Below are positions 1 through 64,000 of a stretch of 64,000 nucleotides of DNA, piece after piece. Made by a program: the position numbers and the translations under genes. The number at the start of each line of letters is the position of its first letter. The first letter of the stretch is position 1. The notes beneath the pieces were generated by a model. The model ran no database searches and was not told where the DNA came from. It saw only the letters and a program-made list of their open reading frames with translations. The DNA comes from Arthrobacter sp. V1I9 (lineage in GTDB: Bacteria > Actinomycetota > Actinomycetes > Actinomycetales > Micrococcaceae). The stretch is taken from assembly GCF_030817075.1 (NCBI RefSeq), contig NZ_JAUSYU010000001.1:2914001-2978000 (forward strand), read 5' to 3'.

Positions 1-123
1 GTGACCAACCGGGGCCTGAAGGCGATCACAAAGGTCAGCGGAAAGCCCAAAAGCGTGCTCGTTTCGATCGAGGACGGCAAGCTCGTGATGAAGGAAGGAA
101 CAGGCCGGGAGGCGCTTCTCTAG
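1..123 (+). CDS. C-terminal fragment of an unidentified protein (5' end outside window)
   Basis: Reading frame 1 is open from the first base to a TAG at 121-123 and gives 40 residues, ending in KEGTGREALL. The first codon is GTG, but the real start probably lies upstream of the window. The residues alternate basic and hydrophobic positions with no motif I recognise. It is followed by about 250 bases without a gene that hold a strong hairpin (287-321). I cannot assign a function. Confidence 0.4.
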   Translation: MTNRGLKAITKVSGKPKSVLVSIEDGKLVMKEGTGREALL

Positions 124-286
124 CCTGTCCGGCAGTCGCTTGACCGGCCCCTAGTAAAACTCCATTTGCTGGAGTAGCATCTGATCACCGCCGGGACCCC
201 AGAGGAGCCCGGTGGGCCAACTTCACCAGCTGGAGGCCGTCGGATGGCCCTGGCGCCCGCTGCCGGGACAGCACACCGAGCAGCAA

Positions 287-321
287 ACGACGGCGGCACC
301 CAGGCCGGGTGCCGCCGTCGT
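287..321. terminator. Hairpin terminator, 15-bp perfect stem
   Basis: The arms ACGACGGCGGCACCC (287-301) and its exact reverse complement (307-321) enclose a 5-base loop. A short T run follows on the + strand. The hairpin lies 50 bases beyond the stop of the reductase gene on the minus strand. The same stem sequence recurs inside the hairpin at 25166-25219. Confidence 0.7.
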
Positions 322-370
322 CGTTTTCGCGCATCTGCTGTTATTCGCGTGTTTGCTGGTAGAGGGACGT

Positions 371-1441
371 TTAGCCCGCGTAGGCCGGGTAGTCCGTGTA
401 GCCCTCGGCACCTTCGGCGTAGAAGGTGGAGGGGTCAGGCTCGTTCAGCGGCAGGCTCTCGTTCCAGCGCCGGGCCAGGTCAGGGTTGGCGATGGCGGGA
501 CGGCCCACCACGACGGCATCGGCGTGACCGTCGGCCACCAGGGCAACGGCTTCCTCACGGGTGGTGACGACGCTGAAACCGGTGTTGACCAGGAAGGTGC
601 CGCCGAAGCGGGCGCGGAGGTCCTGGACCAGTTCGCCGCTCGGTTCGTGGTGCAGGATGCTGAGGTAGGCGAGATTCAGCGGGGCGATGCTGTCCACCAG
701 CACCTCATACGTTGCGCGCACGTCGGCTGCGTCCACCTCGGCAATGCCCTGGACGTTGTGCTCCGGGGAGATACGGATGCCCACCCGGTTGGCGCCGACC
801 GCTGCTACAACCGCGTTGACCGTCTCGATCACGAAACGCGCCCGGTTCTCGGGGGAACCACCGTAGCTGTCCGTGCGGACGTTGGAGTTCGGCGCCAGGA
901 ACTCGTGAAGGAGGTAGCCGTTGGCTGAGTGCAACTCCACGCCGTCAAACCCGGCCTCGATCGCATTCAGCGAGGCGGCGACGAATTCCTGGATCACCAG
1001 CGGCAGTTCGTCAGTGGTCAGTGCGTGCGGCACCGGGTATGGCTGCTTGCCGGACGGAGTGCGGACGTCGCCTTCAATGGCTACGGCGCTGGGGGCGACG
1101 ATGGTGTTGCCACCCGTGATGTCGGGGTGCGAGACCCTGCCTCCATGCATGACCTGGGCGAACATACGCCCGCCTTCGGCGTGGACGGCGTCGGTGACCT
1201 TCTTCCACCCGGCCACCTGTTCCTCGGTGACGATGCCGGGTTGCCCGGGGTAGGAACGGCCAGCGGGGCTGGGGTAGGTTCCTTCGCTGACGATAAGGCC
1301 AAGGGAAGCACGCTGGCGGTAATGCTCCGCGATGATGGGTCCCGGGATGCCATCCTCACCCGCGCGGAGGCGGGTCAGGGGTGCCATCACCAGGCGGTTC
1401 GGGAGTTCAAGTTCGCCAAGGGCCAGAGGGGAAAACAGCAT
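371..1441 (-). CDS. Old Yellow Enzyme family alkene reductase (NADH:flavin oxidoreductase)
   Basis: This is a 356-residue FMN-dependent TIM-barrel enzyme of the OYE/N-ethylmaleimide reductase family, which reduces activated C=C bonds or nitro/ester groups with NAD(P)H. Family marks are the N-terminal LFSPLALGELELPNRLVMAPLTR, the substrate-anion site in VELHSANGYLLHEFL (His-x-x-Asn plus the Tyr proton donor), the downstream N-RTDSYGGSPENRARF block, and the C-terminal VVGRPAIANPDLARRW phosphate-binding segment. The open frame extends 19 codons further upstream, but the Met at 1441 sits directly before the conserved barrel start, so I chose it. The gene stands alone with a hairpin downstream. 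The physiological substrate cannot be told from sequence. Confidence 0.9.
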   Translation of the reverse strand: MLFSPLALGELELPNRLVMAPLTRLRAGEDGIPGPIIAEHYRQRASLGLIVSEGTYPSPAGRSYPGQPGIVTEEQVAGWKKVTDAVHAEGGRMFAQVMHGGRVSHPDITGGNTIVAPSAVAIEGDVRTPSGKQPYPVPHALTTDELPLVIQEFVAASLNAIEAGFDGVELHSANGYLLHEFLAPNSNVRTDSYGGSPENRARFVIETVNAVVAAVGANRVGIRISPEHNVQGIAEVDAADVRATYEVLVDSIAPLNLAYLSILHHEPSGELVQDLRARFGGTFLVNTGFSVVTTREEAVALVADGHADAVVVGRPAIANPDLARRWNESLPLNEPDPSTFYAEGAEGYTDYPAYAG

Positions 1442-1626
1442 GCGCGTCCTTTCGAAGTTTTCAACGTTCTGTCTGGCCCAACTGGGCGGCGCGTGCAACT
1501 ATTCCGGATGCAACGCGAATCACACCCCTTCATGACGTCGCTTCGGGTACCAGGGTGGGTGGGTAGCAGGCGGCGCGGCCAGCGTGAGCGCCGGTGGTGT
1601 ATGCGCCTAAGGGGCACGGCAGGAGA

Positions 1627-2544
1627 TCAGCGCGTCGCCCCGACTCCCGGACACCCCTGTCCCTGCGGGTTCACAATGCAGTCGTCGGCATAGTTGCGGG
1701 TAAGCGATCGCCAGACGCTGACTGTTTGAGGCGGCGCACTGAACTGGCCTTGGCCGGGGATAGGCAGCGGAGGGCCGGCGTTGACCGAGTATGTTCCCTG
1801 GAAGGTGGTGGTCAGCACGACCTGGAAGTCCCCCGTGGTTCCGTAGGCGTGGCTTGTCCTCGTCTTCTCACCCCACCGGTCCTGCGGCAGCGGGCCTCCC
1901 ATCGACGGCTGGGGACCGAAGATCGTGCCGTCGCCGTAGTTCCACGTGTATTGAACCGGGGTAGCCACGATGTGCACCCGCTGGCCGAACATGGTGACGT
2001 CGAACTGCTGTTCAACTGCTTCGGCGTAGAAGTTGGTTTCGGCACCCCTCAGCGTGTGAGGACTGGGCTGGGCGACCACACTCCCGGCGTTCACCGGCAA
2101 GCTTTCGAACTGCCGCTGGATGGCGGCGGCGATTCGGGGCAGCAGGTCCTCAGGTCGGGCATCGTAAAGGCAGGTCGGGCCCGAGTGGCGGGCCCAGACG
2201 GCACCCGGGACTCCGCGGGGCCTTGAAAGCCAGATGACGGGAATACCTTCTTCACCGTCAGGGCCGTCGTTGCATTCGATTTGCCGGGCAAGGCAGCTAG
2301 TATCGAAGTCGCCTCCGCCAAGGTGACACTGGAGTTCGTACTTGTACTCGTTGGGGTCGGTATTCACAGACCCAGGTTCCGCCCGCATTAGTTGACCTGT
2401 TGCTTCGTCGATGGCCCATTGATCTGCACCAACTCCCAGACCTTTCTCCTCATAGCCGAGTGAAATGTCGGCGAACGCGAGGGTGGGAGTGACAATCAGC
2501 AGCAGCAAGGTCATGCCTAATACTCCTAGCGGACTGGCTTTCAT
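1627..2544 (-). CDS. Secreted protein with PKD-like domain
   Basis: The 305-residue protein opens with a Sec-type signal (MKASP, then a leucine-rich core ending near AFADIS). Around residues 195-250 is a PKD-like beta-sandwich signature: YTWNYGDGT, then SHAYGTTGDFQVVLTT, the usual pattern of a W-x-(F/Y)-GDG strand followed by an H-x-Y-x-x-x-G-x-(F/Y) strand. Cysteines in the middle (CHLGGGDFDTSCLARQIEC) suggest disulfides outside the cell. It begins 4 bases after the lipoprotein gene stops, so the two are probably co-transcribed. The PKD fold usually mediates surface interactions. No catalytic motif is seen and the specific function is unknown. Confidence 0.7.
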   Translation of the reverse strand: MKASPLGVLGMTLLLLIVTPTLAFADISLGYEEKGLGVGADQWAIDEATGQLMRAEPGSVNTDPNEYKYELQCHLGGGDFDTSCLARQIECNDGPDGEEGIPVIWLSRPRGVPGAVWARHSGPTCLYDARPEDLLPRIAAAIQRQFESLPVNAGSVVAQPSPHTLRGAETNFYAEAVEQQFDVTMFGQRVHIVATPVQYTWNYGDGTIFGPQPSMGGPLPQDRWGEKTRTSHAYGTTGDFQVVLTTTFQGTYSVNAGPPLPIPGQGQFSAPPQTVSVWRSLTRNYADDCIVNPQGQGCPGVGATR

Positions 2545-2548
2545 CCCC

Positions 2549-3217
2549 TTACCTGATCAGGCCAAGGTCGGTCATCATCCATCCCGTTGAGCCAAAAGTA
2601 GCGGCCGCACGACTTCCAGTATTGGTAGCCGCAGTAGGGGCTTGGAAAAGACTTCCGTCCGGTTTTCTGATTTCAATCGTTTGCTGTAGCACCTGCACTA
2701 CGGCGTGTGATTCCACCCCGGGTTTGAACACAACTGAAACTGCAGGAGTTTCGATTTTTCCTCCCGATACCCAACGGCCCTCACCCCAGGCCTCCGTCAC
2801 TCCGTCTTTGAGTCCCATGCAGAAGACACAGCCGGGTCCGCTCGTTTCCACAAGTTTCTCCGTGTCACCGGTCTCAAAGGCGTAATTTAGCGTTGCGTAC
2901 CAGTACCTTACAAACGCCTCGAGCCCTTCTTTTGTCTCCGTCTTCGCCACTTCCGGCAGCACAGGTACAGGGACGTTTTGGGCGGGGCCGGACGCGTCGG
3001 CCGGCTTGTACGCAGCACTGGGCTTCGCCGTGGGGGTGGCCGCGGGGCTGGAGGAAGCTGTCTCTGAAGCAGTCGGGGGTGCGGCGCCGGGATCTGCAGG
3101 TGCTCCGCCCGAGCAACCGGCCAGCATAAACGTGGCAGCAACACCGAAAGCTACAGCACTGAAAGCTACAGCGCCGGAACGCATGAAGCGGGGCGTGAGA
3201 ACGTTGTGCGATGTCAT
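2549..3217 (-). CDS. Lipoprotein, DUF6318-like
   Basis: The 222-residue protein has an N-terminal hydrophobic segment and a lipobox (MLAGCSG) with the lipid-modified Cys near residue 35. A low-complexity Pro/Ala/Ser/Thr linker runs to about residue 80. The C-terminal domain begins KEGLEAFVRYWYATLNYAFETGD and contains a CVFC pair and a GRWVSGG turn, matching the DUF6318 pattern common in Arthrobacter relatives; this assignment is from memory. Such domains resemble NTF2-like folds. The first gene of a two-gene unit with the PKD-type secreted protein, it is likely a cell-surface component of unknown role. Confidence 0.7.
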   Translation of the reverse strand: MTSHNVLTPRFMRSGAVAFSAVAFGVAATFMLAGCSGGAPADPGAAPPTASETASSSPAATPTAKPSAAYKPADASGPAQNVPVPVLPEVAKTETKEGLEAFVRYWYATLNYAFETGDTEKLVETSGPGCVFCMGLKDGVTEAWGEGRWVSGGKIETPAVSVVFKPGVESHAVVQVLQQTIEIRKPDGSLFQAPTAATNTGSRAAATFGSTGWMMTDLGLIR

Positions 3218-3395
3218 GGGCCGCTAATCCCCCAGTAGTTTCAAGACGGCATGCTCCGGACAGTGACTTAAGGGTAGCCCAGGTCACATTTCGGCGATCA
3301 AACTTATCCACAGGCACCCGCCTTGGTTCTACCACCCACCCAGCCTGAAGAAAGTCATAGAGCAAGCCGGAGAAGGCCGCCGAACCCCTAGCGAA

Positions 3396-3414
3396 CTTCT
3401 ACGAGTTGTAGAAG
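3396..3414. repeat. Small inverted repeat upstream of the PPOX-family gene
   Basis: CTTCTAC and GTAGAAG form a perfect 7-bp inverted repeat with a 5-base spacer, 10 bases before the ATG at 3424. The position would suit an operator or a short 5' leader hairpin. There is no further evidence. Confidence 0.35.
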
Positions 3415-3423
3415 AATGGCGTC

Positions 3424-3852
3424 ATGATGTTTGAACACGCAGACGGAAATCCAGTCCTGGAACTCAACGACGAGCAGTCCTGGCACCTGTTGGAAGGGAC
3501 CAGGCACGGTCGGTTGGTGGTCTCAGTTGCCGGAGAACATGACATCTTTCCCGTCAACTATGTGAGCTCGAACCGCAAGCTGTATCTGAGGACTGCTCCG
3601 GGCAACAAGCTCGCCCAGCTGACCATCAACTCGGCAGTTCTCTTCGAGGCCGACGGCATCCTCTCGGACGAGGCTTGGTCCGTGGTCCTTCGTGGGAAAG
3701 CCCGGGTCCTGAGCAATTCGGCCGAACTTGCCGCCGTGGAGGAGCTGGGGCTGAAGTCCTGGGTGCCAACGCTCAAGGACTTCTATGTCGAGATCGAGCC
3801 AGTGTCGGTGAGTGGGCGGCATTTCCAGCTCGGAGACCAACCGGAGCGCTAA
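3424..3852 (+). CDS. Pyridoxamine 5'-phosphate oxidase family protein (flavin/F420-type split barrel)
   Basis: The 142-residue protein matches the short PPOX/flavin-nucleotide-binding family: RHGRLVVSVAGEHDIFPVNYV at residues 27-48, LYLRTAPGNKLAQL, FEADGI, then WSVVLRGKARVL. Members bind FMN, haem or F420 and many act as small reductases; the cofactor here is not fixed by sequence. Two Met codons are adjacent (3424 and 3427), so the start is uncertain by one codon. An inverted repeat sits just upstream. The Vsr gene begins 23 bases downstream on the same strand, and the two may share a transcript without obvious functional linkage. Confidence 0.8.
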   Translation: MMFEHADGNPVLELNDEQSWHLLEGTRHGRLVVSVAGEHDIFPVNYVSSNRKLYLRTAPGNKLAQLTINSAVLFEADGILSDEAWSVVLRGKARVLSNSAELAAVEELGLKSWVPTLKDFYVEIEPVSVSGRHFQLGDQPER

Positions 3853-3875
3853 GCCTACGAACATAGACTGAATGC

Positions 3876-4340
3876 ATGGCGGACAAGCTGAGCCCGGAGC
3901 AGCGCAGCTGGAACATGTCCCGGATCCGGAGTAAGAACACCAAGCCCGAACTGCTGGTGCGCCGGCTACTCCACGCCAAGGGATACCGGTATCGCCTGCA
4001 TGGGCGGACCGGCAGCACTCGCCTGCCGGGCAATCCGGACCTCGTCTTTGCCGGACGCCGCAAGGTCATCTTTGTCAACGGCTGCTTCTGGCATTTCCAC
4101 GACTGCCGGGTGGGCCTGCACGCGCCGAAAGCGAACGCCGAGTTCTGGGCGGCGAAGCGTTCGCGCACCAAGGAGCGCGACGCCGGCCAGCGCCGCCTGC
4201 TGGAGGACGCCGGCTGGGAGGTCCTCACCGTTTGGGAGTGCGAACTCAAGGATGGGTCTGCGCTTGAAGCCCAGCTGGTGCACTTCCTGGAAACAGCCCC
4301 GCACGCTTCCGGAGCAGGCCTCAACAAAGAGCATTCTTGA
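3876..4340 (+). CDS. vsr: Very short patch repair (Vsr) mismatch endonuclease
   Basis: A 154-residue Vsr protein, a nuclease that nicks 5' of T in T:G mismatches produced by deamination of 5-methylcytosine. Recognisable parts are the N-terminal DNA-contact helix (SPEQRSWNMSRIRSKNTKPEL), the metal-binding Asp in GNPDLVF, the zinc/active-site cluster VNGCFWHFHDC, and the C-terminal WEVLTVWECEL strand. The length equals that of E. coli Vsr. E. coli vsr overlaps dcm, but no cytosine-5 methyltransferase is visible within about 4 kb here. The nearest DNA-modification genes are mcrBC, 3.6 kb downstream. Confidence 0.92.
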   Translation: MADKLSPEQRSWNMSRIRSKNTKPELLVRRLLHAKGYRYRLHGRTGSTRLPGNPDLVFAGRRKVIFVNGCFWHFHDCRVGLHAPKANAEFWAAKRSRTKERDAGQRRLLEDAGWEVLTVWECELKDGSALEAQLVHFLETAPHASGAGLNKEHS

Positions 4341-4459
4341 TGCAATCTTTGGCCTTTGCCCCAGAAGCTCTTGATGTGGGTCCGGAAGGATGACTCCGTT
4401 GTCCCGCTTGGAGGACTGCAGCACCAGGAGTCCGGAGCAACAGCATTCCCTCTCGCCAG

Positions 4460-4891
4460 CTAACTGCGACGCGCCAACAGTGCCGCATTCAAGGCAAACG
4501 CCGAGGAGGGGCTGCTGTTGATGCGCCAGTCGGCCTCCTTCTGCAGGTGGAACCACGCAAAGCCCATAACGTCGGGCTGGGCGGCAAGGTAGAACGCCAG
4601 CGGAACGGCAACGCGGGCGCGCACCGCGCTCATCTCCGCCAGCGGAGGCGACTGAAGAAAGTCTCTGAGGACCATGGACGGTCTCTCCCCGGCCAATGCA
4701 GATACTTCGTCGAGCTCCGCCGCAGCCAGGGCTCCGCCAGGGGTGGCTACTCCGAAACGCAGCGGGTCCTTGAAGGAGAACCTAGTGGAACCCATAGTTC
4801 CCGTTGTTGACACGACGACGTGCACCGACTCAAGTATTGGGCGTAAAGCCAGCAGCCTCATCAAGAAACCCGCAATTCTCTCCGGAACCAC
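4460..4891 (-). CDS. Hypothetical protein; tail resembles the C-terminus of a glycoside hydrolase
   Basis: This 143-codon ORF has no clear ribosome binding site and no family I can name with confidence. Its last 40 residues (GFAWFHLQKEADWRINSSPSSAFALN) echo the closing strand and helix of clan GH-A/GH26-type hydrolases, where a WFN-x-x-K-x-x-x-WR-(I/V)-x-S-S pattern is common. No catalytic glutamates are visible upstream, so this could be the remnant of a longer gene. It may also be a chance ORF. It lies between Vsr (convergent) and the HPt-like gene. Confidence 0.35.
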   Translation of the reverse strand: MVPERIAGFLMRLLALRPILESVHVVVSTTGTMGSTRFSFKDPLRFGVATPGGALAAAELDEVSALAGERPSMVLRDFLQSPPLAEMSAVRARVAVPLAFYLAAQPDVMGFAWFHLQKEADWRINSSPSSAFALNAALLARRS

Positions 4892-5002
4892 TTCTGAGTA
4901 CGCGGAGCAGCCCTAATCTGAAGAGAAGCTAATGCCCCACAAAGTCCCCCCGGTTTACGGAGTGGAAGACCACACCCGAAAGGACAATGATGGCCCCGTC
5001 CG

Positions 5003-5404
5003 ATGATGCCGGCAGCCCCGCTCGTGGACCAGAGAGTCCTGGACCGGCTGCGCGAGGATCTCGAGGAGGACGAGGGGTACTGCCGTGTCTTCGTTGGGAA
5101 CTTCATCGACTACCTCCCGCATCGCATCGGACGCCTCAAGCTGGCCCTGACCACAGGTGACCTGGACGGATCCGTCGACGCCGTCCTGAGCCTGAAGTCA
5201 TCCAGCCAAATGGTCGGAGCCGAGCGGCTCGCCGGCCTGGCCAAGGCCCTCGAGGGCGAAATCCGGTCCGGAGGGCTCGACGCTGACGCCGCCGTCGTCG
5301 TCCTCCCCAAGCTCGCTGCCTCGTTACTTAAACCCATCAGACGGTGCAGCCGGCTGACAATGAAGAGTCTGCAGGCTCAGTGTTCGCCTGGAGCCAGCCT
5401 GTAA
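5003..5404 (+). CDS. HPt-domain-like protein lacking the phosphoacceptor histidine
   Basis: A 133-residue helical protein shaped like a histidine phosphotransfer domain: a helix bearing DRLREDLEEDEGYCRVFVGNFI, then AVLSLKSSSQMVGAERLAGLAKALE. The latter corresponds to the H-x-L-K-S-S-S-x-x-x-G-A core helix of HPt proteins. The position of the phosphorylated His is Leu62 (codon CTG at 5186-5188). The 3' end overlaps the convergent response-regulator gene by 28 bases. The start could be 5003 or 5006 (two adjacent Met). Possible roles are a non-phosphorylated binding partner of the neighbouring regulator or kinase, or a degenerate relay protein. Sequence after residue 112 is not typical of the domain. 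Confidence 0.65.
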   Translation: MMPAAPLVDQRVLDRLREDLEEDEGYCRVFVGNFIDYLPHRIGRLKLALTTGDLDGSVDAVLSLKSSSQMVGAERLAGLAKALEGEIRSGGLDADAAVVVLPKLAASLLKPIRRCSRLTMKSLQAQCSPGASL

Positions 5405-6144
5405 CCCACACCCCGAACCGTCTGAAGCCAGCGCGGTTTCTGCGGCGAATCACCCAGCTTCTTGCGAAGGTTCCCCATATGTACCTCGACGGACCGTTCG
5501 TCCGCTTCGCTGATGTAGCCCCCGACGTCGTAATCCTCGTCCCGCAGCCGGCGCACCAGATCCGATTTGGTCCGGACAGTCCTGCCTGCTTCCAGCAGGG
5601 CGTGCAGCAGTTCGAACTCAGTACGGGTCAGGTTCATCTCGGCGCCGTCCACAGTCACCGTGCGGGATGCATAACTCAGCTCCAGCCCGTTATGGCTGTA
5701 ATTCCCGCGCTCCGGATGCGCCTGCCCATCGGCCGAGGCCTCGATCCCTGAAACTTCTGCCGGATTCGGGACCGAACGGGGACGGCGCATCATTGCAGCG
5801 ATGCGTGCGCGCAGCTCCCGAGGCCGGAACGGCTTGGTGAGGTAATCGTCCGCGCCGGATTCGAGCCCGATAAGGGTGTCCAGCTCCTCGGTGCGGGCCG
5901 TCAGCATCACGATGTAGGCGTCCGAGAATTCACGGATCTGCCGGGACACTTCAAAACCGTCGATGTCCGGCAGCCCGAGGTCCAGGGTGATGACGTCCGG
6001 GTTAAGGGTCTTCGCCGTCAGGACGCCCTCCGCTCCACTACTGGCCACGGTCACGTCAAAGCCTGCCTGGGTCAGCACCGTGCGAACCAGTTCCCTAATG
6101 TCGTGGTCATCCTCGATGACCAGTCCGACACGTGCATCACTCAT
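5377..6144 (-). CDS. OmpR/PhoB-type DNA-binding response regulator
   Basis: The 255-residue protein has a receiver domain at residues 1-120 and a winged-helix effector domain at about 150-250. The acidic pair is in VIEDDHD, the phosphoacceptor Asp in TLDLGLPDIDG, the switch Thr in MLTAR and the conserved Lys in TKPF. The C-terminal part carries LTRTEFELLHALLEAGRTV and VHMGNLRKKLGD...VRGVGYRL, typical of Trans_Reg_C. It is divergent from the histidine kinase at 6239 with 94 bases between starts, a usual arrangement for a cognate pair. The linker (residues 120-150) is longer than usual. Target genes are unknown. Confidence 0.92.
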   Translation of the reverse strand: MSDARVGLVIEDDHDIRELVRTVLTQAGFDVTVASSGAEGVLTAKTLNPDVITLDLGLPDIDGFEVSRQIREFSDAYIVMLTARTEELDTLIGLESGADDYLTKPFRPRELRARIAAMMRRPRSVPNPAEVSGIEASADGQAHPERGNYSHNGLELSYASRTVTVDGAEMNLTRTEFELLHALLEAGRTVRTKSDLVRRLRDEDYDVGGYISEADERSVEVHMGNLRKKLGDSPQKPRWLQTVRGVGYRLAPGEH

Positions 6145-6238
6145 AGCGCCCCCTCAGCAGCCAACGTCTGAAGTATAGCTGGCTGCGGATATCCTGCTGA
6201 TATGGCCTCGCACACCTTGTCCCGTAAGTTTTCGCGCC

Positions 6239-7894
6239 ATGACTGACCCCATAGCATGGTCGTCCGGCCGGATAAGGTTCTTTCGGCGGCCATTTCATGA
6301 GTACCGGCTGACGGAGCGGGTGGCGCTGAGCCAGATGCCGCTGTTTGTGACGACAATCCTTACGGCTTTCCTGGTGTGGGCGTTTTTCCCGGAAACCATG
6401 AACAACGCCCTCTTTATTGCCTTCCTGGTGTCACAGCTGGCCATCATGGCTCTGTGCTACCTGGTTCCTTGGGAGCGGCTGCCCTATACAAGCTTCCTGA
6501 TCATTCCGCTGCTGGATTTCGTTTCCATTGCCCTGGGCAGGGAGGGTGGGCAGGAAAGCCTGGCGGGAATCAGCCTGCTGGCCGTGTTCCCGGTGATCTG
6601 GCTGTGCGCCTCCGGGTATTACCCCCGCGCAGCACTTTGGCTGTCCTTCCTGGCACCGCTTGCCATCATCTGGGTCCCTTTGGTGCTGAAGGGCAGCGTC
6701 ACTGGACAGGACCTCGCGCGGTCCCTGCTCCTGCCTGTCATGATGCTGGGCATCGGCGTTTCAGTCAGCGTTTTGACCCTGAGCATGACCCGGCAGCAGC
6801 GCGAGCTGGAGGATAAAGATGCCCAACTGCAGGCCAACCTGCAGACCAGCCAGCGCCAGGAAGCGCTGTTGAATACGGTCCTGGACACTGTCCACCTGGG
6901 CGTTCTGGCCGTGGACGCCGACGGGCATGACGTGCTCATGAACCGGAAGCAGCGGATCAACCACGAACTGGCACGGCCCAAGGACATAGCGGATCCGAAC
7001 GAGTCCCAGCTGCTCGTTTTCGGGCCGGACCGGAAGACGCTGGTCCCGGTCCAGGAACGCCCGGTCCGCCGTGCCGTCCTCGGAGAAACCTTCACGGATT
7101 ACCTCGTCTGGCTCGGCTCAGGCAATGAGCAACGGGCCTTCGTAACCACCGCCCGGGCCATGAAGGACGCCGACGGGAAGTTCTCGGGCTCCGTGATCGC
7201 GTTCAGCGACGTCACGGACCTCGTTAACGCACTGACAGCCAAGGACGACTTCGTCTCCAGCGTCTCGCATGAATTCCGGACACCCCTCACGTCAATCCTC
7301 GGGTATGTGGAAATCCTGCTCGGCGACGAGCCCGACGAATCACAGCGGGGCATGCTGGAGATTGTCCGTCGGAATTCGGAACGGCTGCTGACGCTGGTTT
7401 CTGATTTGCTGTCTACCCGCAACGGGCAGCTGATCGTCTCTCCGCACGCCGTTGACGTGGCTGACCTCGTTCGCAGCAGCGTCTCCTCGGCCATGCCGAA
7501 GGCGGCTGCGTCCGGTGTGGTGCTGGAGGCCGACACACCGGAACGGCTGGAGGCCCACGTGGACGGGGCCCGGATTTCCCAGGTCCTGGACAACCTGGTA
7601 TCCAATGCGATCAAGTACTCCCCCGGCGGCGGCAACGTGGTGGTCTCGCTGGCGCAGGAAGACGGCCACCTGGCCTGCCGGGTCACCGATACCGGAATGG
7701 GCATGAACCCGGAGGACACCTCAGAGGTCTTCGCAAAATTCTTTCGCACCAGCAGCGTGCGCAGGACAGCCATCCCCGGCGTCGGCCTGGGCTTGCCGAT
7801 CAGCAAAGCGATCGTTGAAGCGCACGGCGGAACCATCGAAGTGGAAAGCGCCTTGGGCAAGGGAACCACGTTTACGTTCCGGGTTCCGGTCTAA
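6239..7894 (+). CDS. Membrane sensor histidine kinase with PAS-like domain
   Basis: The 551-residue protein has about six hydrophobic segments at residues 30-190, a short coiled linker (QQRELEDKDAQLQANLQ), a PAS-like region at about 210-320 ending in VIAFSDVTDL, and a HisKA domain with VSSVSHEFRTPLTSILGY (His344 as phosphoacceptor). The HATPase domain has the N box LDNLVSNAIKYSPGGG, G1 DTGMGM, F box FAKFF and G2 GVGLGLPISKAIVEAHGG. All catalytic motifs are intact. The sensor region is entirely within the membrane plus PAS, so it may sense an intramembrane or cytosolic signal. It is divergent from the response regulator at 6144, its likely partner. Confidence 0.92.
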   Translation: MTDPIAWSSGRIRFFRRPFHEYRLTERVALSQMPLFVTTILTAFLVWAFFPETMNNALFIAFLVSQLAIMALCYLVPWERLPYTSFLIIPLLDFVSIALGREGGQESLAGISLLAVFPVIWLCASGYYPRAALWLSFLAPLAIIWVPLVLKGSVTGQDLARSLLLPVMMLGIGVSVSVLTLSMTRQQRELEDKDAQLQANLQTSQRQEALLNTVLDTVHLGVLAVDADGHDVLMNRKQRINHELARPKDIADPNESQLLVFGPDRKTLVPVQERPVRRAVLGETFTDYLVWLGSGNEQRAFVTTARAMKDADGKFSGSVIAFSDVTDLVNALTAKDDFVSSVSHEFRTPLTSILGYVEILLGDEPDESQRGMLEIVRRNSERLLTLVSDLLSTRNGQLIVSPHAVDVADLVRSSVSSAMPKAAASGVVLEADTPERLEAHVDGARISQVLDNLVSNAIKYSPGGGNVVVSLAQEDGHLACRVTDTGMGMNPEDTSEVFAKFFRTSSVRRTAIPGVGLGLPISKAIVEAHGGTIEVESALGKGTTFTFRVPV

Positions 7895-7924
7895 GATGTA
7901 CGACGACGCCCGCCAGCGCGAGCG

Positions 7925-9163
7925 TCAAGCTTCGGCGCGTGCCTGCCGGACCACTTCGCCCCAGGACTGCCGGGCAAGTTCCGCTATCGAGGCGAGGATT
8001 TCGGACGGCGGCCTGGACAGGTCCAGCGGGAACTCGACAATGTCGATGTCCGTGTTGAGGATGCGGCGCAGTTTGACCTCCCCCGGCCCCGCATAAACCA
8101 GCCAGGCCGTGGGCACCGCCAAAGCAGTACAGTGGGCCAGCATCTGGTAATGGTCGGCCGTGAGCGAGGCACCGAGGTCGGAGGCGGCCTTGTACTTGGT
8201 GTTGTAGACCACCACGGGCCGCCCGCCCAGCAGATGCACGGCGTCCGGCCGCACGGACAGGCGGTCCGCGTCCCGCACCGCCTCACTCAGGAGCGCGTTG
8301 TACTTGAGCCGAAGCTCCCCCGGGTAATCCGCCAACGCCTCACGCAGTGCCGTGCCGACGAAGTCCTCGAACACCTGCGCCATGTCCACCACAAAAGAAG
8401 CGGTCTGCTGTTTGCCCTGGCCGGCTTCGGCCGAGGCGTTTCGGAGGATCAGCTCCGCCAGGCGGAGGACGGGGTGGTAGCGGAGGTTCATCCGGGTGGC
8501 CGTCCACCTCGGCAGCGGGGCACCTGCTGGAAGGCGGGTGACGGCGTCGAGCTTTCCCTTGAGTTGGCGGAGCCGGCTCAGCACCTCGGGGCGGACCCGT
8601 GGCACCTGTCCCATCCGCTCCAGAGCGGCGCGAAGGATGCGGTTTTCGGCGATGTCCTCGCTGAACTCGTCATAGGACACTTCGAGGGGCACCAGCATGC
8701 CGGGCCGCCGGGAGATCTGGTCCGAGATCCGGATTCGTCCCTTGACCGTGCGCAGTGACTCGTCCACAGTGCGGTAGCCCTGCAGCACACCGCGCCCCAA
8801 GGCGCGTTCCGCGAGCTGGGCCAACGACTCAGCGAGTGCGCTCCACAGCTCGGGGTCCTCGATGGCCGCCACCGGATCCGGACGGAACCCCTGTTCCCCG
8901 GCGTAGCTGAGCAGGAACAGGAGCCGGCTGAGCCCCAGCCGGTCCTTGGGCCGGACGTCCAGCTGCACGGTGGGGGTCCGGACTGAACCCACCTTGCCTA
9001 TCGGCTCGATCCGGTACAGGCCGAGGCCCATCGGCGACGCCTTAGCCAGGCCGCTGGAGTTCAGGAAGGACGCGCTGGCGGGATCCAGCCGTTCCACCAT
9101 CCCGCGGGACAGTTCGTCCAGCACCAGGTGCCGGACTGTTGCGCCGGGGTCAGCGGCCTGCAA
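7925..9163 (-). CDS. mcrC: McrC, nuclease subunit of the McrBC modified-DNA restriction system
   Basis: The 412-residue McrC-family protein has an N-terminal domain (LYRIEPIGKVGSVRTPTVQLDVRPKD) that contacts McrB and a C-terminal PD-(D/E)xK nuclease domain. The nuclease motif reads RPDAVH at Asp307, then VVVYNTKYK with Asn321 and Lys323. E. coli McrC has Asp at the position of Asn321 (Asp257) and needs it for cleavage, so this copy deviates at a catalytic ligand. The 5' end overlaps mcrB by 14 bases, so the two are co-translated. The McrBC complex cuts DNA carrying 5-methyl- or hydroxymethylcytosine. If the Asn is not tolerated, this subunit may bind without cutting. Confidence 0.88.
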   Translation of the reverse strand: MQAADPGATVRHLVLDELSRGMVERLDPASASFLNSSGLAKASPMGLGLYRIEPIGKVGSVRTPTVQLDVRPKDRLGLSRLLFLLSYAGEQGFRPDPVAAIEDPELWSALAESLAQLAERALGRGVLQGYRTVDESLRTVKGRIRISDQISRRPGMLVPLEVSYDEFSEDIAENRILRAALERMGQVPRVRPEVLSRLRQLKGKLDAVTRLPAGAPLPRWTATRMNLRYHPVLRLAELILRNASAEAGQGKQQTASFVVDMAQVFEDFVGTALREALADYPGELRLKYNALLSEAVRDADRLSVRPDAVHLLGGRPVVVYNTKYKAASDLGASLTADHYQMLAHCTALAVPTAWLVYAGPGEVKLRRILNTDIDIVEFPLDLSRPPSEILASIAELARQSWGEVVRQARAEA

Positions 9164-11381
9164 GGCGTTCCAGCAGCCGGTCCAGTCCGAAGCGTTCTTC
9201 GAGCTGCGGCCGGGTCAGCTGCCCGTGGTAGTGCTCCTCGAGCAGGGGCATCAGCTCGTACTTCCAGATGCGTCGCAGCCCGTTAGGGGTCTGGGCCGCC
9301 GGCTTCATAAAGTACGACGGGCCGATCATAAGGTCCCGGTCCCACTCATCGATTGCGCTGTTCAGGGCATCGAGCAGCAGCGCCGGGGTGGTGTCCAGCT
9401 GGCGTGCCTCAAGGAACCGGAGCAGCGAGCCCTTCACCGGCTCGGTCTGCGGGTGCAGCTCAATGAAGGCAAAACGGCGGCGGATGGCGGCGTCCATCAT
9501 GGCGATGGACCGGTCCGCGGTGTTCATGGTGCCGATGATGTAGAGGTTGTCCGGCAGCGTGAACGGCTCGTTGGGGCTGTACTGCAGGTAGATCCGGTCG
9601 TCGCGGTACTCCAGCAGGAAGTACAGCTCGCCGAACACCTTGGCCAGGTTGGCGCGGTTCATCTCGTCGATGATCAGGAAGTACGGCTTCTTCTCGTTGC
9701 CCGGCTTGGCGGCTTCTTCGGCGAGGCGGCGGAGCGGACCGGCCACGAGTTTGAAGGACACCTGGCCCTCGTCCGTCTTGTCCGGCCGGTAGCCCTCAAA
9801 GAAATCCTCGTAGGCATATGAGGGGTGGAACTGGACCAGTTTGACCCGCTCGTCAGTGGTGTCATCCGCAAGCTCCGCGGCGAGGTGCTTCGCGAGGTAG
9901 GTCTTGCCGGTGCCCGGCGGACCGTACAGCACCAGCTGCCGGTTCTCCTCCAGCAGCTCGGCAATCTCCTGGAGCGGCTCGAGCTCCATGTGGAGCGAGT
10001 CCGCGAAATCGCGGGTCAGCGGACGGAAGCCCTCCTGGAGGGGAGGTACGACGGCGGCCGCTTCAGCATCGCCGTCGGGCTCTGTTTCCGCTTCGGCGGG
10101 CAGCAGGCCCTGCAGTGCCTGCACCACCCTGGTCAGGTCAACAACGATTCCGGGCGTGGCCAACTGCCGCTGCACGTGGCGGGGAAGGCTGGTGGTGGTG
10201 TGGCCTTCGTCGAACCAGCGGACCTTTCGGCGCAGCCGGCGGTTGTCCTCGTTGTGTTCGGGTTCGCCCAGCACCACGCCCAGCCGCACGGTGCCCGAGT
10301 GCTGGTAGAGCACGAGGTCCCCGGGTTTCATGACAGTCAGGAATGCAAAGACCGCGGTTTTGGTGTCCTCGCGCTCCACGTAGCCCAGGTGTTTGTAGTC
10401 CTCGTCCACGGCGTGCTGGACCACCCCTGCCGTGACGCCGGGGCCCAGCAGGCGGAGATGTTCGACGTCGAGCGTCACCTTCTCCTCGCCCTGCCAGGCG
10501 GTGAGCAGCTCGGTGTTGTCGCTGTGCGTGCGCAGCAACCACGCCCGCCGGCCGGGATCGCCTACCTTGCGCCACTGGCTGACCAGCTGGCGGGCGTGCC
10601 AGTCGATGCGCTGGCCTGCCTGCTCGTCAAGGTGCAGGCGGATGCGGTGGATGTCGGCGGTGACGTCCTCTTCGGCGTCGCCCTTCGCGCCGCCCACCAG
10701 CGAGGCGAAGGCGTCACGGATTTCCTGGCGTTCCACGTCGGCGACCACCGGTTCGAAGTAGGTGGGCCAGGTGAGGAACTCGATGCTGCGGCGGATGGCC
10801 GGCTGGTCCACCGGCGTTGCGGAGGCCAGGCGGTGGAACTCCAACGGGTCCTGCAGCGCCTCGGCAATGTCCGCCGTCGGCTGCTGGTCCACGTGCTGTA
10901 CAAAACGGCACAGCCATTTCAGGTGGTCCCAGATGGTCCAGTTGAACTCGGCGGTCCGGTCACGGATGACGCCGTGGTCCGTCAGCCCCTCATAAAGCTC
11001 CTCGGGCAGGTCCAGCGGAGGCTCGAGCCAGGAAGCAGCCTCGGCCACGCGGGCGCGCTTGACCTTCAGGGACTTCACCTCATGGGCCAGCGGCAGCGAC
11101 TGCAGGAACAGCAGTTCGACGGCAAGCTGCTTCGCTTCCCGGGATGCGCCGTCCAGGTTCTGCCGGAGGTTTGTCATCATGGGCGCCTTCGGATCAGGCG
11201 TGCCCCGCTCCAGCCTTTCCAGGAGTTCCGCCGCGGCCTCGGACGTCCACGTCATGGTGCGTCCATCCAGTGCTGACGGCTTGCCGAGGAGCCCGGGGCC
11301 AAGCACAAACCACGCGGCGTCCTCGATCTCCTTTGAGATGCCGAGGGCGCGGGTCATGGCAGCAGTGGAAGTGGGGGTCAT
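9150..11381 (-). CDS. mcrB: McrB, AAA+ GTPase subunit of the McrBC restriction system
   Basis: The 743-residue protein has an AAA+ motor in its C-terminal third: Walker A GPPGTGKT, Walker B/DEMNRAN (FLIIDEMNRANLAKVFGEL) and the McrB guanine-specific NTAD motif in GTMNTADRS, followed by the arginine-finger stretch AAIRRRFAF. The middle region FLTVMKPGDLVLYQHSGTVRLGVV...RRKVRW resembles an EVE/PUA-like fold, a plausible reader of modified bases, which is longer and different from the E. coli N-domain. The open frame reaches 11432, but Met at 11381 starts the conserved region. It uses GTP to translocate DNA and activates McrC, whose gene overlaps its 3' end. Confidence 0.9.
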   Translation of the reverse strand: MTPTSTAAMTRALGISKEIEDAAWFVLGPGLLGKPSALDGRTMTWTSEAAAELLERLERGTPDPKAPMMTNLRQNLDGASREAKQLAVELLFLQSLPLAHEVKSLKVKRARVAEAASWLEPPLDLPEELYEGLTDHGVIRDRTAEFNWTIWDHLKWLCRFVQHVDQQPTADIAEALQDPLEFHRLASATPVDQPAIRRSIEFLTWPTYFEPVVADVERQEIRDAFASLVGGAKGDAEEDVTADIHRIRLHLDEQAGQRIDWHARQLVSQWRKVGDPGRRAWLLRTHSDNTELLTAWQGEEKVTLDVEHLRLLGPGVTAGVVQHAVDEDYKHLGYVEREDTKTAVFAFLTVMKPGDLVLYQHSGTVRLGVVLGEPEHNEDNRRLRRKVRWFDEGHTTTSLPRHVQRQLATPGIVVDLTRVVQALQGLLPAEAETEPDGDAEAAAVVPPLQEGFRPLTRDFADSLHMELEPLQEIAELLEENRQLVLYGPPGTGKTYLAKHLAAELADDTTDERVKLVQFHPSYAYEDFFEGYRPDKTDEGQVSFKLVAGPLRRLAEEAAKPGNEKKPYFLIIDEMNRANLAKVFGELYFLLEYRDDRIYLQYSPNEPFTLPDNLYIIGTMNTADRSIAMMDAAIRRRFAFIELHPQTEPVKGSLLRFLEARQLDTTPALLLDALNSAIDEWDRDLMIGPSYFMKPAAQTPNGLRRIWKYELMPLLEEHYHGQLTRPQLEERFGLDRLLERLAGR

Positions 11382-11451
11382 GGATTCAAACTTACAGGGT
11401 GAAGCTGAACGGGTGCTCAGAGCCCTGCCCACGCCCCCCTGTCCTGGGCTG

Positions 11452-11685
11452 CTACTTGACCGCTCCCGGCTTCTTCCGGCCGAAGGTGAAGTAGCCCACC
11501 GGCCCGATGAAGTTGATGAAGGATGCCGCCCGCCACGCCGCCTTCGGACCGTTGATCATTGCCGCCGGGCGCTTGGAGATGTCACGCTGCGCTGCCACCA
11601 GGAGGGACACCTGTGCGATGCCCACCAGTATGGTGCCGGCCTTAGCGGACGGGGACATTTCCTTCCAGGTCTTTTTCTGTGCCAT
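11452..11685 (-). CDS. Small membrane protein, PLDc_N-like
   Basis: The 77-residue protein has two hydrophobic segments: residues 14-32 (AGTILVGIAQVSLLVAA) and 50-70 (AASFINFIGPVGYFTFGRKK). The second ends with the IGP-x-GY-x-x-(F/Y)-GRKK pattern seen in the PLDc_N domain of cardiolipin-synthase-like proteins. It contains no phospholipase HKD motif, so it is only the membrane-anchor type domain. It is isolated between mcrB and the thioesterase gene. Function unknown. Confidence 0.65.
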   Translation of the reverse strand: MAQKKTWKEMSPSAKAGTILVGIAQVSLLVAAQRDISKRPAAMINGPKAAWRAASFINFIGPVGYFTFGRKKPGAVK

Positions 11686-11807
11686 GGCTACTCCTCTTTG
11701 GTTGGGTTTTCAGTTTCCGGTGCAGGCAGTTCCGGCGCAACGGGCTGCACCGGCTAAGGGGACGCCGCGAGTGCAACCGGCGGCGTCACGGTGCCTGCAA
11801 ATTCAGC

Positions 11808-12224
11808 TCATGCCGTGAACGGCGCCATCCGTTCCTTTTGTTCAGGCGTGAGGCGCTGCACCCGGCCTGTCGCCTCGTCCACAAACGCCAGGTGGCTGCT
11901 CGCCTTCACGCAGTCCTCCCCCGTGACCGGGTCCTGGACCAGGTAGTGGATATCGAAGCTGGCTCCCTTCACGGCACCGATCCACACCTGGACCACAGCA
12001 GGGATGTTCCGGTACTCCAAGGTTCTGACGTAGCGGATCTTGTGGTCCACCACCAGCGCCATGGTGCCGTCCGGGACGTCGTTGAAGAGGGAGACATGGG
12101 GCTCGATGCCTGGCAGCCCCGCTCCCCGCGGCGGCCCGAAAGCGCCGATCCGCGCTTCCTCGAGCATCCTGACGATCTGCACGTTGTTGATGTGCCCGTA
12201 GGCGTCCATGTCCCCCCACCGCAT
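11808..12224 (-). CDS. Acyl-CoA thioesterase, 4HBT hot-dog family
   Basis: From the ATG at 12224 this is a 138-residue single hot-dog domain with the 4HBT signature RWGDMDAYGHINNVQIVRMLEEAR (catalytic Asp in the D-x-D-x-x-x-H-x-N-N motif) and a long central beta region ending VKASSHLAFVDEATG. Such enzymes hydrolyse acyl-CoA thioesters. The first beta strand expected before RWGDMD (RIEVLVP) lies upstream of this ATG. The frame stays open with no ATG, GTG or TTG back to a CTG at 12344 that overlaps the stop of the ABC transporter gene (CTGA). The true protein may therefore be 178 residues, starting at CTG. Confidence 0.82.
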   Translation of the reverse strand: MRWGDMDAYGHINNVQIVRMLEEARIGAFGPPRGAGLPGIEPHVSLFNDVPDGTMALVVDHKIRYVRTLEYRNIPAVVQVWIGAVKGASFDIHYLVQDPVTGEDCVKASSHLAFVDEATGRVQRLTPEQKERMAPFTA

Positions 12225-12340
12225 GGGAACCAGGACCTCGATCCGCCGCCCGCCGTTGCTGTCCGGCTTCTGCGGGTCATGCTGCAGGGGTGGGCCCTGC
12301 TGCGCCGTCGCGTTCTCCTGCGCCGGTGCCTCCTGCGCGC

Positions 12341-14419
12341 TCAGCTGTGCACCGCCGTCGAATCATCCACCTGCAGTTCCCCGGCGTCGGCACCAGCGAA
12401 CTGGGACATGTACAACCGGTAGTAGGCGCCCTCGGCAGCAAGGAGGACCTTGTGGTTGCCCTGCTCCACAATCCTGCCGTTCTCCATCACCAGGATGGTG
12501 TCGGCGTCGCGGATGGTGGAGAGCCGGTGGGCGATCACGAAGCTGGTGCGGTCCGTGCGGAGCGCCGCCATGGCCTTCTGCACCAGCAGTTCAGTGCGGG
12601 TGTCAACGGAGCTCGTGGCCTCGTCGAGTATCAGCAGCGACGGGTTGGCCACGAAGGCGCGGGCGATGGTGATGAGCTGCTTTTCGCCGGCGCTGACGTT
12701 GTTGCCTTCCTCGTCGATCACGGTGTCGTATCCGTCGGGCAGGGCACGAACGAAGCGGTCAACGAAGGTGGCCTTTGCCGCGGCCATGACCTGTTGCTCC
12801 GTGGCGTCCAGGTTGCCATAGCGGATGTTGTCGTAGATGGAACCGCCAAACAGCCAGGCGTCCTGGAGCACCATGCCCACCTTGGAGCGCAGTTCGGACC
12901 TGCTGAGGTGGGTGATGTCCACACCGTCCAGGGTGATGGAGCCGGAGTTGAGCTCGTAGAAGCGCATCACCAGGTTGACCAGGGTGGTCTTTCCGGCACC
13001 GGTGGGCCCAACGATGGCCACGGTATGCCCCGGTTGCGCGGTGAAGGACAGGTCTTCGATCAGCTTCTTGTCTTCCGTGTAGCTGAAGGTGACGTTCCTG
13101 AACTCAACGTGCCCGTCCGTTTTGGCCGGCAGGTGCTCGGTGGCCGTCTCAATATCCTGTTCTTCGGCATCCAGGAATTCGAATACGCGCTCGGATGACG
13201 CCACGCCGGACTGGAGCATGTTGGCCATGCCGGCCATCTGCCCCAGCGGCTGCGTGAACTCGCGGGAGTACTGGATGAAGGCCGTGGCGTCGCCCAGGGA
13301 CATGGAACCCGAGGCTACCCGGAGTCCGCCCACAACGGCGATGCCAACGTAGCTGAGGTAGGAGACGAACTGCATCACCGGGAAGATGATGCCGGACACG
13401 AACTGGGCGCCGAAACTGGCCTTGTACAGGGCCTCGTTGCGTTCCTCGAACCGTTCCAGCATGTCCGCGTCCCGCCCGAAGACCCGCACCAGGTCATGGC
13501 CGGAGAACGACTCCTCGATCTGGCCGTTCAAAGCACCGGTATTTTTCCACTGGGCGGCAAAAAGCTTCTGGCTGCGCGAGCCGATGATCCCGGCAGCGAC
13601 GCCGGACAGCGGAAGGGCCACCAACGCAATGAGGGCCAGCTGCCAGGAGACGATGAACATCATGATCACAATGCCGATGACGGTCAGCAGCGAGCTGATC
13701 AGCTGTGCGAACGCCTGCTGGAGCGCCTGCTGGATGTTGTCGACGTCGTTTGTTACCCGGGAGAGGACGTCACCGCGCTGGCGGGTGTCGAAGTAGTTCA
13801 GCGGAAGCCTGTTGAGCTTCTTTTCGGTGTCATCGCGGAGCCGCCGGATTACCTTCATCACGATGCGGTTCAGGACGTAGCCCTGCAGCCACAGGAAGAT
13901 GTTGGCAACAAAGTACATCAGCAGCACCACCGCAATAAGGAAGGACAGCTTCTGGAAGTCGATGCCGCTTCCGGGCACCAGCTCCATCTTGGAGATCATG
14001 TCCGCGAAGTTGTCCTGCCCCTGCTGGCGCAGCCCCTCCACGAACTGCTCCTTGCTGGCACCGGCCGGGAGCTGCTTGCCAACCACGCCGCCAAAGATCA
14101 CATCCATTGCTTGGCCCAGGATCTTGGGGGCAACAACGTTCAGGACCACTGCGACGACCACCATGGCCACCACGGCGTAGATGCCCGCGGCCTCGGGCTT
14201 CAGCAAACCCATCAACCGCTTGGCGGACGGCCAGAAGTGCTCAGCTTTCTTGGCCGGCATGCCGCCGAACATGTCGCCGTCGGCTTCGGACGGCTTGTAT
14301 TCCTCCTCAAAGAATTCCTCGTCCTCAGCCAGTGCGTCTGCCACCGGCCCCGCCTCAGGCTGGTCGCGGGCAACTGCTGGCTGGTTCATGTCGGTGGAGT
14401 CTTTCTTGCGGGGGCTCAC
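12341..14419 (-). CDS. ABC exporter half-transporter, subunit with consensus Walker B
   Basis: The 692-residue protein has an N-terminal acidic extension of about 75 residues, a six-helix type IV exporter membrane domain (residues about 80-420) and a nucleotide-binding domain. Walker A is GPTGAGKTTL and Walker B LLILDEATSSVD has the catalytic Glu, but the signature reads VSAGEKQL rather than LSGGQ. The partner gene upstream has the opposite pattern, so the two form an asymmetric heterodimer like TM287/288 or BmrCD. It starts with GTG at 14419, overlapping the partner's stop by 4 bases. Likely a multidrug or lipid exporter; the substrate cannot be predicted. Confidence 0.9.
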   Translation of the reverse strand: MSPRKKDSTDMNQPAVARDQPEAGPVADALAEDEEFFEEEYKPSEADGDMFGGMPAKKAEHFWPSAKRLMGLLKPEAAGIYAVVAMVVVAVVLNVVAPKILGQAMDVIFGGVVGKQLPAGASKEQFVEGLRQQGQDNFADMISKMELVPGSGIDFQKLSFLIAVVLLMYFVANIFLWLQGYVLNRIVMKVIRRLRDDTEKKLNRLPLNYFDTRQRGDVLSRVTNDVDNIQQALQQAFAQLISSLLTVIGIVIMMFIVSWQLALIALVALPLSGVAAGIIGSRSQKLFAAQWKNTGALNGQIEESFSGHDLVRVFGRDADMLERFEERNEALYKASFGAQFVSGIIFPVMQFVSYLSYVGIAVVGGLRVASGSMSLGDATAFIQYSREFTQPLGQMAGMANMLQSGVASSERVFEFLDAEEQDIETATEHLPAKTDGHVEFRNVTFSYTEDKKLIEDLSFTAQPGHTVAIVGPTGAGKTTLVNLVMRFYELNSGSITLDGVDITHLSRSELRSKVGMVLQDAWLFGGSIYDNIRYGNLDATEQQVMAAAKATFVDRFVRALPDGYDTVIDEEGNNVSAGEKQLITIARAFVANPSLLILDEATSSVDTRTELLVQKAMAALRTDRTSFVIAHRLSTIRDADTILVMENGRIVEQGNHKVLLAAEGAYYRLYMSQFAGADAGELQVDDSTAVHS

Positions 14420-16155
14420 GCCATTTCCTCCACGCTCAGCTGGGATTCAACAATCTCCTGGTAAGTGGGTGAGGTTTCCAGGAGTTCCTCGTGCGTTCCG
14501 CGGTCCACGATGCGGCCGTTGTCCAGCACCAGGATCTGGTCCGCTTCGGTGATGGTGGAGATGCGCTGGGCCACGATGATGACCGTGGCGTCGGCGGTGG
14601 TGCGCTTGAGGGCGGCCCGGAGGCGGGCGTCGGTGGCAACGTCAAGGGCGGAGAAGGAGTCGTCAAAGAGGTAGACCCGGGGCTTGGTGACCAATGCGCG
14701 GGCGATGCAGAGGCGCTGCCGTTGGCCGCCGGAGACGTTGGTGCCGCCTTGGGAAATCCGGGAGCCCAGCCCATTTTTCTTTTCCCGGACAAAGTCGGCG
14801 CCCTGTGCCACCTCAAGGGCGTCCCAAAGTTCCTGGTCTGTGGCTTCGGTTTTTCCGAAGCGGAGGTTGTGTTCAATGGTGCCGGAGAACAGGTAGGGCC
14901 GCTGCGGAACCAGTGCCACGCGCTTGGTGATCTCTGCGCGGTCCAGGTTGCTGACCGGCACGCCGTCCAGGAGCACCTCCCCCTCAGCGATGTCGTAGAG
15001 GCGCGGCAGCAGGGACAACAACGAGGTTTTCCCTGCGCCCGTGGAACCGATGATCGCGATGGTCTCGCCCTGCTTGGCGGTGAAACTGATATTGCTCAGC
15101 ACAGGCGACTCCGCGCCCGGGTACGCGAAGGTGACGTTCCGGTACTCCACCACGCCGGCCAGCGCAACGGGGGTCTCGGGCCGTTCGGGATCGTGGATGG
15201 AGGGTTCGACGTCAAGCACCTCGCCGATGCGGTCCGCACACACGGAGGCACGCGGAATCATCATGGCCATGAACGTGCCCATCATGACCGCCACCAGGAT
15301 CTGCAGCAGGTACTGGAGGAATGCGGTGAGTGCGCCCACCTGCATCTCGCCTGAGTCCACACGCTGGCCGCCGAACCACAGCACGGCAGCGGTGGACAGG
15401 TGCAGGATCATGCCGATGGCCGGGAACATCAGGACAAACAGGGCGCCGATCTTCAGCGATACGTCCGTCAGGTCCTTGTTGGCCTCGCCGAAGCGCTCGG
15501 TTTCGTAGGGTTCGCGGACAAAAGCACGCACCACCCGGATGCCGATGATCTGTTCGCGCAGGACACCGTTGATGCGGTCGATCTTCTTTTGCATGGCGCG
15601 GAAGAGCGGCATCAGGCGGACTACCAGGTAGCCCACCACCACCACCAGCACGGGCACGGAGACCCAGACCAGCCAGGACAGGTTTATGTCCTCGCGCAGG
15701 GCCATGATGATGCCGCCGATGCACATGATGGGAGTGGCCACCATGAAGTTCAGCCCCATGAGCACCAGCATCTGGACCTGCTGGACGTCATTGGTGCCGC
15801 GCGTGATCAGGGTGGGCGCGCCGAAGGTGTTGACGTCCTTCGCGGAGAAGCTGGTGACCTTGCGGAACACCCCGCGCCGAAGGTCACGCCCCACGGCCAT
15901 GGCCGTCTTGGACCCGTAGTACACGCCGGCGATGGCCGTTCCCACCTGGATGAAGGCGACCAGGAGCATTACTCCGCCCGTGCGCCAGATGAAGTCGGTG
16001 TCCCCGCGGGATACCCCTTCGTCGATGATCTGGGCGTTCAGGCTGGGGAGGTACAGCGCAGCGATGGTGGACGCCAGCTGGAATACGATGACGGCCACAA
16101 TGTATGGCATGTACGGCCTGGAATACCGCCGTATGAGGGTGAGGAGCATGCCCAC
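14416..16155 (-). CDS. ABC exporter half-transporter, subunit with degenerate Walker B
   Basis: The 579-residue protein has six membrane helices (residues 15-310) and a nucleotide-binding domain. Walker A is GSTGAGKTSLL, the signature VSGGQRQRLCIARAL is canonical, and Walker B ends YLFDDSFSALD, with Asp in place of the catalytic Glu. Together with the next gene's non-canonical signature, the degenerate ATP site would be formed by this subunit's Walker motifs and the partner's signature, as in known heterodimeric exporters. It is the first gene of a two-gene unit (the thioesterase follows and may be coupled). Confidence 0.9.
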   Translation of the reverse strand: MGMLLTLIRRYSRPYMPYIVAVIVFQLASTIAALYLPSLNAQIIDEGVSRGDTDFIWRTGGVMLLVAFIQVGTAIAGVYYGSKTAMAVGRDLRRGVFRKVTSFSAKDVNTFGAPTLITRGTNDVQQVQMLVLMGLNFMVATPIMCIGGIIMALREDINLSWLVWVSVPVLVVVVGYLVVRLMPLFRAMQKKIDRINGVLREQIIGIRVVRAFVREPYETERFGEANKDLTDVSLKIGALFVLMFPAIGMILHLSTAAVLWFGGQRVDSGEMQVGALTAFLQYLLQILVAVMMGTFMAMMIPRASVCADRIGEVLDVEPSIHDPERPETPVALAGVVEYRNVTFAYPGAESPVLSNISFTAKQGETIAIIGSTGAGKTSLLSLLPRLYDIAEGEVLLDGVPVSNLDRAEITKRVALVPQRPYLFSGTIEHNLRFGKTEATDQELWDALEVAQGADFVREKKNGLGSRISQGGTNVSGGQRQRLCIARALVTKPRVYLFDDSFSALDVATDARLRAALKRTTADATVIIVAQRISTITEADQILVLDNGRIVDRGTHEELLETSPTYQEIVESQLSVEEMA

Positions 16156-16301
16156 GGGTCCTTAGGAAGAGTTCGCGAAGTGGTGAGGCTTAAGTAGTAC
16201 CAGCCGGGGCTGACAGCCTTAGCCTTCCCACTTTACGAAACTCCTCCCGGGGGGTGGAACAGCTCCGCAAAAGATCATCCGGGAGGAGTAGTGCCGGCGG
16301 C

Positions 16302-17943
16302 TTACCGGGCAGCGGAGGCGGGGACCGCCGTCGTGCCTTCCTTCTCCTGCGCCGCGGGCTGCGCGGGCTGGATGTCCACCGTGCGCCGCAGCGGCTTTTC
16401 CTTGATGAACAGCACGGAAACCAGCGCGACGACGGTCACAGCGGCTGAGATCAGGAAGACTTCCGCGGTGGCGTCGCCATAGGCTGCCCGCATAATGTCG
16501 CGGACAGGCTCCGGCAATGTGCGCCAGGTCCATGCTGGAGCCGGCCGAGCCGTCCTGCACCGGGATGCCGGCTGCTGCGAGTCCCTTCGTGGCAAGTTCA
16601 CTGACCCGGTTGGCCAGGATGGCGCCCAGAACGGAGACGCCGATGGCGCCGCCCACGGACCGGAAGAACGCCACGGAGGCGCTGGCCGTTCCGATGTCCG
16701 CAGCCCGGACCGTGTTCTGCACGGCCAGGACGAGGTTCTGCATCAGCATGCCCAGGCCCAGGCCGAGCACCGCGGTGAAGACGCCTGCGTGCCAGAGTTC
16801 CGTGGTGTGGTCCATGGTGCCGGCAAGCCCGAGGCCGCCGATCAGCAGGATGGAACCGGCAACCAAGTAGCCCTTCCACTTGCCCGTCCGGCTGATCAAC
16901 AGGCCGGATGCCACCGAGCCGGCCAGGTTTCCGGCGATCATGGGCAGGGTAAGGAGCCCGGCTTCGGTGGGGGTCGCGCCACGGGCCACCTGGAAGTACT
17001 GGCCCAGGAAGGTGGACGAGCCGAACATCGCGATGCCCACCGCCACGGAAGCGATGATGGCCAGGGCGGTGGTGCGCTCGGAGATGATCTTAAGCGGGAT
17101 GATGGGCTGCTCCACCTTGGATTCCACCAGGACCAGCAGCGCCAGCAGGACGATGCCGCCGCCCACCATGAGGGCCGACTGCCAGGAGATCCAGTCGTAG
17201 TAGGCCGGGTTGCCGGCGAAGGAGACCCAGATCAGCAGCAGGCTCACACCGGATGTGAGAAGGATGGAACCGAGCCAGTCGATCTTGGCGGGCCGGCGCA
17301 CGTGACTGATTTTGAGGGTGACCTGCAGCAGGATCAGTGCGACGACGGCGAGCGGCACGCACACGAAGAAGGTCCAGCGCCAGCCGAGCGGGCTGTCCAC
17401 GATGAAGCCGCCCAGCAGCGGGCCGCCGGCGGTGCCGACTGCCATCACTGCGCCCATGTAGCCGGAGTACTTGCCGCGGTCCCGCGGCGGGATCATGGTG
17501 CCGATGATGGCTTGGGCCAGGGCGGTGAGGCCGCCCATGGCAACGCCCTGGATGACCCGTGCCACGAGGAGCAGCGGGATGGTTTCGGACAGGCCGGCCA
17601 TCACGGAACCGGCCACGAAGATCACGATGCTGAGCTGGACCAGGACTTTTTTGTTGAAGAGGTCAGCGAGCTTGCCCCAGATGGGGGTGGTGGCAGCGTT
17701 GGCCAGCAGCGCGGCCGTGATGACCCAGGCGAAGTCGGTCTGCGTCCCGTGCAGGTCGGACATGATGGTGGGCAACGCGTTGGCCACGATGGTGCTGCTG
17801 AGGATCGCCGTAAAGAAGGCAGCCAGGAGCCCGGTGAGGGCCTCCATGATTTGGCGGTGGGACATCTCCGGCGGGGCCCCCGCGGGTGCAGCGGATATGT
17901 GGGCCGGGGCGGCGGTTGGGCTTGCCTCGAGGTGGGTTGCCAT
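16302..17943 (-). pseudogene. DHA2-family (14-helix) MFS drug exporter, frameshifted near the 3' end
   Basis: An EmrB/QacA-type drug:H+ antiporter by pattern: SSTIVANALPTIMSDL in helix 1, WGKLADLFNKKVLVQLS in loop 2-3, GGLTALAQAIIGTMIPPRDRG and the motif-C region VGTAGGPLLGGFIVD. The frame is intact to codon position 16519 (Met-Asp-Leu-Ala-His), then turns into Arg/His-rich nonsense ending at 16219. Removing one base at 16518 restores LPEPVRDIMRAAYGDATAEVF, the last helix and a stop at 16302, giving 546 residues. As read, the product lacks helix 14. The MarR gene lies 3 bases upstream on the same strand and probably controls it. Confidence 0.8.
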
Positions 17944-17946
17944 GGT

Positions 17947-18429
17947 TCAGCTCCTGGGAGGTGTGGTGGTGATGGTGCCGGCCGCCTTTGCCCGGGCTGA
18001 TTGCATAAGTGATTCCGTGAGCTTGTGCAGGGTTTTTGCGGTGCTGCCCGCGTCTTCCTCGCTCCAGTCGCGCAGGTAGTCCTGCAGGACGGCTGTCCGC
18101 TGCTCCTCGATGAGGCGGAGTTTCTCCGCACCCAGGGGTGTCAGGGCAACCAGTTGGGCCCGGCCGTCGTGAGGGTCCTGCCTGCGCACCACGAAGCCAT
18201 GCTCTTCAAGGTCCGCGATGTGGCGGCTCAGGACCGGGGCGCTCACTCCCAGCCGCTCGGCCAGGTGGGTGGCCCGGGACTCGCCTTCGCCCACGAAGCG
18301 GAGGACACCTTGGAGCGCTACTCCGGTGTCCTGCCCGCGCACGCTGGCGGTGGCAATGCACCGCACAGCGCGCTGAAGGTCAAAGATCTGGTACACGAGA
18401 TCCGCTGCCGTGTCCGGTGCTACTGCCAT
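17947..18429 (-). CDS. MarR family transcriptional regulator
   Basis: The 160-residue winged-helix protein has the recognition region SRATHLAERLGVSAPVLSRHIADLEEHGFVVRRQDPHDGRAQLVALTPLG, the standard MarR DNA-binding domain and wing with the D-x-R motif. I chose the Met at 18429 because AGGGAG precedes it by 11 bases and the 30 upstream codons of the open frame are not MarR-like. It is first in a unit with the MFS exporter, the usual regulator-efflux arrangement in which a ligand releases the repressor. A candidate operator lies at 18459-18486. Confidence 0.9.
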   Translation of the reverse strand: MAVAPDTAADLVYQIFDLQRAVRCIATASVRGQDTGVALQGVLRFVGEGESRATHLAERLGVSAPVLSRHIADLEEHGFVVRRQDPHDGRAQLVALTPLGAEKLRLIEEQRTAVLQDYLRDWSEEDAGSTAKTLHKLTESLMQSARAKAAGTITTTPPRS

Positions 18430-18458
18430 GGCTTCAGCACTCCCTACTTGTTTGCCTG

Positions 18459-18486
18459 AAGCAACTATATAGGAAGTTGGTTGCTT
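18459..18486. promoter_or_regulatory. Candidate MarR operator upstream of marR-MFS
   Basis: An inverted repeat AAGCAAC (18459-18465) / GTTGCTT (18480-18486) is separated by 14 bases, with an inner CAACT/AGTTG pair. It lies 30 bases before the MarR start, overlapping the expected promoter. The half-site GTTGC recurs upstream of the other MarR gene (56776-56835). Confidence 0.5.
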
Positions 18487-18616
18487 TGGGAAACTTAGTG
18501 CTGCGGGGTGCCGGTTCACCAGCCGGTATGGAGATTCAACTTGTCAGTAAGCATGCTTTCCATTACCTTGGTTTCAGCTTCTCCGCCTGTCCCCCATCAG
18601 GCGGAGCGGTTGCCAG

Positions 18617-18651
18617 AAAGGCCCCGCAGCACGTCGTGCCGCGGGGCCTTT
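18617..18651 (-). terminator. Hairpin terminator after the ThDP enzyme gene
   Basis: AAAGGCCCCGC-A-GCAC pairs with GTGC-C-GCGGGGCCTTT around a 3-base loop with one mismatch. T runs flank both ends. It is 55 bases beyond the stop of the minus-strand gene at 18706. Confidence 0.7.
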
Positions 18652-18705
18652 TATTGTCTGTGCCTGTGCCGGATTCAGGCCGGCCCGGTCCAGGACCGGC
18701 GCAAC

Positions 18706-20424
18706 CTATTCGGGCAGGTGGGTGGGGGCGAACATCTTCAGGAGCGTCTCAACTACGACGACGTTGGGCCCGTCGGCCGCGAACCCCGCCTGCAGCGCCT
18801 CCCCCACGTCCTCCGGCGCGACTCTTGTGGCCGGCACGCCGAACGCTTCAGCGAGTTGGACGAAGTCTGGCCGCGCGAGTTCGGTGGCGGTTGCCGTGCC
18901 GAACGCACCCACCATGTATTCGCGCAGGATCCCGTAGCCGCCGTCGTCCACAATCAGCCAGGTGACCGGAACGTTGTGCTGTTTTGCGGTGGCCAGTTCA
19001 GAGATGGAGTACATGGACGAGCCGTCACCGGAAACGGCGAGCACCCGGCCGGGCTTGCCGACGGTTTCCAGTCCCACCGCCGCGCCGATGGCTGCCGGGA
19101 AGCCGTAACCGAGCCCGCCGGCACCCTGCGCGGAGTGGAACTGGCCCTCGCGGGCGTCCCAGCAGGACCAGCCCCAGTAGGCGGAAATGGTCATGTCCCA
19201 GAAGGTCTGCATGTCCGCGGGGACTGCTTCGCGGATGTCGGCCATGAACTTCAGTTCCTTGCCAAGGTCCTGGGATTCCAGCCGTGCCCGGACCTTCGCC
19301 AGCGATTCCTTCACCAGGTCCTCGGGCGGAGTGCCGTGCCAGTCCGGCCTGGCTTGGACTGGCTCAATCACCAGGGCCTCGTCCAGGGCAGCCAGGGCCT
19401 GGCCGGCATCGGCGCGGATGCCCAGGCCCGGGCGGTTCGACTCGAGAACCCGGGGTTCGGCGTCGATCTGGATGATTCGGCCGCGCGGCTCGAAGGTGAA
19501 GTAGTTGGAGGTGACCTCACCCAGGGACGAACCGATCACCACCAGGACGTCCGCGTCCTCCAGCACATCGGTCATGTAGCGGTCCTCGACCCAGGACTGC
19601 AGCGACAGCTCGTGGTTCCAGGGGAACGCGCCGTTGCCGCCCGGGGTGCAGATCACCGGGGCGCGAAGTTTCTCCGCGATGGAGAGCAGGGACTTCTCGG
19701 CCCGGCCCCGCCGCGTCCCGCCGCCTGCGATGATGGCAGGGCGTTTCGCCCCCTGCAGCCACTTCACCGCCTCCCGGACCAGCTCCACCCGGGGCGGGTT
19801 GTCCGCAGCTTCGGCGAGCGCATCCTCCACCGGCGGGACCATGATCGGATCGAGCAGGACGTTCTGCGGAATTTCGATCCAGACTGGTCCCTGGGGCGAG
19901 GAGATCGCTTCGGTCCAGGCGTCCTGGATGGCGGACGGGATGCCTGACGCGTGCTGGATCAGCCGCTGGCTCTTGGTGACGTTGGCAGCCGAGGCTTTCT
20001 GGTCATCGAGCTGGTGCAGCATACCCTTGCGCCGGGCACCCAGGCCCTCGAGCGGGATCTGGCTGGCGACCACCACCATGGGGACGCCGGTGGCATACGC
20101 TTCCTGAAGCCCGGCCAGGGACGTCAGGGCTCCGGGGCCGGTGGACAGGAATAGAACTCCCACCTCCCCCGTTGCGCGGGAGTACCCGTCTGCCGCGAAA
20201 GCGGAGTTGTTCTCCACCCGTGAGGAGACGAACTGCAGGTTGCCCCTGCCCATCGCGTCAAAGAGTCCCAGTGCGTGCTGGCCGGGGATGCCGAACACGG
20301 TTTTAGCCCCCAGGGCTTCAAGGGTTTCGACGACGAGGTCCCCGCCGTTGCGGGCACCCGCGGGAGCACTGTCCCCTGCAGGAGCAGCTGCCGTCCCCGG
20401 ATCGAAATCGATCATACTGCTCAC
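18706..20424 (-). CDS. ThDP-dependent decarboxylase/acetolactate-synthase-like enzyme (candidate 2-ketoarginine decarboxylase)
   Basis: The 572-residue protein has the three-domain ThDP fold: Pyr domain with the catalytic Glu in [20 protein letters not shown] (residues about 67-87), a central domain, and a PP domain with [15 protein letters not shown]. The usual GDG-x24-NN metal motif reads GDG-x24-DD here (IVDDGGYG). It starts with GTG overlapping the ureohydrolase stop by 4 bases (GTGA), so the two are translationally coupled. A ThDP decarboxylase plus ureohydrolase is the pairing of Pseudomonas AruI (2-ketoarginine decarboxylase) and GbuA. I infer a similar role, but biosynthetic acetolactate synthase or another 2-oxo-acid decarboxylase remains possible. 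Confidence 0.8.
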
Positions 20425-21485
20425 TCCTTGCCGGCTGCCGCGAAGCCTGCCGGACGGCGGGCTTCCTGGCCGAGGGCCTGGGCCGCGTAGCCTGTTGCGG
20501 CTCCAAAGCGGTCACCGGCCACAGCGTTGTCCGCCATCAGGGTGACCAGTTCGTAGGCAACGTGGCTTGCGGCCACGGCGGTGATCTCGGCGTGGTCGTA
20601 GGCGGGGGCCACCTCGACGACGTCGGCGCCCACCAGGTTCATGCCGCGGAAGCCCCGGATGATTTCCAGCAGTTCGCGGCTGGTGATGCCCCCGGCCTCC
20701 GGGGTGCCCGTGCCCGGTGCGTGGGCCGGATCCAGGACGTCGATGTCCACGGAAATGTAAAGGGGGCGGTTGCCGATTCGGTCGCGGACCTTGGCCACGG
20801 TTTCCAGGACACCCTGGTAGTAGACGTCCGCGGAGGTGACGATGCCGAACCCGAAGCGATGGTCGTCGTCGAGATCCTTTTTGCCGTACAGGGGCCCTCG
20901 GGTGCCGATGTGGCTGATGGCTTCGGTGTCCAGGATGCCCTCCTCGACGGCGCGGCGGAACGGCGTGCCGTGGGTATACTCGGCGCCGAAGTAGGTGTCC
21001 CAGGTGTCCAGGTGCGCGTCGAAGTGCAGCATGGCGATGGGTTCCCCGGCACGCTCTGCGGCGGCGCGGAGCAGGGGCAGGGCGATGGTATGGTCCCCGC
21101 CCAGGGTCACGAGCTTGCTGCCGCCGCTGGTGAGGTCCAGTGCGTTCTGCTGGATGGTCTCGATGGCTTCGTTGATGTTGAACGGGTTGACGGCCATGTC
21201 CCCGGCGTCGGCCACCTGGACGTTTTCGAACGGGCTGACGTCCCACGCGGGGTTATAGGGGCGCAGCAGCCGGCTTGCTTCGCGGACGTGGTTTGCGCCG
21301 AAGCGGGCCCCTGGGCGGTAGGAGACACCCGAGTCGAAGGGAACGCCGACCACGGTTACATCCGCCTTTTCCACCTGGTCCAGGCGCGGCAGCCGGGCAT
21401 ATGTTGCCGCCCCGGCGTAACGGGGAATGCGGGATGAATCGATGGGGCCAAGGTTGCCGTTGGCTTCGATGCGCAGCTCTTCCAA
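20421..21485 (-). CDS. speB: Ureohydrolase family enzyme (agmatinase or guanidinobutyrase)
   Basis: A 354-residue arginase/agmatinase-fold enzyme with the Mn2+-binding signatures intact: [25 protein letters not shown] (D-A-H-x-D) and [22 protein letters not shown] (D-x-D). These hydrolyse a guanidino group to urea and an amine. The start codon is TTG at 21485, with AAGGAG 9 bases upstream. The coupled ThDP decarboxylase downstream favours 4-guanidinobutyrate over agmatine as substrate, but family members are hard to separate by sequence, so the symbol only names the family. Confidence 0.85.
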
Positions 21486-21803
21486 TGGAGGCCTCTCCTT
21501 CGAGGAGTTGAGGGACTGATGTGACTGCCATCATACAGCTTGTTTTCATATGCGCACCAGCTGTTTACTTATGTAGCTCTCCCTGCGAGAGGTACTGCGC
21601 CGAGGCGGACGTTCCCGCCCAATTACTCCCCCACACCTTCTTACCGGCTCCGCTTCGACCGCGGAACTGCGCGGGGGCCTCCCCCAACTGGGTTGCTTCG
21701 CACAGAGCAAGTGGGCAGGAAGGTACATGGAAAGCCGGGACCAATACCCACATACAACCCTCGCCCCCTGCCACGGAGCACGGCAATCACATGCAATGGC
21801 CCT
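21486..21803. other. Gene-free stretch between ureohydrolase and DUF559 gene
   Basis: About 318 bases hold the divergent promoters of the two genes and the left 116-bp flanking element (21612-21727). The DUF559 frame is open back to 21540, but the encoded residues are Arg/Pro-rich and unlike any domain, so I do not count them as coding. Confidence 0.5.
21612..21727. repeat. Left 116-bp element flanking the DUF559 gene
   Basis: The element begins TTCCCGCCCAATTAC and ends CAAGTGGGCAGGAAGGTACA. Its ends are imperfect inverted repeats of each other (TTCCCGCCCA against TGGGCAGGAA). The right-hand copy at 22643-22758 has nearly the same ends and exactly the same length, with a diverged interior apart from a short GACCG block in register. 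Confidence 0.65.
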
Positions 21804-22631
21804 ATGGACATCTTCGATTACCTGAAACAAGCCGGTGGAGTTGCCCGCACCAGCCAACTCCGCAATGCCGGATTCTCTAAACGGGAGATTGCCAAACTGT
21901 TGGACCACGGCGCAATGCAGCCCAGACGAGGCATCTTCCTCGCGCCCGGCTGCAATAAGGAACTCGCGGCCGCGATCCAGCACAACGGCAGGTTGACCTG
22001 CGCCAGTGCCGCTGCCCACTACGGACTATGGCAACGAAACCCGCCGAACCAGCTCCACCTGGCCTGCAACCACGGCCACGGCGCAGGCTTTGTCCGGCAC
22101 CGGTCCATTCGCTTCGGTGGACATCCGCTGCTGCCCGTGGCCGGAGTGGCGGATGTGGTCCTGCACTCACTGGGGTGCCTGCCGCCACCAGCGTCCACCG
22201 CTTTGGCCACGTCCGCCATCCGGCTGCACTGCCTGCCGGTGGAGCTGCTGAAACAACAACTCCTCGCTGACCGGTCAGCGCCGGCTCTGCGGGCACTTCG
22301 GGAGCTGAACCTCCGCGCCGAATCCATCGTTGAAGTGGATGCCCAGCACCTCTTCCGCACCAATGGCGTTGCCTTCGAACCACAGGTTTTCCTGCCGGGC
22401 ATCGGCCGGGTGGACTTCCTCCTGAGCGGCTTCCTGATAGTGGAGATCGACGGGTTTGCGTTCCATTCACAACGGGCGGACATGCTGCGCGACCGTGACC
22501 GGAACAACTCCTCAACCGTGAAAGGCTACGCGGTCCTCCGCTACATGCCGGAGCACATCTGGTTCAACCAGGAACGGGTTCTGGCCGACATTCGCACGGC
22601 ACTGGCGCTCAGAGCAAGGACCGCTGGCTGA
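21804..22631 (+). CDS. DUF559/AbiEi-like protein: winged-helix plus Vsr-type nuclease fold
   Basis: The 275-residue protein begins MDIFDYLKQAGGVARTSQLRNAGFSKREIAKLLDHG, an AbiEi-type N-terminal winged helix (often annotated type IV toxin-antitoxin antitoxin). It ends with a DUF559 domain: GRVDFLLSGFLIVEIDGFAFHSQRADMLRDRDRNN, where the D...E-x-D spacing matches a PD-(D/E)xK nuclease core, and VLRYMPEHIWFN follows. I chose the ATG at 21804 because the conserved helix starts there. No partner toxin gene is adjacent. Two 116-bp repeats flank it precisely. It interrupts the arginine-type cluster, consistent with insertion as a unit. Solitary copies are common in Arthrobacter relatives; function is untested. 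Confidence 0.75.
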   Translation: MDIFDYLKQAGGVARTSQLRNAGFSKREIAKLLDHGAMQPRRGIFLAPGCNKELAAAIQHNGRLTCASAAAHYGLWQRNPPNQLHLACNHGHGAGFVRHRSIRFGGHPLLPVAGVADVVLHSLGCLPPPASTALATSAIRLHCLPVELLKQQLLADRSAPALRALRELNLRAESIVEVDAQHLFRTNGVAFEPQVFLPGIGRVDFLLSGFLIVEIDGFAFHSQRADMLRDRDRNNSSTVKGYAVLRYMPEHIWFNQERVLADIRTALALRARTAG

Positions 22632-22642
22632 CGGGGCGCGCC

Positions 22643-22758
22643 TTCCCGCCCAGTTACCGGCCGGCCCGCTGCAATACCTGGCCGCAAGACCGCCATAAGT
22701 ACCGGAGGCAGTCGGTTAACCGCTTAGGGCCACACGACCAAGTGGGCAGGAAGGCACA
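22643..22758. repeat. Right 116-bp element flanking the DUF559 gene
   Basis: The element begins TTCCCGCCCAGTTAC and ends CAAGTGGGCAGGAAGGCACA. It starts 12 bases after the DUF559 stop and is in direct orientation to the copy at 21612-21727. It may act as terminator or recombination boundary. The minus-strand regulator gene ends 23 bases beyond it. Confidence 0.65.
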
Positions 22759-22780
22759 AGCCCGAAGAACCGGCAGGGGG

Positions 22781-23356
22781 TCAGCGGCTGGCGGCCGGAA
22801 CCAGGACCCAGAGGACTTCGACCGGCTGGTCCGTGGGGTTGACCCAGGTGTGCGGTTCCCGGCCGGGGAAGGTCACGGTGTCCCCGGTACTCAAGTCGTA
22901 TTCCTCATTAGTGAGGATCAGCTTGATTTTGCCCTTGATAACGTGGAGAACGTCAACATCGCAGTCCACGGCATACAACTCGGTCTCGCCGCGGCCGTGC
23001 GGCTCGATGCAGGCCTGGATGATCTGGATGCGCCGCTCCGAGCGGGCCGTGAGCAGGCGCTCCACGATGCCTTGGCCGCCGAGGGAGATCCGCGGCCCAT
23101 CATTGCGTTTGGTGAGATGGGTTTCCGGCGCCGCAAACAGTTCACCGATGGAAATCGAGAGCACTTGGCAAAGGGTCACGAGCGAAGCTACCGAAGGGGA
23201 CGTCAGGTCGCGCTCCACCCGGCTAAGGAATCCCTTGGTGAGACCAGTGGCGTCAGCAACCTGCTCGATGGTGAGCCGCTGCGACTGCCGCGCCGCGCGG
23301 ATCCGGGAACCAATGGCAACAGGTACGTTGCTGGGCTCAACTGGCAGTGCCTTCAT
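22781..23356 (-). CDS. XRE-cupin transcriptional regulator
   Basis: The 191-residue protein has an N-terminal HTH_XRE domain (IGSRIRAARQSQRLTIEQVADATGLTKGFLSRVERDLTSPSVASLVTLCQVL, residues 13-65) and a C-terminal cupin_2 domain (HVIKGKIKLILTNEEYDLSTGDTVTFPGREPHTWVNPTDQPVEVLWVLVP). I chose the Met at 23356 since GAAAGG lies 6 bases upstream; earlier Mets at 23371 and 23401 have no site. Such regulators (PuuR type) often respond to polyamine or amino-acid derivatives. It is divergent from the symporter at 23626, its likely target along with the decarboxylase-ureohydrolase genes. Confidence 0.88.
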   Translation of the reverse strand: MKALPVEPSNVPVAIGSRIRAARQSQRLTIEQVADATGLTKGFLSRVERDLTSPSVASLVTLCQVLSISIGELFAAPETHLTKRNDGPRISLGGQGIVERLLTARSERRIQIIQACIEPHGRGETELYAVDCDVDVLHVIKGKIKLILTNEEYDLSTGDTVTFPGREPHTWVNPTDQPVEVLWVLVPAASR

Positions 23357-23625
23357 CCGAGTACCTTTCATGGCCGGCAACCCGGCCCCGCTCTGGAGCA
23401 ATACTAATGGCCAGCCGCTTCTGTGACGCCTGGATGGCGCGCGTCGCTGCGTACACCAACATCCCCTTGACTGTTACCACCGTCACAGCCTACTCTTTGG
23501 AAAACACCTGTTGCCTATAGGGCAATATTTGAGAATCCACTCTCACTCATCCTCATGCAGCGGTTCCCGGCCGGCCCTTTCTTCCGGAGACCACCCCAGC
23601 TGCCAAAAGCTCCAAGGAGTCCAAC

Positions 23626-25146
23626 GTGGACGCAAATGTCATCAACATCGCCATTGTGGTGGTGTACCTTCTCGCAATGCTGGCATTCGGCTGGTGGGGC
23701 AAGTCCCGTACCAAGAACAACAGCGACTTCCTGGTCGCCGGCCGCCGGCTTGGCCCGTTCCTTTACACCGGCACCATGGCCGCCGTCGTCCTGGGCGGTG
23801 CTTCCACGGTGGGCGGCGTGGGCCTCGGCTACAAGTTCGGCATCTCCGGCATGTGGCTGGTCGTCGCCATCGGCGCCGGCGTCCTGCTCCTGAGCCTCCT
23901 TTTCGCGGGGACCATCCAGAAGCTGAAGATCTACACGGTCTCGCAGATGCTCACCCTGCGCTACGGCAGCAGGGCTACCGAGGCTTCGGGCATCGTGATG
24001 CTCGCGTACACACTGATGCTCTGCGCCACGTCCACCGGCGCCTACGCCACCATTTTCGTGGTCCTCTTCGACTGGGACCGTGCCATGGCCATTGCCGTCG
24101 GCGGCGCCATTGTGTTGATCTACTCCACGGTGGGCGGCATGTGGTCCATCACCCTGGCGGACCAGGTGCAGTTCATCATCAAAACTGTCGGCATCTTCTT
24201 CCTGATGCTCCCCTTCACCCTCAACGCCGCGGGCGGCATGGACGGCATCCGCAGCCGGGTGGATGCAAGCTTCTTCCAGATCGACGGCATCGGCCTGCAG
24301 ACCATCATCACCTACTTTGTGGTGTACACCCTGGGCCTGCTGATCGGCCAGGACATCTGGCAGCGCGTCTTCACGGCCAAGACGGCCAAGGTGGCCAGGT
24401 GGGGCGGCGCCACCGCCGGAATCTACTGCATCCTTTACGGTGTTGCGGGTGCGCTGATCGGCATGGCCGCCAGCGTGGCGCTGGCCGACATCGAGATTGC
24501 CGCAAAGGACGACGTTTACGCCGAGGTGGCGCAGAGCCTGCTGCCCATCGGCATCGGCGGACTGGTATTGGCAGCCGCTGTGGCAGCAATGATGTCCACG
24601 GCATCAGGCGCGCTTATCGCAGCCGCAACAGTTGCCCGCGCCGATGTCCTGCCGTTTGTGGCGAGCTGGTTCGGCAAGAACATCAACACCGAGGACACGG
24701 ACAACCCCGAGCATGACGTCAAGGCAAACCGCATCTGGGTCCTCACCTTAGGCATCGTTGCCATCGTCATCGCCATCATCACCAAGGACGTGGTTGCAGC
24801 CCTGACCATCGCCTACGACATCCTGGTGGGCGGCCTCCTCGTGGCCATCCTGGGCGGCCTGGTCTGGAAGCGCGGCACCGGTGTGGCCGCCGCCGCTTCC
24901 ATGGCCGTGGGCTCGGTGGTCACGCTGGGCACCATGATCGTCCTGGAGATCAACGCCAAGGCGCCGCTGGACGGCATCTACGCCAATGAGCCCATTTACT
25001 ACGGCCTGCTCGCATCCGCCGTGGTGTACATCGCGGTTTCCCTGCTGACCAAGCCCACGGACCCCCAGGTGATGCGCAACTGGCAGCGCCGCGTTTCCGG
25101 GCAGGACAGCCGGGAGACTTCCGCAGAAGCAGTTTCGGCTCCCTAG
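23626..25146 (+). CDS. Sodium:solute symporter (SSS family)
   Basis: The 506-residue membrane protein has 13 or so helices. Family features are the N-terminal SDFLVAGRRLGPFLYTGTMAAVVLGGASTVGGVGLGYKFG, helix 5 region YSTVGGMWSITLADQVQF, the LIGQDIWQRVFTAK loop, and MMSTASGALIAAATVARAD with Ser residues of the Na2 site. The start is GTG at 23626, with AAGGAG 6 bases upstream. It is divergent from the XRE-cupin regulator. Given the neighbouring decarboxylase and ureohydrolase genes, a guanidino or amino compound is a reasonable substrate guess, but SSS substrates cannot be read from sequence. Confidence 0.88.
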   Translation: MDANVINIAIVVVYLLAMLAFGWWGKSRTKNNSDFLVAGRRLGPFLYTGTMAAVVLGGASTVGGVGLGYKFGISGMWLVVAIGAGVLLLSLLFAGTIQKLKIYTVSQMLTLRYGSRATEASGIVMLAYTLMLCATSTGAYATIFVVLFDWDRAMAIAVGGAIVLIYSTVGGMWSITLADQVQFIIKTVGIFFLMLPFTLNAAGGMDGIRSRVDASFFQIDGIGLQTIITYFVVYTLGLLIGQDIWQRVFTAKTAKVARWGGATAGIYCILYGVAGALIGMAASVALADIEIAAKDDVYAEVAQSLLPIGIGGLVLAAAVAAMMSTASGALIAAATVARADVLPFVASWFGKNINTEDTDNPEHDVKANRIWVLTLGIVAIVIAIITKDVVAALTIAYDILVGGLLVAILGGLVWKRGTGVAAAASMAVGSVVTLGTMIVLEINAKAPLDGIYANEPIYYGLLASAVVYIAVSLLTKPTDPQVMRNWQRRVSGQDSRETSAEAVSAP

Positions 25147-25165
25147 CAGCACGTCTCAGGCACGC

Positions 25166-25219
25166 ACGACGGCGGCACCCCACCTTTGCTTTCCAGCGAA
25201 GGTGGGGTGCCGCCGTCGT
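25166..25219. terminator. Long bidirectional hairpin, 21-bp perfect stem
   Basis: Arms at 25166-25186 and 25199-25219 are exact reverse complements around a 12-base loop. It lies 19 bases after the symporter stop and 5 bases before the stop of the convergent small acidic ORF, so it can serve both. The arm starts with ACGACGGCGGCACCC, identical to the hairpin at 287-321. Confidence 0.85.
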
Positions 25220-25224
25220 CCGTT

Positions 25225-25449
25225 CTATTGAGCCTCGCGGAATTCGTCGTCATCCAGCGGGACCACGCGTTCCTCTGCGTCGATGATGACGGGCGGCGTT
25301 TGGACTACGGGTTCCTCCGCGTCCAGGAATTCATCCTCGGTGTCCCAGTCTTCTTCACTGACGGGCACATCCTCGGCATAGTCGTAGGCGGGATCGGCTT
25401 CTACCGAATCAAGGTGGGGCATGTCCGGGTGCTGTCCGGTGGTGTTCAT
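25225..25449 (-). CDS. Small acidic protein, unknown function
   Basis: The 74-residue protein is rich in Asp and Glu (YAEDVPVSEEDWDTEDEFLDAEEP), with no membrane segment and probably little fixed structure. I recognise no family. A terminator hairpin directly after its stop and a clean reading frame support it as a gene. It lies between the symporter and the VIT-type transporter with no clear link. Confidence 0.5.
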   Translation of the reverse strand: MNTTGQHPDMPHLDSVEADPAYDYAEDVPVSEEDWDTEDEFLDAEEPVVQTPPVIIDAEERVVPLDDDEFREAQ

Positions 25450-25621
25450 TGTGCGACCTCCGATTGTTCGCCTCTGACGTGCTCTTTCGGGTGCGCGCTG
25501 GCGTGCGCCACAGTTTCATCACAGCACCGCACGGTGCCGTGGTCAAGGGTCAGCGCGTTGGGGGCTCGGGCACCTGAAAACCCTGCGTTTTGAGGGATAC
25601 CGAAACTCCGGAGTGAGGGAA

Positions 25622-25659
25622 GCCAGCCGAAAAACCGCGGATTTCCGCGGTAAGCTGGC
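25622..25659 (+). promoter_or_regulatory. Nested hairpin in the 5' leader of the VIT-type gene
   Basis: An outer stem GCCAGC (25622-25627) / GCTGGC (25654-25659) encloses an inner stem ACCGCGG / CCGCGGT around a 4-base loop. It ends 45 bases before the GTG start at 25705. The inner stem equals part of the palindrome at 60799-60824. It may be a leader structure or terminator. Confidence 0.4.
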
Positions 25660-25704
25660 GGTGCAATGGGGCCGAACCATGCCCCATCCAGCCCAGGAGT
25701 TTCC

Positions 25705-26904
25705 GTGTCTCAGCACGCCGATCCATACCGCAACCGCGCAGCCCCATCAGAGTCGTTTCCCTCAGATTCGGGCCCCGCCGCCACCGGCTCGTCCGGGGCC
25801 GCATCCGACCGCCGGCTGGTACCCCAGCCCACCTCCGCGGACATCCGCCGCTGGCGCCAGTACCTCGCAGACGAGCGTGCCGAGGCAGCTGTCTACCGGG
25901 ACCTGGCGCAGAACCGGCAGGGTGAAGAACGCGAGATCCTCCTGGCCCTTGCCGAAGCAGAGGGACGGCACGAGGCACACTGGCTGGGCCTCCTCGGGGA
26001 AAACGCCGGCAAGCCCCGCCCGGCGTCGATGCGAAGCCAGCTGCTGGGGTTCCTGGCGCGGCACTTTGGCTCGGTCTTCGTGCTGGCCCTTGCCCAGAGG
26101 GCAGAAGGCCGCTCCCCCTACGCCAAGGACCCCAACGCCACGGACGCGATGGCTGCCGACGAGCAGATCCACGAAGAAGTGGTTCGCGGACTGGCCACTC
26201 GGGGGCGCAACCGCCTGGCGGGAACCTTCCGCGCCGCCGTTTTCGGCGCCAACGACGGCCTGGTCAGCAACCTTTCCCTGGTGATGGGCATGGCGGCGTC
26301 CGGCGTGGCCAGCAGTGTGGTGCTGCTCAGCGGCATTGCCGGCCTGCTGGCAGGTGCCATGTCCATGGGAGCCGGAGAATTCATTTCGGTCCGCTCCCAG
26401 CGCGAACTCCTCGCGGCCACCCGCCCCACCCAGGTGACTTTGGCAGCAGCCCCCAAACTGGACATCGAGCACAACGAACTGCTGCTCGTCTATCTGGCCA
26501 GGGGTATGTCCCAGGAGGCAGCGCAGCACCGCGTTGCCGAACGCATGGGCCTCCTGTCCTGCGACTGCGACCCCAGCCTTTCCCTGCAGCCGGAGCTTCC
26601 CGAGGCCGAGGACCAGCACGAGGCAGTGGGCACGGCGTGGGGCGCGGCCCTGTCCAGCTTCTGCTTCTTCGCCTCAGGGGCCATTGTCCCCATCCTGCCG
26701 TTCCTGTTCGGCATGACCGGCGTAGCAGCCCTGGTGGTGGCAGGTGTTCTCGTGGGCCTTGCCCTCCTGGTCACCGGCGGCATCGTGGGCCTGCTCTCCG
26801 GAACGTCACCGCTTACCCGGGGCCTGCGCCAGCTCGCCATCGGGCTGGGCGCCGCAGGGGTCACCTACCTGCTCGGGTTGGTCTTCGGCACCGTCATCCA
26901 CTAG
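25705..26904 (+). CDS. Ferritin-like/VIT1-CCC1 family membrane transporter
   Basis: The 399-residue protein has two parts. Residues about 35-155 form a ferritin-like helical domain with metal-type E-x-x-H pairs (DERAEAAVYRDLAQ...LAEAEGRHEAHW...ADEQIHEE). Residues about 165-399 are a VIT domain: FRAAVFGANDGLVSNLSLVMGMA, then SMGAGEFISVRSQRELL, with five helices including FFASGAIVPILPFLF. VIT/CCC1 proteins move Fe2+ or Mn2+ across membranes. The start is GTG at 25705 with AGGAG 5 bases upstream; an ATG 13 codons earlier lacks a site. A nested hairpin lies in the leader. It most likely exports iron or manganese. Confidence 0.88.
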   Translation: MSQHADPYRNRAAPSESFPSDSGPAATGSSGAASDRRLVPQPTSADIRRWRQYLADERAEAAVYRDLAQNRQGEEREILLALAEAEGRHEAHWLGLLGENAGKPRPASMRSQLLGFLARHFGSVFVLALAQRAEGRSPYAKDPNATDAMAADEQIHEEVVRGLATRGRNRLAGTFRAAVFGANDGLVSNLSLVMGMAASGVASSVVLLSGIAGLLAGAMSMGAGEFISVRSQRELLAATRPTQVTLAAAPKLDIEHNELLLVYLARGMSQEAAQHRVAERMGLLSCDCDPSLSLQPELPEAEDQHEAVGTAWGAALSSFCFFASGAIVPILPFLFGMTGVAALVVAGVLVGLALLVTGGIVGLLSGTSPLTRGLRQLAIGLGAAGVTYLLGLVFGTVIH

Positions 26905-26991
26905 CAGTAAAGCTCACTGGCAGTAAGGTTCACTAGCAATAGGTCCGTCGGCAGCAGCAAATGAGCGGGACCGGATATTGGGGGTGCAGTA

Positions 26992-27924
26992 GTGGACGGG
27001 CAGCCGCCGCGCCAGGCCGGAAGGCGGGCACGCACTGGAAGCAGCGGCAGGGCCCTTCGATTTGTACTCACAGGTGCCCTGTTCTCCGCAGCATTGCTGG
27101 GGGCTGCGCTGGTGCTGGACGATCCCCGGATCAAGGATTTCCTCGATGTCCGCCTCGGCCCCGGCGTCGGCGGGCAAGAGGGCGGCGGCGGCGGCGAGCC
27201 CCAAGCTGGAACCGCCGGGAACCCCGGAGGGCAGCCCGCGGCGGAGGCACGGACAGGAGCCCCGCCGGCGGGAGTCGAGGAAGAGGCGGCCCCCTTGCGC
27301 GAGCCCGTGCCACCAGCCGTGGGCAGTGATTCCTACCGGTTCCTGGCGGTCAACGGCGACGGCAGCCCGGTTGGTTACTCCCCATGCCGGCCGCTGCACT
27401 ACGTCATCAACGGCGACCTGGCGCCCGCCGGCTCGGAGTACCTGATTCCTGACGCCATCTCTACTATTTCCGCTGCCACCGGCATAACGTTCGTCTACGA
27501 CGGCACCACCACCGAACTGCCGTCACCCCAGCGGCCGCCTTACCAGCCCGATGCCTACGGCGAGCGCTGGGCGCCGCTCCTCATCGCGTGGACAACCCCG
27601 GAGGTCGCGCCGCAGCTGAAAGGGAAAGTGATCGGCACCGGCGGCAGCACCCACTACGGCTACAACGAAGGCCCCAAGACCTTCGTTACCGGCGGACTTG
27701 ACCTCGACGCACCGCAAATAGCCGATGAACTGCTGAACCCCGACGGCCACCTCTACGCCACTGCCGTGATCCTGCACGAACTCAGCCATGTGATGGGACT
27801 GGACCATGTGGAGGACCCCACCCAACTGATGTACCCGGAGATCGGCACTTCCGAGGGGCTGTCCACAGGGGACCTCAACGGCCTCTATGAGTTGGGCAAG
27901 GCGCAATGCCGCAAGGACCTCTGA
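26992..27924 (+). CDS. Secreted matrixin-family zinc metalloprotease
   Basis: The 310-residue protein starts at GTG 26992 with an Arg-rich N-terminus, a single membrane/signal segment (LRFVLTGALFSAALLGAALVL, residues about 23-43), a Gly/Pro/Glu-rich linker to about residue 105, then a catalytic domain with PLHYVINGD and the zinc motif HELSHVMGLDH (HExxHxxGxxH) followed by a Met-turn LMYPEIG. The motif is complete, so it should be active. It is either an anchored or released extracellular protease. No propeptide cysteine switch is visible. It is convergent with the LOG-family gene. Confidence 0.87.
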   Translation: MDGQPPRQAGRRARTGSSGRALRFVLTGALFSAALLGAALVLDDPRIKDFLDVRLGPGVGGQEGGGGGEPQAGTAGNPGGQPAAEARTGAPPAGVEEEAAPLREPVPPAVGSDSYRFLAVNGDGSPVGYSPCRPLHYVINGDLAPAGSEYLIPDAISTISAATGITFVYDGTTTELPSPQRPPYQPDAYGERWAPLLIAWTTPEVAPQLKGKVIGTGGSTHYGYNEGPKTFVTGGLDLDAPQIADELLNPDGHLYATAVILHELSHVMGLDHVEDPTQLMYPEIGTSEGLSTGDLNGLYELGKAQCRKDL

Positions 27925-27952
27925 GCTGCCCTTCCGCGGCCCGCCATCCTGG

Positions 27953-29086
27953 CTAGCCCTGCAGTACTTCTGCCGCCTCGTCAACCGTATCCACCAGAAA
28001 AATCCGGTCCGCCATGGGCCTGCCCGCGGCCAGGCTTCGGAGCATTGGCCACGCGGGATACTGGTGCTCCCAGTGGTGCCTGCCCACCAGCACCATGGGC
28101 GTGATTTTCTCGCGTGCGCCATAGTAGTTCTCACAGGCATCCTGGAAGATCTCCTGCACAGTTCCTGCGGCTCCCGGGAGGAAGATGATGCCCCCTTGGC
28201 AGAGCTCGAGCAGGATGGCTTCGCGGATGGCATTGGCGAAGTATTTGGCAATGTGCGTGGCGAAGTAATTGGGTGGCTCATGGCCGTAGAACCAGGTGGG
28301 GATGCCCAACGACGGCGTTCCATCCGGGTAGCGCTCGACGACGGCGGCCGCCGCGCGCGCCCACGCAGACACCGAGGGACGAAACCCCGGGACGGCGCCA
28401 AGCCCTGCCAGCGCAGCCTGCAGCCCGCCGTCGTCCGCTTGGCTCAGGTAGGCCCCCAGGTTGGCTGCCTCCATGGCTCCCGGTCCCCCGCCCGTTGCCA
28501 CCACGTGCCCGTCCCGGGCAAGCAGCCTGCCCAACTGTGCTGCCTGGGAATAGTCGGCGCTCCCCCGCTGGGCCGCATGCCCGCCCATGACGCCGACTAC
28601 GGACCGGTTGGAGAAGGGCCCGGAATGGATTGCTTCTTCCAGCGCATCGCCGATTGCGTGGTCGTGCAGAGCTGACGCGAGGGTGGCGTCCAACCGGTGC
28701 CGCTGGCCCGGCTGGATGCTCCACTGGTAGATCTGCGCGTCGGGCAGTTCTTCATACGGGGCATCCGCGAGGCCGGTGTAAAGCTCGGCGGGCGAATACA
28801 AACCGGCCCGGTAGGGGTTGAAGGGAACTGCGTCGAGGCGCGGGAAAATCAAGGCGCCCCGGCGCCGGAGGGTGTCCTCCATCCCGTCGTCAAAGGTGCA
28901 GCCAAGGAAGATGGCGCCTTCAACGTTCACCTGCTCCATGGCAGCGGCCCGCCCGCGAAGGTCAAGCGACTGGGCGTGCCAGCCGTCGAGCTCCGCGCCG
29001 CGTCCGCTGACCAGGCGGTCAAAAATAGCGAGGTCATCCACCTCAAGGCTGCGGGGGCTGGGGCCAAGGTTGCCGGATAGATTCAT
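27953..29086 (-). CDS. LOG-family protein (nucleotide nucleosidase type)
   Basis: The 377-residue protein carries the LOG-family core: VVATGGGPGAMEAANLGAYLS (nucleotide-binding GGGxGxM) and FLPGAAGTVQEIFQDA, the PGGxGTxxE motif with Ala in place of the second Gly. The 110-residue N-terminal extension and total length are closer to the PpnN/YgdH type, which cleaves nucleoside monophosphates, than to the short cytokinin-type LOG. The start at 29086 (MNLSGNLG) is preferred over the frame limit at 29182. It is divergent from the GntR gene at 29291, with IolR-like motif DNA in between. Confidence 0.8.
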   Translation of the reverse strand: MNLSGNLGPSPRSLEVDDLAIFDRLVSGRGAELDGWHAQSLDLRGRAAAMEQVNVEGAIFLGCTFDDGMEDTLRRRGALIFPRLDAVPFNPYRAGLYSPAELYTGLADAPYEELPDAQIYQWSIQPGQRHRLDATLASALHDHAIGDALEEAIHSGPFSNRSVVGVMGGHAAQRGSADYSQAAQLGRLLARDGHVVATGGGPGAMEAANLGAYLSQADDGGLQAALAGLGAVPGFRPSVSAWARAAAAVVERYPDGTPSLGIPTWFYGHEPPNYFATHIAKYFANAIREAILLELCQGGIIFLPGAAGTVQEIFQDACENYYGAREKITPMVLVGRHHWEHQYPAWPMLRSLAAGRPMADRIFLVDTVDEAAEVLQG

Positions 29087-29213
29087 ACGTAAGGCTAACG
29101 CGTCAGAAATCGGTTGCTCATCCGCCCAGCCTAGTAGGACGCTCCCACATGAGCTCCCCTGCGGAGTCCTTGGCGGGCCCAAAAGTGCCTGCTATTATCG
29201 TCAACAAGGTAGT

Positions 29214-29225
29214 ATGTCCTATCAA
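29214..29225. promoter_or_regulatory. Candidate IolR operator, copy 1 (upstream of gntR-iolB)
   Basis: On the minus strand the bases read TTGATAGGACAT, fitting TTG-N4-GACAT; on the + strand the core is TGTCCTATCA, one mismatch from the C. glutamicum IolR consensus KGWCHTRACA. It lies about 65 bases before the GntR start, so autoregulation is likely. A second partial site CTGACATT follows at 29237. Confidence 0.5.
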
Positions 29226-29290
29226 GCGAACATAGGCTGACATTCGCGGCTCCGGGCAGACCGGACGACGCGGCCACAAGGGAGCGCTTC

Positions 29291-30031
29291 ATGGCGAATC
29301 AACTAAACCTCAGCATCGACCGCTCTTCGCCGGTGCCCCTTTACCATCAGGTGGTGCAAGGCATCGAAGCAGCCATCCACACCGGAGTGCTCCCTCCCGG
29401 CAGCCGGCTGGACAACGAGATTGACCTCGCCGCACAGTTGAACCTGTCGCGGCCCACCATGCGCAAGGCCATGGATGAACTGGTGCGCTCCGGCCTGCTG
29501 GTGCGCAAGCGGGGCGTGGGGACACAGGTCGTGTCCAGCCAGGTCCGGCGCCCGCTGGAGCTTTCCAGCCTCTTTGACGACCTCAGCAACAACGCCGCCA
29601 AGCCCACCACAGACGTTCTCACGTTTAGCCACGACGAGGCCGACGACCCGACGCGCGAGGCGCTCCACCTTCCGCCGGGCGCCATGGTGTACCACTTCAC
29701 CCGGTTGAGGAAAGTGGGCGGGAAACCGCTGGCGCTGATGGAAAACTGGGTCCGCGATGACATCACGCCCCTCACCGAGGAACTCTTGGGCAGCCAAGGC
29801 CTGTACTCCGTACTGCGCAACGGCGGAGTGAATTTCCGGCTCGCCACCCAACGGATCGGCGCCGTAGTAGCCAACGAGTACCAGGCCACGCAACTCGACA
29901 CGGTGCCAGGCTCGGCCTTAGTCACCATGGAGCGGACCGCCGTGGACGATACAGGCCGCAACGTGGAAACCGGACACCATGTGTACCGTGCGGATTCGTA
30001 CAGCTTTGAAATGACACTCGTACAGCGCTAG
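29291..30031 (+). CDS. GntR-family (UTRA) transcriptional regulator, likely IolR
   Basis: The 246-residue protein has an N-terminal GntR winged helix (VPLYHQVVQGIEAAIHTGVLPPGSRLDNEIDLAAQLNLSRPTMRKAMDELVRSGLLVRKRGVGTQVV, residues 15-80) and a C-terminal UTRA ligand-binding domain (LSSLFDDLSN...LMENWVRDDITP...HHVYRADSYSFEMTL). It precedes iolB by 18 bases and opens the inositol island. In C. glutamicum the inositol repressor IolR is also GntR-type, and its motif resembles the six sites I see here, so I infer IolR function. The ligand is unknown. Confidence 0.85.
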   Translation: MANQLNLSIDRSSPVPLYHQVVQGIEAAIHTGVLPPGSRLDNEIDLAAQLNLSRPTMRKAMDELVRSGLLVRKRGVGTQVVSSQVRRPLELSSLFDDLSNNAAKPTTDVLTFSHDEADDPTREALHLPPGAMVYHFTRLRKVGGKPLALMENWVRDDITPLTEELLGSQGLYSVLRNGGVNFRLATQRIGAVVANEYQATQLDTVPGSALVTMERTAVDDTGRNVETGHHVYRADSYSFEMTLVQR

Positions 30032-30049
30032 TGCAAGGACTACATATCT

Positions 30050-30943
30050 ATGACTAACTGGGTCTACCCCCTGGGCAGTGCCGCCGACGGTGGTTGGGAC
30101 GTCTCGCTCGGAACCTCCGATTCATCCCTGGCAGTGGATGGCTGGGCCCATACGGGCGTGAAAGTCGCCACCCTCGCGGCCGGGGCCGCCATCGGGCTGC
30201 CGGCGGCGGGTGAAGAACGAATAGTAGTTCCGCTCAACGGTTCCTTCACTGTCACAGTCGACGGCGAAGACTATGTGCTGAAGGGGCGCGCTTCCGTGTT
30301 CCACGGCCCCAGCGATGTCCTGTATTCGGGGACTGGCCGTGCCGTCACCGTCAGTTCCGAGGACGGCGGCAGGTTCGCGGTTGCCACCGCCCCGGCCAAC
30401 GCCTCCTACCCCACCCGCCTGGTTACCGGTGCCGAGACCCCCGTGGAGTTGCGCGGAGCCGGCAACTGCTCCCGGCAGGTTCACAATTTCGGCACGCCCG
30501 CGGCCCTCGAGGCCGACCGTTTTATCGTCTGCGAAGTGCTCACCCCCGCAGGGAACTGGTCGTCCTACCCTCCTCACAAGCACGATGAGGAAAAGGACGG
30601 CGAGACGAACCTCGAAGAGATCTACTATTTCGAGACGCAGGTGGCCGAGGGTTCCGCAGCTCCGGCCGACGCTGACGCCATCGGCTACCAGCGGGTTTAT
30701 GCCTCGGACGAGCGCCCCATCAACGTCGCGGCGGAGGTCCGCACGGGCGACGTTGTCCTGGTCCCCTACGGCTGGCACGGGCCAGCCATGGCCGCACCGG
30801 GCTACGACCTGTACTACCTGAACGTGATGGCTGGACCGGGCCCCGTCCGTCAATGGCTCATCAGCGACGACCCGCACCACGGCTGGGTTCGGCAAAGCTG
30901 GGACGGCCTGGACGTCGATCCTCGGCTGCCGTTCACAGCCTAG
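30050..30943 (+). CDS. iolB: 5-deoxy-glucuronate isomerase IolB
   Basis: The 297-residue bicupin isomerises 5-deoxy-D-glucuronate to 2-deoxy-5-keto-D-gluconate in inositol catabolism. Typical blocks are VPLNGSFTVTVDGEDYVLKGRASVFHGPSDVLY in the first cupin and NWSSYPPHKHDEEKDGETNLEEIYYFE in the second, carrying the metal ligands His, His and Glu, then VPYGWHGPAMAAPGYDLYYLNVMAGP. Length is normal for the family. It is co-transcribed with the GntR regulator rather than with the iolCDA run 20 kb away, which places one pathway step with the regulator. A palindromic terminator follows 8 bases after the stop. Confidence 0.95.
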   Translation: MTNWVYPLGSAADGGWDVSLGTSDSSLAVDGWAHTGVKVATLAAGAAIGLPAAGEERIVVPLNGSFTVTVDGEDYVLKGRASVFHGPSDVLYSGTGRAVTVSSEDGGRFAVATAPANASYPTRLVTGAETPVELRGAGNCSRQVHNFGTPAALEADRFIVCEVLTPAGNWSSYPPHKHDEEKDGETNLEEIYYFETQVAEGSAAPADADAIGYQRVYASDERPINVAAEVRTGDVVLVPYGWHGPAMAAPGYDLYYLNVMAGPGPVRQWLISDDPHHGWVRQSWDGLDVDPRLPFTA

Positions 30944-30950
30944 CGACAAG

Positions 30951-30984
30951 AAAATGCCCCTCCGGAATTCCGGAGGGGCATTTT
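30951..30984. terminator. Bidirectional terminator between iolB and the convergent iolG-like gene
   Basis: A 34-base perfect palindrome built on AAAATGCCCCTCCGG with T runs on both strands, 8 bases after the iolB stop and 17 bases beyond the stop of the minus-strand gene. Confidence 0.85.
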
Positions 30985-31001
30985 CCGTCGCAGCAAATCG
31001 C

Positions 31002-32012
31002 TCACCTGGCGACGCTGACGGCCACCTTCACGGCAACCCCTGTGGCAAGCGACTCCTGGGCAGCATCCGCCACCCGCGAAGCTGCCACCGCGTCCTCGGG
31101 TGTGCAGGGGTTGTCCCGCCTGCCCAGGATCAGTTCCACAAAGGCCGCCATTTCGTCACGGTACGCAGCGTCGAACCTCTCGGCGAAAGTCCGGTGCGGC
31201 TCCCCTGCAGGGAATCCAATGCCGGGTTCAGCCGAGGCCAGCGCGGCTTTGTCATCCAGCCCTACCAGCAGCGACCGCCGGGACCCCTGGATCTCCAGGC
31301 GGACGTCATGGCCAGCCCCGTTGTATCGGGTGGCCGAGACCGTGCCGACCGTGCCGTCGTCGAACGTCACCAGCGCGAGCGCGGTGTCCACGTCCCCCAC
31401 CGCGGCGATGGCCGGGTCACCGTTGTTGGAACCCTTCGCATAGACCTCAACGATCTCCCGGCCGGTCAGCCAGCGGAGGATGTCAAAGTCATGGACGGAG
31501 CAGTCCCGGAACAGGCCTCCTGAGCTGGCCAGGAATTCCACGGGAGGCGGCGCCATGTCGCAGGTGACTGCCCGCAGTGAATGGATCCAGCCCAGCTCGC
31601 CCGCCTCGTAGGCGCGCCGCGCCTCAAGGTAGCCGGCATCAAAGCGGCGCTGGTGGCCAATCTGGACCACACCTTGCCGGTCCCGGATGTACTCCAGCAC
31701 CGGAAGCGCATCCGCCACGTCCATGGCCACCGGCTTTTCGCAGAAGACCGGGATGCCAGCGTCCACGCCGGCCTTGATCAGCTCAGGGTGGGTGCCCGTC
31801 CCGGTGGCAACCACCAGGCCGTCCAGCCCAGAGGCCAGCAGCGCCTCCACCGTCGGAAGGAATTCGGCCCCGAGGCCGGCCGCGACGGTCCTGGCGTGGT
31901 CTTGGGCCACGTCAGTCAGCCGCAGCCGGACGTTGATGCCTTCCGGATTGAGCGCCCCATTCAGTGTGGCGATGTTGTTCGCGTGCATCACACCGATCCG
32001 GCCAACACCCAC
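31002..32012 (-). CDS. iolG: Inositol 2-dehydrogenase-like Gfo/Idh/MocA protein with disrupted N-terminus
   Basis: An NAD-dependent dehydrogenase of 336 residues from a GTG at 32012: GVGRIGVMHANNI (dinucleotide loop), VFCEKPVAMD with the catalytic Lys, HQRRFDAGY, and FRDCSVHDFDILRW with the Asp-x-x-x-His pair of IolG. The beta strand that should precede GVGRIG is missing. In another frame, an ATG at 32037, which overlaps the upstream gene's stop (ATGA), encodes M-K-D-V-I-L-G. Removing one base at 32016 fuses it to L-V-G-V-G-R-I-G, giving a normal 344-residue protein. Either the base is an error or translation uses the GTG. Confidence 0.8.
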   Translation of the reverse strand: MGVGRIGVMHANNIATLNGALNPEGINVRLRLTDVAQDHARTVAAGLGAEFLPTVEALLASGLDGLVVATGTGTHPELIKAGVDAGIPVFCEKPVAMDVADALPVLEYIRDRQGVVQIGHQRRFDAGYLEARRAYEAGELGWIHSLRAVTCDMAPPPVEFLASSGGLFRDCSVHDFDILRWLTGREIVEVYAKGSNNGDPAIAAVGDVDTALALVTFDDGTVGTVSATRYNGAGHDVRLEIQGSRRSLLVGLDDKAALASAEPGIGFPAGEPHRTFAERFDAAYRDEMAAFVELILGRRDNPCTPEDAVAASRVADAAQESLATGVAVKVAVSVAR

Positions 32013-32033
32013 CAGACCCCAAAATTACATCTT

Positions 32034-32819
32034 TCATCGCTTTTCCGCCGCATAATCGTTGAAGGCGCCCCGGAAGGCGTCCAGTGCCGCGTCGCTGTCA
32101 TCCTTTGCCCAGGCTTCCATGCCCACGGTGCCCTCGTAGCCAGCCTCGGCAAGTGCCCCGGCGACTGCCGCGTAGTTGATTTCCCCGGTCCCGGGTTCGC
32201 AGCGTCCAGGGACGTCGGCCACCTGGATCTCGCCGACGTACGGCAGGGCTGTCCGCACCAGCTCAATGAGGTTACCTTCCCCCAGTTGGGCGTGGTAAAG
32301 GTCCAGCATCAGCTTGGCGTGGGGGTGCCCGGCGGCTTCAACGAGTGCCAGCGTGTCCTTTGCGCGCGCCAGCGGGATGCCGGGGTGGTCAAGGACGGTA
32401 TTGAGGTTCTCCAGGCAGAATGTCAGGCCGTGTTTTTCGCCCAGTCTGCCGAGGCGCTCCAGCGTCCGTGCGCCGGTGCTCCACATGCTGCCGGTGGAAC
32501 GGAATACGGGACGCGCGGCGTGGCCGTCGATGAGTTCCGCCGGGTGCACCACCATCCGGCTGATGCCGAGTTCCAGAGCGGTGGGGATCAATGCTTCCGC
32601 GGTCCGCACCACGTCATCGGCGGAGCCGGGGTCCACCAGGCTGCCCGCGGTGTAGCCCGTCATGGAGGAAAACACCGCACCCGTTGCCTTGAGCGCAGCA
32701 ATGTCCTTGGTCCGCGAATCCCACAGTTCGACGTCGAAGCCGGACTCATGGATCCGTTGCACCCGTTCCACAAAGGGAAGGTCCGTGAAGACCATTTCCG
32801 CGCAGACCGCCAGGCGCAT
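32034..32819 (-). CDS. Sugar isomerase/hydroxypyruvate isomerase-like TIM-barrel protein
   Basis: The 261-residue AP-endonuclease-2-type barrel begins MRLAVCAEMVFTDLPFVERVQRI. It has FCLENLNTVLDHPGIPLA with a metal Glu, KLMLDLYHAQLGEGNL with an Asp and His, IQVADVPGRCEPGTGEINYAAV, and VGMEAWAKDDSD with the second catalytic Glu. This order fits hydroxypyruvate isomerase/OtnI. It overlaps the next gene by one codon at each end (stop at 32034 against ATG 32037; start at 32819 against the Idh stop at 32819), so it belongs to a tight unit with two dehydrogenases. The substrate is probably a keto-sugar or inosose. Confidence 0.82.
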   Translation of the reverse strand: MRLAVCAEMVFTDLPFVERVQRIHESGFDVELWDSRTKDIAALKATGAVFSSMTGYTAGSLVDPGSADDVVRTAEALIPTALELGISRMVVHPAELIDGHAARPVFRSTGSMWSTGARTLERLGRLGEKHGLTFCLENLNTVLDHPGIPLARAKDTLALVEAAGHPHAKLMLDLYHAQLGEGNLIELVRTALPYVGEIQVADVPGRCEPGTGEINYAAVAGALAEAGYEGTVGMEAWAKDDSDAALDAFRGAFNDYAAEKR

Positions 32820-33907
32820 CAGACGCCTGCCGTCTCATTGACCGCCACCGGGGCGCCGCGCTTGACCGACTCGATGCACGCCAAGGCCATGGCCAGCGCA
32901 CGGCGGGCGTCCGCGGCGCCGGGCGTGAGGGTGAATCCGGACGACGACGGCGGCACGCCGTCCCGCCGTGCACGCACCGCACCGGCAAAATCAGTCAGCT
33001 CGTCCGTATAGGCCTGCCGGAACAGTTCAACGTTGAGCCGCGGAGTGTCGGCGGAGAGCCCGTCCGCCGTGTAGCGCCGGGCTGCCGTTTCGGTGGTGCG
33101 GCCGGCCTGGACCATGCCCTTGGAGCCGAAGACTTCGCCGCGGATGTCGTACCCGTACAGTGCGCTGAAGTTTGCCTCGGCCACGGCCACCGCGCCGTTG
33201 CTGTAACGTATGGTCACCACCGCGGTGTCCAGGAACCCTTCCGCGCGCAGGGTGGGCTCCACGAGGGCGTCCGCCACGGCGTAGACCTCCACCGGCTCGG
33301 CCCCCTCATTGAACCAGTTGAGGGTGTCGAAGTCGTGGATGAGGGTCTCCAGGAAGATGGTCCAGGCCGGGACCCGGGCGGCGTTCGGGATGCTTCCGTT
33401 CCCGGGATCGCGGGTCAGTGAGCGGAGCAGCTGCGGTGTTCCGGCGATGCCCGCCGCAAGGTCCTTTTTCGCGGCTTGGAAGTCGTCCGCGTAGCGCCGG
33501 TTGAAGCCAACCTGGAAATGCACGCCGGCTTCCTCAACGGCGGCGAGTGAGGCGTCGAGTTCGTCGAGCCCCTGGCCGGCCGGCTTCTCGCAGAAGACGT
33601 GCTTTCCGGCGGCGGCGGCCTGGGCAATCAGTGATGAGTGAAAGCGTGCCGGGCTGGCGATCACCACAGCATCGATCTCCGGATCCGCCAGGATGTCGTC
33701 TGCGCTGGCCGTCACATTGGTGGTGCCGAGTTCGTGGGCGAGGGCCTGCGCGGAGTCCAGGTTGGGGTCGGCGATGGCCGCCAGGACGGCGCCCGGGACG
33801 CGGTGTGCGATGCTGTCGGCGTGGAACGCCCCCATCCAGCCGGAGCCGATGAGTCCGATCCGAACGGGTTCCTGGGCTGGAGCGGGACTGTGGGTGAGGT
33901 AGGCCAT
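32819..33907 (-). CDS. Gfo/Idh/MocA family oxidoreductase (second of the island)
   Basis: The 362-residue NAD(P)-dependent dehydrogenase has the Rossmann loop VRIGLIGSGWMGAFHADSI, HVFCEKPAGQGLDELD with the active-site Lys, VGFNRRYADDF, and ETLIHDFDTLNWF. In the latter the catalytic His is kept but the residue four before it is Glu rather than Asp. The start at 33907 has AAAGGA 8 bases upstream; the open frame extends to 34009 without domain sequence. It sits in a same-strand run from the SBP gene down to iolG-like, and likely oxidises an inositol isomer or a sugar acid. Confidence 0.85.
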   Translation of the reverse strand: MAYLTHSPAPAQEPVRIGLIGSGWMGAFHADSIAHRVPGAVLAAIADPNLDSAQALAHELGTTNVTASADDILADPEIDAVVIASPARFHSSLIAQAAAAGKHVFCEKPAGQGLDELDASLAAVEEAGVHFQVGFNRRYADDFQAAKKDLAAGIAGTPQLLRSLTRDPGNGSIPNAARVPAWTIFLETLIHDFDTLNWFNEGAEPVEVYAVADALVEPTLRAEGFLDTAVVTIRYSNGAVAVAEANFSALYGYDIRGEVFGSKGMVQAGRTTETAARRYTADGLSADTPRLNVELFRQAYTDELTDFAGAVRARRDGVPPSSSGFTLTPGAADARRALAMALACIESVKRGAPVAVNETAGV

Positions 33908-33942
33908 GGGCTGGTCCTTTCGCTGGTAAACGTGGAGGTGGA

Positions 33943-35016
33943 TCAGTGTTTGGGGTGTCGCCGGAGGGTGGTCACGCCGCAGCGCCGGCTTCGCCGGGGA
34001 ACACCACACGCAGCTGGTCGGCGGATTTCGTCGGCCACGTCCAGGGTGCGGACAGAGGCTGCGAGCGTCCGTTGTCTGGCTTGCGTGCTGCCGGCGGCTA
34101 TGGCCCGCGCCACCGCAGCCGCCTCGTAGTGCAGGCCTTCGAAGTGGCCGCCGGCCGGTTCGTCATGACGGAGGAGTGTTCCGTCAGGGAACCGGACCTC
34201 GAAACCGCCGGGCATATTGAACGGGCCCTCGATGGTCAGGGTGGCCTTGGAACCGACCACCGAGGCGGCCGTGGGCGTGAAGTTGTGGACGTGCGTGTTC
34301 ACCACTGCCTGGGCGCCGCCGTCGAACTGCATAACAGCGGACAGTTGGGCGTTCACCCCGGATTCATGTGGTTGCCCGACGGCGAACAGCCGCTCTGGAC
34401 TGCCCAGTATCTCGGTGACAAGCGCCAGCGGGTAGGTGCCCAGGTCAAGAAGCGGGCCGCCGGCCAGTTCCGGGTTGAAAATGCGGTGCGTGCGGTCGAA
34501 GTGCTCGCCATACTCCGCGACGACCGTGGTGATGGTGCCCAGTGTCCCGGCGTGGAGGATCTGCCGGATCACATCGAACTTCGGCAGGAAAAAGGTCCAC
34601 ATCGCCTCGGCGGCGAATACTCCGGCTTCCTCCGCCCGGCGGGCGATGTCCCGTGCCTGGCCTGCGTTGAGTCCGATCGGCTTTTCGATCAGGACGTGCT
34701 TGCCGGCGTCGATAGCGAACGCAGCAGCTGCGTGGTGGCCGGTGTGCGGCGTGCAGACATAGACGATGTCAATGTCCGGGGCGGCGGCCAATTCCTCATA
34801 GCTGCCGTAGGCCGCAGCCACGTCATATGCTTCCGCGAAGGCCTTGGAGCGGCTCAGCGAACGGGACCCGACGGCGGCGATCACCTGCCCGGTGTGCGCC
34901 TGGATGGATTCGGTGAACCGTTCGGCAATCCAGCCCGGGCCCATGATGCCCCACCGCAGCACGGGGGCATCCCGGGATGCGGGCACGCGGGACTGCGGGA
35001 GGGTTGTCGCCGTCAT
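33943..35016 (-). CDS. Gfo/Idh/MocA oxidoreductase, dihydrodiol-dehydrogenase type, C-terminus frameshifted
   Basis: The 357-residue protein has WGIMGPGWIAERFTESI, HVLIEKPIGLNAGQARDI, an AMWTFFLPKFDVIRQIL block, and GGPLLDLGTYPLALV, in which Tyr replaces the usual catalytic His, as in the dimeric dihydrodiol dehydrogenase subgroup. The last 25 residues (after DEIRR) are Arg-rich nonsense. Skipping one base at about 34018 gives QLRVVFPGEAGAAA and a stop at 33972, the expected ending (347 residues). Its start overlaps the stop of the next upstream dehydrogenase (ATGA). Activity may survive, as only the tail is changed. Confidence 0.78.
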   Translation of the reverse strand: MTATTLPQSRVPASRDAPVLRWGIMGPGWIAERFTESIQAHTGQVIAAVGSRSLSRSKAFAEAYDVAAAYGSYEELAAAPDIDIVYVCTPHTGHHAAAAFAIDAGKHVLIEKPIGLNAGQARDIARRAEEAGVFAAEAMWTFFLPKFDVIRQILHAGTLGTITTVVAEYGEHFDRTHRIFNPELAGGPLLDLGTYPLALVTEILGSPERLFAVGQPHESGVNAQLSAVMQFDGGAQAVVNTHVHNFTPTAASVVGSKATLTIEGPFNMPGGFEVRFPDGTLLRHDEPAGGHFEGLHYEAAAVARAIAAGSTQARQRTLAASVRTLDVADEIRRPAACGVPRRSRRCGVTTLRRHPKH

Positions 35017-36011
35017 GCGTAGCTCACTTTCGTGGATGCACCGTCGCTGTGCAGCGACTGGATCATTGCTTGGGCAACGAGCGAGGCGTTGAGCCCGTCC
35101 TGCGCGCCGGCGAGGGTGGGCTTCTCTCCTTGCATGAGCGCGGAAATCCAGGCCTGCAGCTGCAGCCGGTATGCATCGGCGAATCTGGGGCGCCAGTCCG
35201 CGGGAATCTGCTCCTGCCGGCTTCCCTGCTGCTCAATTCCCAGCAGCGCCGATTCCTGCAGTGCGGTGGTGCCGTGCTCCGAAACGACCTCGCAGCGGGT
35301 GGTGTAGCCGTACTGCGCATTCAGGTACAGCTCCAGGGTTGTGAGGGTTCCATCGGCGGCACGGAGCGTCATGAAGGCGGGATCCCGCAGTCCGGCCAGG
35401 GCATTCCGCGTACTTTTTCCGGCCTGCCACGAAACTTCCGTGATGGGAGAGTCCAGCAGCCAAGGAATGATGTCCAGCTCGTGGATGGCCGAATTCGTGA
35501 TGGCCGATTCGGAGGTGGTACCGGGAGCTGCGGAGGCATTACGGCTGATGCAGTGGACAATCAGCGGCTCGCCCTGCACCCGGTCCTGCACGGCCTGCCG
35601 CAGTGCAACGTAGCCCGGGTCGAAGCGCCGCATAAAACCCAGCGAGAGTAGGGACGCACCGGTTGCCGCCAGCATGTCGGTGTCGGCGGCTACCACCTCC
35701 AGGCTTTCCAAAACCGTGGGTGCCAGGGGCTTTTCGCACAGGACCGGCGTCATCGCCTCGAAGCACTCCAGGACCAGTCCGGCGTGCGTGGAATCGTGTG
35801 AGGCCACCACGACGGCGTCCACCTCGCTGGAGTTGATCAGCTCCGATGGATCAGTGGTGATGCGTGCCGACGGCGGTGCTGCCGCGGCGGCGCGTTCAGC
35901 GTCGAGATCGGCCACAAAGGTAACTTCGGCGCCGCCAATGGTGGTGGAAAGGTTCCTGATGTGGTCGGCGCCCATAATTCCGGCGCCGACGACGCCTACC
36001 CGGATCGGCAT
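35013..36011 (-). CDS. Gfo/Idh/MocA oxidoreductase, inositol dehydrogenase-like
   Basis: The 332-residue protein starts at Met 36011 (AGGGAA upstream): RVGVVGAGIMGADHIRNLS, VLCEKPLAPTVLE with the catalytic Lys, SLGFMRRFDPGYVAL and TNSAIHELDIIPWLL. It is the closest relative in the window to the iolG at 46251 (shared MGADHI, GFMRRFD, HE-x-D blocks), but the Asp four before the catalytic His is Asn. It follows the ABC importer genes on the same strand with a 110-base gap, suggesting co-regulation. It probably oxidises an imported polyol. Confidence 0.85.
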   Translation of the reverse strand: MPIRVGVVGAGIMGADHIRNLSTTIGGAEVTFVADLDAERAAAAAPPSARITTDPSELINSSEVDAVVVASHDSTHAGLVLECFEAMTPVLCEKPLAPTVLESLEVVAADTDMLAATGASLLSLGFMRRFDPGYVALRQAVQDRVQGEPLIVHCISRNASAAPGTTSESAITNSAIHELDIIPWLLDSPITEVSWQAGKSTRNALAGLRDPAFMTLRAADGTLTTLELYLNAQYGYTTRCEVVSEHGTTALQESALLGIEQQGSRQEQIPADWRPRFADAYRLQLQAWISALMQGEKPTLAGAQDGLNASLVAQAMIQSLHSDGASTKVSYA

Positions 36012-36121
36012 GGTGTTCCCTTCGTGGACGTTTCGTGTGCGGGCGTGATTTCCCCGGACGGTGCGGACAGGCATGGCGGGGTCTCCGGAGTGATCCCGGA
36101 GCACCCCGCCTGGTGCTGCCG

Positions 36122-37048
<927 letters not shown>

Positions 37049-37062
37049 GTTCCCTGACCCCT

Positions 37063-38118
37063 TTACTTGAGTTCCGCGCGGCGTTTGACGATGAGGTTGA
37101 CGATGGTTGCCAGCAGCAGCATCAGGCCAAGGAAGAACTTGAACCAGTCCGGGTTCCACTGCGCGTAGACGATGCCCTTGTTGGCCATGCCGAAGATGAA
37201 CGCGCCGATCGCGCCGCCCACGGCAGAGCCGTACCCGCCGGTCAGGAGGCACCCGCCGATCACCGCGGCAATGATGTAGAGGAACTCGTTACCGACGCCC
37301 TCACCGGACTGCACGGTGTCGAAGGCGAAGAGGTTGTGCATGCCCAGCACCCAGCCGCAGAACCCTACACCCATAAACAGGCCGATCTTGGTGGCTTTGA
37401 CCGGGACGCCCACGGCGCGGGCTGCGTTCTCGTCCCCGCCGACGGCGAAGATCCAGTTCCCCACCCGGGTCCGCATGAGCACCCAGGTGGCCACTGCGAC
37501 GAGCGCGATCCAGATGAACACCGTGTTCTTGACTTCAACACCGGCGATCGTGACCGAGGAGGCGAACACCGCACGGGCGGAGTCGAAGCCGTCCATGTTG
37601 GAGATCGAGGGTGAGGACACGGACCCGCCGATCAGCCGGGTCAGGCCCAGGTTCAGGCCGGTCAGCATCAGGAACGTCGCGAGGGTGACGATGAAGCTGG
37701 GCAGTTTGGTCTTCATCAGGATCCAGCCGTTGATGAAGCCGATGCCCACCGATACGACCAGGGCAAGGCCGACACCGACCCAGACGTTCGTGCTGAAGTA
37801 CCAGCTGAACATCGAAGCGGTCAGGGCCGAGGAGATCACGGCAACACCGGTGGACAGGTCGAATTCCCCGCCGATCATCAGCAGGGACACCCCCACCGCC
37901 ATGATTCCGATCGTGGAACTGCCATAGAGGATGGTCGCCAGCGCGTTGGGCTGGGTAAACGTTGAGGACACCAACGCGAAGAAGATGAAGAGGACGATCG
38001 CGCCCACGAGGGCGCCGACCTCGGGCCGGCCGAGAAGCTTCTGGAACGGGCTGCGCTTGGCCACACGCTCGTCGGACACTGCCGACTTTGTGGCTGTCTT
38101 TGTCTGGGTGATGGTCAT
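37063..38118 (-). CDS. Sugar ABC importer permease (ribose/FrcC type)
   Basis: The 351-residue integral membrane protein has about ten helices. Family signatures are [62 protein letters not shown] (the EAA-like cytoplasmic loop) and [24 protein letters not shown]. The Met at 38118 is preceded by AAGGAG. It lies 14 bases before the ATPase gene and 52 bases after the binding protein. The transporter brings in a monosaccharide or cyclitol; its place inside an inositol island favours an inositol isomer. Confidence 0.9.
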
Positions 38119-38170
38119 ATTAAGTCTCCTTGCTGCCGGGCCGGCCTTCACCGGCCCGGCCAGCGGGCTG

Positions 38171-39166
38171 TTAGCGGATACCCTGTTCGGCGAACTTCAG
38201 GACATCAGCGGCGTTGGACTGGTCGACGATTGCCGGGCCGGTCAGGACCGACTGTCCGCCGCCGAGCCTGAATCCACCCCGCTTGTTCTGCCACAGCGCA
38301 TCCACTGCACCGTAGCCCTGCAGCCACGGCTGCTGGTCCACCGTGAACAACACACTGCCGTCGGATACTTTTTGGGCAAGTTCCTTGTTCAGGTCAAAGC
38401 TGGCAACCTTGGCAGAACTACCGGCGGTGGCCACTGACTTTAGGAGCGTCAGGGTAATGGGCGCACCCAGGCCGATGATGACATCAGCGTCCTTGGATGC
38501 CTGAAGCTTCGCGGTGGCCGTCGATTCGACTGACGTCATGTCCGCTCCGTTTACGTACAGGATTTCCGTGCCGGGTACCTTGGCCTTCACGCCGGCACAC
38601 CGCGCCTCGAGGCCCACGTGCCCCTGCGCCTGAATGACGCACACCGGGTGCTTGTAGCCACCCTCTGCCAGCCGTGAACCCACCGCCTGGCCCGCGAGCT
38701 GCTCGTTGGAGCCGAAGTGGGTGAACGCTCCCAGCTGCGCAGAGGCTGCTTCGCCGGCGTTGAAGCTGACAATCGGAATGCCTGCATCGGCGGCCTTCTT
38801 CAACGCCTCCTTCAAGGCGTCCGGCGTGGCCAGGGTTACCGCAATGCCGTCCACCTTCTGGTCGATGGCCTGCTCGATCAGCTGCGCCTGCCGGCCGGCC
38901 TCAGGATCGGAGGTGTAGAGCAGTTCAACGTTGTCCTTCGCGGCCGCCTCCTCGGCTCCCTTCCGAACCGTGTCCCAGAAGGTGTCACCGGCAGGGGCGT
39001 GGGCGATCAACGCAATCTTCATGCGCTCGGTTGTGGCGACCTGGCCGCCGCCACCGCCGTTCGCAGCTTCGGGCGCCCTCCCGCCGGTGCTCGAGCACGC
39101 GCTCAAAGCCATCATCGGTACTACTGCCGCCACCAGAGCAGCCTTGCGCCAAGAAAAATTAGCCAC
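38171..39166 (-). CDS. Sugar ABC importer substrate-binding lipoprotein
   Basis: The 331-residue periplasmic-binding-protein I fold has a lipobox (MMALSACSS, Cys24) followed by a Gly-rich linker. The mature domain starts MKIALIAHAPAGDTFWDTVRKGAEEAAA and includes GIPIVSFNAGEAASAQLGAFTHFGSNEQLAGQAVG and FTVDQQPWLQGYGAVDALW, typical of ribose/inositol binding proteins. The start is GTG at 39166 with AAGGAG 6 bases before it. It is the first gene of the importer unit. A candidate IolR site lies 100 bases upstream. Confidence 0.9.
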   Translation of the reverse strand: MANFSWRKAALVAAVVPMMALSACSSTGGRAPEAANGGGGGQVATTERMKIALIAHAPAGDTFWDTVRKGAEEAAAKDNVELLYTSDPEAGRQAQLIEQAIDQKVDGIAVTLATPDALKEALKKAADAGIPIVSFNAGEAASAQLGAFTHFGSNEQLAGQAVGSRLAEGGYKHPVCVIQAQGHVGLEARCAGVKAKVPGTEILYVNGADMTSVESTATAKLQASKDADVIIGLGAPITLTLLKSVATAGSSAKVASFDLNKELAQKVSDGSVLFTVDQQPWLQGYGAVDALWQNKRGGFRLGGGQSVLTGPAIVDQSNAADVLKFAEQGIR

Positions 39167-39259
39167 CTAAATCTCCTTTGATCTCTCAGTCCCCGGGCTG
39201 CCTCTCTGCAGCCGCCGGAGCACTGTCTACCTCGATCATGGTGATCCAACTCACGAATG

Positions 39260-40327
39260 TCAATAGTTTGTCCTGACATTAGGATGTTTTGACGTAGAGC
39301 GACCCTTGTTACCCCGTGATCGAGGCGGCGCGGTGGTACTCCGGACCACCAAGGCGGGCTCGATCAGCTTGCGCTGCGGGCCAGCCGACGCGTCCCGGAT
39401 ACGGGCCAGCAGCGCGTGGGCAACATCCACCCCCACCAGGTCGCTTCGGTTGTCCACGGACGTCAGCTGGAGGTAGCGCGACTTCGCCAAGGTGGAGTTG
39501 TCGTATCCGATCACGGAAATGTCCGCTGGAACCGCAAGACCGCGCGCCTTGACGGCACCGAAGGCACCCAGCGCCATCGTGTCGTTGGCAGCGAAGATGG
39601 CTGTGGTGTCCGGATGGTGGTCCAGCAGCCAGGAGGCCGAGGCGTACCCGTCCTCCTCGGACGTGCCACCAGCCTCCCCCACGATGAGCGGTTCGGAGCC
39701 GGACCCCCGCAGCCGTTCCCGGAAGCCTGCCAGCCGATGGGCGGCAGCGCCGCCTGAGCCGGTGAGGTGGCCGATCCGCCTGTGCCCAAGCCCCAGGAGG
39801 TGGTCCGCGGCCATGGCGCCGCCGCCGTCGTCGTCGTTCGTGATGAGGTCAGCGCCCGACGGCACGCCGTCGCGCCATCCGGCCACCACGGAGGGCACCC
39901 CCATGCCGGCCAGCATGGACGCGCTGGGTTCCGCCGCGATCACCAGCCCGTCAACATGCATGGCAAGCAGTCCGTCCACGGCCTCCTTGATACGGTTCTC
40001 GCCGGGCCGGGAATCGGCCAGCATCACATGGTAGCCATGGTCGGTAAGCGCCGACTCCATCCCCCGGAGCAGGTCGACGAACCAGAGGTTCCGGTAGTCG
40101 TCAATGACCAGGCCGATGCTCTTAGTCCGGCTGCTGGCGAGCGTCGTGGCGGCCCGGCTGGGGCGGTAACCAAGCTCCTGAATGGCCGCCTGGACCGCTT
40201 CACGGCGCTTGTCGCTTACCCGCACCGGATTCTGCAGCACCAGGGAAACCAGGGACGGCGAAACGCCAGCCTGCTTGGCGACGTCATAGATCGTGGGGCG
40301 TCGCGTCTCGGGGCGGTGAGCAGTCAT
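39260..40327 (-). CDS. LacI-family transcriptional regulator
   Basis: The 355-residue protein has an N-terminal LacI helix-turn-helix (PTIYDVAKQAGVSPSLVSLVLQNPVRVSDKRREAVQAAIQELGYRPSRAA) and hinge helix, then a periplasmic-binding-protein-like ligand domain (SIGLVIDDYRNLWFVDLLRGMESAL...AIFAANDTMALGAFGAVKARGLAVPADISVIGYDNS). The start at 40327 has AAAGG upstream. It is divergent from the Idh gene at 40479 and lies upstream of the ABC importer genes on its own strand. A LacI-type palindrome at 40418-40431 is its probable operator. Confidence 0.9.
   Translation of the reverse strand: MTAHRPETRRPTIYDVAKQAGVSPSLVSLVLQNPVRVSDKRREAVQAAIQELGYRPSRAATTLASSRTKSIGLVIDDYRNLWFVDLLRGMESALTDHGYHVMLADSRPGENRIKEAVDGLLAMHVDGLVIAAEPSASMLAGMGVPSVVAGWRDGVPSGADLITNDDDGGGAMAADHLLGLGHRRIGHLTGSGGAAAHRLAGFRERLRGSGSEPLIVGEAGGTSEEDGYASASWLLDHHPDTTAIFAANDTMALGAFGAVKARGLAVPADISVIGYDNSTLAKSRYLQLTSVDNRSDLVGVDVAHALLARIRDASAGPQRKLIEPALVVRSTTAPPRSRGNKGRSTSKHPNVRTNY
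39267..39280. promoter_or_regulatory. Candidate IolR operator, copy 2 (upstream of the ABC importer)
   Basis: TTTGTCCTGACATT contains TGTCCTGACA (39269-39278), an exact match to the C. glutamicum IolR consensus KGWCHTRACA, and fits TTG-N4-GACAT. Together with AATGTCA at 39256-39262 it forms an inverted repeat with an 11-base spacer. It overlaps the end of the LacI gene. Confidence 0.6.
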
Positions 40328-40358
40328 TGGAAATGCCTTTCGGGTCCGGATTAGAGGA

Positions 40359-40370
40359 TATCCCGGGATA
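40359..40370. promoter_or_regulatory. Palindrome TATCCCGGGATA in the lacI/idh divergent promoter
   Basis: A perfect 12-bp palindrome directly before the -35 element of the rightward promoter and 32 bases before the LacI start. It may be a second regulator site. Confidence 0.4.
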
Positions 40371-40371
40371 A

Positions 40372-40400
40372 TTGACAGGACATACATACATGGTTACGCT
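40372..40400 (+). promoter_or_regulatory. Promoter with overlapping IolR-like site (copy 3)
   Basis: TTGACA at 40372-40377 and TACGCT at 40395-40400 are spaced by 17 bases, a good sigma-70-type promoter for the gene starting at 40479. TTGACAGGACAT (40372-40383) is also a copy of TTG-N4-GACAT, so a bound repressor would cover the -35 region. Confidence 0.6.
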
Positions 40401-40417
40401 CGGATCCAGCGTTCAAA

Positions 40418-40431
40418 TTGTAGCGCTCCAA
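40418..40431. promoter_or_regulatory. LacI-type operator
   Basis: TTGTAGCGCTCCAA is a 14-bp near-perfect palindrome centred on AGCGCT, the classic central CG form of LacI-family operators. It lies just downstream of the predicted transcription start for the gene at 40479, where bound repressor blocks the promoter. The divergent LacI gene is the obvious source. Confidence 0.65.
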
Positions 40432-40478
40432 AATGCCGCTGAGGACCCGCCGCGGCTGAAATTTCAAAGGAGAAATCA

Positions 40479-41657
40479 ATGGCTGAAAGCCTAGGCGTCG
40501 CCGTCATCGGTGCAGGCATGGCCGGCAAGGCCCACGCTGCCGCGTACCGCACGGCATCCGCCCTCTACAGCCCCGTGCTTCCGCCGGTACGCCTGGTCTC
40601 CATTGGCGACGTCAATGCCGAGTTCGGCTCGTTGGCCGCCCGCCGCTTTGGGTATGAGCGCAACGACACGTCCTGGCAGGCAATTGCCGAAGCCGACGAC
40701 ATCGACGTCGTCAGCGTCGTCATCGCCAACTCCCTCCACCGCGAAGTGGTGGAAGGCCTGCTCGCCGCCGGCAAGCACGTGCTCTGCGAAAAGCCGCTGA
40801 GCGACTCCCTTGCGGACGCCCGGGCCATGGCGGAGGCAGCCCGGAACGCCGGCAGCATCGCCCGGATCGGCTTCACCTTCCGCCGCACCCCCGGCATCGC
40901 GTACATCCGTGACCTCATCCGCAACGGCGTCCTCGGCAATGTGCTGCACTTCAGCGGCCGCTACTGGACCGATTACGGCTTCAGCCCCGCCGCACCCATG
41001 AGCTGGCGCTACAAGGGCGGCCCCGGCTCCGGTGCCCTCGCCGACGTCGGAAGCCACCTGACGTACATATCCGAGTTCCTGTGCGGGGACATCAAATCCG
41101 TTTCCGGCGGGCAGCTGAGCACAGTCATCGGGAAGCGCCCGCTGCCGCTCGCCGCCGTGATGGGCCACGACCATGTTGCCGTAAGCGACACCTTCGAAGC
41201 CGTCGAGAACGACGACTACGCAGCGTTCAACGCAGAGTTTGAAAACGGCGCCGGCAGCTTCGAAGTCTCCCGCGTCGCTGCCGGGCACGCCAACAGCCTG
41301 CAGTTCGAGGTGTTCTGCGAAAACGGTGCGGCCAAGTTCGACCAGCGCCGCCCCGCCGAGATCCAGCTGTTCCTCAACGACGGCTCAGGCAATGAGAACG
41401 GCTACCGCCAGGTCATCCTCGGCCCGGGCCACCCCTACATCGCCGGCGGCCTTGCCATGGACGCGCCCGAGGTCGGCTTCGGCCAGAACGATGCCTTCGG
41501 CTACCAGGCCCGGGCATTCCTCGAGGAAGTTGCCGGCATTAGTGAAGCGGACTCACTGCCCCGCTGCGCCACCTTCGACGAAGGTGTCCGCAATATGGAG
41601 CTGCTCGGCGCAGTCGCCGAATCCGCGCTCAACAACGGAAAGAAGATCTCGCTATGA
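40479..41657 (+). CDS. Gfo/Idh/MocA oxidoreductase, IolW/scyllo-type arrangement
   Basis: The 392-residue dehydrogenase has GVAVIGAGMAGKAHAAAYRTAS, HVLCEKPLSDSLADARAM with the catalytic Lys, and MSWRYKGGPGSGALADVGSHLTYI, where the Asp-x-x-x-His pair is intact. It is longer than IolG, with insertions in the C-terminal half. AAGGAG lies 6 bases before the ATG. It overlaps the following TIM-barrel gene by 4 bases (ATGA). The promoter carries both an IolR-like site and a LacI operator, so expression probably needs two inducers. Confidence 0.88.
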   Translation: MAESLGVAVIGAGMAGKAHAAAYRTASALYSPVLPPVRLVSIGDVNAEFGSLAARRFGYERNDTSWQAIAEADDIDVVSVVIANSLHREVVEGLLAAGKHVLCEKPLSDSLADARAMAEAARNAGSIARIGFTFRRTPGIAYIRDLIRNGVLGNVLHFSGRYWTDYGFSPAAPMSWRYKGGPGSGALADVGSHLTYISEFLCGDIKSVSGGQLSTVIGKRPLPLAAVMGHDHVAVSDTFEAVENDDYAAFNAEFENGAGSFEVSRVAAGHANSLQFEVFCENGAAKFDQRRPAEIQLFLNDGSGNENGYRQVILGPGHPYIAGGLAMDAPEVGFGQNDAFGYQARAFLEEVAGISEADSLPRCATFDEGVRNMELLGAVAESALNNGKKISL

Positions 41658-42674
41658 AACTAGGCGTCTACAACGCGATCCTGCACGACCGGCCGCTTCC
41701 CGAGGCACTGAAGGTCATTGCGGACCTTGGCCTCACCGGAATCGAAATCAACACCGGCGGCTTCCTCCCTGCCGTCCACGTCCCCACCTTCAATGACATC
41801 CTGGAAAGCGACGCCGCCCGGGACGACTACCTCGCGGTCTTCGAAGGCACCGGCGTCTCTATCGCCGGGCTGAACTGCAACGGCAACCCGCTGCACCCCA
41901 ACCGCGCGATCGGCGAGAAGCACGCCGAGGACATCCGCCGCTCCATCCGCCTGGCCCACCGGCTCGGCCAGAACCGCGTGGTCACCATGTCCGGCCTGCC
42001 CGGGGGCGAGCCCGGCGCCACCACCGTCAACTGGGTAGTCAACGCCTGGAACTCTGCGGCACTGGACGTACTGGACTACCAGTGGGGCGTAGCCGCGAAG
42101 TTCTGGAAGGAAACCGACCGCCTCGCGGCCGACCATGACGTCAAGGTTGCCCTGGAGCTGCACCCGCAGAACATTGTGTTCAACACCGCCGATGTCTACA
42201 AGCTCATCGACCTCACTGGTGCCACCCACGTCGGCGTCGAACTCGATGCCTCCCACCTGTTCTGGCAGCAGATGGACCCGGTGGCCGTGGTCCGTGAACT
42301 CGGTCCCCTGGTCTTCCAGGCCGCCGCGAAGGACGTCAGGGTCAACACGGAAAACGCCGCACTGTACGGGGTCCTGGACAACAGCTTCCGCAGGCTCTCC
42401 CCCGAGGAAAACCGTACCAACCTCGGCGGCGACGAATGGGCGAACGAGTGGCCCAAGAACTCGGCCTGGGACTTCGTGGCCCTGGGCCGCGGGCACGACA
42501 CTGCTTTCTGGACAGAATTTCCTGCGCGCGCTGCACGAGGTGGACCCGGACATGCTGGTCAACATCGAACACGAGGACACCTCCTTGGGCCGCATCGAGG
42601 GCCTCGAAGTGGCAGCCACGGTCCTGCGGGACGCGGACGTAGCGCTGTCGGCGGCGATGAACCTGACGGCCTGA
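41654..42674 (+). pseudogene. TIM-barrel sugar isomerase/epimerase, frameshifted near the 3' end
   Basis: An AP-endonuclease-2-type barrel: MKLGVYNAILHDRPLPEALKVIADLGLTGIEINTGGF, VKVALELHPQNIVFNTADVYKLI with a metal Glu, THVGVELDASHLFWQQMDPV and VFQAAAKDVRVN. The frame is intact to GHDTAFWTEF at 42520, then runs into Arg/Gly-rich nonsense to 42829, overlapping the next gene. Dropping one T from the TTT at 42518-42520 continues with LRALHEVDPDMLVNIEHEDTSLGRIEGLEVA, the catalytic last Glu and a stop at 42674 (339 residues). As read it loses that Glu. It is coupled by ATGA to the upstream dehydrogenase. Confidence 0.8.
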
Positions 42675-42767
42675 CAGTCCAACAACCACCATGGAAGCAG
42701 CAAGGGGGCGACGCCTCCTTGCTGCTTCCTGTCGTGCGGGGTTTTCCCACAGATAAGGAACTTAAGC

Positions 42768-43790
42768 ATGCGCATTGGCATTGTTGGATACGGAGTTGGC
42801 GGCAGGTACTTTCATGCTCCGTTCATTGAAGCCGCCGACGGCGTGGAACTCGTTGGCGTTGTGGCGCGTTCGGACGCGAAACGAGCCCAAGTCGCAGACG
42901 ATTTCCCCGCACTGCCCGTCTACGGAAGCCTCGTTGAGCTGCTGGACGCCGGGGTGGATGCGGTGACCATCACCACGCCACCGCACACCCGCCAGGAACT
43001 CGTCCTGGAAGCCATCAAGGCCGGCGTGCACGTTGTGGCGGACAAGCCCTTCGCCCCAAATGCGGCGGCTGCGCGGGAACTGGCCGTGGCCGCGGACAAC
43101 GCTGGCGTTGTCCTGAACGTTTACCACAACCGTCGCCGCGACGCCGATATCCTGACGCTGGCGAACGTCCTTGCAAGCGGTGAACTTGGTGAGCTCTGGC
43201 GGGTCCGTTCCACCATGGACCAGGACAACGCGGGCAGCCTCGAGCTTGGCGCCAGCGGTGGACTGCTTCGGGACCTCGGCAGCCACCTGGTTGACCAGAT
43301 GCTGTGGCTGCTGGGACCGGCCACGCACGTGCACGCAACCCTGGACTGGACGGACCGGTTTGGCGAGCGGACGGACTGCGGCTTTTTCCTGACCCTGTCG
43401 CATAAATCGGGTGCCGTCTCCACCGTGTCCGCCAGCAAACTGAACCATTCGAGCACCCGGGAGTTGCGGGCGTACGGCAGCAGGGGCAGTTACGTGGCCT
43501 TCGGTGCTGACGTCCAGGCGGACGCCTTGTTTGCCGGGCGCAGGCCCGCCGAGGATGCTGCCACATGGGGAGTCGATGTGGCTGAAAACTGGGGCACCTT
43601 GTCCCTTCGGGGTCGCCGCGAAGCCGTTCCCTCCGCGCAGGGCAACTACGCGGATTTTTACGCCGAGTTTGCCCGGGCAGTCCGCGGCGAAGGGCCGGAG
43701 CCCGTCCCCGCAACGGAGGGCATCCGGACGCTGGAGGTCTTGGATGCGGCCCGCCGCAGTGCGCAGGAGAACGCCGTCATCGCCCTCTAG
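42768..43790 (+). CDS. Gfo/Idh/MocA oxidoreductase (sugar/polyol dehydrogenase)
   Basis: The 340-residue protein has RIGIVGYGVGGRYFHAPFIEAA, a Rossmann loop with the GGRYFHAP signature of the MviM/YdgJ-like branch. It has HVVADKPFAPNAAAA, where Asp replaces Glu before the catalytic Lys-Pro, and GGLLRDLGSHLVDQML with the Asp-x-x-x-His pair. AAGGAA lies 8 bases upstream of the ATG. It follows the frameshifted TIM-barrel gene by 93 bases and ends at a strong terminator. The substrate is unknown. Confidence 0.87.
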   Translation: MRIGIVGYGVGGRYFHAPFIEAADGVELVGVVARSDAKRAQVADDFPALPVYGSLVELLDAGVDAVTITTPPHTRQELVLEAIKAGVHVVADKPFAPNAAAARELAVAADNAGVVLNVYHNRRRDADILTLANVLASGELGELWRVRSTMDQDNAGSLELGASGGLLRDLGSHLVDQMLWLLGPATHVHATLDWTDRFGERTDCGFFLTLSHKSGAVSTVSASKLNHSSTRELRAYGSRGSYVAFGADVQADALFAGRRPAEDAATWGVDVAENWGTLSLRGRREAVPSAQGNYADFYAEFARAVRGEGPEPVPATEGIRTLEVLDAARRSAQENAVIAL

Positions 43791-43815
43791 GACCCTTCGC
43801 CCCCGCTGGAGACAG

Positions 43816-43847
43816 AAACGCCCGACGCCGGCCGGCGTCGGGCGTTT
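43816..43847. terminator. Strong hairpin terminator between convergent idh and iolT-like genes
   Basis: A 32-base perfect palindrome with 16-base arms beginning AAACGCCCGACGCCGG is followed by further T residues on the + strand. It lies 25 bases after the stop at 43790 and 22 bases before the convergent stop at 43870. Confidence 0.88.
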
Positions 43848-43869
43848 TTTGCTGCCCCTTTTCGGTGCA

Positions 43870-45345
43870 CTAGGCAGGCACGCCTAAGCGCTGCTTGAAC
43901 AGGTGCTCCAGCTCCTCCAGGGATTTGTCCTTGGTTTCCGGAACCACGCGCTTGACCCAGGCAATGGCGCACAGCTGCAGTGCCACGAAAATGAGGAACG
44001 TCCCGGACACGCCGATCCACGAGACCATCTGCGGGAAGGAGAAACCGATGAGGAAGTTGATCATCCAGAGCACAAAAACGCAGATGCCCATGGCGATGCC
44101 GCGGACGTGCATGGGGAAGATCTCGGACATGGTCAGCCACGTCACGGTGCCGATGCACCCCTGCATGGAAGCCAGGAACGTCACCATAAACAGCAGCACC
44201 AGATATCCGCGCAGGGCGCTCTCCGGCAGCGCCATGGAGATGACCGCGATGGCCGTCAGGGACGTCGCCGTGCCGCACAGTCCCACGATCAGCATGGGTT
44301 TGCGGGGCACCCGCGTCATCAGGTACATGCCGATGACCACAGCCACCACGGACGTCACGCCGTTCAGGACGTTGGCGATCAGGGCGCCCTGATCGCCAAA
44401 ACCGGACGAGGACAGGATGGACGTCCCGTAGTACATGATGGCGTTGACGCCGCTGATCTGGTTGATGATGGCCATGCCCAGGCCCACAACGAAGATCCTC
44501 CGGATCCACGGAACGGTGAGGTCCTTGAACGTGCCCATCTTTGCCTGGTAATCCTCGCGGGCCGCCTGCCGCACCTCGTCGAACTCCGATGAGACGTCGC
44601 CGGCGGCGCGGGTGGAGCGGAGCACCTCAAGGACGGCCCCGAAGCGGCCGGCCGACGCCAGCCAGCGCGGGCTCTCCGGCAGGACCAGCATGCCGAACCA
44701 CAGGATGACGGCTGGGAGCGTGGCGATCACCAGCATCCAGCGCCAGACGTGTGTTTCTTCGGGGAAGAGGTTGCCCAGTACGGCGTTGAAGGTGAAGGCC
44801 AGGAACTGGCCTGTGACGATCATCAGTTCGTTTTGCGTGACGATGCGGCCGCGTTGGGCCGCCGGCGACATTTCGGCGAGGTACACCGGCACAATCACGG
44901 AAGCGCCGCCCACGGCCAGGCCCAGCAGGGTCCGGGCAGCTATGAGCAGTTCAGTGCTTGGCGAAAGGGTGCACGCGATGGTGGCCACCACGAAAATCAG
45001 CGCCAGCCCCATGATGGTCCTGCGCCTGCCGAAACGGTCCGAGAGCCGGCCCGCGCTGATGGCACCGAAGGCTGCACCGAACAGGAGCGTGGAGGTGACG
45101 AGCCCTTCAGTCAGGGGCGTCAGCCCAAGGTCCCGCTGCATAAACGGCAGGGCGCCGTTGATCACGCCGGTGTCGTAGCCAAACAGCAAGCCGCCGAAGG
45201 TGGAGAAAAGCGCCACCTTCCGCATGAACTTCTTCGGGTTGGCCGGTTTGGACGGTCCGGTGGCCCCGCCAGCGTCAGGGACAACGGCCTGGACATCGGC
45301 GGATTTCGTCAGGGTTCCCTTGCTTTCTTCCATCCCAGCTGCCAC
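43870..45345 (-). CDS. iolT: Sugar-porter MFS permease, IolT-like inositol:H+ symporter
   Basis: The 491-residue 12-helix transporter has sugar-porter signatures: [16 protein letters not shown] in helix 1, [14 protein letters not shown] in loop 2-3, [21 protein letters not shown], the [12 protein letters not shown] motif in helix 7 and [13 protein letters not shown] at the C-terminus. It overlaps the iolH stop by one base (TAGTG; GTG start at 45345, alternative Met at 45333) and is the last gene of the iolC-to-iolT run. Inositol is the likely substrate from context; other sugars remain possible. Confidence 0.87.
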
Positions 45346-46217
45346 TAGTTGGCCTTTTCGACGTACTCGCGCATCGTCTCCAGCTGATAGCGGGACACGT
45401 CGTCGGCGCTCTCGTCCTCGGCGAAGACGCTGGACACCATCACGGTGTTGTCCTTGTCCAGGAAGCCGATTTCCTTGAGTCCGCCGAAGAACTCATCCCA
45501 GTTGACGTCGCCGTCGCCTATTTTCAGGTGCTGGTGCACGCGGACGGCGTTGCCGGGCGGGTTGGTGATGTAGCGCAGGCCGTGGGAGGCATGGTGGTCC
45601 ATCGTGTCCGAGACGTGGACCAGCCGGAGCTTGTCTCCGGCTGCCCGCATGATGTCCAGGGGCTTGTTGCCCATGTGGAAGGAATGCGAGGCCACGTAGA
45701 CCATGCCGATGTTGGGCGAGTTGACGCCGCGGATCACACGGATGGCGGCGAGTCCGTCTTCGACAAAGTCATCCGGGTGCGGGTCGATCAGGACATTCAG
45801 CCCCTCGCGCTCGATGATCGGGAGCAGCTCCTCCATGGAGCGGTAGAAGGCACGTTCGGATTCTTCGGCCTTTTCGGGGCGGCCGCTGAATTCGGTGTTC
45901 ATGGTGCTGACGCCCAGGTCCACCGTTATCTGGATGGCGCGCTTCCAGTAACGGACGGCTGCTTCGCGGGCGTCCTCGTCCGGTCCGGACCAGCGCAGGA
46001 CCGGCAGTACCGAGGCGATTTCGACGCCGGCGTCCTTGCAGGCCTTGTTCATCTGTGCCACGAGCTCGTCGTCGGCCTTGGGGTGGTTGTAGAAGGGGAT
46101 CATGTCTGCATGCGGCGTCAGTTGCAGGTACTTGTAGCCCAGATCAGCTGCCACGCGCGGGAATTCCAGCAGGCTGTGGCTGTGATGGTACGGGGTGGGG
46201 TCAAGGGCAATTTTCAC
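45345..46217 (-). CDS. iolH: Inositol catabolism protein IolH, TIM-barrel
   Basis: The 290-residue AP-endonuclease-2-type barrel begins [36 protein letters not shown]. It has [30 protein letters not shown] and [19 protein letters not shown], matching IolH of B. subtilis (289 residues), whose exact reaction is not settled. GTG start at 46217 with GGAG 8 bases upstream. It lies between iolG and iolT in the same unit. Confidence 0.82.
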
Positions 46218-46250
46218 GTGGGCACTCCGTTGTGGGTCAGTTGAGGGCGT

Positions 46251-47264
46251 TTAGTTGTACAGGTCAGGCTTGGTGTTGAGCCGGACCTTGACCTTTTCGC
46301 CGGACTTCTGTGCCTCGACGCCGGCCTCGCAGCAGGCTGCGGTGGCGTACCCGTCCCAAGCGGTGGGACCGCCGATTTCGCCGCGGCGGGCGGCGTCCAC
46401 CCATGACTGGATTTCGACGTCATACGCGGCCCCGAACCGCTCTTCGAAGCCGGGAGTGACCTTGCCGCCCCAGCGGCCTGCGGTGCGGACGTACGGTCCG
46501 CCGTCGCCGCCGATGTTGACGATGCCGTCCTCGAAGGAGGCCTGGGTGGCCACTTCGTAGCCGAACTTGGCGTTGACATAGATTTCGACGTCGGCGAGGA
46601 CGCCTGATTCGGTCTCCAGGAGGACATGCTGCGGATCATGCTGTCCCGAAGGTGCGTTTTTGGTGGCCTTGCCGAGACGGACCTGGACGCTGGTGATTTC
46701 CTCGCCGGTGAAGTAACGGATGGCGTCGAACTCGTGGACTACCGAGTCGTTGATCAACATCTCGTTGGTGAAGCCGGCCGGGGTAGTGGGGTTGCGATGC
46801 TGGTGGTGGAGCATCAGCAGCTCTCCGAGTTCGCCGTCGCGGATCACGGAGCCGAGAGCGGCGTATTCCGCGTCGAATCGGCGCATGAAGCCTACCTGGA
46901 TGCGTTTGTGGCCAAGCGCGGTTTCGGCCTGGACAATCTTCCACGCGCTCTCGGCGTCCGGGGTGAGCGGCTTTTCACAGAGGATAGGGATGTCCTTCGC
47001 CAGGGCCTTGTAGAGGATGTCCTCGTGCAGGAAGCCTGGCGTGGCGATGAGGACGGCGTTGACGTCGCCGTTGTTGAGGGCTTCCTCGGCGTCGGCCAGG
47101 GCAACGGCGCCGGCGATGCCTTCAATGGCGGCCTGCGCGCGGGCCAGGTCAACGTCGACGACGGCGGCAACTTCAGCGCCGTGAATGCGGCTGTTGAGGC
47201 GCTGGATGTGGTCGGCGCCCATGCGGCCGGCGCCGATGACGGCGACGCGAAGGGTTTCAGTCAT
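46251..47264 (-). CDS. iolG: myo-Inositol 2-dehydrogenase IolG
   Basis: The 337-residue NAD-dependent dehydrogenase oxidises myo-inositol to scyllo-inosose. It has LRVAVIGAGRMGADHIQRLN, ILCEKPLTPDAESA with the catalytic Lys, QVGFMRRFDAEYAALG, and NDSVVHEFDAIRYF carrying Asp and His of the proton relay. All catalytic residues expected for IolG are present, unlike the paralogue at 35013. AAGGA is 7 bases upstream. Its place between iolE and iolH makes it the best candidate for the main inositol dehydrogenase in the island. Confidence 0.92.
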   Translation of the reverse strand: MTETLRVAVIGAGRMGADHIQRLNSRIHGAEVAAVVDVDLARAQAAIEGIAGAVALADAEEALNNGDVNAVLIATPGFLHEDILYKALAKDIPILCEKPLTPDAESAWKIVQAETALGHKRIQVGFMRRFDAEYAALGSVIRDGELGELLMLHHQHRNPTTPAGFTNEMLINDSVVHEFDAIRYFTGEEITSVQVRLGKATKNAPSGQHDPQHVLLETESGVLADVEIYVNAKFGYEVATQASFEDGIVNIGGDGGPYVRTAGRWGGKVTPGFEERFGAAYDVEIQSWVDAARRGEIGGPTAWDGYATAACCEAGVEAQKSGEKVKVRLNTKPDLYN

Positions 47265-47299
47265 GGTTCATTCCTTATGTTTGGTGTGCCTGGGCGGCG

Positions 47300-48211
47300 T
47301 CAGTTGACGGCTGTGCGGGAACCGCAGGAGAGCAAGAAGTTGCGGGTGCGCTTGGCAATCGGCATGGGAACGTCGAACGCTACCGGGTACATATCCTGCT
47401 CCACAATTCCGAAGATGGGGCGGTTCAGTGCCTCTACGGCTTCGATCACGGCGCGCAGGTCCGGCAGCCCGTTCGGCGGCTCGGTCATGACTCCGGCCAG
47501 GTTGGCCGCGGCCCAGGTCATGTTTTCCTCGTTGACCTTCTTCAGGATCTCCGGGTTGATCTGCTTCAGGTGCAGGTAGCCGATGCGGTCCGGATAGTTC
47601 TTGATCAGCTCGAGGCTGGAGGCGCCGCAGTATTCGGCGTGCCCGGTGTCCAGGCACAGGTTCAGATACGTGGGGTCCGTGGCAGCCAGCAGTGTTTCGA
47701 TGTCCCTCTGCGCTCCGACGTGCGAATCGGCGTGCGAGTGGAACTGCTGCTTCAGGCCAAAGTCCTCCAGCAGGGTCTTGCCCAAACGGTTATGGCCAGC
47801 GAACAGGTCGTCCCAGGCCTTCTCCGTCAGCTGGCCGCTTTCGACGGCTTCGCCGGTGACGTCATCGCGCCACATGGCCGGGATGACCACAATGTGCTCG
47901 CCGCCCATGGCTGCGGTAAGCTCGGCAACCTTGCGGGCAGGCTCCCAGGCGGTCTCCCACTGGTCCAGTCCGCGGTGGAACGCGGTGAACACCGTTCCGG
48001 CGGTGACCTGCAGGTCGCGGGCCTTCAGTTCCTCGGCCAGCCGGGTGGGATCGTTCGGCAGGTAGCCGTACGGGCCCAGTTCGATCCACTTGTACCCGGA
48101 TTCGGCCACCTCATCGAGGAACCGCTCCCACGGGGTCTGCTGGGGGTCATCCGCGAACCAGACGCCCCAGGAGTCAGGGGCGGTGCCGATGATCAGCTTG
48201 TTTTCAGTCAT
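47300..48211 (-). CDS. iolE: Inosose dehydratase IolE-like protein
   Basis: The 303-residue AP-endonuclease-2-type barrel opens IIGTAPDSWGVWFADDPQQTPWERFLDEVAESGYKWIELGPYGYLP, the IolE signature, and has FHSHADSHVGAQRDIETLLAATDPTYLNLCLDTGHAEYCG with metal ligands. IolE removes water from scyllo-inosose to give the trihydroxycyclohexanedione used by IolD. I prefer the Met at 48211 (AAGGA 6 bases upstream) to the one at 48217, where the site would touch the start codon. It precedes iolG by 35 bases. Confidence 0.88.
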   Translation of the reverse strand: MTENKLIIGTAPDSWGVWFADDPQQTPWERFLDEVAESGYKWIELGPYGYLPNDPTRLAEELKARDLQVTAGTVFTAFHRGLDQWETAWEPARKVAELTAAMGGEHIVVIPAMWRDDVTGEAVESGQLTEKAWDDLFAGHNRLGKTLLEDFGLKQQFHSHADSHVGAQRDIETLLAATDPTYLNLCLDTGHAEYCGASSLELIKNYPDRIGYLHLKQINPEILKKVNEENMTWAAANLAGVMTEPPNGLPDLRAVIEAVEALNRPIFGIVEQDMYPVAFDVPMPIAKRTRNFLLSCGSRTAVN

Positions 48212-48305
48212 TGCCATTCCTTCTCATCGATTGCTCCGCAAGGGCCCTTCTGGACGCTCATGACGGCCGTTACGGAGCAGTCGATGGTGGTAAGTGGGGC
48301 GGGGG

Positions 48306-49817
48306 TCAGTTGGAGGGGAAGTTGTAGGAGGCACCCGAGGCGTGGGTGGGTTCGGGCCAGCGGGAGGTGATGACCTTGCCGCGGGTGTAGAAGGAGACGC
48401 CTTCGGGGCCGTAGATGTGCTTGTCGCCGAAGAGGGAGGCCTTCCAGCCGCCGAAGGAGTGGTAGGCCACGGGCACGGGCAGGGGGACGTTGATGCCGAT
48501 CATGCCGACCGTGACGGAGCGCTGGAACTTCCGGGCTGCCGCGCCGGAGGAGGTGAAGATGGCGGTGCCGTTGCCGTACGGGTTGGCGTTGATCAGGGCG
48601 ATGCCGTCTTCAAGGGTGTCGACGCGGACCACCACGAGGACGGGTCCGAAGATTTCCTCGGTGTACGCGGTCATTCCGGTCTTGACGTGGTCGATCACGG
48701 TAGGGCCCACCCAGAAGCCGTCCTCATGGCCCGGGACCATGAGGTCGCGGCCGTCCACCACCATGGCCGCGCCGGCCGTTTCGGCTTCGGTGACGATTCT
48801 GATGATGCGTTCCTTGGACGCCGGGGTGATGACCGGGCCCATTTCGGCGTCGGGTGCGGTGCCGTTGTTGACCTTCACGGCCAGGGCACGCTCTTCGACT
48901 TTTTTGACGATCAGGTCCGCGGCGTCCCCGACGGCGACGGCGACGGAGATCGCCATGCAGCGTTCCCCGGCGGAGCCGAACGCGGCAGCTGCCAAGTGGT
49001 CCGCGGCGTTGTCCAGGTCCGCATCGGGCATCACGATGGCATGGTTCTTCGCCCCGCCCAGGGCCTGGACCCTTTTGCCGTGTTTGGTCGCGGTTTCGTG
49101 GACGTACTGCGCGATCGGGGTGGAGCCGACGAAGGAGATGCCGTCCACGTCGGGGTGGGTCAGCAGCCCGTCAACGGTTTCCTTGTCCCCGTGCAGGACC
49201 TGGAACACGCCGTCAGGCAGGCCCGCCTGCTTCCACAGCTTCGCCAGCAGCATCGAGGCCGACGGGTCCCGTTCGGAGGGCTTGAGGATGAACGCGTTGC
49301 CGGTAGCGATCGCCATCGGTGCCATCCACAAAGGCACCATCACGGGGAAGTTGAACGGGGTGATCCCGGCAACCACACCGAGGGGTTCGCGGAAGGAGAA
49401 GACGTCGATGCCGGTGGAGACCTGGTCCGAGTAGTCACCCTTGACCAGGGTCGGGATCCCGCAGGCGAACTCAATAACTTCCAGGCCGCGGCCGATCTCG
49501 CCCTTCGCATCGGAGAGGACTTTGCCGTGCTCCGCGGTGATCAGGGCCGCGAGGTCATCCACATGGGCGGCGACCAGTTCGCGGAACTTGAACAGCACCG
49601 CCGTGCGCTTGGCCAGCGAGATATCGCCCCAGGTATCGGCGGCCTTGCGGGCCACCGCAACGGTCGCGTCCAGGTCCGCCCGGTTGGCCAGCCGCAGCTC
49701 ACCGCTCACCTGGCCGGTGGCCGGGTTGTACACCGGCTGGGTGCGGGTGCCCGCACCGGCGGTCTCGGCACCGTTGATGAAATGGTTGATGGTGGTGGTC
49801 TCGGTTGTGACAGTCAT
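48306..49817 (-). CDS. mmsA: CoA-acylating (methyl)malonate-semialdehyde dehydrogenase IolA/MmsA
   Basis: The 503-residue aldehyde dehydrogenase turns malonate semialdehyde into acetyl-CoA and CO2, the last step of inositol breakdown, and can act on methylmalonate semialdehyde. It has GITPFNFPVMVPLWMAPMAIATGNAFILKPSERDP (cofactor site), FVGSTPIAQYVHETA, and FGSAGERCMAIS with the catalytic Cys in the family's G-x-R-C-M-A form; the Glu usual in hydrolytic ALDHs is absent from QALGGAKNHAIVMPDAD, as expected for CoA-acylating members. It lies 43 bases after iolD in the same unit. Confidence 0.94.
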   Translation of the reverse strand: MTVTTETTTINHFINGAETAGAGTRTQPVYNPATGQVSGELRLANRADLDATVAVARKAADTWGDISLAKRTAVLFKFRELVAAHVDDLAALITAEHGKVLSDAKGEIGRGLEVIEFACGIPTLVKGDYSDQVSTGIDVFSFREPLGVVAGITPFNFPVMVPLWMAPMAIATGNAFILKPSERDPSASMLLAKLWKQAGLPDGVFQVLHGDKETVDGLLTHPDVDGISFVGSTPIAQYVHETATKHGKRVQALGGAKNHAIVMPDADLDNAADHLAAAAFGSAGERCMAISVAVAVGDAADLIVKKVEERALAVKVNNGTAPDAEMGPVITPASKERIIRIVTEAETAGAAMVVDGRDLMVPGHEDGFWVGPTVIDHVKTGMTAYTEEIFGPVLVVVRVDTLEDGIALINANPYGNGTAIFTSSGAAARKFQRSVTVGMIGINVPLPVPVAYHSFGGWKASLFGDKHIYGPEGVSFYTRGKVITSRWPEPTHASGASYNFPSN

Positions 49818-49859
49818 GGGACTCTTCCTTGAGTAGTCGAAGGGGATGAAAAGAGGGGG

Positions 49860-51821
49860 TCAGCCCAGCAGCTTGCGCTGGCGGGACTTGTGGTCGGTGT
49901 AGGTCTGGAAGGCCTGCTTCGTGGAGTCGAGGTCAGAGACCTGGGAGACGGGAACGTCCCACCACGCTTCGGAGCTCGGGGCGTCCAGCAGCGGATCGGA
50001 TTCGACGTGGATCAGGATGGGCCCACTGCGTTCGGGCGCTGCCTTCGCGTCCCGGATGGCCTGTTCGAGTTCGGCGATGGCCTTCTCCCCCGGTTCGATC
50101 CGGACCACTTTGACGCCGAGGGACTCGGCGTTCAGGGCCAGGTCCACGGGCAGGGTTTCGCCTTCGTCGAAGCTGTGCCGGGCCTCGTCCAGTGCACGGT
50201 ACTGGGTGCCGAACCGCTGGGAGCCCAGCATTTCGGAGAGCGAGCCGATGGAGGCGTAGCCGTGGTTCTGAATCAGGACCACGATCAGCTTGATGCGTTC
50301 GGCGACGGCGGTGACCAGTTCCGTGTGCATCATCAGGTAGGAGCCGTCCCCCACCATCACCACGACGTCCCGCTGGGTGCCGCCGCGGGCGGCTTCGGCC
50401 AGGGCTGCGCGTTTGACGCCCAGGCCGCCGGGGATCTCGTAGCCCATGCAGGAGTACGCGTATTCCACGTGGTAACCGAACGGGTCCCGGACCCGCCACA
50501 TCTTGTGCAGGTCGCCGGGCAGCGATCCCGCGGCGCAGATGACCACGTCGGCCGCGTCCATGGCACGGAAGGTGGCGCCGATGATCTCGTTCTGCGCCGG
50601 CAGCGGCGTGTGCCGGGTCTCGAACGCCTCGTCCACGGTGGCGTCCCAACGTGCGTTCTCCGAGGCGATAGTCGCTTCGAGGTCCGCGCCGATGCGGTAC
50701 CCGCCCAGGGCTACGTTGAGCTTCACCAGGGCCTTGCGGGCATCGGCCACGATGGGCAGCGTGGTGCCGTGCTTGTACGCATCAATCGCGGCGACGTTGA
50801 TGTTGATGAACCTTACGTCCGGGTTCTGGAACGCGGTCCGCGACGCGGTGGTGAAGTCCTCGTACCGGGTGCCGATCCCGATGATCAGGTCCGCCTCCGC
50901 AGCGATGGCGTTCGCCGCCGTCGTGCCCGTGGACCCGATCGCGCCCAGGGAGAACGGGTGGTCCCAGGGCAGGACACCGACGCCCGCCTGGGTGTTGCCC
51001 ACCGGGATCCCCGTCAACTCGGCGAAGGCAGCCAGTTCGTCGTTGGCGTAGGCGTACAGCACGCCGCCGCCGGCGATGATCAGCGGACGTTTCGCGGCAC
51101 GTATGGCCGCGGCGGCGCGGGCGATGTCCTCATCGTCGGCGTCCGGGCGGCGGATCCGCCACTCCCGCTCGGCCAGGAACTCCTCGGGCACGTCGAAGGC
51201 CTCGGCCTGGACATCCTGCGGCAGTGAAATCGTGACGGCTCCGGTCTCGGCCGGGTCCGTGAGAACCCGCAGGCCGTGGTGGAACGCGGAGAACAGCTGC
51301 TCCGGCCGGGAGACCCGGTCAAAGAACTTCGACAGCGGCCGGAACGCGTCATTGACAGTGATGTCGTACGCGTAGGGCTGCTCAAGCTGCTGCAGGACCG
51401 GGTCCGCGGCGCGGGTGGCGAACGTGTCACTCGGTAGCAGCAGTACGGGCAAACGGTTGGTAGTGGCCAGCGCCGCACCGGTGAGTAAGTTGGAGGAACC
51501 CGGCCCGATCGAGGTGCTGATCGCGAAGGTCTGGCGCCGCCGGGTGTGCCGGGCATACCCCACTGCCTGGTGCGCCTGGGCCTGCTCGTTCCGGCCTTGG
51601 TAGTACGGCATGATCGCCGGGTCAAGGTGCTGGTACTGCTTGAGGGCCTGCCCAACGCCGGCCACGTTGCCGTGCCCGAAGATACCGAAGGTGCCCGGAA
51701 TGAGGCGTTCCCGGAAGTCCACCCCGCCGACAAAATCCACCGTGTACTGCTTGGAAAGGTACTCGACCACGGCCTGGGCCACGGTCATCCGGCGGGTTCC
51801 GGTTGCTGTTCTCGTCCCCAT
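49860..51821 (-). CDS. iolD: 3D-trihydroxycyclohexane-1,2-dione hydrolase IolD
   Basis: The 653-residue ThDP-dependent enzyme opens the six-membered ring to 5-deoxy-glucuronate. It has TVAQAVVEYLSKQYTVDF at the N-terminus, a long IolD-specific insertion before FAISTSIGPGSSNLLTGAALATTNRLPVLLLPSDTFATR, and the PP domain VVMVGDGSYLMMHTELVTAVAERIKLIVVLIQNHGYASIGSLSE with the GDG...N-H-G metal motif. Length is normal. It lies 6 bases after the aldolase-like gene. Confidence 0.95.
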   Translation of the reverse strand: MGTRTATGTRRMTVAQAVVEYLSKQYTVDFVGGVDFRERLIPGTFGIFGHGNVAGVGQALKQYQHLDPAIMPYYQGRNEQAQAHQAVGYARHTRRRQTFAISTSIGPGSSNLLTGAALATTNRLPVLLLPSDTFATRAADPVLQQLEQPYAYDITVNDAFRPLSKFFDRVSRPEQLFSAFHHGLRVLTDPAETGAVTISLPQDVQAEAFDVPEEFLAEREWRIRRPDADDEDIARAAAAIRAAKRPLIIAGGGVLYAYANDELAAFAELTGIPVGNTQAGVGVLPWDHPFSLGAIGSTGTTAANAIAAEADLIIGIGTRYEDFTTASRTAFQNPDVRFININVAAIDAYKHGTTLPIVADARKALVKLNVALGGYRIGADLEATIASENARWDATVDEAFETRHTPLPAQNEIIGATFRAMDAADVVICAAGSLPGDLHKMWRVRDPFGYHVEYAYSCMGYEIPGGLGVKRAALAEAARGGTQRDVVVMVGDGSYLMMHTELVTAVAERIKLIVVLIQNHGYASIGSLSEMLGSQRFGTQYRALDEARHSFDEGETLPVDLALNAESLGVKVVRIEPGEKAIAELEQAIRDAKAAPERSGPILIHVESDPLLDAPSSEAWWDVPVSQVSDLDSTKQAFQTYTDHKSRQRKLLG

Positions 51822-51827
51822 GGGAAG

Positions 51828-52769
51828 TTACTCCGATACTTCTGATGATGCGGTGTGGTTAAGGAGGGAGGCGGCGGTGGCCACCGCGCCGGCAACATCA
51901 CCGTCCGCCGGATACAACAGGGTGCGCCCCACTGTGAGGCCCTGCACGCCGGGCAGCGCCAGGGCGGCTTCCCAGCGGGCGAACACTTCGTCCTGGGTGC
52001 CGTCGGGGTCCCCGCCCAGCAGCACGGTGGGCATTGTGGTGGCGGCCATGACCCGTTCCATCTCAGCGACGACGGGCAGCTTCATCCAGGTGTAGGCACT
52101 GGTGGAGCCTAGGCCCTCGGCAATGGCGATTGACTTGATCACCGCGTCGGTGGAGAGGTCATTCCGGACCTTGCCGTTGGTCCGCACCGATAAGAAGGGC
52201 TCAACCATGGCGATCAGCTTGCGCTCAGCCAGCGAGTCGATGGCCTTGGCCGTGGCTTCCAGCAGGGACACCGTGTCCGGGTCACCGAGGCAGATGCGGG
52301 TCAGCATTTTGCCTCCGTCGGCGCCGAGGGCTTCGAGGGCCGCGGCGGTGTGGCCGGTGAACCGGTCGTCGAACTCGTTGACCAGGCCGGACAACCCGCC
52401 ACGGTTCATCGACCCAAAAATCAGTTTGCCCTCCAGCGCACCGAGCAGCAGCAGGTCATCCATGATGTCCGGCGAGGCGAGCACACCGTCCACATCCGGG
52501 TTGGCCAGCGCGATCTGTAGCCGGTCCAGCAACTGGCGGCGGTCCGCCATCGCCACCGGATCGGAACCAACCGCGAGGGCGCCGCGGGCAGGATGGTCCG
52601 CCGCGACGATGAAGTTCTGCCGGCCGTACTTCAGGCCGGGGTGGCGGCGCCGCGCCTTGGCGGCACGGGCAACAGCATCCGGATCCTCCAGGCGGATGGT
52701 GCTCAGGTGCGCGTATCGGCGCGGATCATTATCCACGTCGACGGTGGCAGTGCCGAGGTTGATGCTCAC
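51828..52769 (-). CDS. Cgl0159-like (beta/alpha)8 aldolase-type protein
   Basis: The 313-residue barrel resembles class I DeoC/FbaB aldolases: KYGRQNFIVAADHPARGALAVG, DVDGVLASPDIMDDLLLLG, LIAMVEPFLSVRTNGKVRNDLSTDAVIKSIAIAEGLGSTSAYTWMKLPVV with a candidate Schiff-base Lys, and TVLLGGDPDGT. In actinobacterial iol loci this family stands where IolJ would be, so the likely reaction is cleavage of 2-deoxy-5-keto-gluconate 6-phosphate to malonate semialdehyde and dihydroxyacetone phosphate. The GTG start overlaps the iolC stop (GTGA). Confidence 0.83.
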   Translation of the reverse strand: MSINLGTATVDVDNDPRRYAHLSTIRLEDPDAVARAAKARRRHPGLKYGRQNFIVAADHPARGALAVGSDPVAMADRRQLLDRLQIALANPDVDGVLASPDIMDDLLLLGALEGKLIFGSMNRGGLSGLVNEFDDRFTGHTAAALEALGADGGKMLTRICLGDPDTVSLLEATAKAIDSLAERKLIAMVEPFLSVRTNGKVRNDLSTDAVIKSIAIAEGLGSTSAYTWMKLPVVAEMERVMAATTMPTVLLGGDPDGTQDEVFARWEAALALPGVQGLTVGRTLLYPADGDVAGAVATAASLLNHTASSEVSE

Positions 52770-53767
52770 AGTGCTGCTCCTTCGATGGCGAACTGGCCCG
52801 GAACCAGGCGGCCGCGTTCCGCGAGCAGGGAGGTGACCTCGTCCGGCGTCGGCATCGCATCGGCGCAGGACAGGCGGGAGGCGACGATCGCGCCGGCGGC
52901 GTTGGCGTAGTCCAGCACCTGGGCCAGCGGCCAGCCGGACAGCAGTCCGTGGCAGAACGCTCCGCCGAAGGAGTCCCCGGCGCCCAGGCCGTTCACGGTC
53001 TCGACCGGAACCGGTGCGGACACCACACGCTCCGTGCGGGTCTTGGCCATCACGCCCTCCGGGCCGAGCTTCACGACGGCGATCTCCACGCCCGCGGCCA
53101 GCAGGCGGTCCGCCTGCTCATCCGGGGTCCCCTCGCCCACGGCCACGGCGCATTCCTTGTCGTTGCCGATGGCCACGGTCACATGCGGCAGAATCTTAGC
53201 CACCTGGGCGCGGGCTTCTTCCTCCGAGGCCCAAAACATGGGCCGGTAGTCCAGGTCAAGGATGGTGTACTGGCCCTCTTGCAGGCCCGAGTGCGGGCGT
53301 GCTTCGTGGGCCTTGATGTGGGCTTCGCGGCTGGGCTCCTGGCACAGGCCGGTCACGGTGGACCAGAAGATCCGCGCGTCCCGGATGGCATCCAGGTCCA
53401 GTTCATCCGCTTGGATCTGCAGGTCCGGGGCCGTGGGGAACCGGCCGTAGAAGTACAGCGGGAAGTCCTCCGGCGGCTTGATCGCACAGAAAGTGACGGC
53501 GGTGGGCCACTCCTTCACGGGCGTAACAAAGGAATCGTTCACGTTGAACTTCTTCAATTCCCGGTGCAGGTAGGTCCCGAAAGCATCATCGCCAGTCCGG
53601 GTGATCACACCGGCCCGACGGCCGTGCCGGGCAGCGGCCACGGCAACGTTCGACGGCGATCCGCCAAGGTACTTGCCGAAGGACGTCACGTCCTCCAGGT
53701 TCACCCCAATGTCGTTCGGGTAAATATCAACGCTGATGCGCCCGATCGTGAGCAGTTCGTGGGTCAC
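52766..53767 (-). CDS. iolC: 5-dehydro-2-deoxygluconokinase IolC
   Basis: The 333-residue PfkB-family kinase phosphorylates 2-deoxy-5-keto-D-gluconate. It has LTIGRISVDIYPNDIGVNLEDVTSFGKYLGGSPSNVAVAAARHG (substrate site) and ETVNGLGAGDSFGGAFCHGLLSG with the catalytic Asp in GAGD and the anion hole. It is the first gene of the run reaching iolT at 43870. Two candidate IolR sites lie 110-135 bases upstream. The stop overlaps the next start. Confidence 0.94.
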   Translation of the reverse strand: MTHELLTIGRISVDIYPNDIGVNLEDVTSFGKYLGGSPSNVAVAAARHGRRAGVITRTGDDAFGTYLHRELKKFNVNDSFVTPVKEWPTAVTFCAIKPPEDFPLYFYGRFPTAPDLQIQADELDLDAIRDARIFWSTVTGLCQEPSREAHIKAHEARPHSGLQEGQYTILDLDYRPMFWASEEEARAQVAKILPHVTVAIGNDKECAVAVGEGTPDEQADRLLAAGVEIAVVKLGPEGVMAKTRTERVVSAPVPVETVNGLGAGDSFGGAFCHGLLSGWPLAQVLDYANAAGAIVASRLSCADAMPTPDEVTSLLAERGRLVPGQFAIEGAAL

Positions 53768-53872
53768 GGTAATCGCGGACCTTTCTTGTTAGAACTCTTT
53801 ACCTTTGAGCAGTTAGAGCTCCGGCTCGGACCTCCGTGAGCGGGGCCACAACCCCTACTTTGCCCTAGAAAA

Positions 53873-53886
53873 CATGTCCTGTCAAA
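53873..53886. promoter_or_regulatory. Candidate IolR operator, copy 4 (upstream of iolC)
   Basis: The minus strand reads TTGACAGGACAT at 53885-53874, identical over 12 bases to the copy at 40372-40383. The spacing of 6 bases to copy 5 suggests a tandem operator. Confidence 0.6.
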
Positions 53887-53888
53887 GG

Positions 53889-53910
53889 TTTGTACTGACA
53901 TACTTACAAC
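53889..53910. promoter_or_regulatory. Candidate IolR operator, copy 5 (upstream of iolC)
   Basis: TTGTACTGACATACTTACAA (53890-53909) fits TTG-N4-GACAT and has complementary ends TTGT and ACAA. It agrees with copy 6 at 54393 in 19 of 20 positions. Confidence 0.65.
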
Positions 53911-53969
53911 AAGGTTTACGGCCGCCAATCTGCGCCCGCCAGGCGGCTCTACCGGGAACCCGGCAGGTC

Positions 53970-54374
53970 CTACTTCCGGGGAACGGCCAGTTCACCCGTG
54001 ACATATTGGGCCCGCCCAAAGCCGAAGGACCAGTCATCAGCAGAGTTCTCCACGTAGCCGATAAAAACATCCTCACCGGCTATATCCAACTCCGCCAGGC
54101 GGCCCGCGATGGCCGCAAAGAGGGATTGCTTCGACTCCCGGCTTCGCCCGCCCTGCGTAAAGATCTGGATCATCACCACATCCGGCGTGCGCTGAAATCC
54201 GAGCCCGGCATCCTGGGCAACAATTTGCCCCGGAGGGTGCTCCGTGAGCACATGGAAATAGTCCCGCTCCGGGATTCTGTATTCGGCGAGGATCGCGTCG
54301 TGGATCCCTCGGCTGAGGCGGCGCAGGTCTCCTGCGCTGCGTCCCTGATTAACATCGATGCGCACGAGTGGCAT
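53970..54374 (-). CDS. Tautomerase-family protein
   Basis: The 134-residue protein belongs to the tautomerase superfamily (4-oxalocrotonate tautomerase/MSAD type). I chose the Met at 54374 because the family needs Pro as residue 1 after Met removal, and it encodes M-P-L-V-R-I-D; the frame's first Met at 54380 would hide that Pro. Other features are RLSRGIHDAILAEYRIPERDYFHVLTEH and FTQGGRSRESKQSLFAAIAGRLAE. It ends 202 bases upstream of iolC on the same strand, with an IolR-like site directly before it, so a role in inosose or keto-sugar tautomerisation is worth testing. Confidence 0.82.
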   Translation of the reverse strand: MPLVRIDVNQGRSAGDLRRLSRGIHDAILAEYRIPERDYFHVLTEHPPGQIVAQDAGLGFQRTPDVVMIQIFTQGGRSRESKQSLFAAIAGRLAELDIAGEDVFIGYVENSADDWSFGFGRAQYVTGELAVPRK

Positions 54375-54392
54375 TTCCATCTCCTAAAACAT

Positions 54393-54412
54393 TTGTACTG
54401 ACATACTAACAA
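54393..54412. promoter_or_regulatory. Candidate IolR operator, copy 6 (upstream of the tautomerase gene)
   Basis: TTGTACTGACATACTAACAA differs from copy 5 at one base. It lies 18 bases before the tautomerase start at 54374, where it would overlap the promoter or transcription start. Confidence 0.65.
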
Positions 54413-54502
54413 AGTACCGGGACGGCGCGCAATGGTCGCCGCAGCGGCACCCGCGGCCCCGGCGGCGGCACCTTGGCGCAGGGGCCAGAGAACAGCTGGA
54501 AA

Positions 54503-54559
54503 CAGTACGACGACGGACGGCCACCGTCGCTGGGATGGTGGCCGTCCGTCGTCGTACTG
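54503..54559. terminator. Hairpin terminator, 23-bp perfect stem
   Basis: Arms 54503-54525 and 54537-54559 are exact complements around an 11-base loop. It lies 54 bases beyond the stop of the minus-strand aldo/keto reductase gene. The stem contains AGTACGACGACGGACGG, also found in the hairpin at 58379-58432. Confidence 0.8.
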
Positions 54560-54612
54560 TGCCGTTATGCAGTTATGCGGGAACGCGGGCGGGCTTGGGG
54601 ACCCGGAGATGC

Positions 54613-55458
54613 TCAGCCGTTGAACTGCGCCGGGTGCGGGCCGGTGCGGCCGTCGCGCTCGAGGCCGTCGATCACGGCCAGCTCATCCGCCGTCAGGTCA
54701 AAGCCGAAGACGTCCAGGTTTTCGCGGATCCGCTGCGGAGTCACGGATTTGGGGATGACAACCCGCCCCTGCTGCAGGTGCCAGCGCAGGATGGCCCGGG
54801 CGGGCGTGACGCCGTGCCCGTCCGCAATGGCCGCCACGGCCGGATCGGCCAGCACGGCGCCCTGCGCGAGCGGGCTCCAGGCCTCCGTGACCATCCCGTG
54901 GACGGCGTTGAATTCCGCAATGTCCCGCTGCTGGAGTGCGGGGTGCAGCTCGATCTGGTTGACGGCCGGCACGGTGCCGCCCAGGCCGATGATTGCCTGC
55001 AGGTGCTCGGGGAGGAAGTTGGAGACGCCGATGGCCCTGACCTTGCCGTCCGCCAGCAACTGCTCCAGCGCACGCCAGGAATCGAGGTAGCTGCTGGTGG
55101 CCGGCGCGGGCCAGTGGATGAGGTACAGGTCCAGGTAGTCCAGGCCCAGTTTGGCCAGGCTGGCGTCGAAGGCGGCCAGGGCGGCGTCAAAGCCGAGGTC
55201 TGCCACCCAGAGCTTCGAGGTGATGAACAAATCCGCGCGATTGATCCCCGACGCCGCAATGGCACGGCCGGTCCCTGCCTCATTGCCGTAGATGGCGGCG
55301 GTGTCGATACTGCGGTAACCGGCTGCAAGGGCGTGGCTGACCGCAGTGGTGGTGTCGTCGTCGGACACCTGGAAGACGCCGAAGCCGAGCTGCGGCATTT
55401 GCACACCGTTGTTAAGGGCGACGGCGGGAGTGGACGTGGCGAGCGAGGGTGAAGTCAT
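54613..55458 (-). CDS. Aldo/keto reductase
   Basis: The 281-residue NADPH-dependent TIM-barrel reductase has the catalytic tetrad in GYRSIDTAAIYGNEAGTG (Asp, Tyr), FITSKLWV (Lys) and YLDLYLIHWPAP (His), and the cofactor loop VIPKSVTPQRIRENLDVF. This is the 2,5-diketo-gluconate reductase-like subgroup (AKR5). The Met at 55458 has GGAG 7 bases upstream; the frame extends 10 codons further. It follows the MFS gene on the same strand by 56 bases. A broad carbonyl-reducing role is likely. Confidence 0.92.
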   Translation of the reverse strand: MTSPSLATSTPAVALNNGVQMPQLGFGVFQVSDDDTTTAVSHALAAGYRSIDTAAIYGNEAGTGRAIAASGINRADLFITSKLWVADLGFDAALAAFDASLAKLGLDYLDLYLIHWPAPATSSYLDSWRALEQLLADGKVRAIGVSNFLPEHLQAIIGLGGTVPAVNQIELHPALQQRDIAEFNAVHGMVTEAWSPLAQGAVLADPAVAAIADGHGVTPARAILRWHLQQGRVVIPKSVTPQRIRENLDVFGFDLTADELAVIDGLERDGRTGPHPAQFNG

Positions 55459-55514
55459 GGGGTTCTCCAGTTTCGGGTGGTGGTCCAAGGACGGACGGTC
55501 CAGTGGCGGAGGGT

Positions 55515-56726
55515 CTAGTTGTGGACGGCCACGGGCTCAGGGGCAGCGTGCACGCCGGCGGGTGCCTGCCGGGCGGCTGTCCGCTTGGCGTTGGCCGCGG
55601 CGACGATCATCACGGCCAGTCCCAGCAGGGTGATCCCGGCGCCGGCCCAGATGGGTGAGGTGTAGCCGAGCCCGGCGGTGATGGTCACGCCGCCGAGCCA
55701 GGCGCCGAGGGCGTTGCCGACGTTGAAGGCGCCGATGTTGGCGCCGGAGGCGAGGGTGGGGGCGCCGGCCGCGTAGGTCATCACGCGCATCTGCAGGCCG
55801 GGGACGGTGGCGAAGCCGAAGCCGCCCATCAGGACGATGGAGGCGATCGTCAGCACCTGGCTGCCGGCGGTCAGGGCGAAGGCCCCGAGGACAACCACCA
55901 GGACGGCGAGCACCACAATAAGGGTGCGGTCCACATTTCGGTCCGCGGCCTTGCCGCCGATGGTGTTGCCGATGAAGAGGCCAACACCGAAGACGATCAG
56001 CAGCCACGGCACGGTGGAGGCTGCAAACCCGGAGACCTCGGTGAGTGTGAAGGCGATGTAAGTGAAGGCGCCAAACATGCCGCCGTAGCCGAGGATGGTG
56101 ACGAGGATGGAGAGCCATACCTGGCCGGAGCGGAAGGCCCGCAGTTCGCTGCGCAGGGTGCCGGGGGTGGTGTCCCCATGGCCGGTTTTTGGCACCAGGG
56201 TGAGGATTCCAGCCAGGGCAATGACGCCGATGACGGTGATGGCCCAGAACGTGGAGCGCCAGCCTGCCGCCTGTCCCAGCATGGTGCCGAAGGGCACGCC
56301 CAGGACGTTGGCTGCGGTGAGCCCGGTGAACATGATGGCGATTGCACCGGCTTTCTTGGTGGGGGCCACCATGTCCGCAGCCACCACGGCGCCGATCCCG
56401 AAGAACGCGCCATGGGCCAGGGCGGCAATGATGCGGCCGGCCATCATCATCCCGTAGCCGGGGGCGATCGCCGAGATCAGGTTGCCGGCGATGAAGAGCA
56501 CCAGCAGCAACGCAAGGACGGGCTTGCGCTCAAAGCGGGTGACGGCGGCGGTCAGCCCCAGGGCGCCAACAACCACGGCGAGGGCGTAGCCGGAGATCAG
56601 CCAGCCCGCCGTGGCCTCGCTGACCTGGAAATCGGCGGCAACCTCGGGCAGCAGGCCCATGATCACAAACTCGGTGAGTCCGATGCCGAACCCGCCGAGG
56701 GCGAGGGCTATCAGGCCAATGGGCAT
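55515..56726 (-). CDS. DHA1-family MFS exporter (AraJ/YdhP type)
   Basis: The 403-residue 12-helix transporter has LALGGFGIGLTEFVIMGLLPEVAADFQVSEATAGWLISGYALAVVVGA in helices 1-2, AHGAFFGIGAVVAADMV, and the motif GVPFGTMLGQAAGWRSTFW at helix 5. These marks fit the arabinose-efflux/purine-efflux subfamily. It is divergent from a MarR regulator at 56898, with paired GTTGC-type sites in between, so it is likely repressed by that protein and induced by its substrate. The aldo/keto reductase gene follows and may be part of the same response. Confidence 0.9.
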   Translation of the reverse strand: MPIGLIALALGGFGIGLTEFVIMGLLPEVAADFQVSEATAGWLISGYALAVVVGALGLTAAVTRFERKPVLALLLVLFIAGNLISAIAPGYGMMMAGRIIAALAHGAFFGIGAVVAADMVAPTKKAGAIAIMFTGLTAANVLGVPFGTMLGQAAGWRSTFWAITVIGVIALAGILTLVPKTGHGDTTPGTLRSELRAFRSGQVWLSILVTILGYGGMFGAFTYIAFTLTEVSGFAASTVPWLLIVFGVGLFIGNTIGGKAADRNVDRTLIVVLAVLVVVLGAFALTAGSQVLTIASIVLMGGFGFATVPGLQMRVMTYAAGAPTLASGANIGAFNVGNALGAWLGGVTITAGLGYTSPIWAGAGITLLGLAVMIVAAANAKRTAARQAPAGVHAAPEPVAVHN

Positions 56727-56775
56727 GGGAATGCTCCTTCGAAAACTGTACGGGAGAAGAGAGGACGCGTAGGCT

Positions 56776-56835
56776 AATAGTTGCAGACGCGTTATTTATT
56801 GTTGCATACGCAAGTATCCCGCGCAAGCAACTATT
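56776..56835. promoter_or_regulatory. Candidate MarR operators in the MFS/marR divergent promoter
   Basis: An outer inverted repeat AATAGTTGC (56776-56784) / GCAACTATT (56827-56835) encloses TTGC-ATAC-GCAA (56802-56813), itself a compact inverted repeat typical of MarR sites. All lie in the 171 bases between the two start codons. Confidence 0.6.
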
Positions 56836-56897
56836 ATTGACGCTGTCCCATGTGCGCCCTCCTGAGCCGTGGGACATCGCCGGAAGAGGGTAGGGAA

Positions 56898-57347
56898 ATG
56901 GGCATCAAGGACGACGCTGTGGAGGTCCGTGCGCAGGGTTGGCGCACACTCGCGGCGCTGCATGGGTTGATCGAGGGCGAGCTGGAGCGCGCACTCCAGG
57001 CCGAATCACAGCTGTCAGTGGTGGAGTACACTGTGCTGGACGCGCTCAGCCGGCAGGACGGCTGGCACATGCGGATGCAGCAGCTGGCCCGCGCTACTGC
57101 CCTCAGCGCCAGCGCTACAACCCGCCTGGTCAACCGGCTCGAGGACCGCGGCCTACTCACGAGGATCCTCTGCGCGGATGACCGCCGCGGGATCTACACC
57201 GAGCTCACCACCAGCGGCGTGGCGCTCCTGGACGACGTCCGGCCGGTCCACGACGCCACGCTGGAGCGCGCCCTGGCGGAGGCCCAGGCGGTTCCCGAGC
57301 TGGCCGCACTGGTGGAGGCACTCCCCGGGTTACGCGCGAGCGTCTAA
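56898..57347 (+). CDS. MarR-family transcriptional regulator
   Basis: The 149-residue winged-helix protein has EYTVLDALSRQDGWHMRMQQLARATALSASATTRLVNRLEDRGLLTRILCADDRRGIYTELTTSG, with the recognition helix and the D-D-R-R wing motif. Met at 56898 begins the aligned region; an upstream Met at 56850 adds 16 residues without match. It is divergent from the MFS exporter and is likely its repressor and its own. Confidence 0.9.
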   Translation: MGIKDDAVEVRAQGWRTLAALHGLIEGELERALQAESQLSVVEYTVLDALSRQDGWHMRMQQLARATALSASATTRLVNRLEDRGLLTRILCADDRRGIYTELTTSGVALLDDVRPVHDATLERALAEAQAVPELAALVEALPGLRASV

Positions 57348-57530
57348 CCACCGCGCTTCCCCGCGCGCCGTCGTCGTGGGTTTTCCAGGAATGTTTCCTC
57401 GACACCTCATACGCGGCAACACCCTGAACAAAACTTATTGACCCTAGGCCGCACCAGGCATAGATTGGTAATCAACCAACTCATTGATCAATGGTTTGGT
57501 TGATTTCGAGCAGGAAGGCTGCGCGGAACG

Positions 57531-57872
57531 ATGAAAACCTCTGACGACGCATCTCTGGACTCGGCCTTTATGGCCTTGGCCGATCCTGTGCGCCGCCTCA
57601 TCATCGCCCGGCTCAGCCGGGGCCCGGCCACTGTCAATGAATTGGCTGACCCCTTTGAGATCACCAAGCAGGCGGTCTCGAAACACATCCAGGTACTCGA
57701 GCAGGCGCAGCTGGTCACCCGAACCCGCGACGCCCAGCGCCGGCCCGTGCACCTGAACCCCGCACGGCTGGAGGCACTGACCGCATGGATCGACCAGTAC
57801 CGGTTGGTCCATGAAGGCCAGTTCCGCCGCCTCGATGCCGTGCTTCAATCAAACGCCACAGGCAGCGACTAA
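57531..57872 (+). CDS. ArsR-type winged-helix regulator
   Basis: The 113-residue protein has LDSAFMALADPVRRLIIARLSRGPATVNELADPFEITKQAVSKHIQVLEQAQLVTRTRDAQRRPVHLNPARLEAL, the ArsR/SmtB-like fold. The metal-binding Cys/His residues of classical ArsR proteins are absent, and it matches the subgroup that always precedes an SRPBCC (AHSA1) gene. The next gene starts 17 bases downstream and fits this. The ligand is unknown. Confidence 0.9.
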   Translation: MKTSDDASLDSAFMALADPVRRLIIARLSRGPATVNELADPFEITKQAVSKHIQVLEQAQLVTRTRDAQRRPVHLNPARLEALTAWIDQYRLVHEGQFRRLDAVLQSNATGSD

Positions 57873-57888
57873 CCTCCAAGGAGTTATC

Positions 57889-58371
57889 GTGAGCAATTCC
57901 CTGAAACTCAGCGTTCCGGAAGGCCTTCCCTTCATCGACTACGAGCGCGAGTTCGACTTCCCGGTCGCGGACGTGTTCCGCGCCCACAAGGAACCGGACC
58001 TGATTGTCCAGTGGCTTGGCCCGCGGGGCTACACAATGGCCATCGACCACTACGACTTCCGCACCGGCGGCAGCTACAGCTACCTCCACACCGGCCCCGA
58101 AGGGGTGCCCTACGAGTTCAAGGGCATCTTTCACACGGTCCGCGACAACGAGTTCGCCATCCAGACCTTTGAGTTCGGAGGTTACCCGGACATCGTCAGC
58201 CTGGAGTTTATGACGTTCGAGGACCTCGGCAACGGACGGACCCGGCTGCGGGGCCACTCGGTTTACCCCACTCAGGAAGCGCGGGACGGCATGGCGCAGT
58301 CCGGCATGGAAGGCGGGATGACCGAAGGCTACGAACGGCTGGACGAACTGCTCAGCGGCGCCACGGTCTAA
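57889..58371 (+). CDS. SRPBCC (AHSA1/START-like) domain protein
   Basis: The 160-residue protein with a helix-grip fold has FIDYEREFDFPVADVFRAHKEPDLIVQWLGPRGYTMAIDHYDFRTGGSYSYLH, the AHSA1 start, and MTEGYERLDELL at the C-terminal helix. GTG at 57889 has AAGGAG 5 bases upstream and is the likely start; the open frame extends into the ArsR gene. It is co-transcribed with the ArsR-type regulator. It probably binds a small hydrophobic ligand. A hairpin follows 8 bases after the stop. Confidence 0.88.
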   Translation: MSNSLKLSVPEGLPFIDYEREFDFPVADVFRAHKEPDLIVQWLGPRGYTMAIDHYDFRTGGSYSYLHTGPEGVPYEFKGIFHTVRDNEFAIQTFEFGGYPDIVSLEFMTFEDLGNGRTRLRGHSVYPTQEARDGMAQSGMEGGMTEGYERLDELLSGATV

Positions 58372-58378
58372 CCCGCAG

Positions 58379-58432
58379 AGTACGACGACGGACGGTACCT
58401 TTCCTGCGGAAGGTGCCGTCCGTCGTCGTACT
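58379..58432 (+). terminator. Hairpin terminator after the SRPBCC gene, 23-bp stem
   Basis: Arms 58379-58401 and 58410-58432 pair fully apart from one G-T pair, with an 8-base loop. It starts 8 bases after the stop and shares AGTACGACGACGGACGG with the hairpin at 54503-54559. Confidence 0.8.
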
Positions 58433-58444
58433 GAAGACAGCAAA

Positions 58445-58491
58445 AAGCGGGGCCGACCGCCGTCCGAAAAGGACGGCGGGTGACCCCGCTT
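58445..58491 (-). terminator. sucCD terminator
   Basis: A 21-base arm starting AAGCGGGGCCGACC (58445-58465) pairs with 58471-58491 around a GAAAA loop, with one G-T pair. On the minus strand it ends in a T run (complement of AAAAA at 58442-58446). It lies 15 bases after the sucD stop. Confidence 0.85.
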
Positions 58492-58506
58492 CCGGTACTT
58501 TGTAGC

Positions 58507-59409
58507 CTAGAGGGCTGCGTAGACCTCGCGCAGCAGCCTGGCGGTTTCGGACGGCGTCTTGCCGACCTTCACGCCTGCAGCTTCGAGGGCTTCCTTCTTG
58601 GCCTGGGCGGTGCCGGCAGAGCCGGAGACGATGGCGCCGGCGTGGCCCATGGTCTTGCCTTCGGGAGCGGTGAAGCCGGCCACGTAGCCAACAACCGGCT
58701 TGGTGACGTTGGCCTTGATGAAGTCGGCTGCACGCTCTTCGGCGTCGCCACCGATTTCGCCGATCATCACGATCGCCTTGGTCTCGGGGTCCGCCTCGAA
58801 CGCGGCCAGGGCGTCGATGTGGGTGGTGCCGATGACGGGGTCGCCGCCGATGCCGATGGCGGTGGAGAAGCCGAGATCGCGCAGCTCATACATCATCTGG
58901 TAGGTCAGGGTTCCGGACTTGGAAACGAGTCCGATGGGGCCCTTGCCCGTGATGTTGTTCGGCGTAATGCCGACCAGTGCCTCGCCCGGGGTGATGATGC
59001 CGGGGCAGTTCGGTCCGATGATGCGGGTGACCTGGTTGCCGTCCGCGTCCACCGTGGCCTGTGCAAGTGCCCAGAACTCGGCGGAGTCCTGGACCGGAAC
59101 GCCTTCGGTGATCACAACGACGAGGCCGATGCCGGCTTCGATGGCTTCGACCACAGCGGTCTTGGTGAATGCCGGCGGCACGAAGACGATGGAGACGTCA
59201 GCGCCGGTTTCCGCCATGGCTTCCTTGACGGTGCCGAAGACGGTGATTTCGTTGTCGCCGTGCAGGACCGTGGTGCCGGCCTTGCGGGCGTTAACGCCGC
59301 CGACGATGTTGGTGCCGGCCTTCAGCATCAGGGCGGTGTGCTTGGTGCCTTCGCCGCCGGTGATGCCCTGGACGATGACCTTGGAGTCCTTGTTCAGATA
59401 GATAGACAT
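58507..59409 (-). CDS. sucD: Succinate-CoA ligase (ADP/GDP-forming) subunit alpha
   Basis: The 300-residue subunit has [21 protein letters not shown] (CoA site), [31 protein letters not shown], and [18 protein letters not shown] with the phosphorylated His. It converts succinyl-CoA to succinate with nucleotide triphosphate formation in the citric acid cycle. Start at Met 59409 ([10 protein letters not shown]), 10 bases after the sucC stop; the open frame extends back into sucC. It is followed by a terminator. Confidence 0.97.
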
Positions 59410-59419
59410 GGTGCGTCCC

Positions 59420-60589
59420 TTACTTAGCTGCGTTGGCGAGCTCGGCGGCCTTGTCGGCGCCCTCGTCCATGGTGGCGGCCAGGGTAACCAGCGGGTGGTT
59501 CGCCTCGGCCAGGATGCGGCGGCCTTCCTCAACGTTGTTGCCGTCGAGGCGGACTACCAGCGGCTTGTTCGCGGAGTGGCCCAGCTCGGCCAGTGCACCA
59601 ACGATGCCCTTGGCGACGGCGTCACAGGCGGTGATGCCGCCGAAGACGTTCACGAAGACGGACTTGACCTGCTCGTCGCCGAGGATGACGTCCAGGCCGG
59701 CGGCCATAACCTCGGCGGATGCTCCACCGCCGATGTCCAGGAAGTTGGCGGGCTTGACGTTGCCGTGGTTCTCGCCGGCGTAGGCAACAACATCCAGGGT
59801 GGACATAACCAGGCCTGCACCGTTGCCGATGATGCCCACTTCGCCGTCCAGCTTGACGTAGTTCAGGTCCTGCGCCTTGGCCTTGGCCTCGAGCGGATCT
59901 GCGGCGTCCTTGTCCTCGAGCAGGGCGTGCTTGGCGTGGCGGAACTCGGCGTTCTCGTCCAGCGTGACCTTGCCGTCCAGTGCCACGATTTCGCCGGCGC
60001 CGGTCTTGACGAGCGGGTTGACCTCGACGAGGGTGGCGTCTTCCTTCTTGAAAACGTCCCAGAGCTTGAGGATTACTGCGGCCACCTTGCCGCGGAGTTC
60101 CTCAGCGAAGCCTGCGGCGGCGACGATTTCGTCTGCCTTTGCCTGGTCGATGCCCACGGCGGGGTCGATGGCGATCTTGGCGAGCGCCTCGGGGCGTTCT
60201 ACGGCGAGCTGTTCGATTTCCATGCCGCCTTCAACCGAGCACATGGCCAGGTAGTTGCGGTTGGCCCGGTCCAGGAGGACGGAGAAGTAGTATTCCTCGG
60301 CAATATCGGCGCCCTGGGCGATCATCACCTTGTTGACGGTGTGGCCCTTGATGTCCATGCCCAGGATGTTGGTGGAGTGCTCAAGTGCCTCGTCGGCGGA
60401 TTTTGCGACCTTGACGCCGCCGGCCTTGCCGCGGCCGCCAACCTTGACCTGTGCTTTAACAACAGTTACGCCGCCGATCTTCTCGGCAGCTGCCTTAGCT
60501 TCTTCTGGGGTGTGCGCTACGATGCCGGCAAGCACGGGTACACCGTGCGCCTCGAACATATCGCGCGCCTGGTATTCAAACAGGTCCAC
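59420..60589 (-). CDS. sucC: Succinate-CoA ligase subunit beta
   Basis: The 389-residue ATP-grasp subunit begins [22 protein letters not shown] (GTG start, AAGGA 9 bases upstream) and has [74 protein letters not shown] and [13 protein letters not shown]. It forms a complex with SucD encoded directly downstream. Domain order and length match E. coli SucC. Confidence 0.97.
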
Positions 60590-60907
60590 GGTTTAGTGTC
60601 CTTCTACGTCGAAGTAGTTTCTGTACAGTCGGACACCATCGAAGACGATGACCGGGCTGCGGAATTGCTCGCACCGGCGGCCTGTTGGAAACGAGCCACG
60701 CGGCGTGATGCTCCACTGGGAACTCTAGTCCTTTGAAGGGACCGGCCCGTCCAAGACTACCGCTTATGTGAGTAAGGACACTATTCTATGGAGCGTAGAA
60801 AAACCGCGGAATTCCGCGGTTTTTGAGGCTGCCCTGCTGCCTTTGGAGCCGTATCTTGCTTCCTCTGTGTGACGCCCACACAGCACAGTCTTCTCCGCAT
60901 TCGCGGG
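60590..60907. other. Gene-free stretch upstream of sucC and downstream of pcrA
   Basis: About 318 bases should hold the sucCD promoter. Apart from the palindrome at 60799-60824 I see no coding sequence; short frames here have no recognisable domain. Confidence 0.5.
60799..60824. terminator. Perfect 26-bp palindromic terminator of pcrA
   Basis: AAAAACCGCGGAA and its exact complement form a bidirectional hairpin with T runs on both strands, 84 bases beyond the pcrA stop. The inner ACCGCGG/CCGCGGT stem also occurs at 25634-25651. Confidence 0.8.
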
Positions 60908-63406
60908 TTACGCGTCGACTTTGGTCAGCGGGGCGTACCGCAGCAGCAGCCGCTTTTCGCCGATGTCGAACTTCACCTTGGCAACGGTCTTGTCCCCGGC
61001 TCCCTCAAGCGCCAGGACGGTTCCGTTGCCGAAACTCGTGTGGTTGACCTTGTCCCCCACGCTGACCGCGACGATTTCCTTCTGCGGCTGCACCCGGGTC
61101 CGGGCGACGATCGCGGGAACGTCTGCGTTGAAGCCGGCGGAAGAGTCAGCGGCGGCACCGCGGGCTGTTCCGGCGCCCCAAAAGGACCCGCTGTAACGGC
61201 CGGAACCGATGGATCCACTGCCCCAGCCGCCTGACTGCCGGCTGGTTCCTTCGCGTTTCCATTCCAGGAGCTCAGCGGGGATTTCCTCCAGGAACTGGCT
61301 GGCAGGGTTGTACTGGCTCTGCCCCCACATGCTCCGGACCTCCGAGCGGGTGACGTAGAGCCGCTTGCGTGCGCGGGTGAGGCCCACGTAGGCGAGGCGG
61401 CGTTCTTCTGCCAGTTCCTTGGGGTCGGTGGCCGAGCGCTGGTGCGGGAACAGTCCGTGCTCCATGCCGGTCAGGAACACCACCGGGAACTCGAGTCCCT
61501 TGGCCGTGTGCAGGGTCATCAGCGTGACGACGCCCAGCCGCTTCGCCTCTGCAACGGCCGCATCAATATCCGCCCCCGGGGCATCGGGAATTTGGTCGGC
61601 GTCAGCCACCAGGGACACTTGCTCCAGGAAAGCCTCAAGCGTTCCTTCCGGGTTCTCCTGTTCGTACTCGCGCACCACAGCCACGAGTTCGGCCAGGTTC
61701 TCCACCCGTGACTCGTCCTGTGGATCGGTGCTGGAGCGGAGGGTAGCCAAGTAACCGGTTTGTTCAAGGACAGCCTCCAGTGCCGCCGCCGCACCGGAAC
61801 CCGCCGCAACTTCGGCGAGGTCGTCCAGGAGCTTTACGAAACCGAGGACCGCGTTGACGGAGCGGGTGGCCATGGCCGGGGCCTGCTCGGCGCGGCGTGC
61901 GGCCGCCATAAAGGAAATCCGTTCGCGCTGGGCCAGGGCTGCGACGGCACCTTCGGCCCGGTCTCCGATGCCGCGCTTTGGTTCGTTGAGCACCCGGCGG
62001 AGGTTGACGTCGTCGTCCGGGTTAACCAGGACACGAAGGTAGGCGAGGGCGTCCTTGATCTCCTTGCGTTCGTAGAAGCGCGTGCCGCCCACCACCTTGT
62101 ACGGCAGGCCAACCCGGACCAGCACGTCTTCGATGGAGCGGGACTGGGCGTTGGTGCGGTAGAAGATGGCGACATCCCCGGGACGGAGGTTGTCCTCATC
62201 CTGGAGGCGGTCAATCTCCTTGGCAATGAACTGGGCCTCGTCATGCTCGTTCTCGCCGACGTAGCCGACGATCTTGTGGCCGTCACCTTCCGCCGTCCAC
62301 AGCCGTTTCTCGGGACGGTTGGGGTTGCGCGAAATAACGGAGTTGGCCGCACTCAGGATGTTCTGCGTGGAGCGATAGTTTTGCTCCAGTTTGATGGTCC
62401 GCGCCTCGGGGTAGTCCTTTTCGAACTCCACGATGTTCCGGATGTCCGCGCCGCGGAAAGCGTAAATGGACTGGTCCGAGTCGCCCACAACTGTGAGCTC
62501 GGATGCTCCGGGACCTTCCCCCACAATTTCGCGGACCAAAGCGTACTGCGCGTGGTTGGTGTCCTGGTATTCGTCCACCAGGACATGCCGGAACCGGCGG
62601 CGGTAGGACTCGGCGAGCGCCGGGAAGGCCCGGAACATGTAGACGGTCTCCGCGATGAGGTCGTCGAAGTCCATGGCGTTGGCCTGGCGCAGCCGCTGGG
62701 TGTAGCCCTTGAAAACCTCGGCTACCGCCTGGTCGAAAGGATCGTTGTAGTTCGCCGAGGAAGCGTACGAGTCAGCATCGATGAGTTCATTCTTCAATGC
62801 GGAAATCTTGTGCTGGATGGCCTTGGGCGCAAACTTCTTGGGATCCAGGTCCAGTGCCTTCGACACCTGCGTGACCAGCCGGAGGGAGTCCGCGGAGTCG
62901 TAGATGGAGAAGTTCGATTTCAGCCCTACGTTGGCGGCTTCCTGCCGCAGGATGCGGACACAGGACGAGTGGAAAGTGGAAATCCACATGATCTTCGCGC
63001 GGCCACCCACCAGCACTTCAATACGTTCCCGCATTTCCGCGGCGGCCTTGTTGGTGAAGGTGATGGCGAGGATTTCGCCGTGGTGGGCACGACCGGTGGC
63101 AATGAGGTAGGCAATCCTATTACTGAGCACCCGGGTTTTACCCGACCCGGCGCCGGCCACGATCAGCAGCGCCGGGCCAGTATGCTTAACTGCTTCCTCC
63201 TGCTGGGGGTTCAAACCCTCCAGGAGCTGTGCGGCATCCAGGCGGTGGCCTCGGTGGCCCTGCCCTTCCGGAGCCCGGTCCACACGGACACTGCCGCCCG
63301 TTCCCGGAGCCGCAGCTACGCCTTCCGAAGGCGATTTGGTGCGGGCAGCGGCGGCGGGAGCGGCTTTGAAAGGTCCGTCAGAGTACGGGTCAAACAACAT
63401 ATCCAT
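60908..63406 (-). CDS. pcrA: ATP-dependent DNA helicase UvrD/PcrA
   Basis: The 832-residue SF1A helicase has an N-terminal linker to about residue 60, then LNPQQEEAV (Q motif), VAGAGSGKTRVL (Walker A), TFTNKAAAEMRERI (Ia), VLVDEYQDTNHAQ (II), VVGDSDQSIYAFRGA (III), LEQNYRST (IV), VTLMTLHTAKGLEFPVVFLTGMEHGLFPH (V) and EERRLAYVGLTRARKRLYVT (VI). The C-terminal part VNHTSFGNGTVLALEG is the Tudor-like RNA-polymerase-binding domain. It acts in nucleotide excision repair and removal of stalled complexes. Met at 63406 fits the usual MDMLFDP start. Confidence 0.95.
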   Translation of the reverse strand: MDMLFDPYSDGPFKAAPAAAARTKSPSEGVAAAPGTGGSVRVDRAPEGQGHRGHRLDAAQLLEGLNPQQEEAVKHTGPALLIVAGAGSGKTRVLSNRIAYLIATGRAHHGEILAITFTNKAAAEMRERIEVLVGGRAKIMWISTFHSSCVRILRQEAANVGLKSNFSIYDSADSLRLVTQVSKALDLDPKKFAPKAIQHKISALKNELIDADSYASSANYNDPFDQAVAEVFKGYTQRLRQANAMDFDDLIAETVYMFRAFPALAESYRRRFRHVLVDEYQDTNHAQYALVREIVGEGPGASELTVVGDSDQSIYAFRGADIRNIVEFEKDYPEARTIKLEQNYRSTQNILSAANSVISRNPNRPEKRLWTAEGDGHKIVGYVGENEHDEAQFIAKEIDRLQDEDNLRPGDVAIFYRTNAQSRSIEDVLVRVGLPYKVVGGTRFYERKEIKDALAYLRVLVNPDDDVNLRRVLNEPKRGIGDRAEGAVAALAQRERISFMAAARRAEQAPAMATRSVNAVLGFVKLLDDLAEVAAGSGAAAALEAVLEQTGYLATLRSSTDPQDESRVENLAELVAVVREYEQENPEGTLEAFLEQVSLVADADQIPDAPGADIDAAVAEAKRLGVVTLMTLHTAKGLEFPVVFLTGMEHGLFPHQRSATDPKELAEERRLAYVGLTRARKRLYVTRSEVRSMWGQSQYNPASQFLEEIPAELLEWKREGTSRQSGGWGSGSIGSGRYSGSFWGAGTARGAAADSSAGFNADVPAIVARTRVQPQKEIVAVSVGDKVNHTSFGNGTVLALEGAGDKTVAKVKFDIGEKRLLLRYAPLTKVDA

Positions 63407-63484
63407 GATGCCTACAAGTCTAGGCGGTGGGGCCGACACCCACTTCCAGCCTGTGGATTACGTGGCCAGGATTACCCCGACTTT

Positions 63485-64000
63485 CTAGGCCACTGAGCCC
63501 GACTCCAGTGCCGCACGCAGCTCGCGTACCGCCGTGGTGCCTCCTGCCATGAACCACTCCAGGCCGTTGACGCGGACGGTGTCCACAGCCCCGCCGGCCG
63601 CACGGACAATTGCTTTGCCCGGCAGCCAGTCCCACTCCGGGCAGCTGTGCTGGAACCAGCATCCGAGCTGCCCGTCGGCTACCCGGGCGAGGTCGCAGGA
63701 GCCCGAGCCAAGCATGCGCAGGGCGGCGGCCGAGGTGGCAGCGGCGTGCCAGGGCATTGCACAGAGTGGGTCCATCAGCCAGCTGGGGTGGATGTACGTG
63801 GCCGCGCCAAGCTCAGCCACGGCAGTACTGTTCCGCGCACCCCTGTGATCGCGGAACACCGTCAGCGGCTCACCGTTCAAGGTGGCGGGATGCGCACTGC
63901 CCCCGAGCCAGAGCTTGTCCTCCTCCGGCTGGAAGATGGCACCGAGCACCACATCCGAGGAGTCCTTCAAAGCGATGGCCGAGCACCAGTACGTGGAGCC
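63485..64000 (-). CDS. Inositol monophosphatase-family protein, 5' part outside window
   Basis: The C-terminal 171 residues are in frame to the window edge, so the gene continues beyond base 64000. The visible part includes GSTYWCSAIALKDSSDVVLGAIFQPEEDKLWLGG (middle strand pattern), LRMLGSGSCDLARVADGQLGCWFQ (R-x-x-GS-(A/C)-x-D-L) and PEWDWLPGKAIVRAAGGAV, the second metal-binding motif W-D-x-x-P-G. This fits the FIG/IMPase superfamily, Mg2+-dependent phosphatases for inositol monophosphate, histidinol phosphate or related esters. Which substrate it uses cannot be told from this portion. Confidence 0.88.
   Translation of the reverse strand, partial: GSTYWCSAIALKDSSDVVLGAIFQPEEDKLWLGGSAHPATLNGEPLTVFRDHRGARNSTAVAELGAATYIHPSWLMDPLCAMPWHAAATSAAALRMLGSGSCDLARVADGQLGCWFQHSCPEWDWLPGKAIVRAAGGAVDTVRVNGLEWFMAGGTTAVRELRAALESGSVA

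Follow-up and report, generated by a model that had tools for sequence, protein, structure and literature searches.

Candidate operators of a GntR/HutC-type regulator in the inositol island of Arthrobacter sp. V1I9

Introduction

IolR of Corynebacterium glutamicum is described in a passage of one paper as a GntR repressor of the genes for inositol transport and degradation (PMC9603128), and its negative autoregulation is suggested in part of another (PMC8634428). Excerpts of two further papers tie the GntR regulators SCO6974 and SCO6256 of Streptomyces coelicolor to myo-inositol catabolism (PMC6608401, PMC6295645). For HutC operators, the relevant section of one source gives mostly 4 nt between GT and AC, and GTMTAKAC as the subfamily consensus (PMC4494728). 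Bacillus subtilis IolQ is presented, in the portion of a source concerned with it, as a LacI-type regulator acting on the iolX promoter, with a palindrome that has a central CG (PMC5504672).

Here, we analyzed an inositol island of Arthrobacter sp. V1I9. Six related sites in this island are, with a probability of roughly 0.9 in our estimate from sequence comparison, the operators of a GntR/HutC-type repressor whose gene lies at 29291-30031 and which corresponds to IolR in C. glutamicum and to the Streptomyces GntR inositol regulators.

Results

Six sites and the genes behind them

A pattern search of the window (the entire 64-kb stretch of DNA analyzed in this study) found six exact copies of TTG-N4-GACAT and none besides, all of them at the positions given in the preliminary description. 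The six copies are one face of the 12-bp palindrome TTGTCnnGACAA. By a matrix built from 87 sites in the segments of 30 relatives, with the own genome excluded, they scored 17.0-22.3 bits, whereas the best non-site places in the window scored 12.3 bits (6345) and 10.2 bits (30006, within gntR). When one mismatch was allowed, the window contained 20 matches, fewer than the mean of 31.8 in shuffled sequences.

The weakest of the six (29214..29225, minus strand, 17.0 bits; ATGTCCTATCAA on the plus strand) is an exact TTGN4GACAT located before gntR (29291..30031, plus strand) and iolB, which encodes 5-deoxy-glucuronate isomerase (30050..30943, plus strand; TIGR04378 above cut-off). The strongest (39268..39279, plus strand, 22.3 bits) precedes the unit of an ABC importer and inositol dehydrogenases on the minus strand (31002..39166), as had been claimed, but it overlaps the last codons of lacI (39260..40327, minus strand), which lies upstream of the importer. 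This copy is also the one that had been singled out as an exact match to the consensus of C. glutamicum IolR, reportedly KGWCHTRACA, with Klaffl 2013 said to be the primary paper; the match is at 39269-39278 only, each of the other five sites having one mismatch. The string KGWCHTRACA was not found in the literature searched. The importer unit comprises genes for a solute-binding protein (sbp) and a permease, four iolG/Gfo-like genes and an isomerase-like gene, with NCBIfam matches mostly below cut-off, and the 1048-bp gap between the permease gene and the next gene presumably holds the importer ATPase.

The third site (40372..40383, plus strand, 20.4 bits) covers the TTGACA that serves as -35 in the dehydrogenase promoter, read by eye as TTGACA-17-TACGCT; that the site is over this -35 had been noted in the preliminary description. 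Downstream on the plus strand (40479..43790) are a levoglucosan/inositol-dehydrogenase-like gene, a gene for a xylose-isomerase-like (IolE-like) TIM barrel and a Gfo/Idh gene, assigned by NCBIfam and Pfam matches. All of the five transcription units originally proposed have sites; since the site at 40372 is also 45 bp before the start of the divergent lacI, the number of units is six rather than five.

Two sites precede the unit iolC-iolJ-iolD-iolA-iolE-iolG-isomerase-MFS on the minus strand (43870..53767; gaps of at most 88 bp; TIGR04382, TIGR04377, TIGR01722 and TIGR00879 above cut-off, iolE and iolG below). The proximal one (53874..53885, minus strand, 18.5 bits) contains a -35 TTGACA, and the distal one (53890..53901, plus strand, 21.5 bits) is 16 bp away, centre to centre. 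The last site (54393..54404, plus strand, 21.6 bits) precedes the gene of a 134-aa Tautomerase_2 family protein (53970..54374, minus strand; PF14552, 100 bits). Among the 13 tautomerase orthologues with upstream DNA, our own included, 11 have a site just before the start and two do not. No description of this tautomerase as a member of an inositol regulon was found among the literature matches listed.

A promoter scan gave promoter-like pairs for gntR and for the importer (the latter TTGACA-17-CATGAT, minus strand, 39263-39235), while iolC and the tautomerase gene yielded no such pair; the TTGACA-17-TACGCT pair at 40372 was not listed either. The importer site lies just upstream of the predicted -35, a position also open to an activator, and the sites could be genuine GntR sites at which the protein acts with the opposite sign, or with little effect, at some units such as the importer. 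This is very improbable, as C. glutamicum IolR is described as a repressor in a passage of PMC9603128 and SCO6974 is titled a GntR-type repressor (Yu 2015, as cited in part of PMC6608401). Repression by GntR is the reading that we retain for all of the units.

The GntR protein and the conservation of its sites

The protein encoded at 29291-30031 carries a GntR and a UTRA domain (PF00392 and PF07702, both above cut-off). Among solved structures, the chain nearest to it is 2ra5, scoring 300 bits against the profile, which we take to be an S. coelicolor protein. Orthologues of at least 53% identity were identified in 32 of the 100 family genomes, own included; gntR was present in all of the 31 genomes possessing iolC and in a single one of the remaining 69, and adjoined iolB in 31 of 31 segments. 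Among the sampled genomes of this family, only G078 showed two gntR copies, while several large genomes of family f25 have two such GntR proteins each.

From the 32 genomes with gntR, 29 relatives were taken as segments, G092 and G035 being left out. At a threshold of 10 bits or more, a site was found before gntR in 30 of 30 loci including our own, a count that leaves out G033, G035 and the second G078 copy; the count with A or T as the last base found the site in both the G033 gntR and the second G078 copy. By the same threshold, 29 of 30 iolC loci have a site (30 of 32 places were counted, those in G033 and the contig-end copy in G078 being omitted). The iolC gene of G036 is without a site; in this genome a site is found at iolE, which is located upstream of iolC. 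The pair at exactly 16 bp recurs in 24 of 30 iolC loci, and TTGACA-N17-CANAGT in 19 of the 25 displayed. In close relatives, the region of gntR shows a second half-site register, ATGTYC eight bases from GGACAT.

In 1.13 Mb of the segments of 30 relatives, TTGN4GACAT, the pattern of the preliminary description, occurs at 71 places with our own window excluded, against one each for its reversed form and its uncomplemented complement. With A or T as the last base, a variant chosen after the sites had been inspected, there are 114 places versus 14 for the reversed form, own included. Controls with the gap shifted to N2, N3, N5 and N6 gave 19, 13, 21 and 21 places in the same 1.13 Mb. The shifted-gap controls (13-21) are themselves commoner than the reversed one (1). 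The counts in the family segments partly reuse training sites of the matrix, which does not apply to our own window, to the class-level loci or to Corynebacterium.

At the class level, we examined gntR orthologues of 50-57% identity in the 27 best-scoring loci beyond three others, among 92 genomes with a match. A site of at least 13 bits was detected in 24 of the 27 loci, the other three being without one at this threshold, and 98 kb contained 26 hits versus none in reversed sequence. The Corynebacterium comparison returned five loci, C. glutamicum not among them, and two other Corynebacterium genomes were used. In both of their divergons (L187 and L188), gntR (44-45% identity) faces iolC, and the matrix's best place in 20 kb sits between the two genes and is an exact match to KGWCHTRACA.

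The distribution of the sites bears on the possibility that they are mainly ordinary -35 hexamers sharing GACAT by coincidence. Two of the six, at 40372 and 53874, do contain TTGACA at plausible -35 positions. The four others lack this hexamer, as do most gntR sites in the relatives and in the class-level loci, and when the two halves are set at other gaps, they occur 3-5 times less often around the iol genes of relatives. We regard coincidence as extremely unlikely, and operators of GntR as the better account.

The GntR/HutC/UTRA domain composition, the conserved linkage to iol genes, and a TGTCnnGACA-type operator before its own gene and before the iol operons are the features of a GntR-type IolR, and judging from these the protein is very probably an IolR-type repressor. 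No paper on the binding motif of an Arthrobacter inositol GntR was found in the literature searched. The proposal that the sites define the regulon of this protein is in line with all of our comparative tests, namely the autogenous site in 30 of 30 loci, gntR in 31 of 31 iolC genomes, the class-level and Corynebacterium loci, and the HutC spacing.

Occurrence in the rest of the genome

The preliminary description had named occurrence at random intergenic positions as often as before iol genes as what would count against the motif. As a bare string, TTG-N4-GACAT shows no enrichment in the 4.05-Mb genome, with 31 matches versus 34 for the reversed pattern, which speaks against it. In its favour are the clustering, as 6 of the 31 lie in the window, which makes up 1.6% of the genome (expectation 0.40; Poisson P of 4e-6, only indicative since the pattern was chosen after the sites had been seen), and the matrix scores, 17.0-22.3 bits against 12.3 for the next place in the window.

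The genome was searched with three degenerate patterns, one of which had more matches than were listed, and nine better-looking places from the two others were scored with the matrix. Of the 25 exact matches outside the window, one reached 17.2 bits (233811, within a solute-binding-protein gene), two reached 13.5 and 14.5 bits, and the remainder scored lower. The place with 13.5 bits (344012) has neighbouring genes without a Pfam match, and that with 14.5 bits (4037352) is located ~125 bp past the 3' end of a LacI-type gene. The wider pattern gave one further place exceeding the weakest site in the window, 1099736 (18.5 bits), overlying the expected ribosome-binding site ahead of an ATGGCAAAG start. 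The gene that follows resembles groEL, and by eye the place looks like a groES-groEL junction; no family match was obtained for this gene. A perfect palindrome, TTGTCAGGACAA, occurs at 1290231 (16.5 bits) inside a galactofuranosyltransferase gene, the place at 266760 scored 13.1 bits, and the remaining off-island places scored with the matrix were all below 13 bits. That two off-island places equal or exceed the 17.0-bit gntR site, one in coding sequence (17.2) and one over a ribosome-binding site (18.5), speaks against the operator reading.

The LacI protein and the dehydrogenase promoter

A second regulator of the island, of the LacI family (PF00356 and PF13377), is encoded at 39260-40327. 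It could itself bind the six sites and be the inositol repressor: the gene lies within the island, adjoins two of the sites, and LacI-type IolR exists in other lineages, with 7 groups for inositol in the part of a source that treats them (PMC4052901). A lacI match at E<=1e-50 was found in only 14 of the 100 family genomes, own included, which may be an undercount because only the best 20 candidates were scored in the larger genomes. The genomes without a match have the site at 16 of 17 iolC and 17 of 17 gntR loci.

A different, LacI-like palindrome with a central CG marks most of the lgdh promoters. The putative LacI operator TTGTAGCGCTCCAA at 40418..40431 has one mismatch to TTGGAGCGCTCCAA, and of the 9 segments, our own among them, 8 have the core TGGAGCGCTCCA (at most one mismatch) at this promoter. 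Six of the 9 lgdh promoters, counting our own, contain TTGACAGGACAW, the other three being without a GntR-type site; those of G095 and G075 have the LacI palindrome without a GntR-type site. With up to 3 mismatches, TTGGAGCGCTCCAA matched just two places in the window, 40418 (1 mismatch) and 18310 (3), and was absent before iolC, gntR, sbp and the tautomerase gene; the operator before iol operons expected of a LacI-type IolR was not found for this protein. One of the relatives, G006, has a core with one mismatch at a distance of 183 bp from gntR. We consider LacI very unlikely as the protein binding the six sites, and assign them to GntR. LacI was found in 14 of 100 genomes and has a separate conserved palindrome at 40418-40431, which makes it probable that GntR and LacI both control the dehydrogenase promoter.

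Discussion

The sites exist, are conserved among relatives and are linked to gntR. We propose that a GntR dimer would bind the 12-bp palindrome TTGTCnnGACAA and, when inositol is absent, block RNA polymerase, sitting over the -35 at 40372 and 53874 and beside or just downstream of the promoter at the other sites. Two dimers would bind side by side before iolC at the conserved 16-bp spacing. The repressed genes would be gntR-iolB, the ABC importer unit, the dehydrogenase unit with the divergent lacI, the iolC unit and the tautomerase gene, given the operon limits predicted here, and an inositol-derived ligand of the UTRA domain would release GntR.

More tentatively, and at slightly less than even odds in our judgment, two further features may be read together. 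The Tautomerase_2 protein would be a conserved regulon member, under an IolR-type operator in most relatives having it, and may handle the enol/diketo intermediate made by IolE, while the dehydrogenase promoter would be a two-repressor gate with GntR over the -35 and LacI just downstream of the -10. If true, such a gate would enable the cell to detect one inositol isomer or related sugar as part of its overall response to inositol.

The probable control of the inositol genes by a single repressor is well supported by the comparisons and ordinary in kind, since Corynebacterium and Streptomyces have switches related to this one; the general understanding of bacterial inositol regulation is unchanged. 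What is gained is a testable regulon for an inositol island of 25 kb, a matrix transferable to other actinobacteria, and, in the tautomerase, a conserved candidate enzyme for a step within inositol breakdown or adjacent to it.

C. glutamicum IolR is likewise of the GntR type and acts on inositol genes, and the two other Corynebacterium genomes share the site. In contrast to that system, gntR heads a unit with iolB here, and the sites reach an ABC importer, several dehydrogenases and a tautomerase. SCO6974 has a palindromic site like TTGTCnnGACAA. The presence of two such proteins per genome, SCO6974 and SCO6256 in S. coelicolor, is shared by several large f25 genomes, but in the window's family by G078 only. 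The HutC subfamily (NagR/YvoA, DasR) has the same GntR and UTRA domains and the same GT-N4-AC palindrome, whereas the inner bases here are C-n-n-G (TGTCnnGACA) in place of those of GTMTAKAC. As proposed for the LacI protein of this island, B. subtilis IolQ acts at the promoter of one inositol dehydrogenase gene and has a central-CG palindrome; the operator sequences differ, and the likeness concerns the secondary regulator only.

Six related sites in the inositol island

The preliminary description listed six related sites in the window, and a pattern search with TTG-N4-GACAT found exactly six matches, all at these places (29214, 39268, 40372, 53874, 53890 and 54393). KGWCHTRACA, which we take to be the consensus of the Corynebacterium glutamicum IolR sites, matched exactly in the window at 39269-39278 only and with one mismatch at each of the other five sites; the exact match in the second copy and the closeness of the rest had been recognized correctly. 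Genome-wide, the bare pattern occurred 31 times versus 34 times for the reversed control pattern, and the string by itself is therefore weak proof. Six of the 31 matches fall within the window, which represents 1.6% of the genome.

A matrix was built from 87 sites near the iol genes of relatives, with the own genome excluded. The seed fixed the positions of TTG and GACA, while the four bases between them and those on either side were free, and the consensus obtained was the palindrome TTTGTCnnGACAAA. The six window sites scored 22.3, 21.6, 21.5, 20.4, 18.5 and 17.0 bits, and no further place in the window exceeded 12.3 bits. Outside the island, the best place (whole-genome position 1099736, 18.5 bits) lies over an apparent groEL ribosome-binding site; those at 233811 (17.2 bits) and 1290231 (16.5 bits) are in coding sequence, and three further places score 13-14.5 bits. 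Among the 24 other exact genome matches with surroundings inspected, 18 are inside mechanically called ORFs. The pattern searches of the genome found no second target locus.

According to family hits, the island carries gntR (GntR + UTRA; 29291-30031, plus strand) followed by iolB on the same strand; a minus-strand unit in which an ABC importer is joined by an isomerase-like gene and several genes resembling inositol dehydrogenases; a LacI regulator (minus strand); a levoglucosan/inositol-dehydrogenase-like gene (lgdh, starting at 40479) together with genes encoding one IolE-like and one Gfo/Idh protein (plus strand); iolC, iolJ, iolD, iolA, iolE, iolG, a gene resembling isomerases and one for a sugar porter (minus strand); and, near iolC (here and in several relatives), a Tautomerase_2 gene encoding 134 aa (53970-54374, minus strand). 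A site was found in front of every unit, one being common to the divergent lacI and dehydrogenase units. Genes of the iolC unit are separated by no more than 88 bp; in the importer unit, the permease gene is followed by an unannotated gap of 1048 bp. The seven Gfo/Idh-type dehydrogenase genes within the island (31002-47264) suggest that more than one inositol isomer or related sugar is used. At 39260-39279, the importer operator overlaps the final codons of lacI; in relatives including G086 and G063, a site lies at a similar distance from the solute-binding-protein gene, with no lacI match there. At the island edge, upstream of the tautomerase gene, a long inverted repeat with a hairpin resembling a terminator occupies 54500-54565.

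Conservation among relatives

GntR orthologues of at least 53% identity were found in 32 of the 100 family genomes, own included, the next-best matches reaching at most 34%. The match in one relative (G035:C35:68597-69435) is in two pieces, which may reflect a disrupted gene or a misassembly. We compared up to 40 kb around 30 gntR orthologues from 29 relatives (1.13 Mb in total). There, TTG-N4-GACAT occurred at 71 places, versus one each for the reversed pattern and the uncomplemented complement, and 19, 13, 21 and 21 for gaps of N2, N3, N5 and N6, respectively. With the own segment included, gntR adjoins iolB in 31/31 segments. A site of at least 10 bits lies within 400 bp upstream of gntR at 30/30 loci, own included (at least 15 bits at 28/30), and upstream of iolC at 29/30; 61 of 2000 random 430-bp windows from these segments had a site of at least 15 bits, real sites included. 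Two iolC sites exactly 16 bp apart, centre to centre, were found at 24/30 loci. The proximal site contains TTGACA at 25/30, with a spacing to CANAGT of 17 bp in 19 and 18 bp in five (neither in G092). In the window and close relatives, an inverted half-site follows the gntR operator (both within 29214-29233; ATGTYC-N8-GGACAT, minus strand), perhaps a second overlapping register.

Tautomerase_2 matches were present in 14/31 segments, own included, with upstream DNA available in 13 (G086 is cut). In 11 of the 13, a site precedes the start of the match by 22-30 bp, G048 and G020 being without it. The predicted regulon includes the tautomerase gene as a conserved member.

Beyond the family, GntR was matched at E<=1e-40 in 92/296 genomes of the class. 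Among the 27 best new loci of the 92 (gntR identity 50-57%), 24 have a site of at least 13 bits 45-152 bp upstream of gntR, and their 98 kb contain 26 site matches versus 0 in reversed sequence. Two Corynebacterium loci, L187 and L188, carry a gntR 44-45% identical and facing iolC; their records were found via chain 2p19, a C. glutamicum GntR protein, and C. glutamicum itself was not among the five loci obtained. In both, the top matrix place in 20 kb lies between gntR and iolC (19.3 and 20.3 bits, respectively) and fits KGWCHTRACA. Between the two genes, L188 also holds a lower-scoring place (13.2 bits), and a further KGWCHTRACA match stands at its iolC start.

GntR and LacI as candidate regulators

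iolC (E<=1e-70) was found in 31/100 family genomes, all 31 with gntR, and only one of the remaining 69 (G061) has gntR without iolC. The LacI protein was detected in at least 14/100 (20 best candidates scored in larger genomes), and genomes with no LacI match retain the site at 16/17 iolC and 17/17 gntR loci. A second palindrome of LacI type with a central CG, TTGGAGCGCTCCAA, is conserved in lgdh promoters, its 12-base core occurring at 8/9. The window copy, TTGTAGCGCTCCAA (40418-40431; one mismatch), lies directly downstream of the -10 in the dehydrogenase promoter; allowing up to three changes, the palindrome was found before no other iol unit in the window. In G006, a one-mismatch core is also near gntR. 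The GntR-type site is present at 6/9 lgdh promoters and absent in G095, G075 and G036; the LacI element is still there in G095 and G075. This distribution argues for separate operators; most likely, GntR and LacI each have their own, both acting at the dehydrogenase promoter.

As far as sequence comparison reaches, the proposal that the sites define the regulon of the GntR protein encoded at 29291 was right. Beyond it, the comparison brought out the operator pair with its conserved 16-bp spacing, the element of LacI type and the tautomerase. GntR is predicted to repress all island units including its own operon, and inositol or a derivative would release it. The sites at 40372 and 53874 lie over -35 hexamers and those of gntR and the importer near predicted promoters, consistent with repression. 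This model follows known regulators of C. glutamicum (PMC8634428, PMC9603128) and of Streptomyces (titles cited in PMC6608401) by analogy; binding by GntR, the sign and the ligand are inferred. The inositol GntR-operator system is of an already known kind, and the predicted LacI control parallels that of the LacI-type IolQ on iolX in Bacillus subtilis (PMC5504672).
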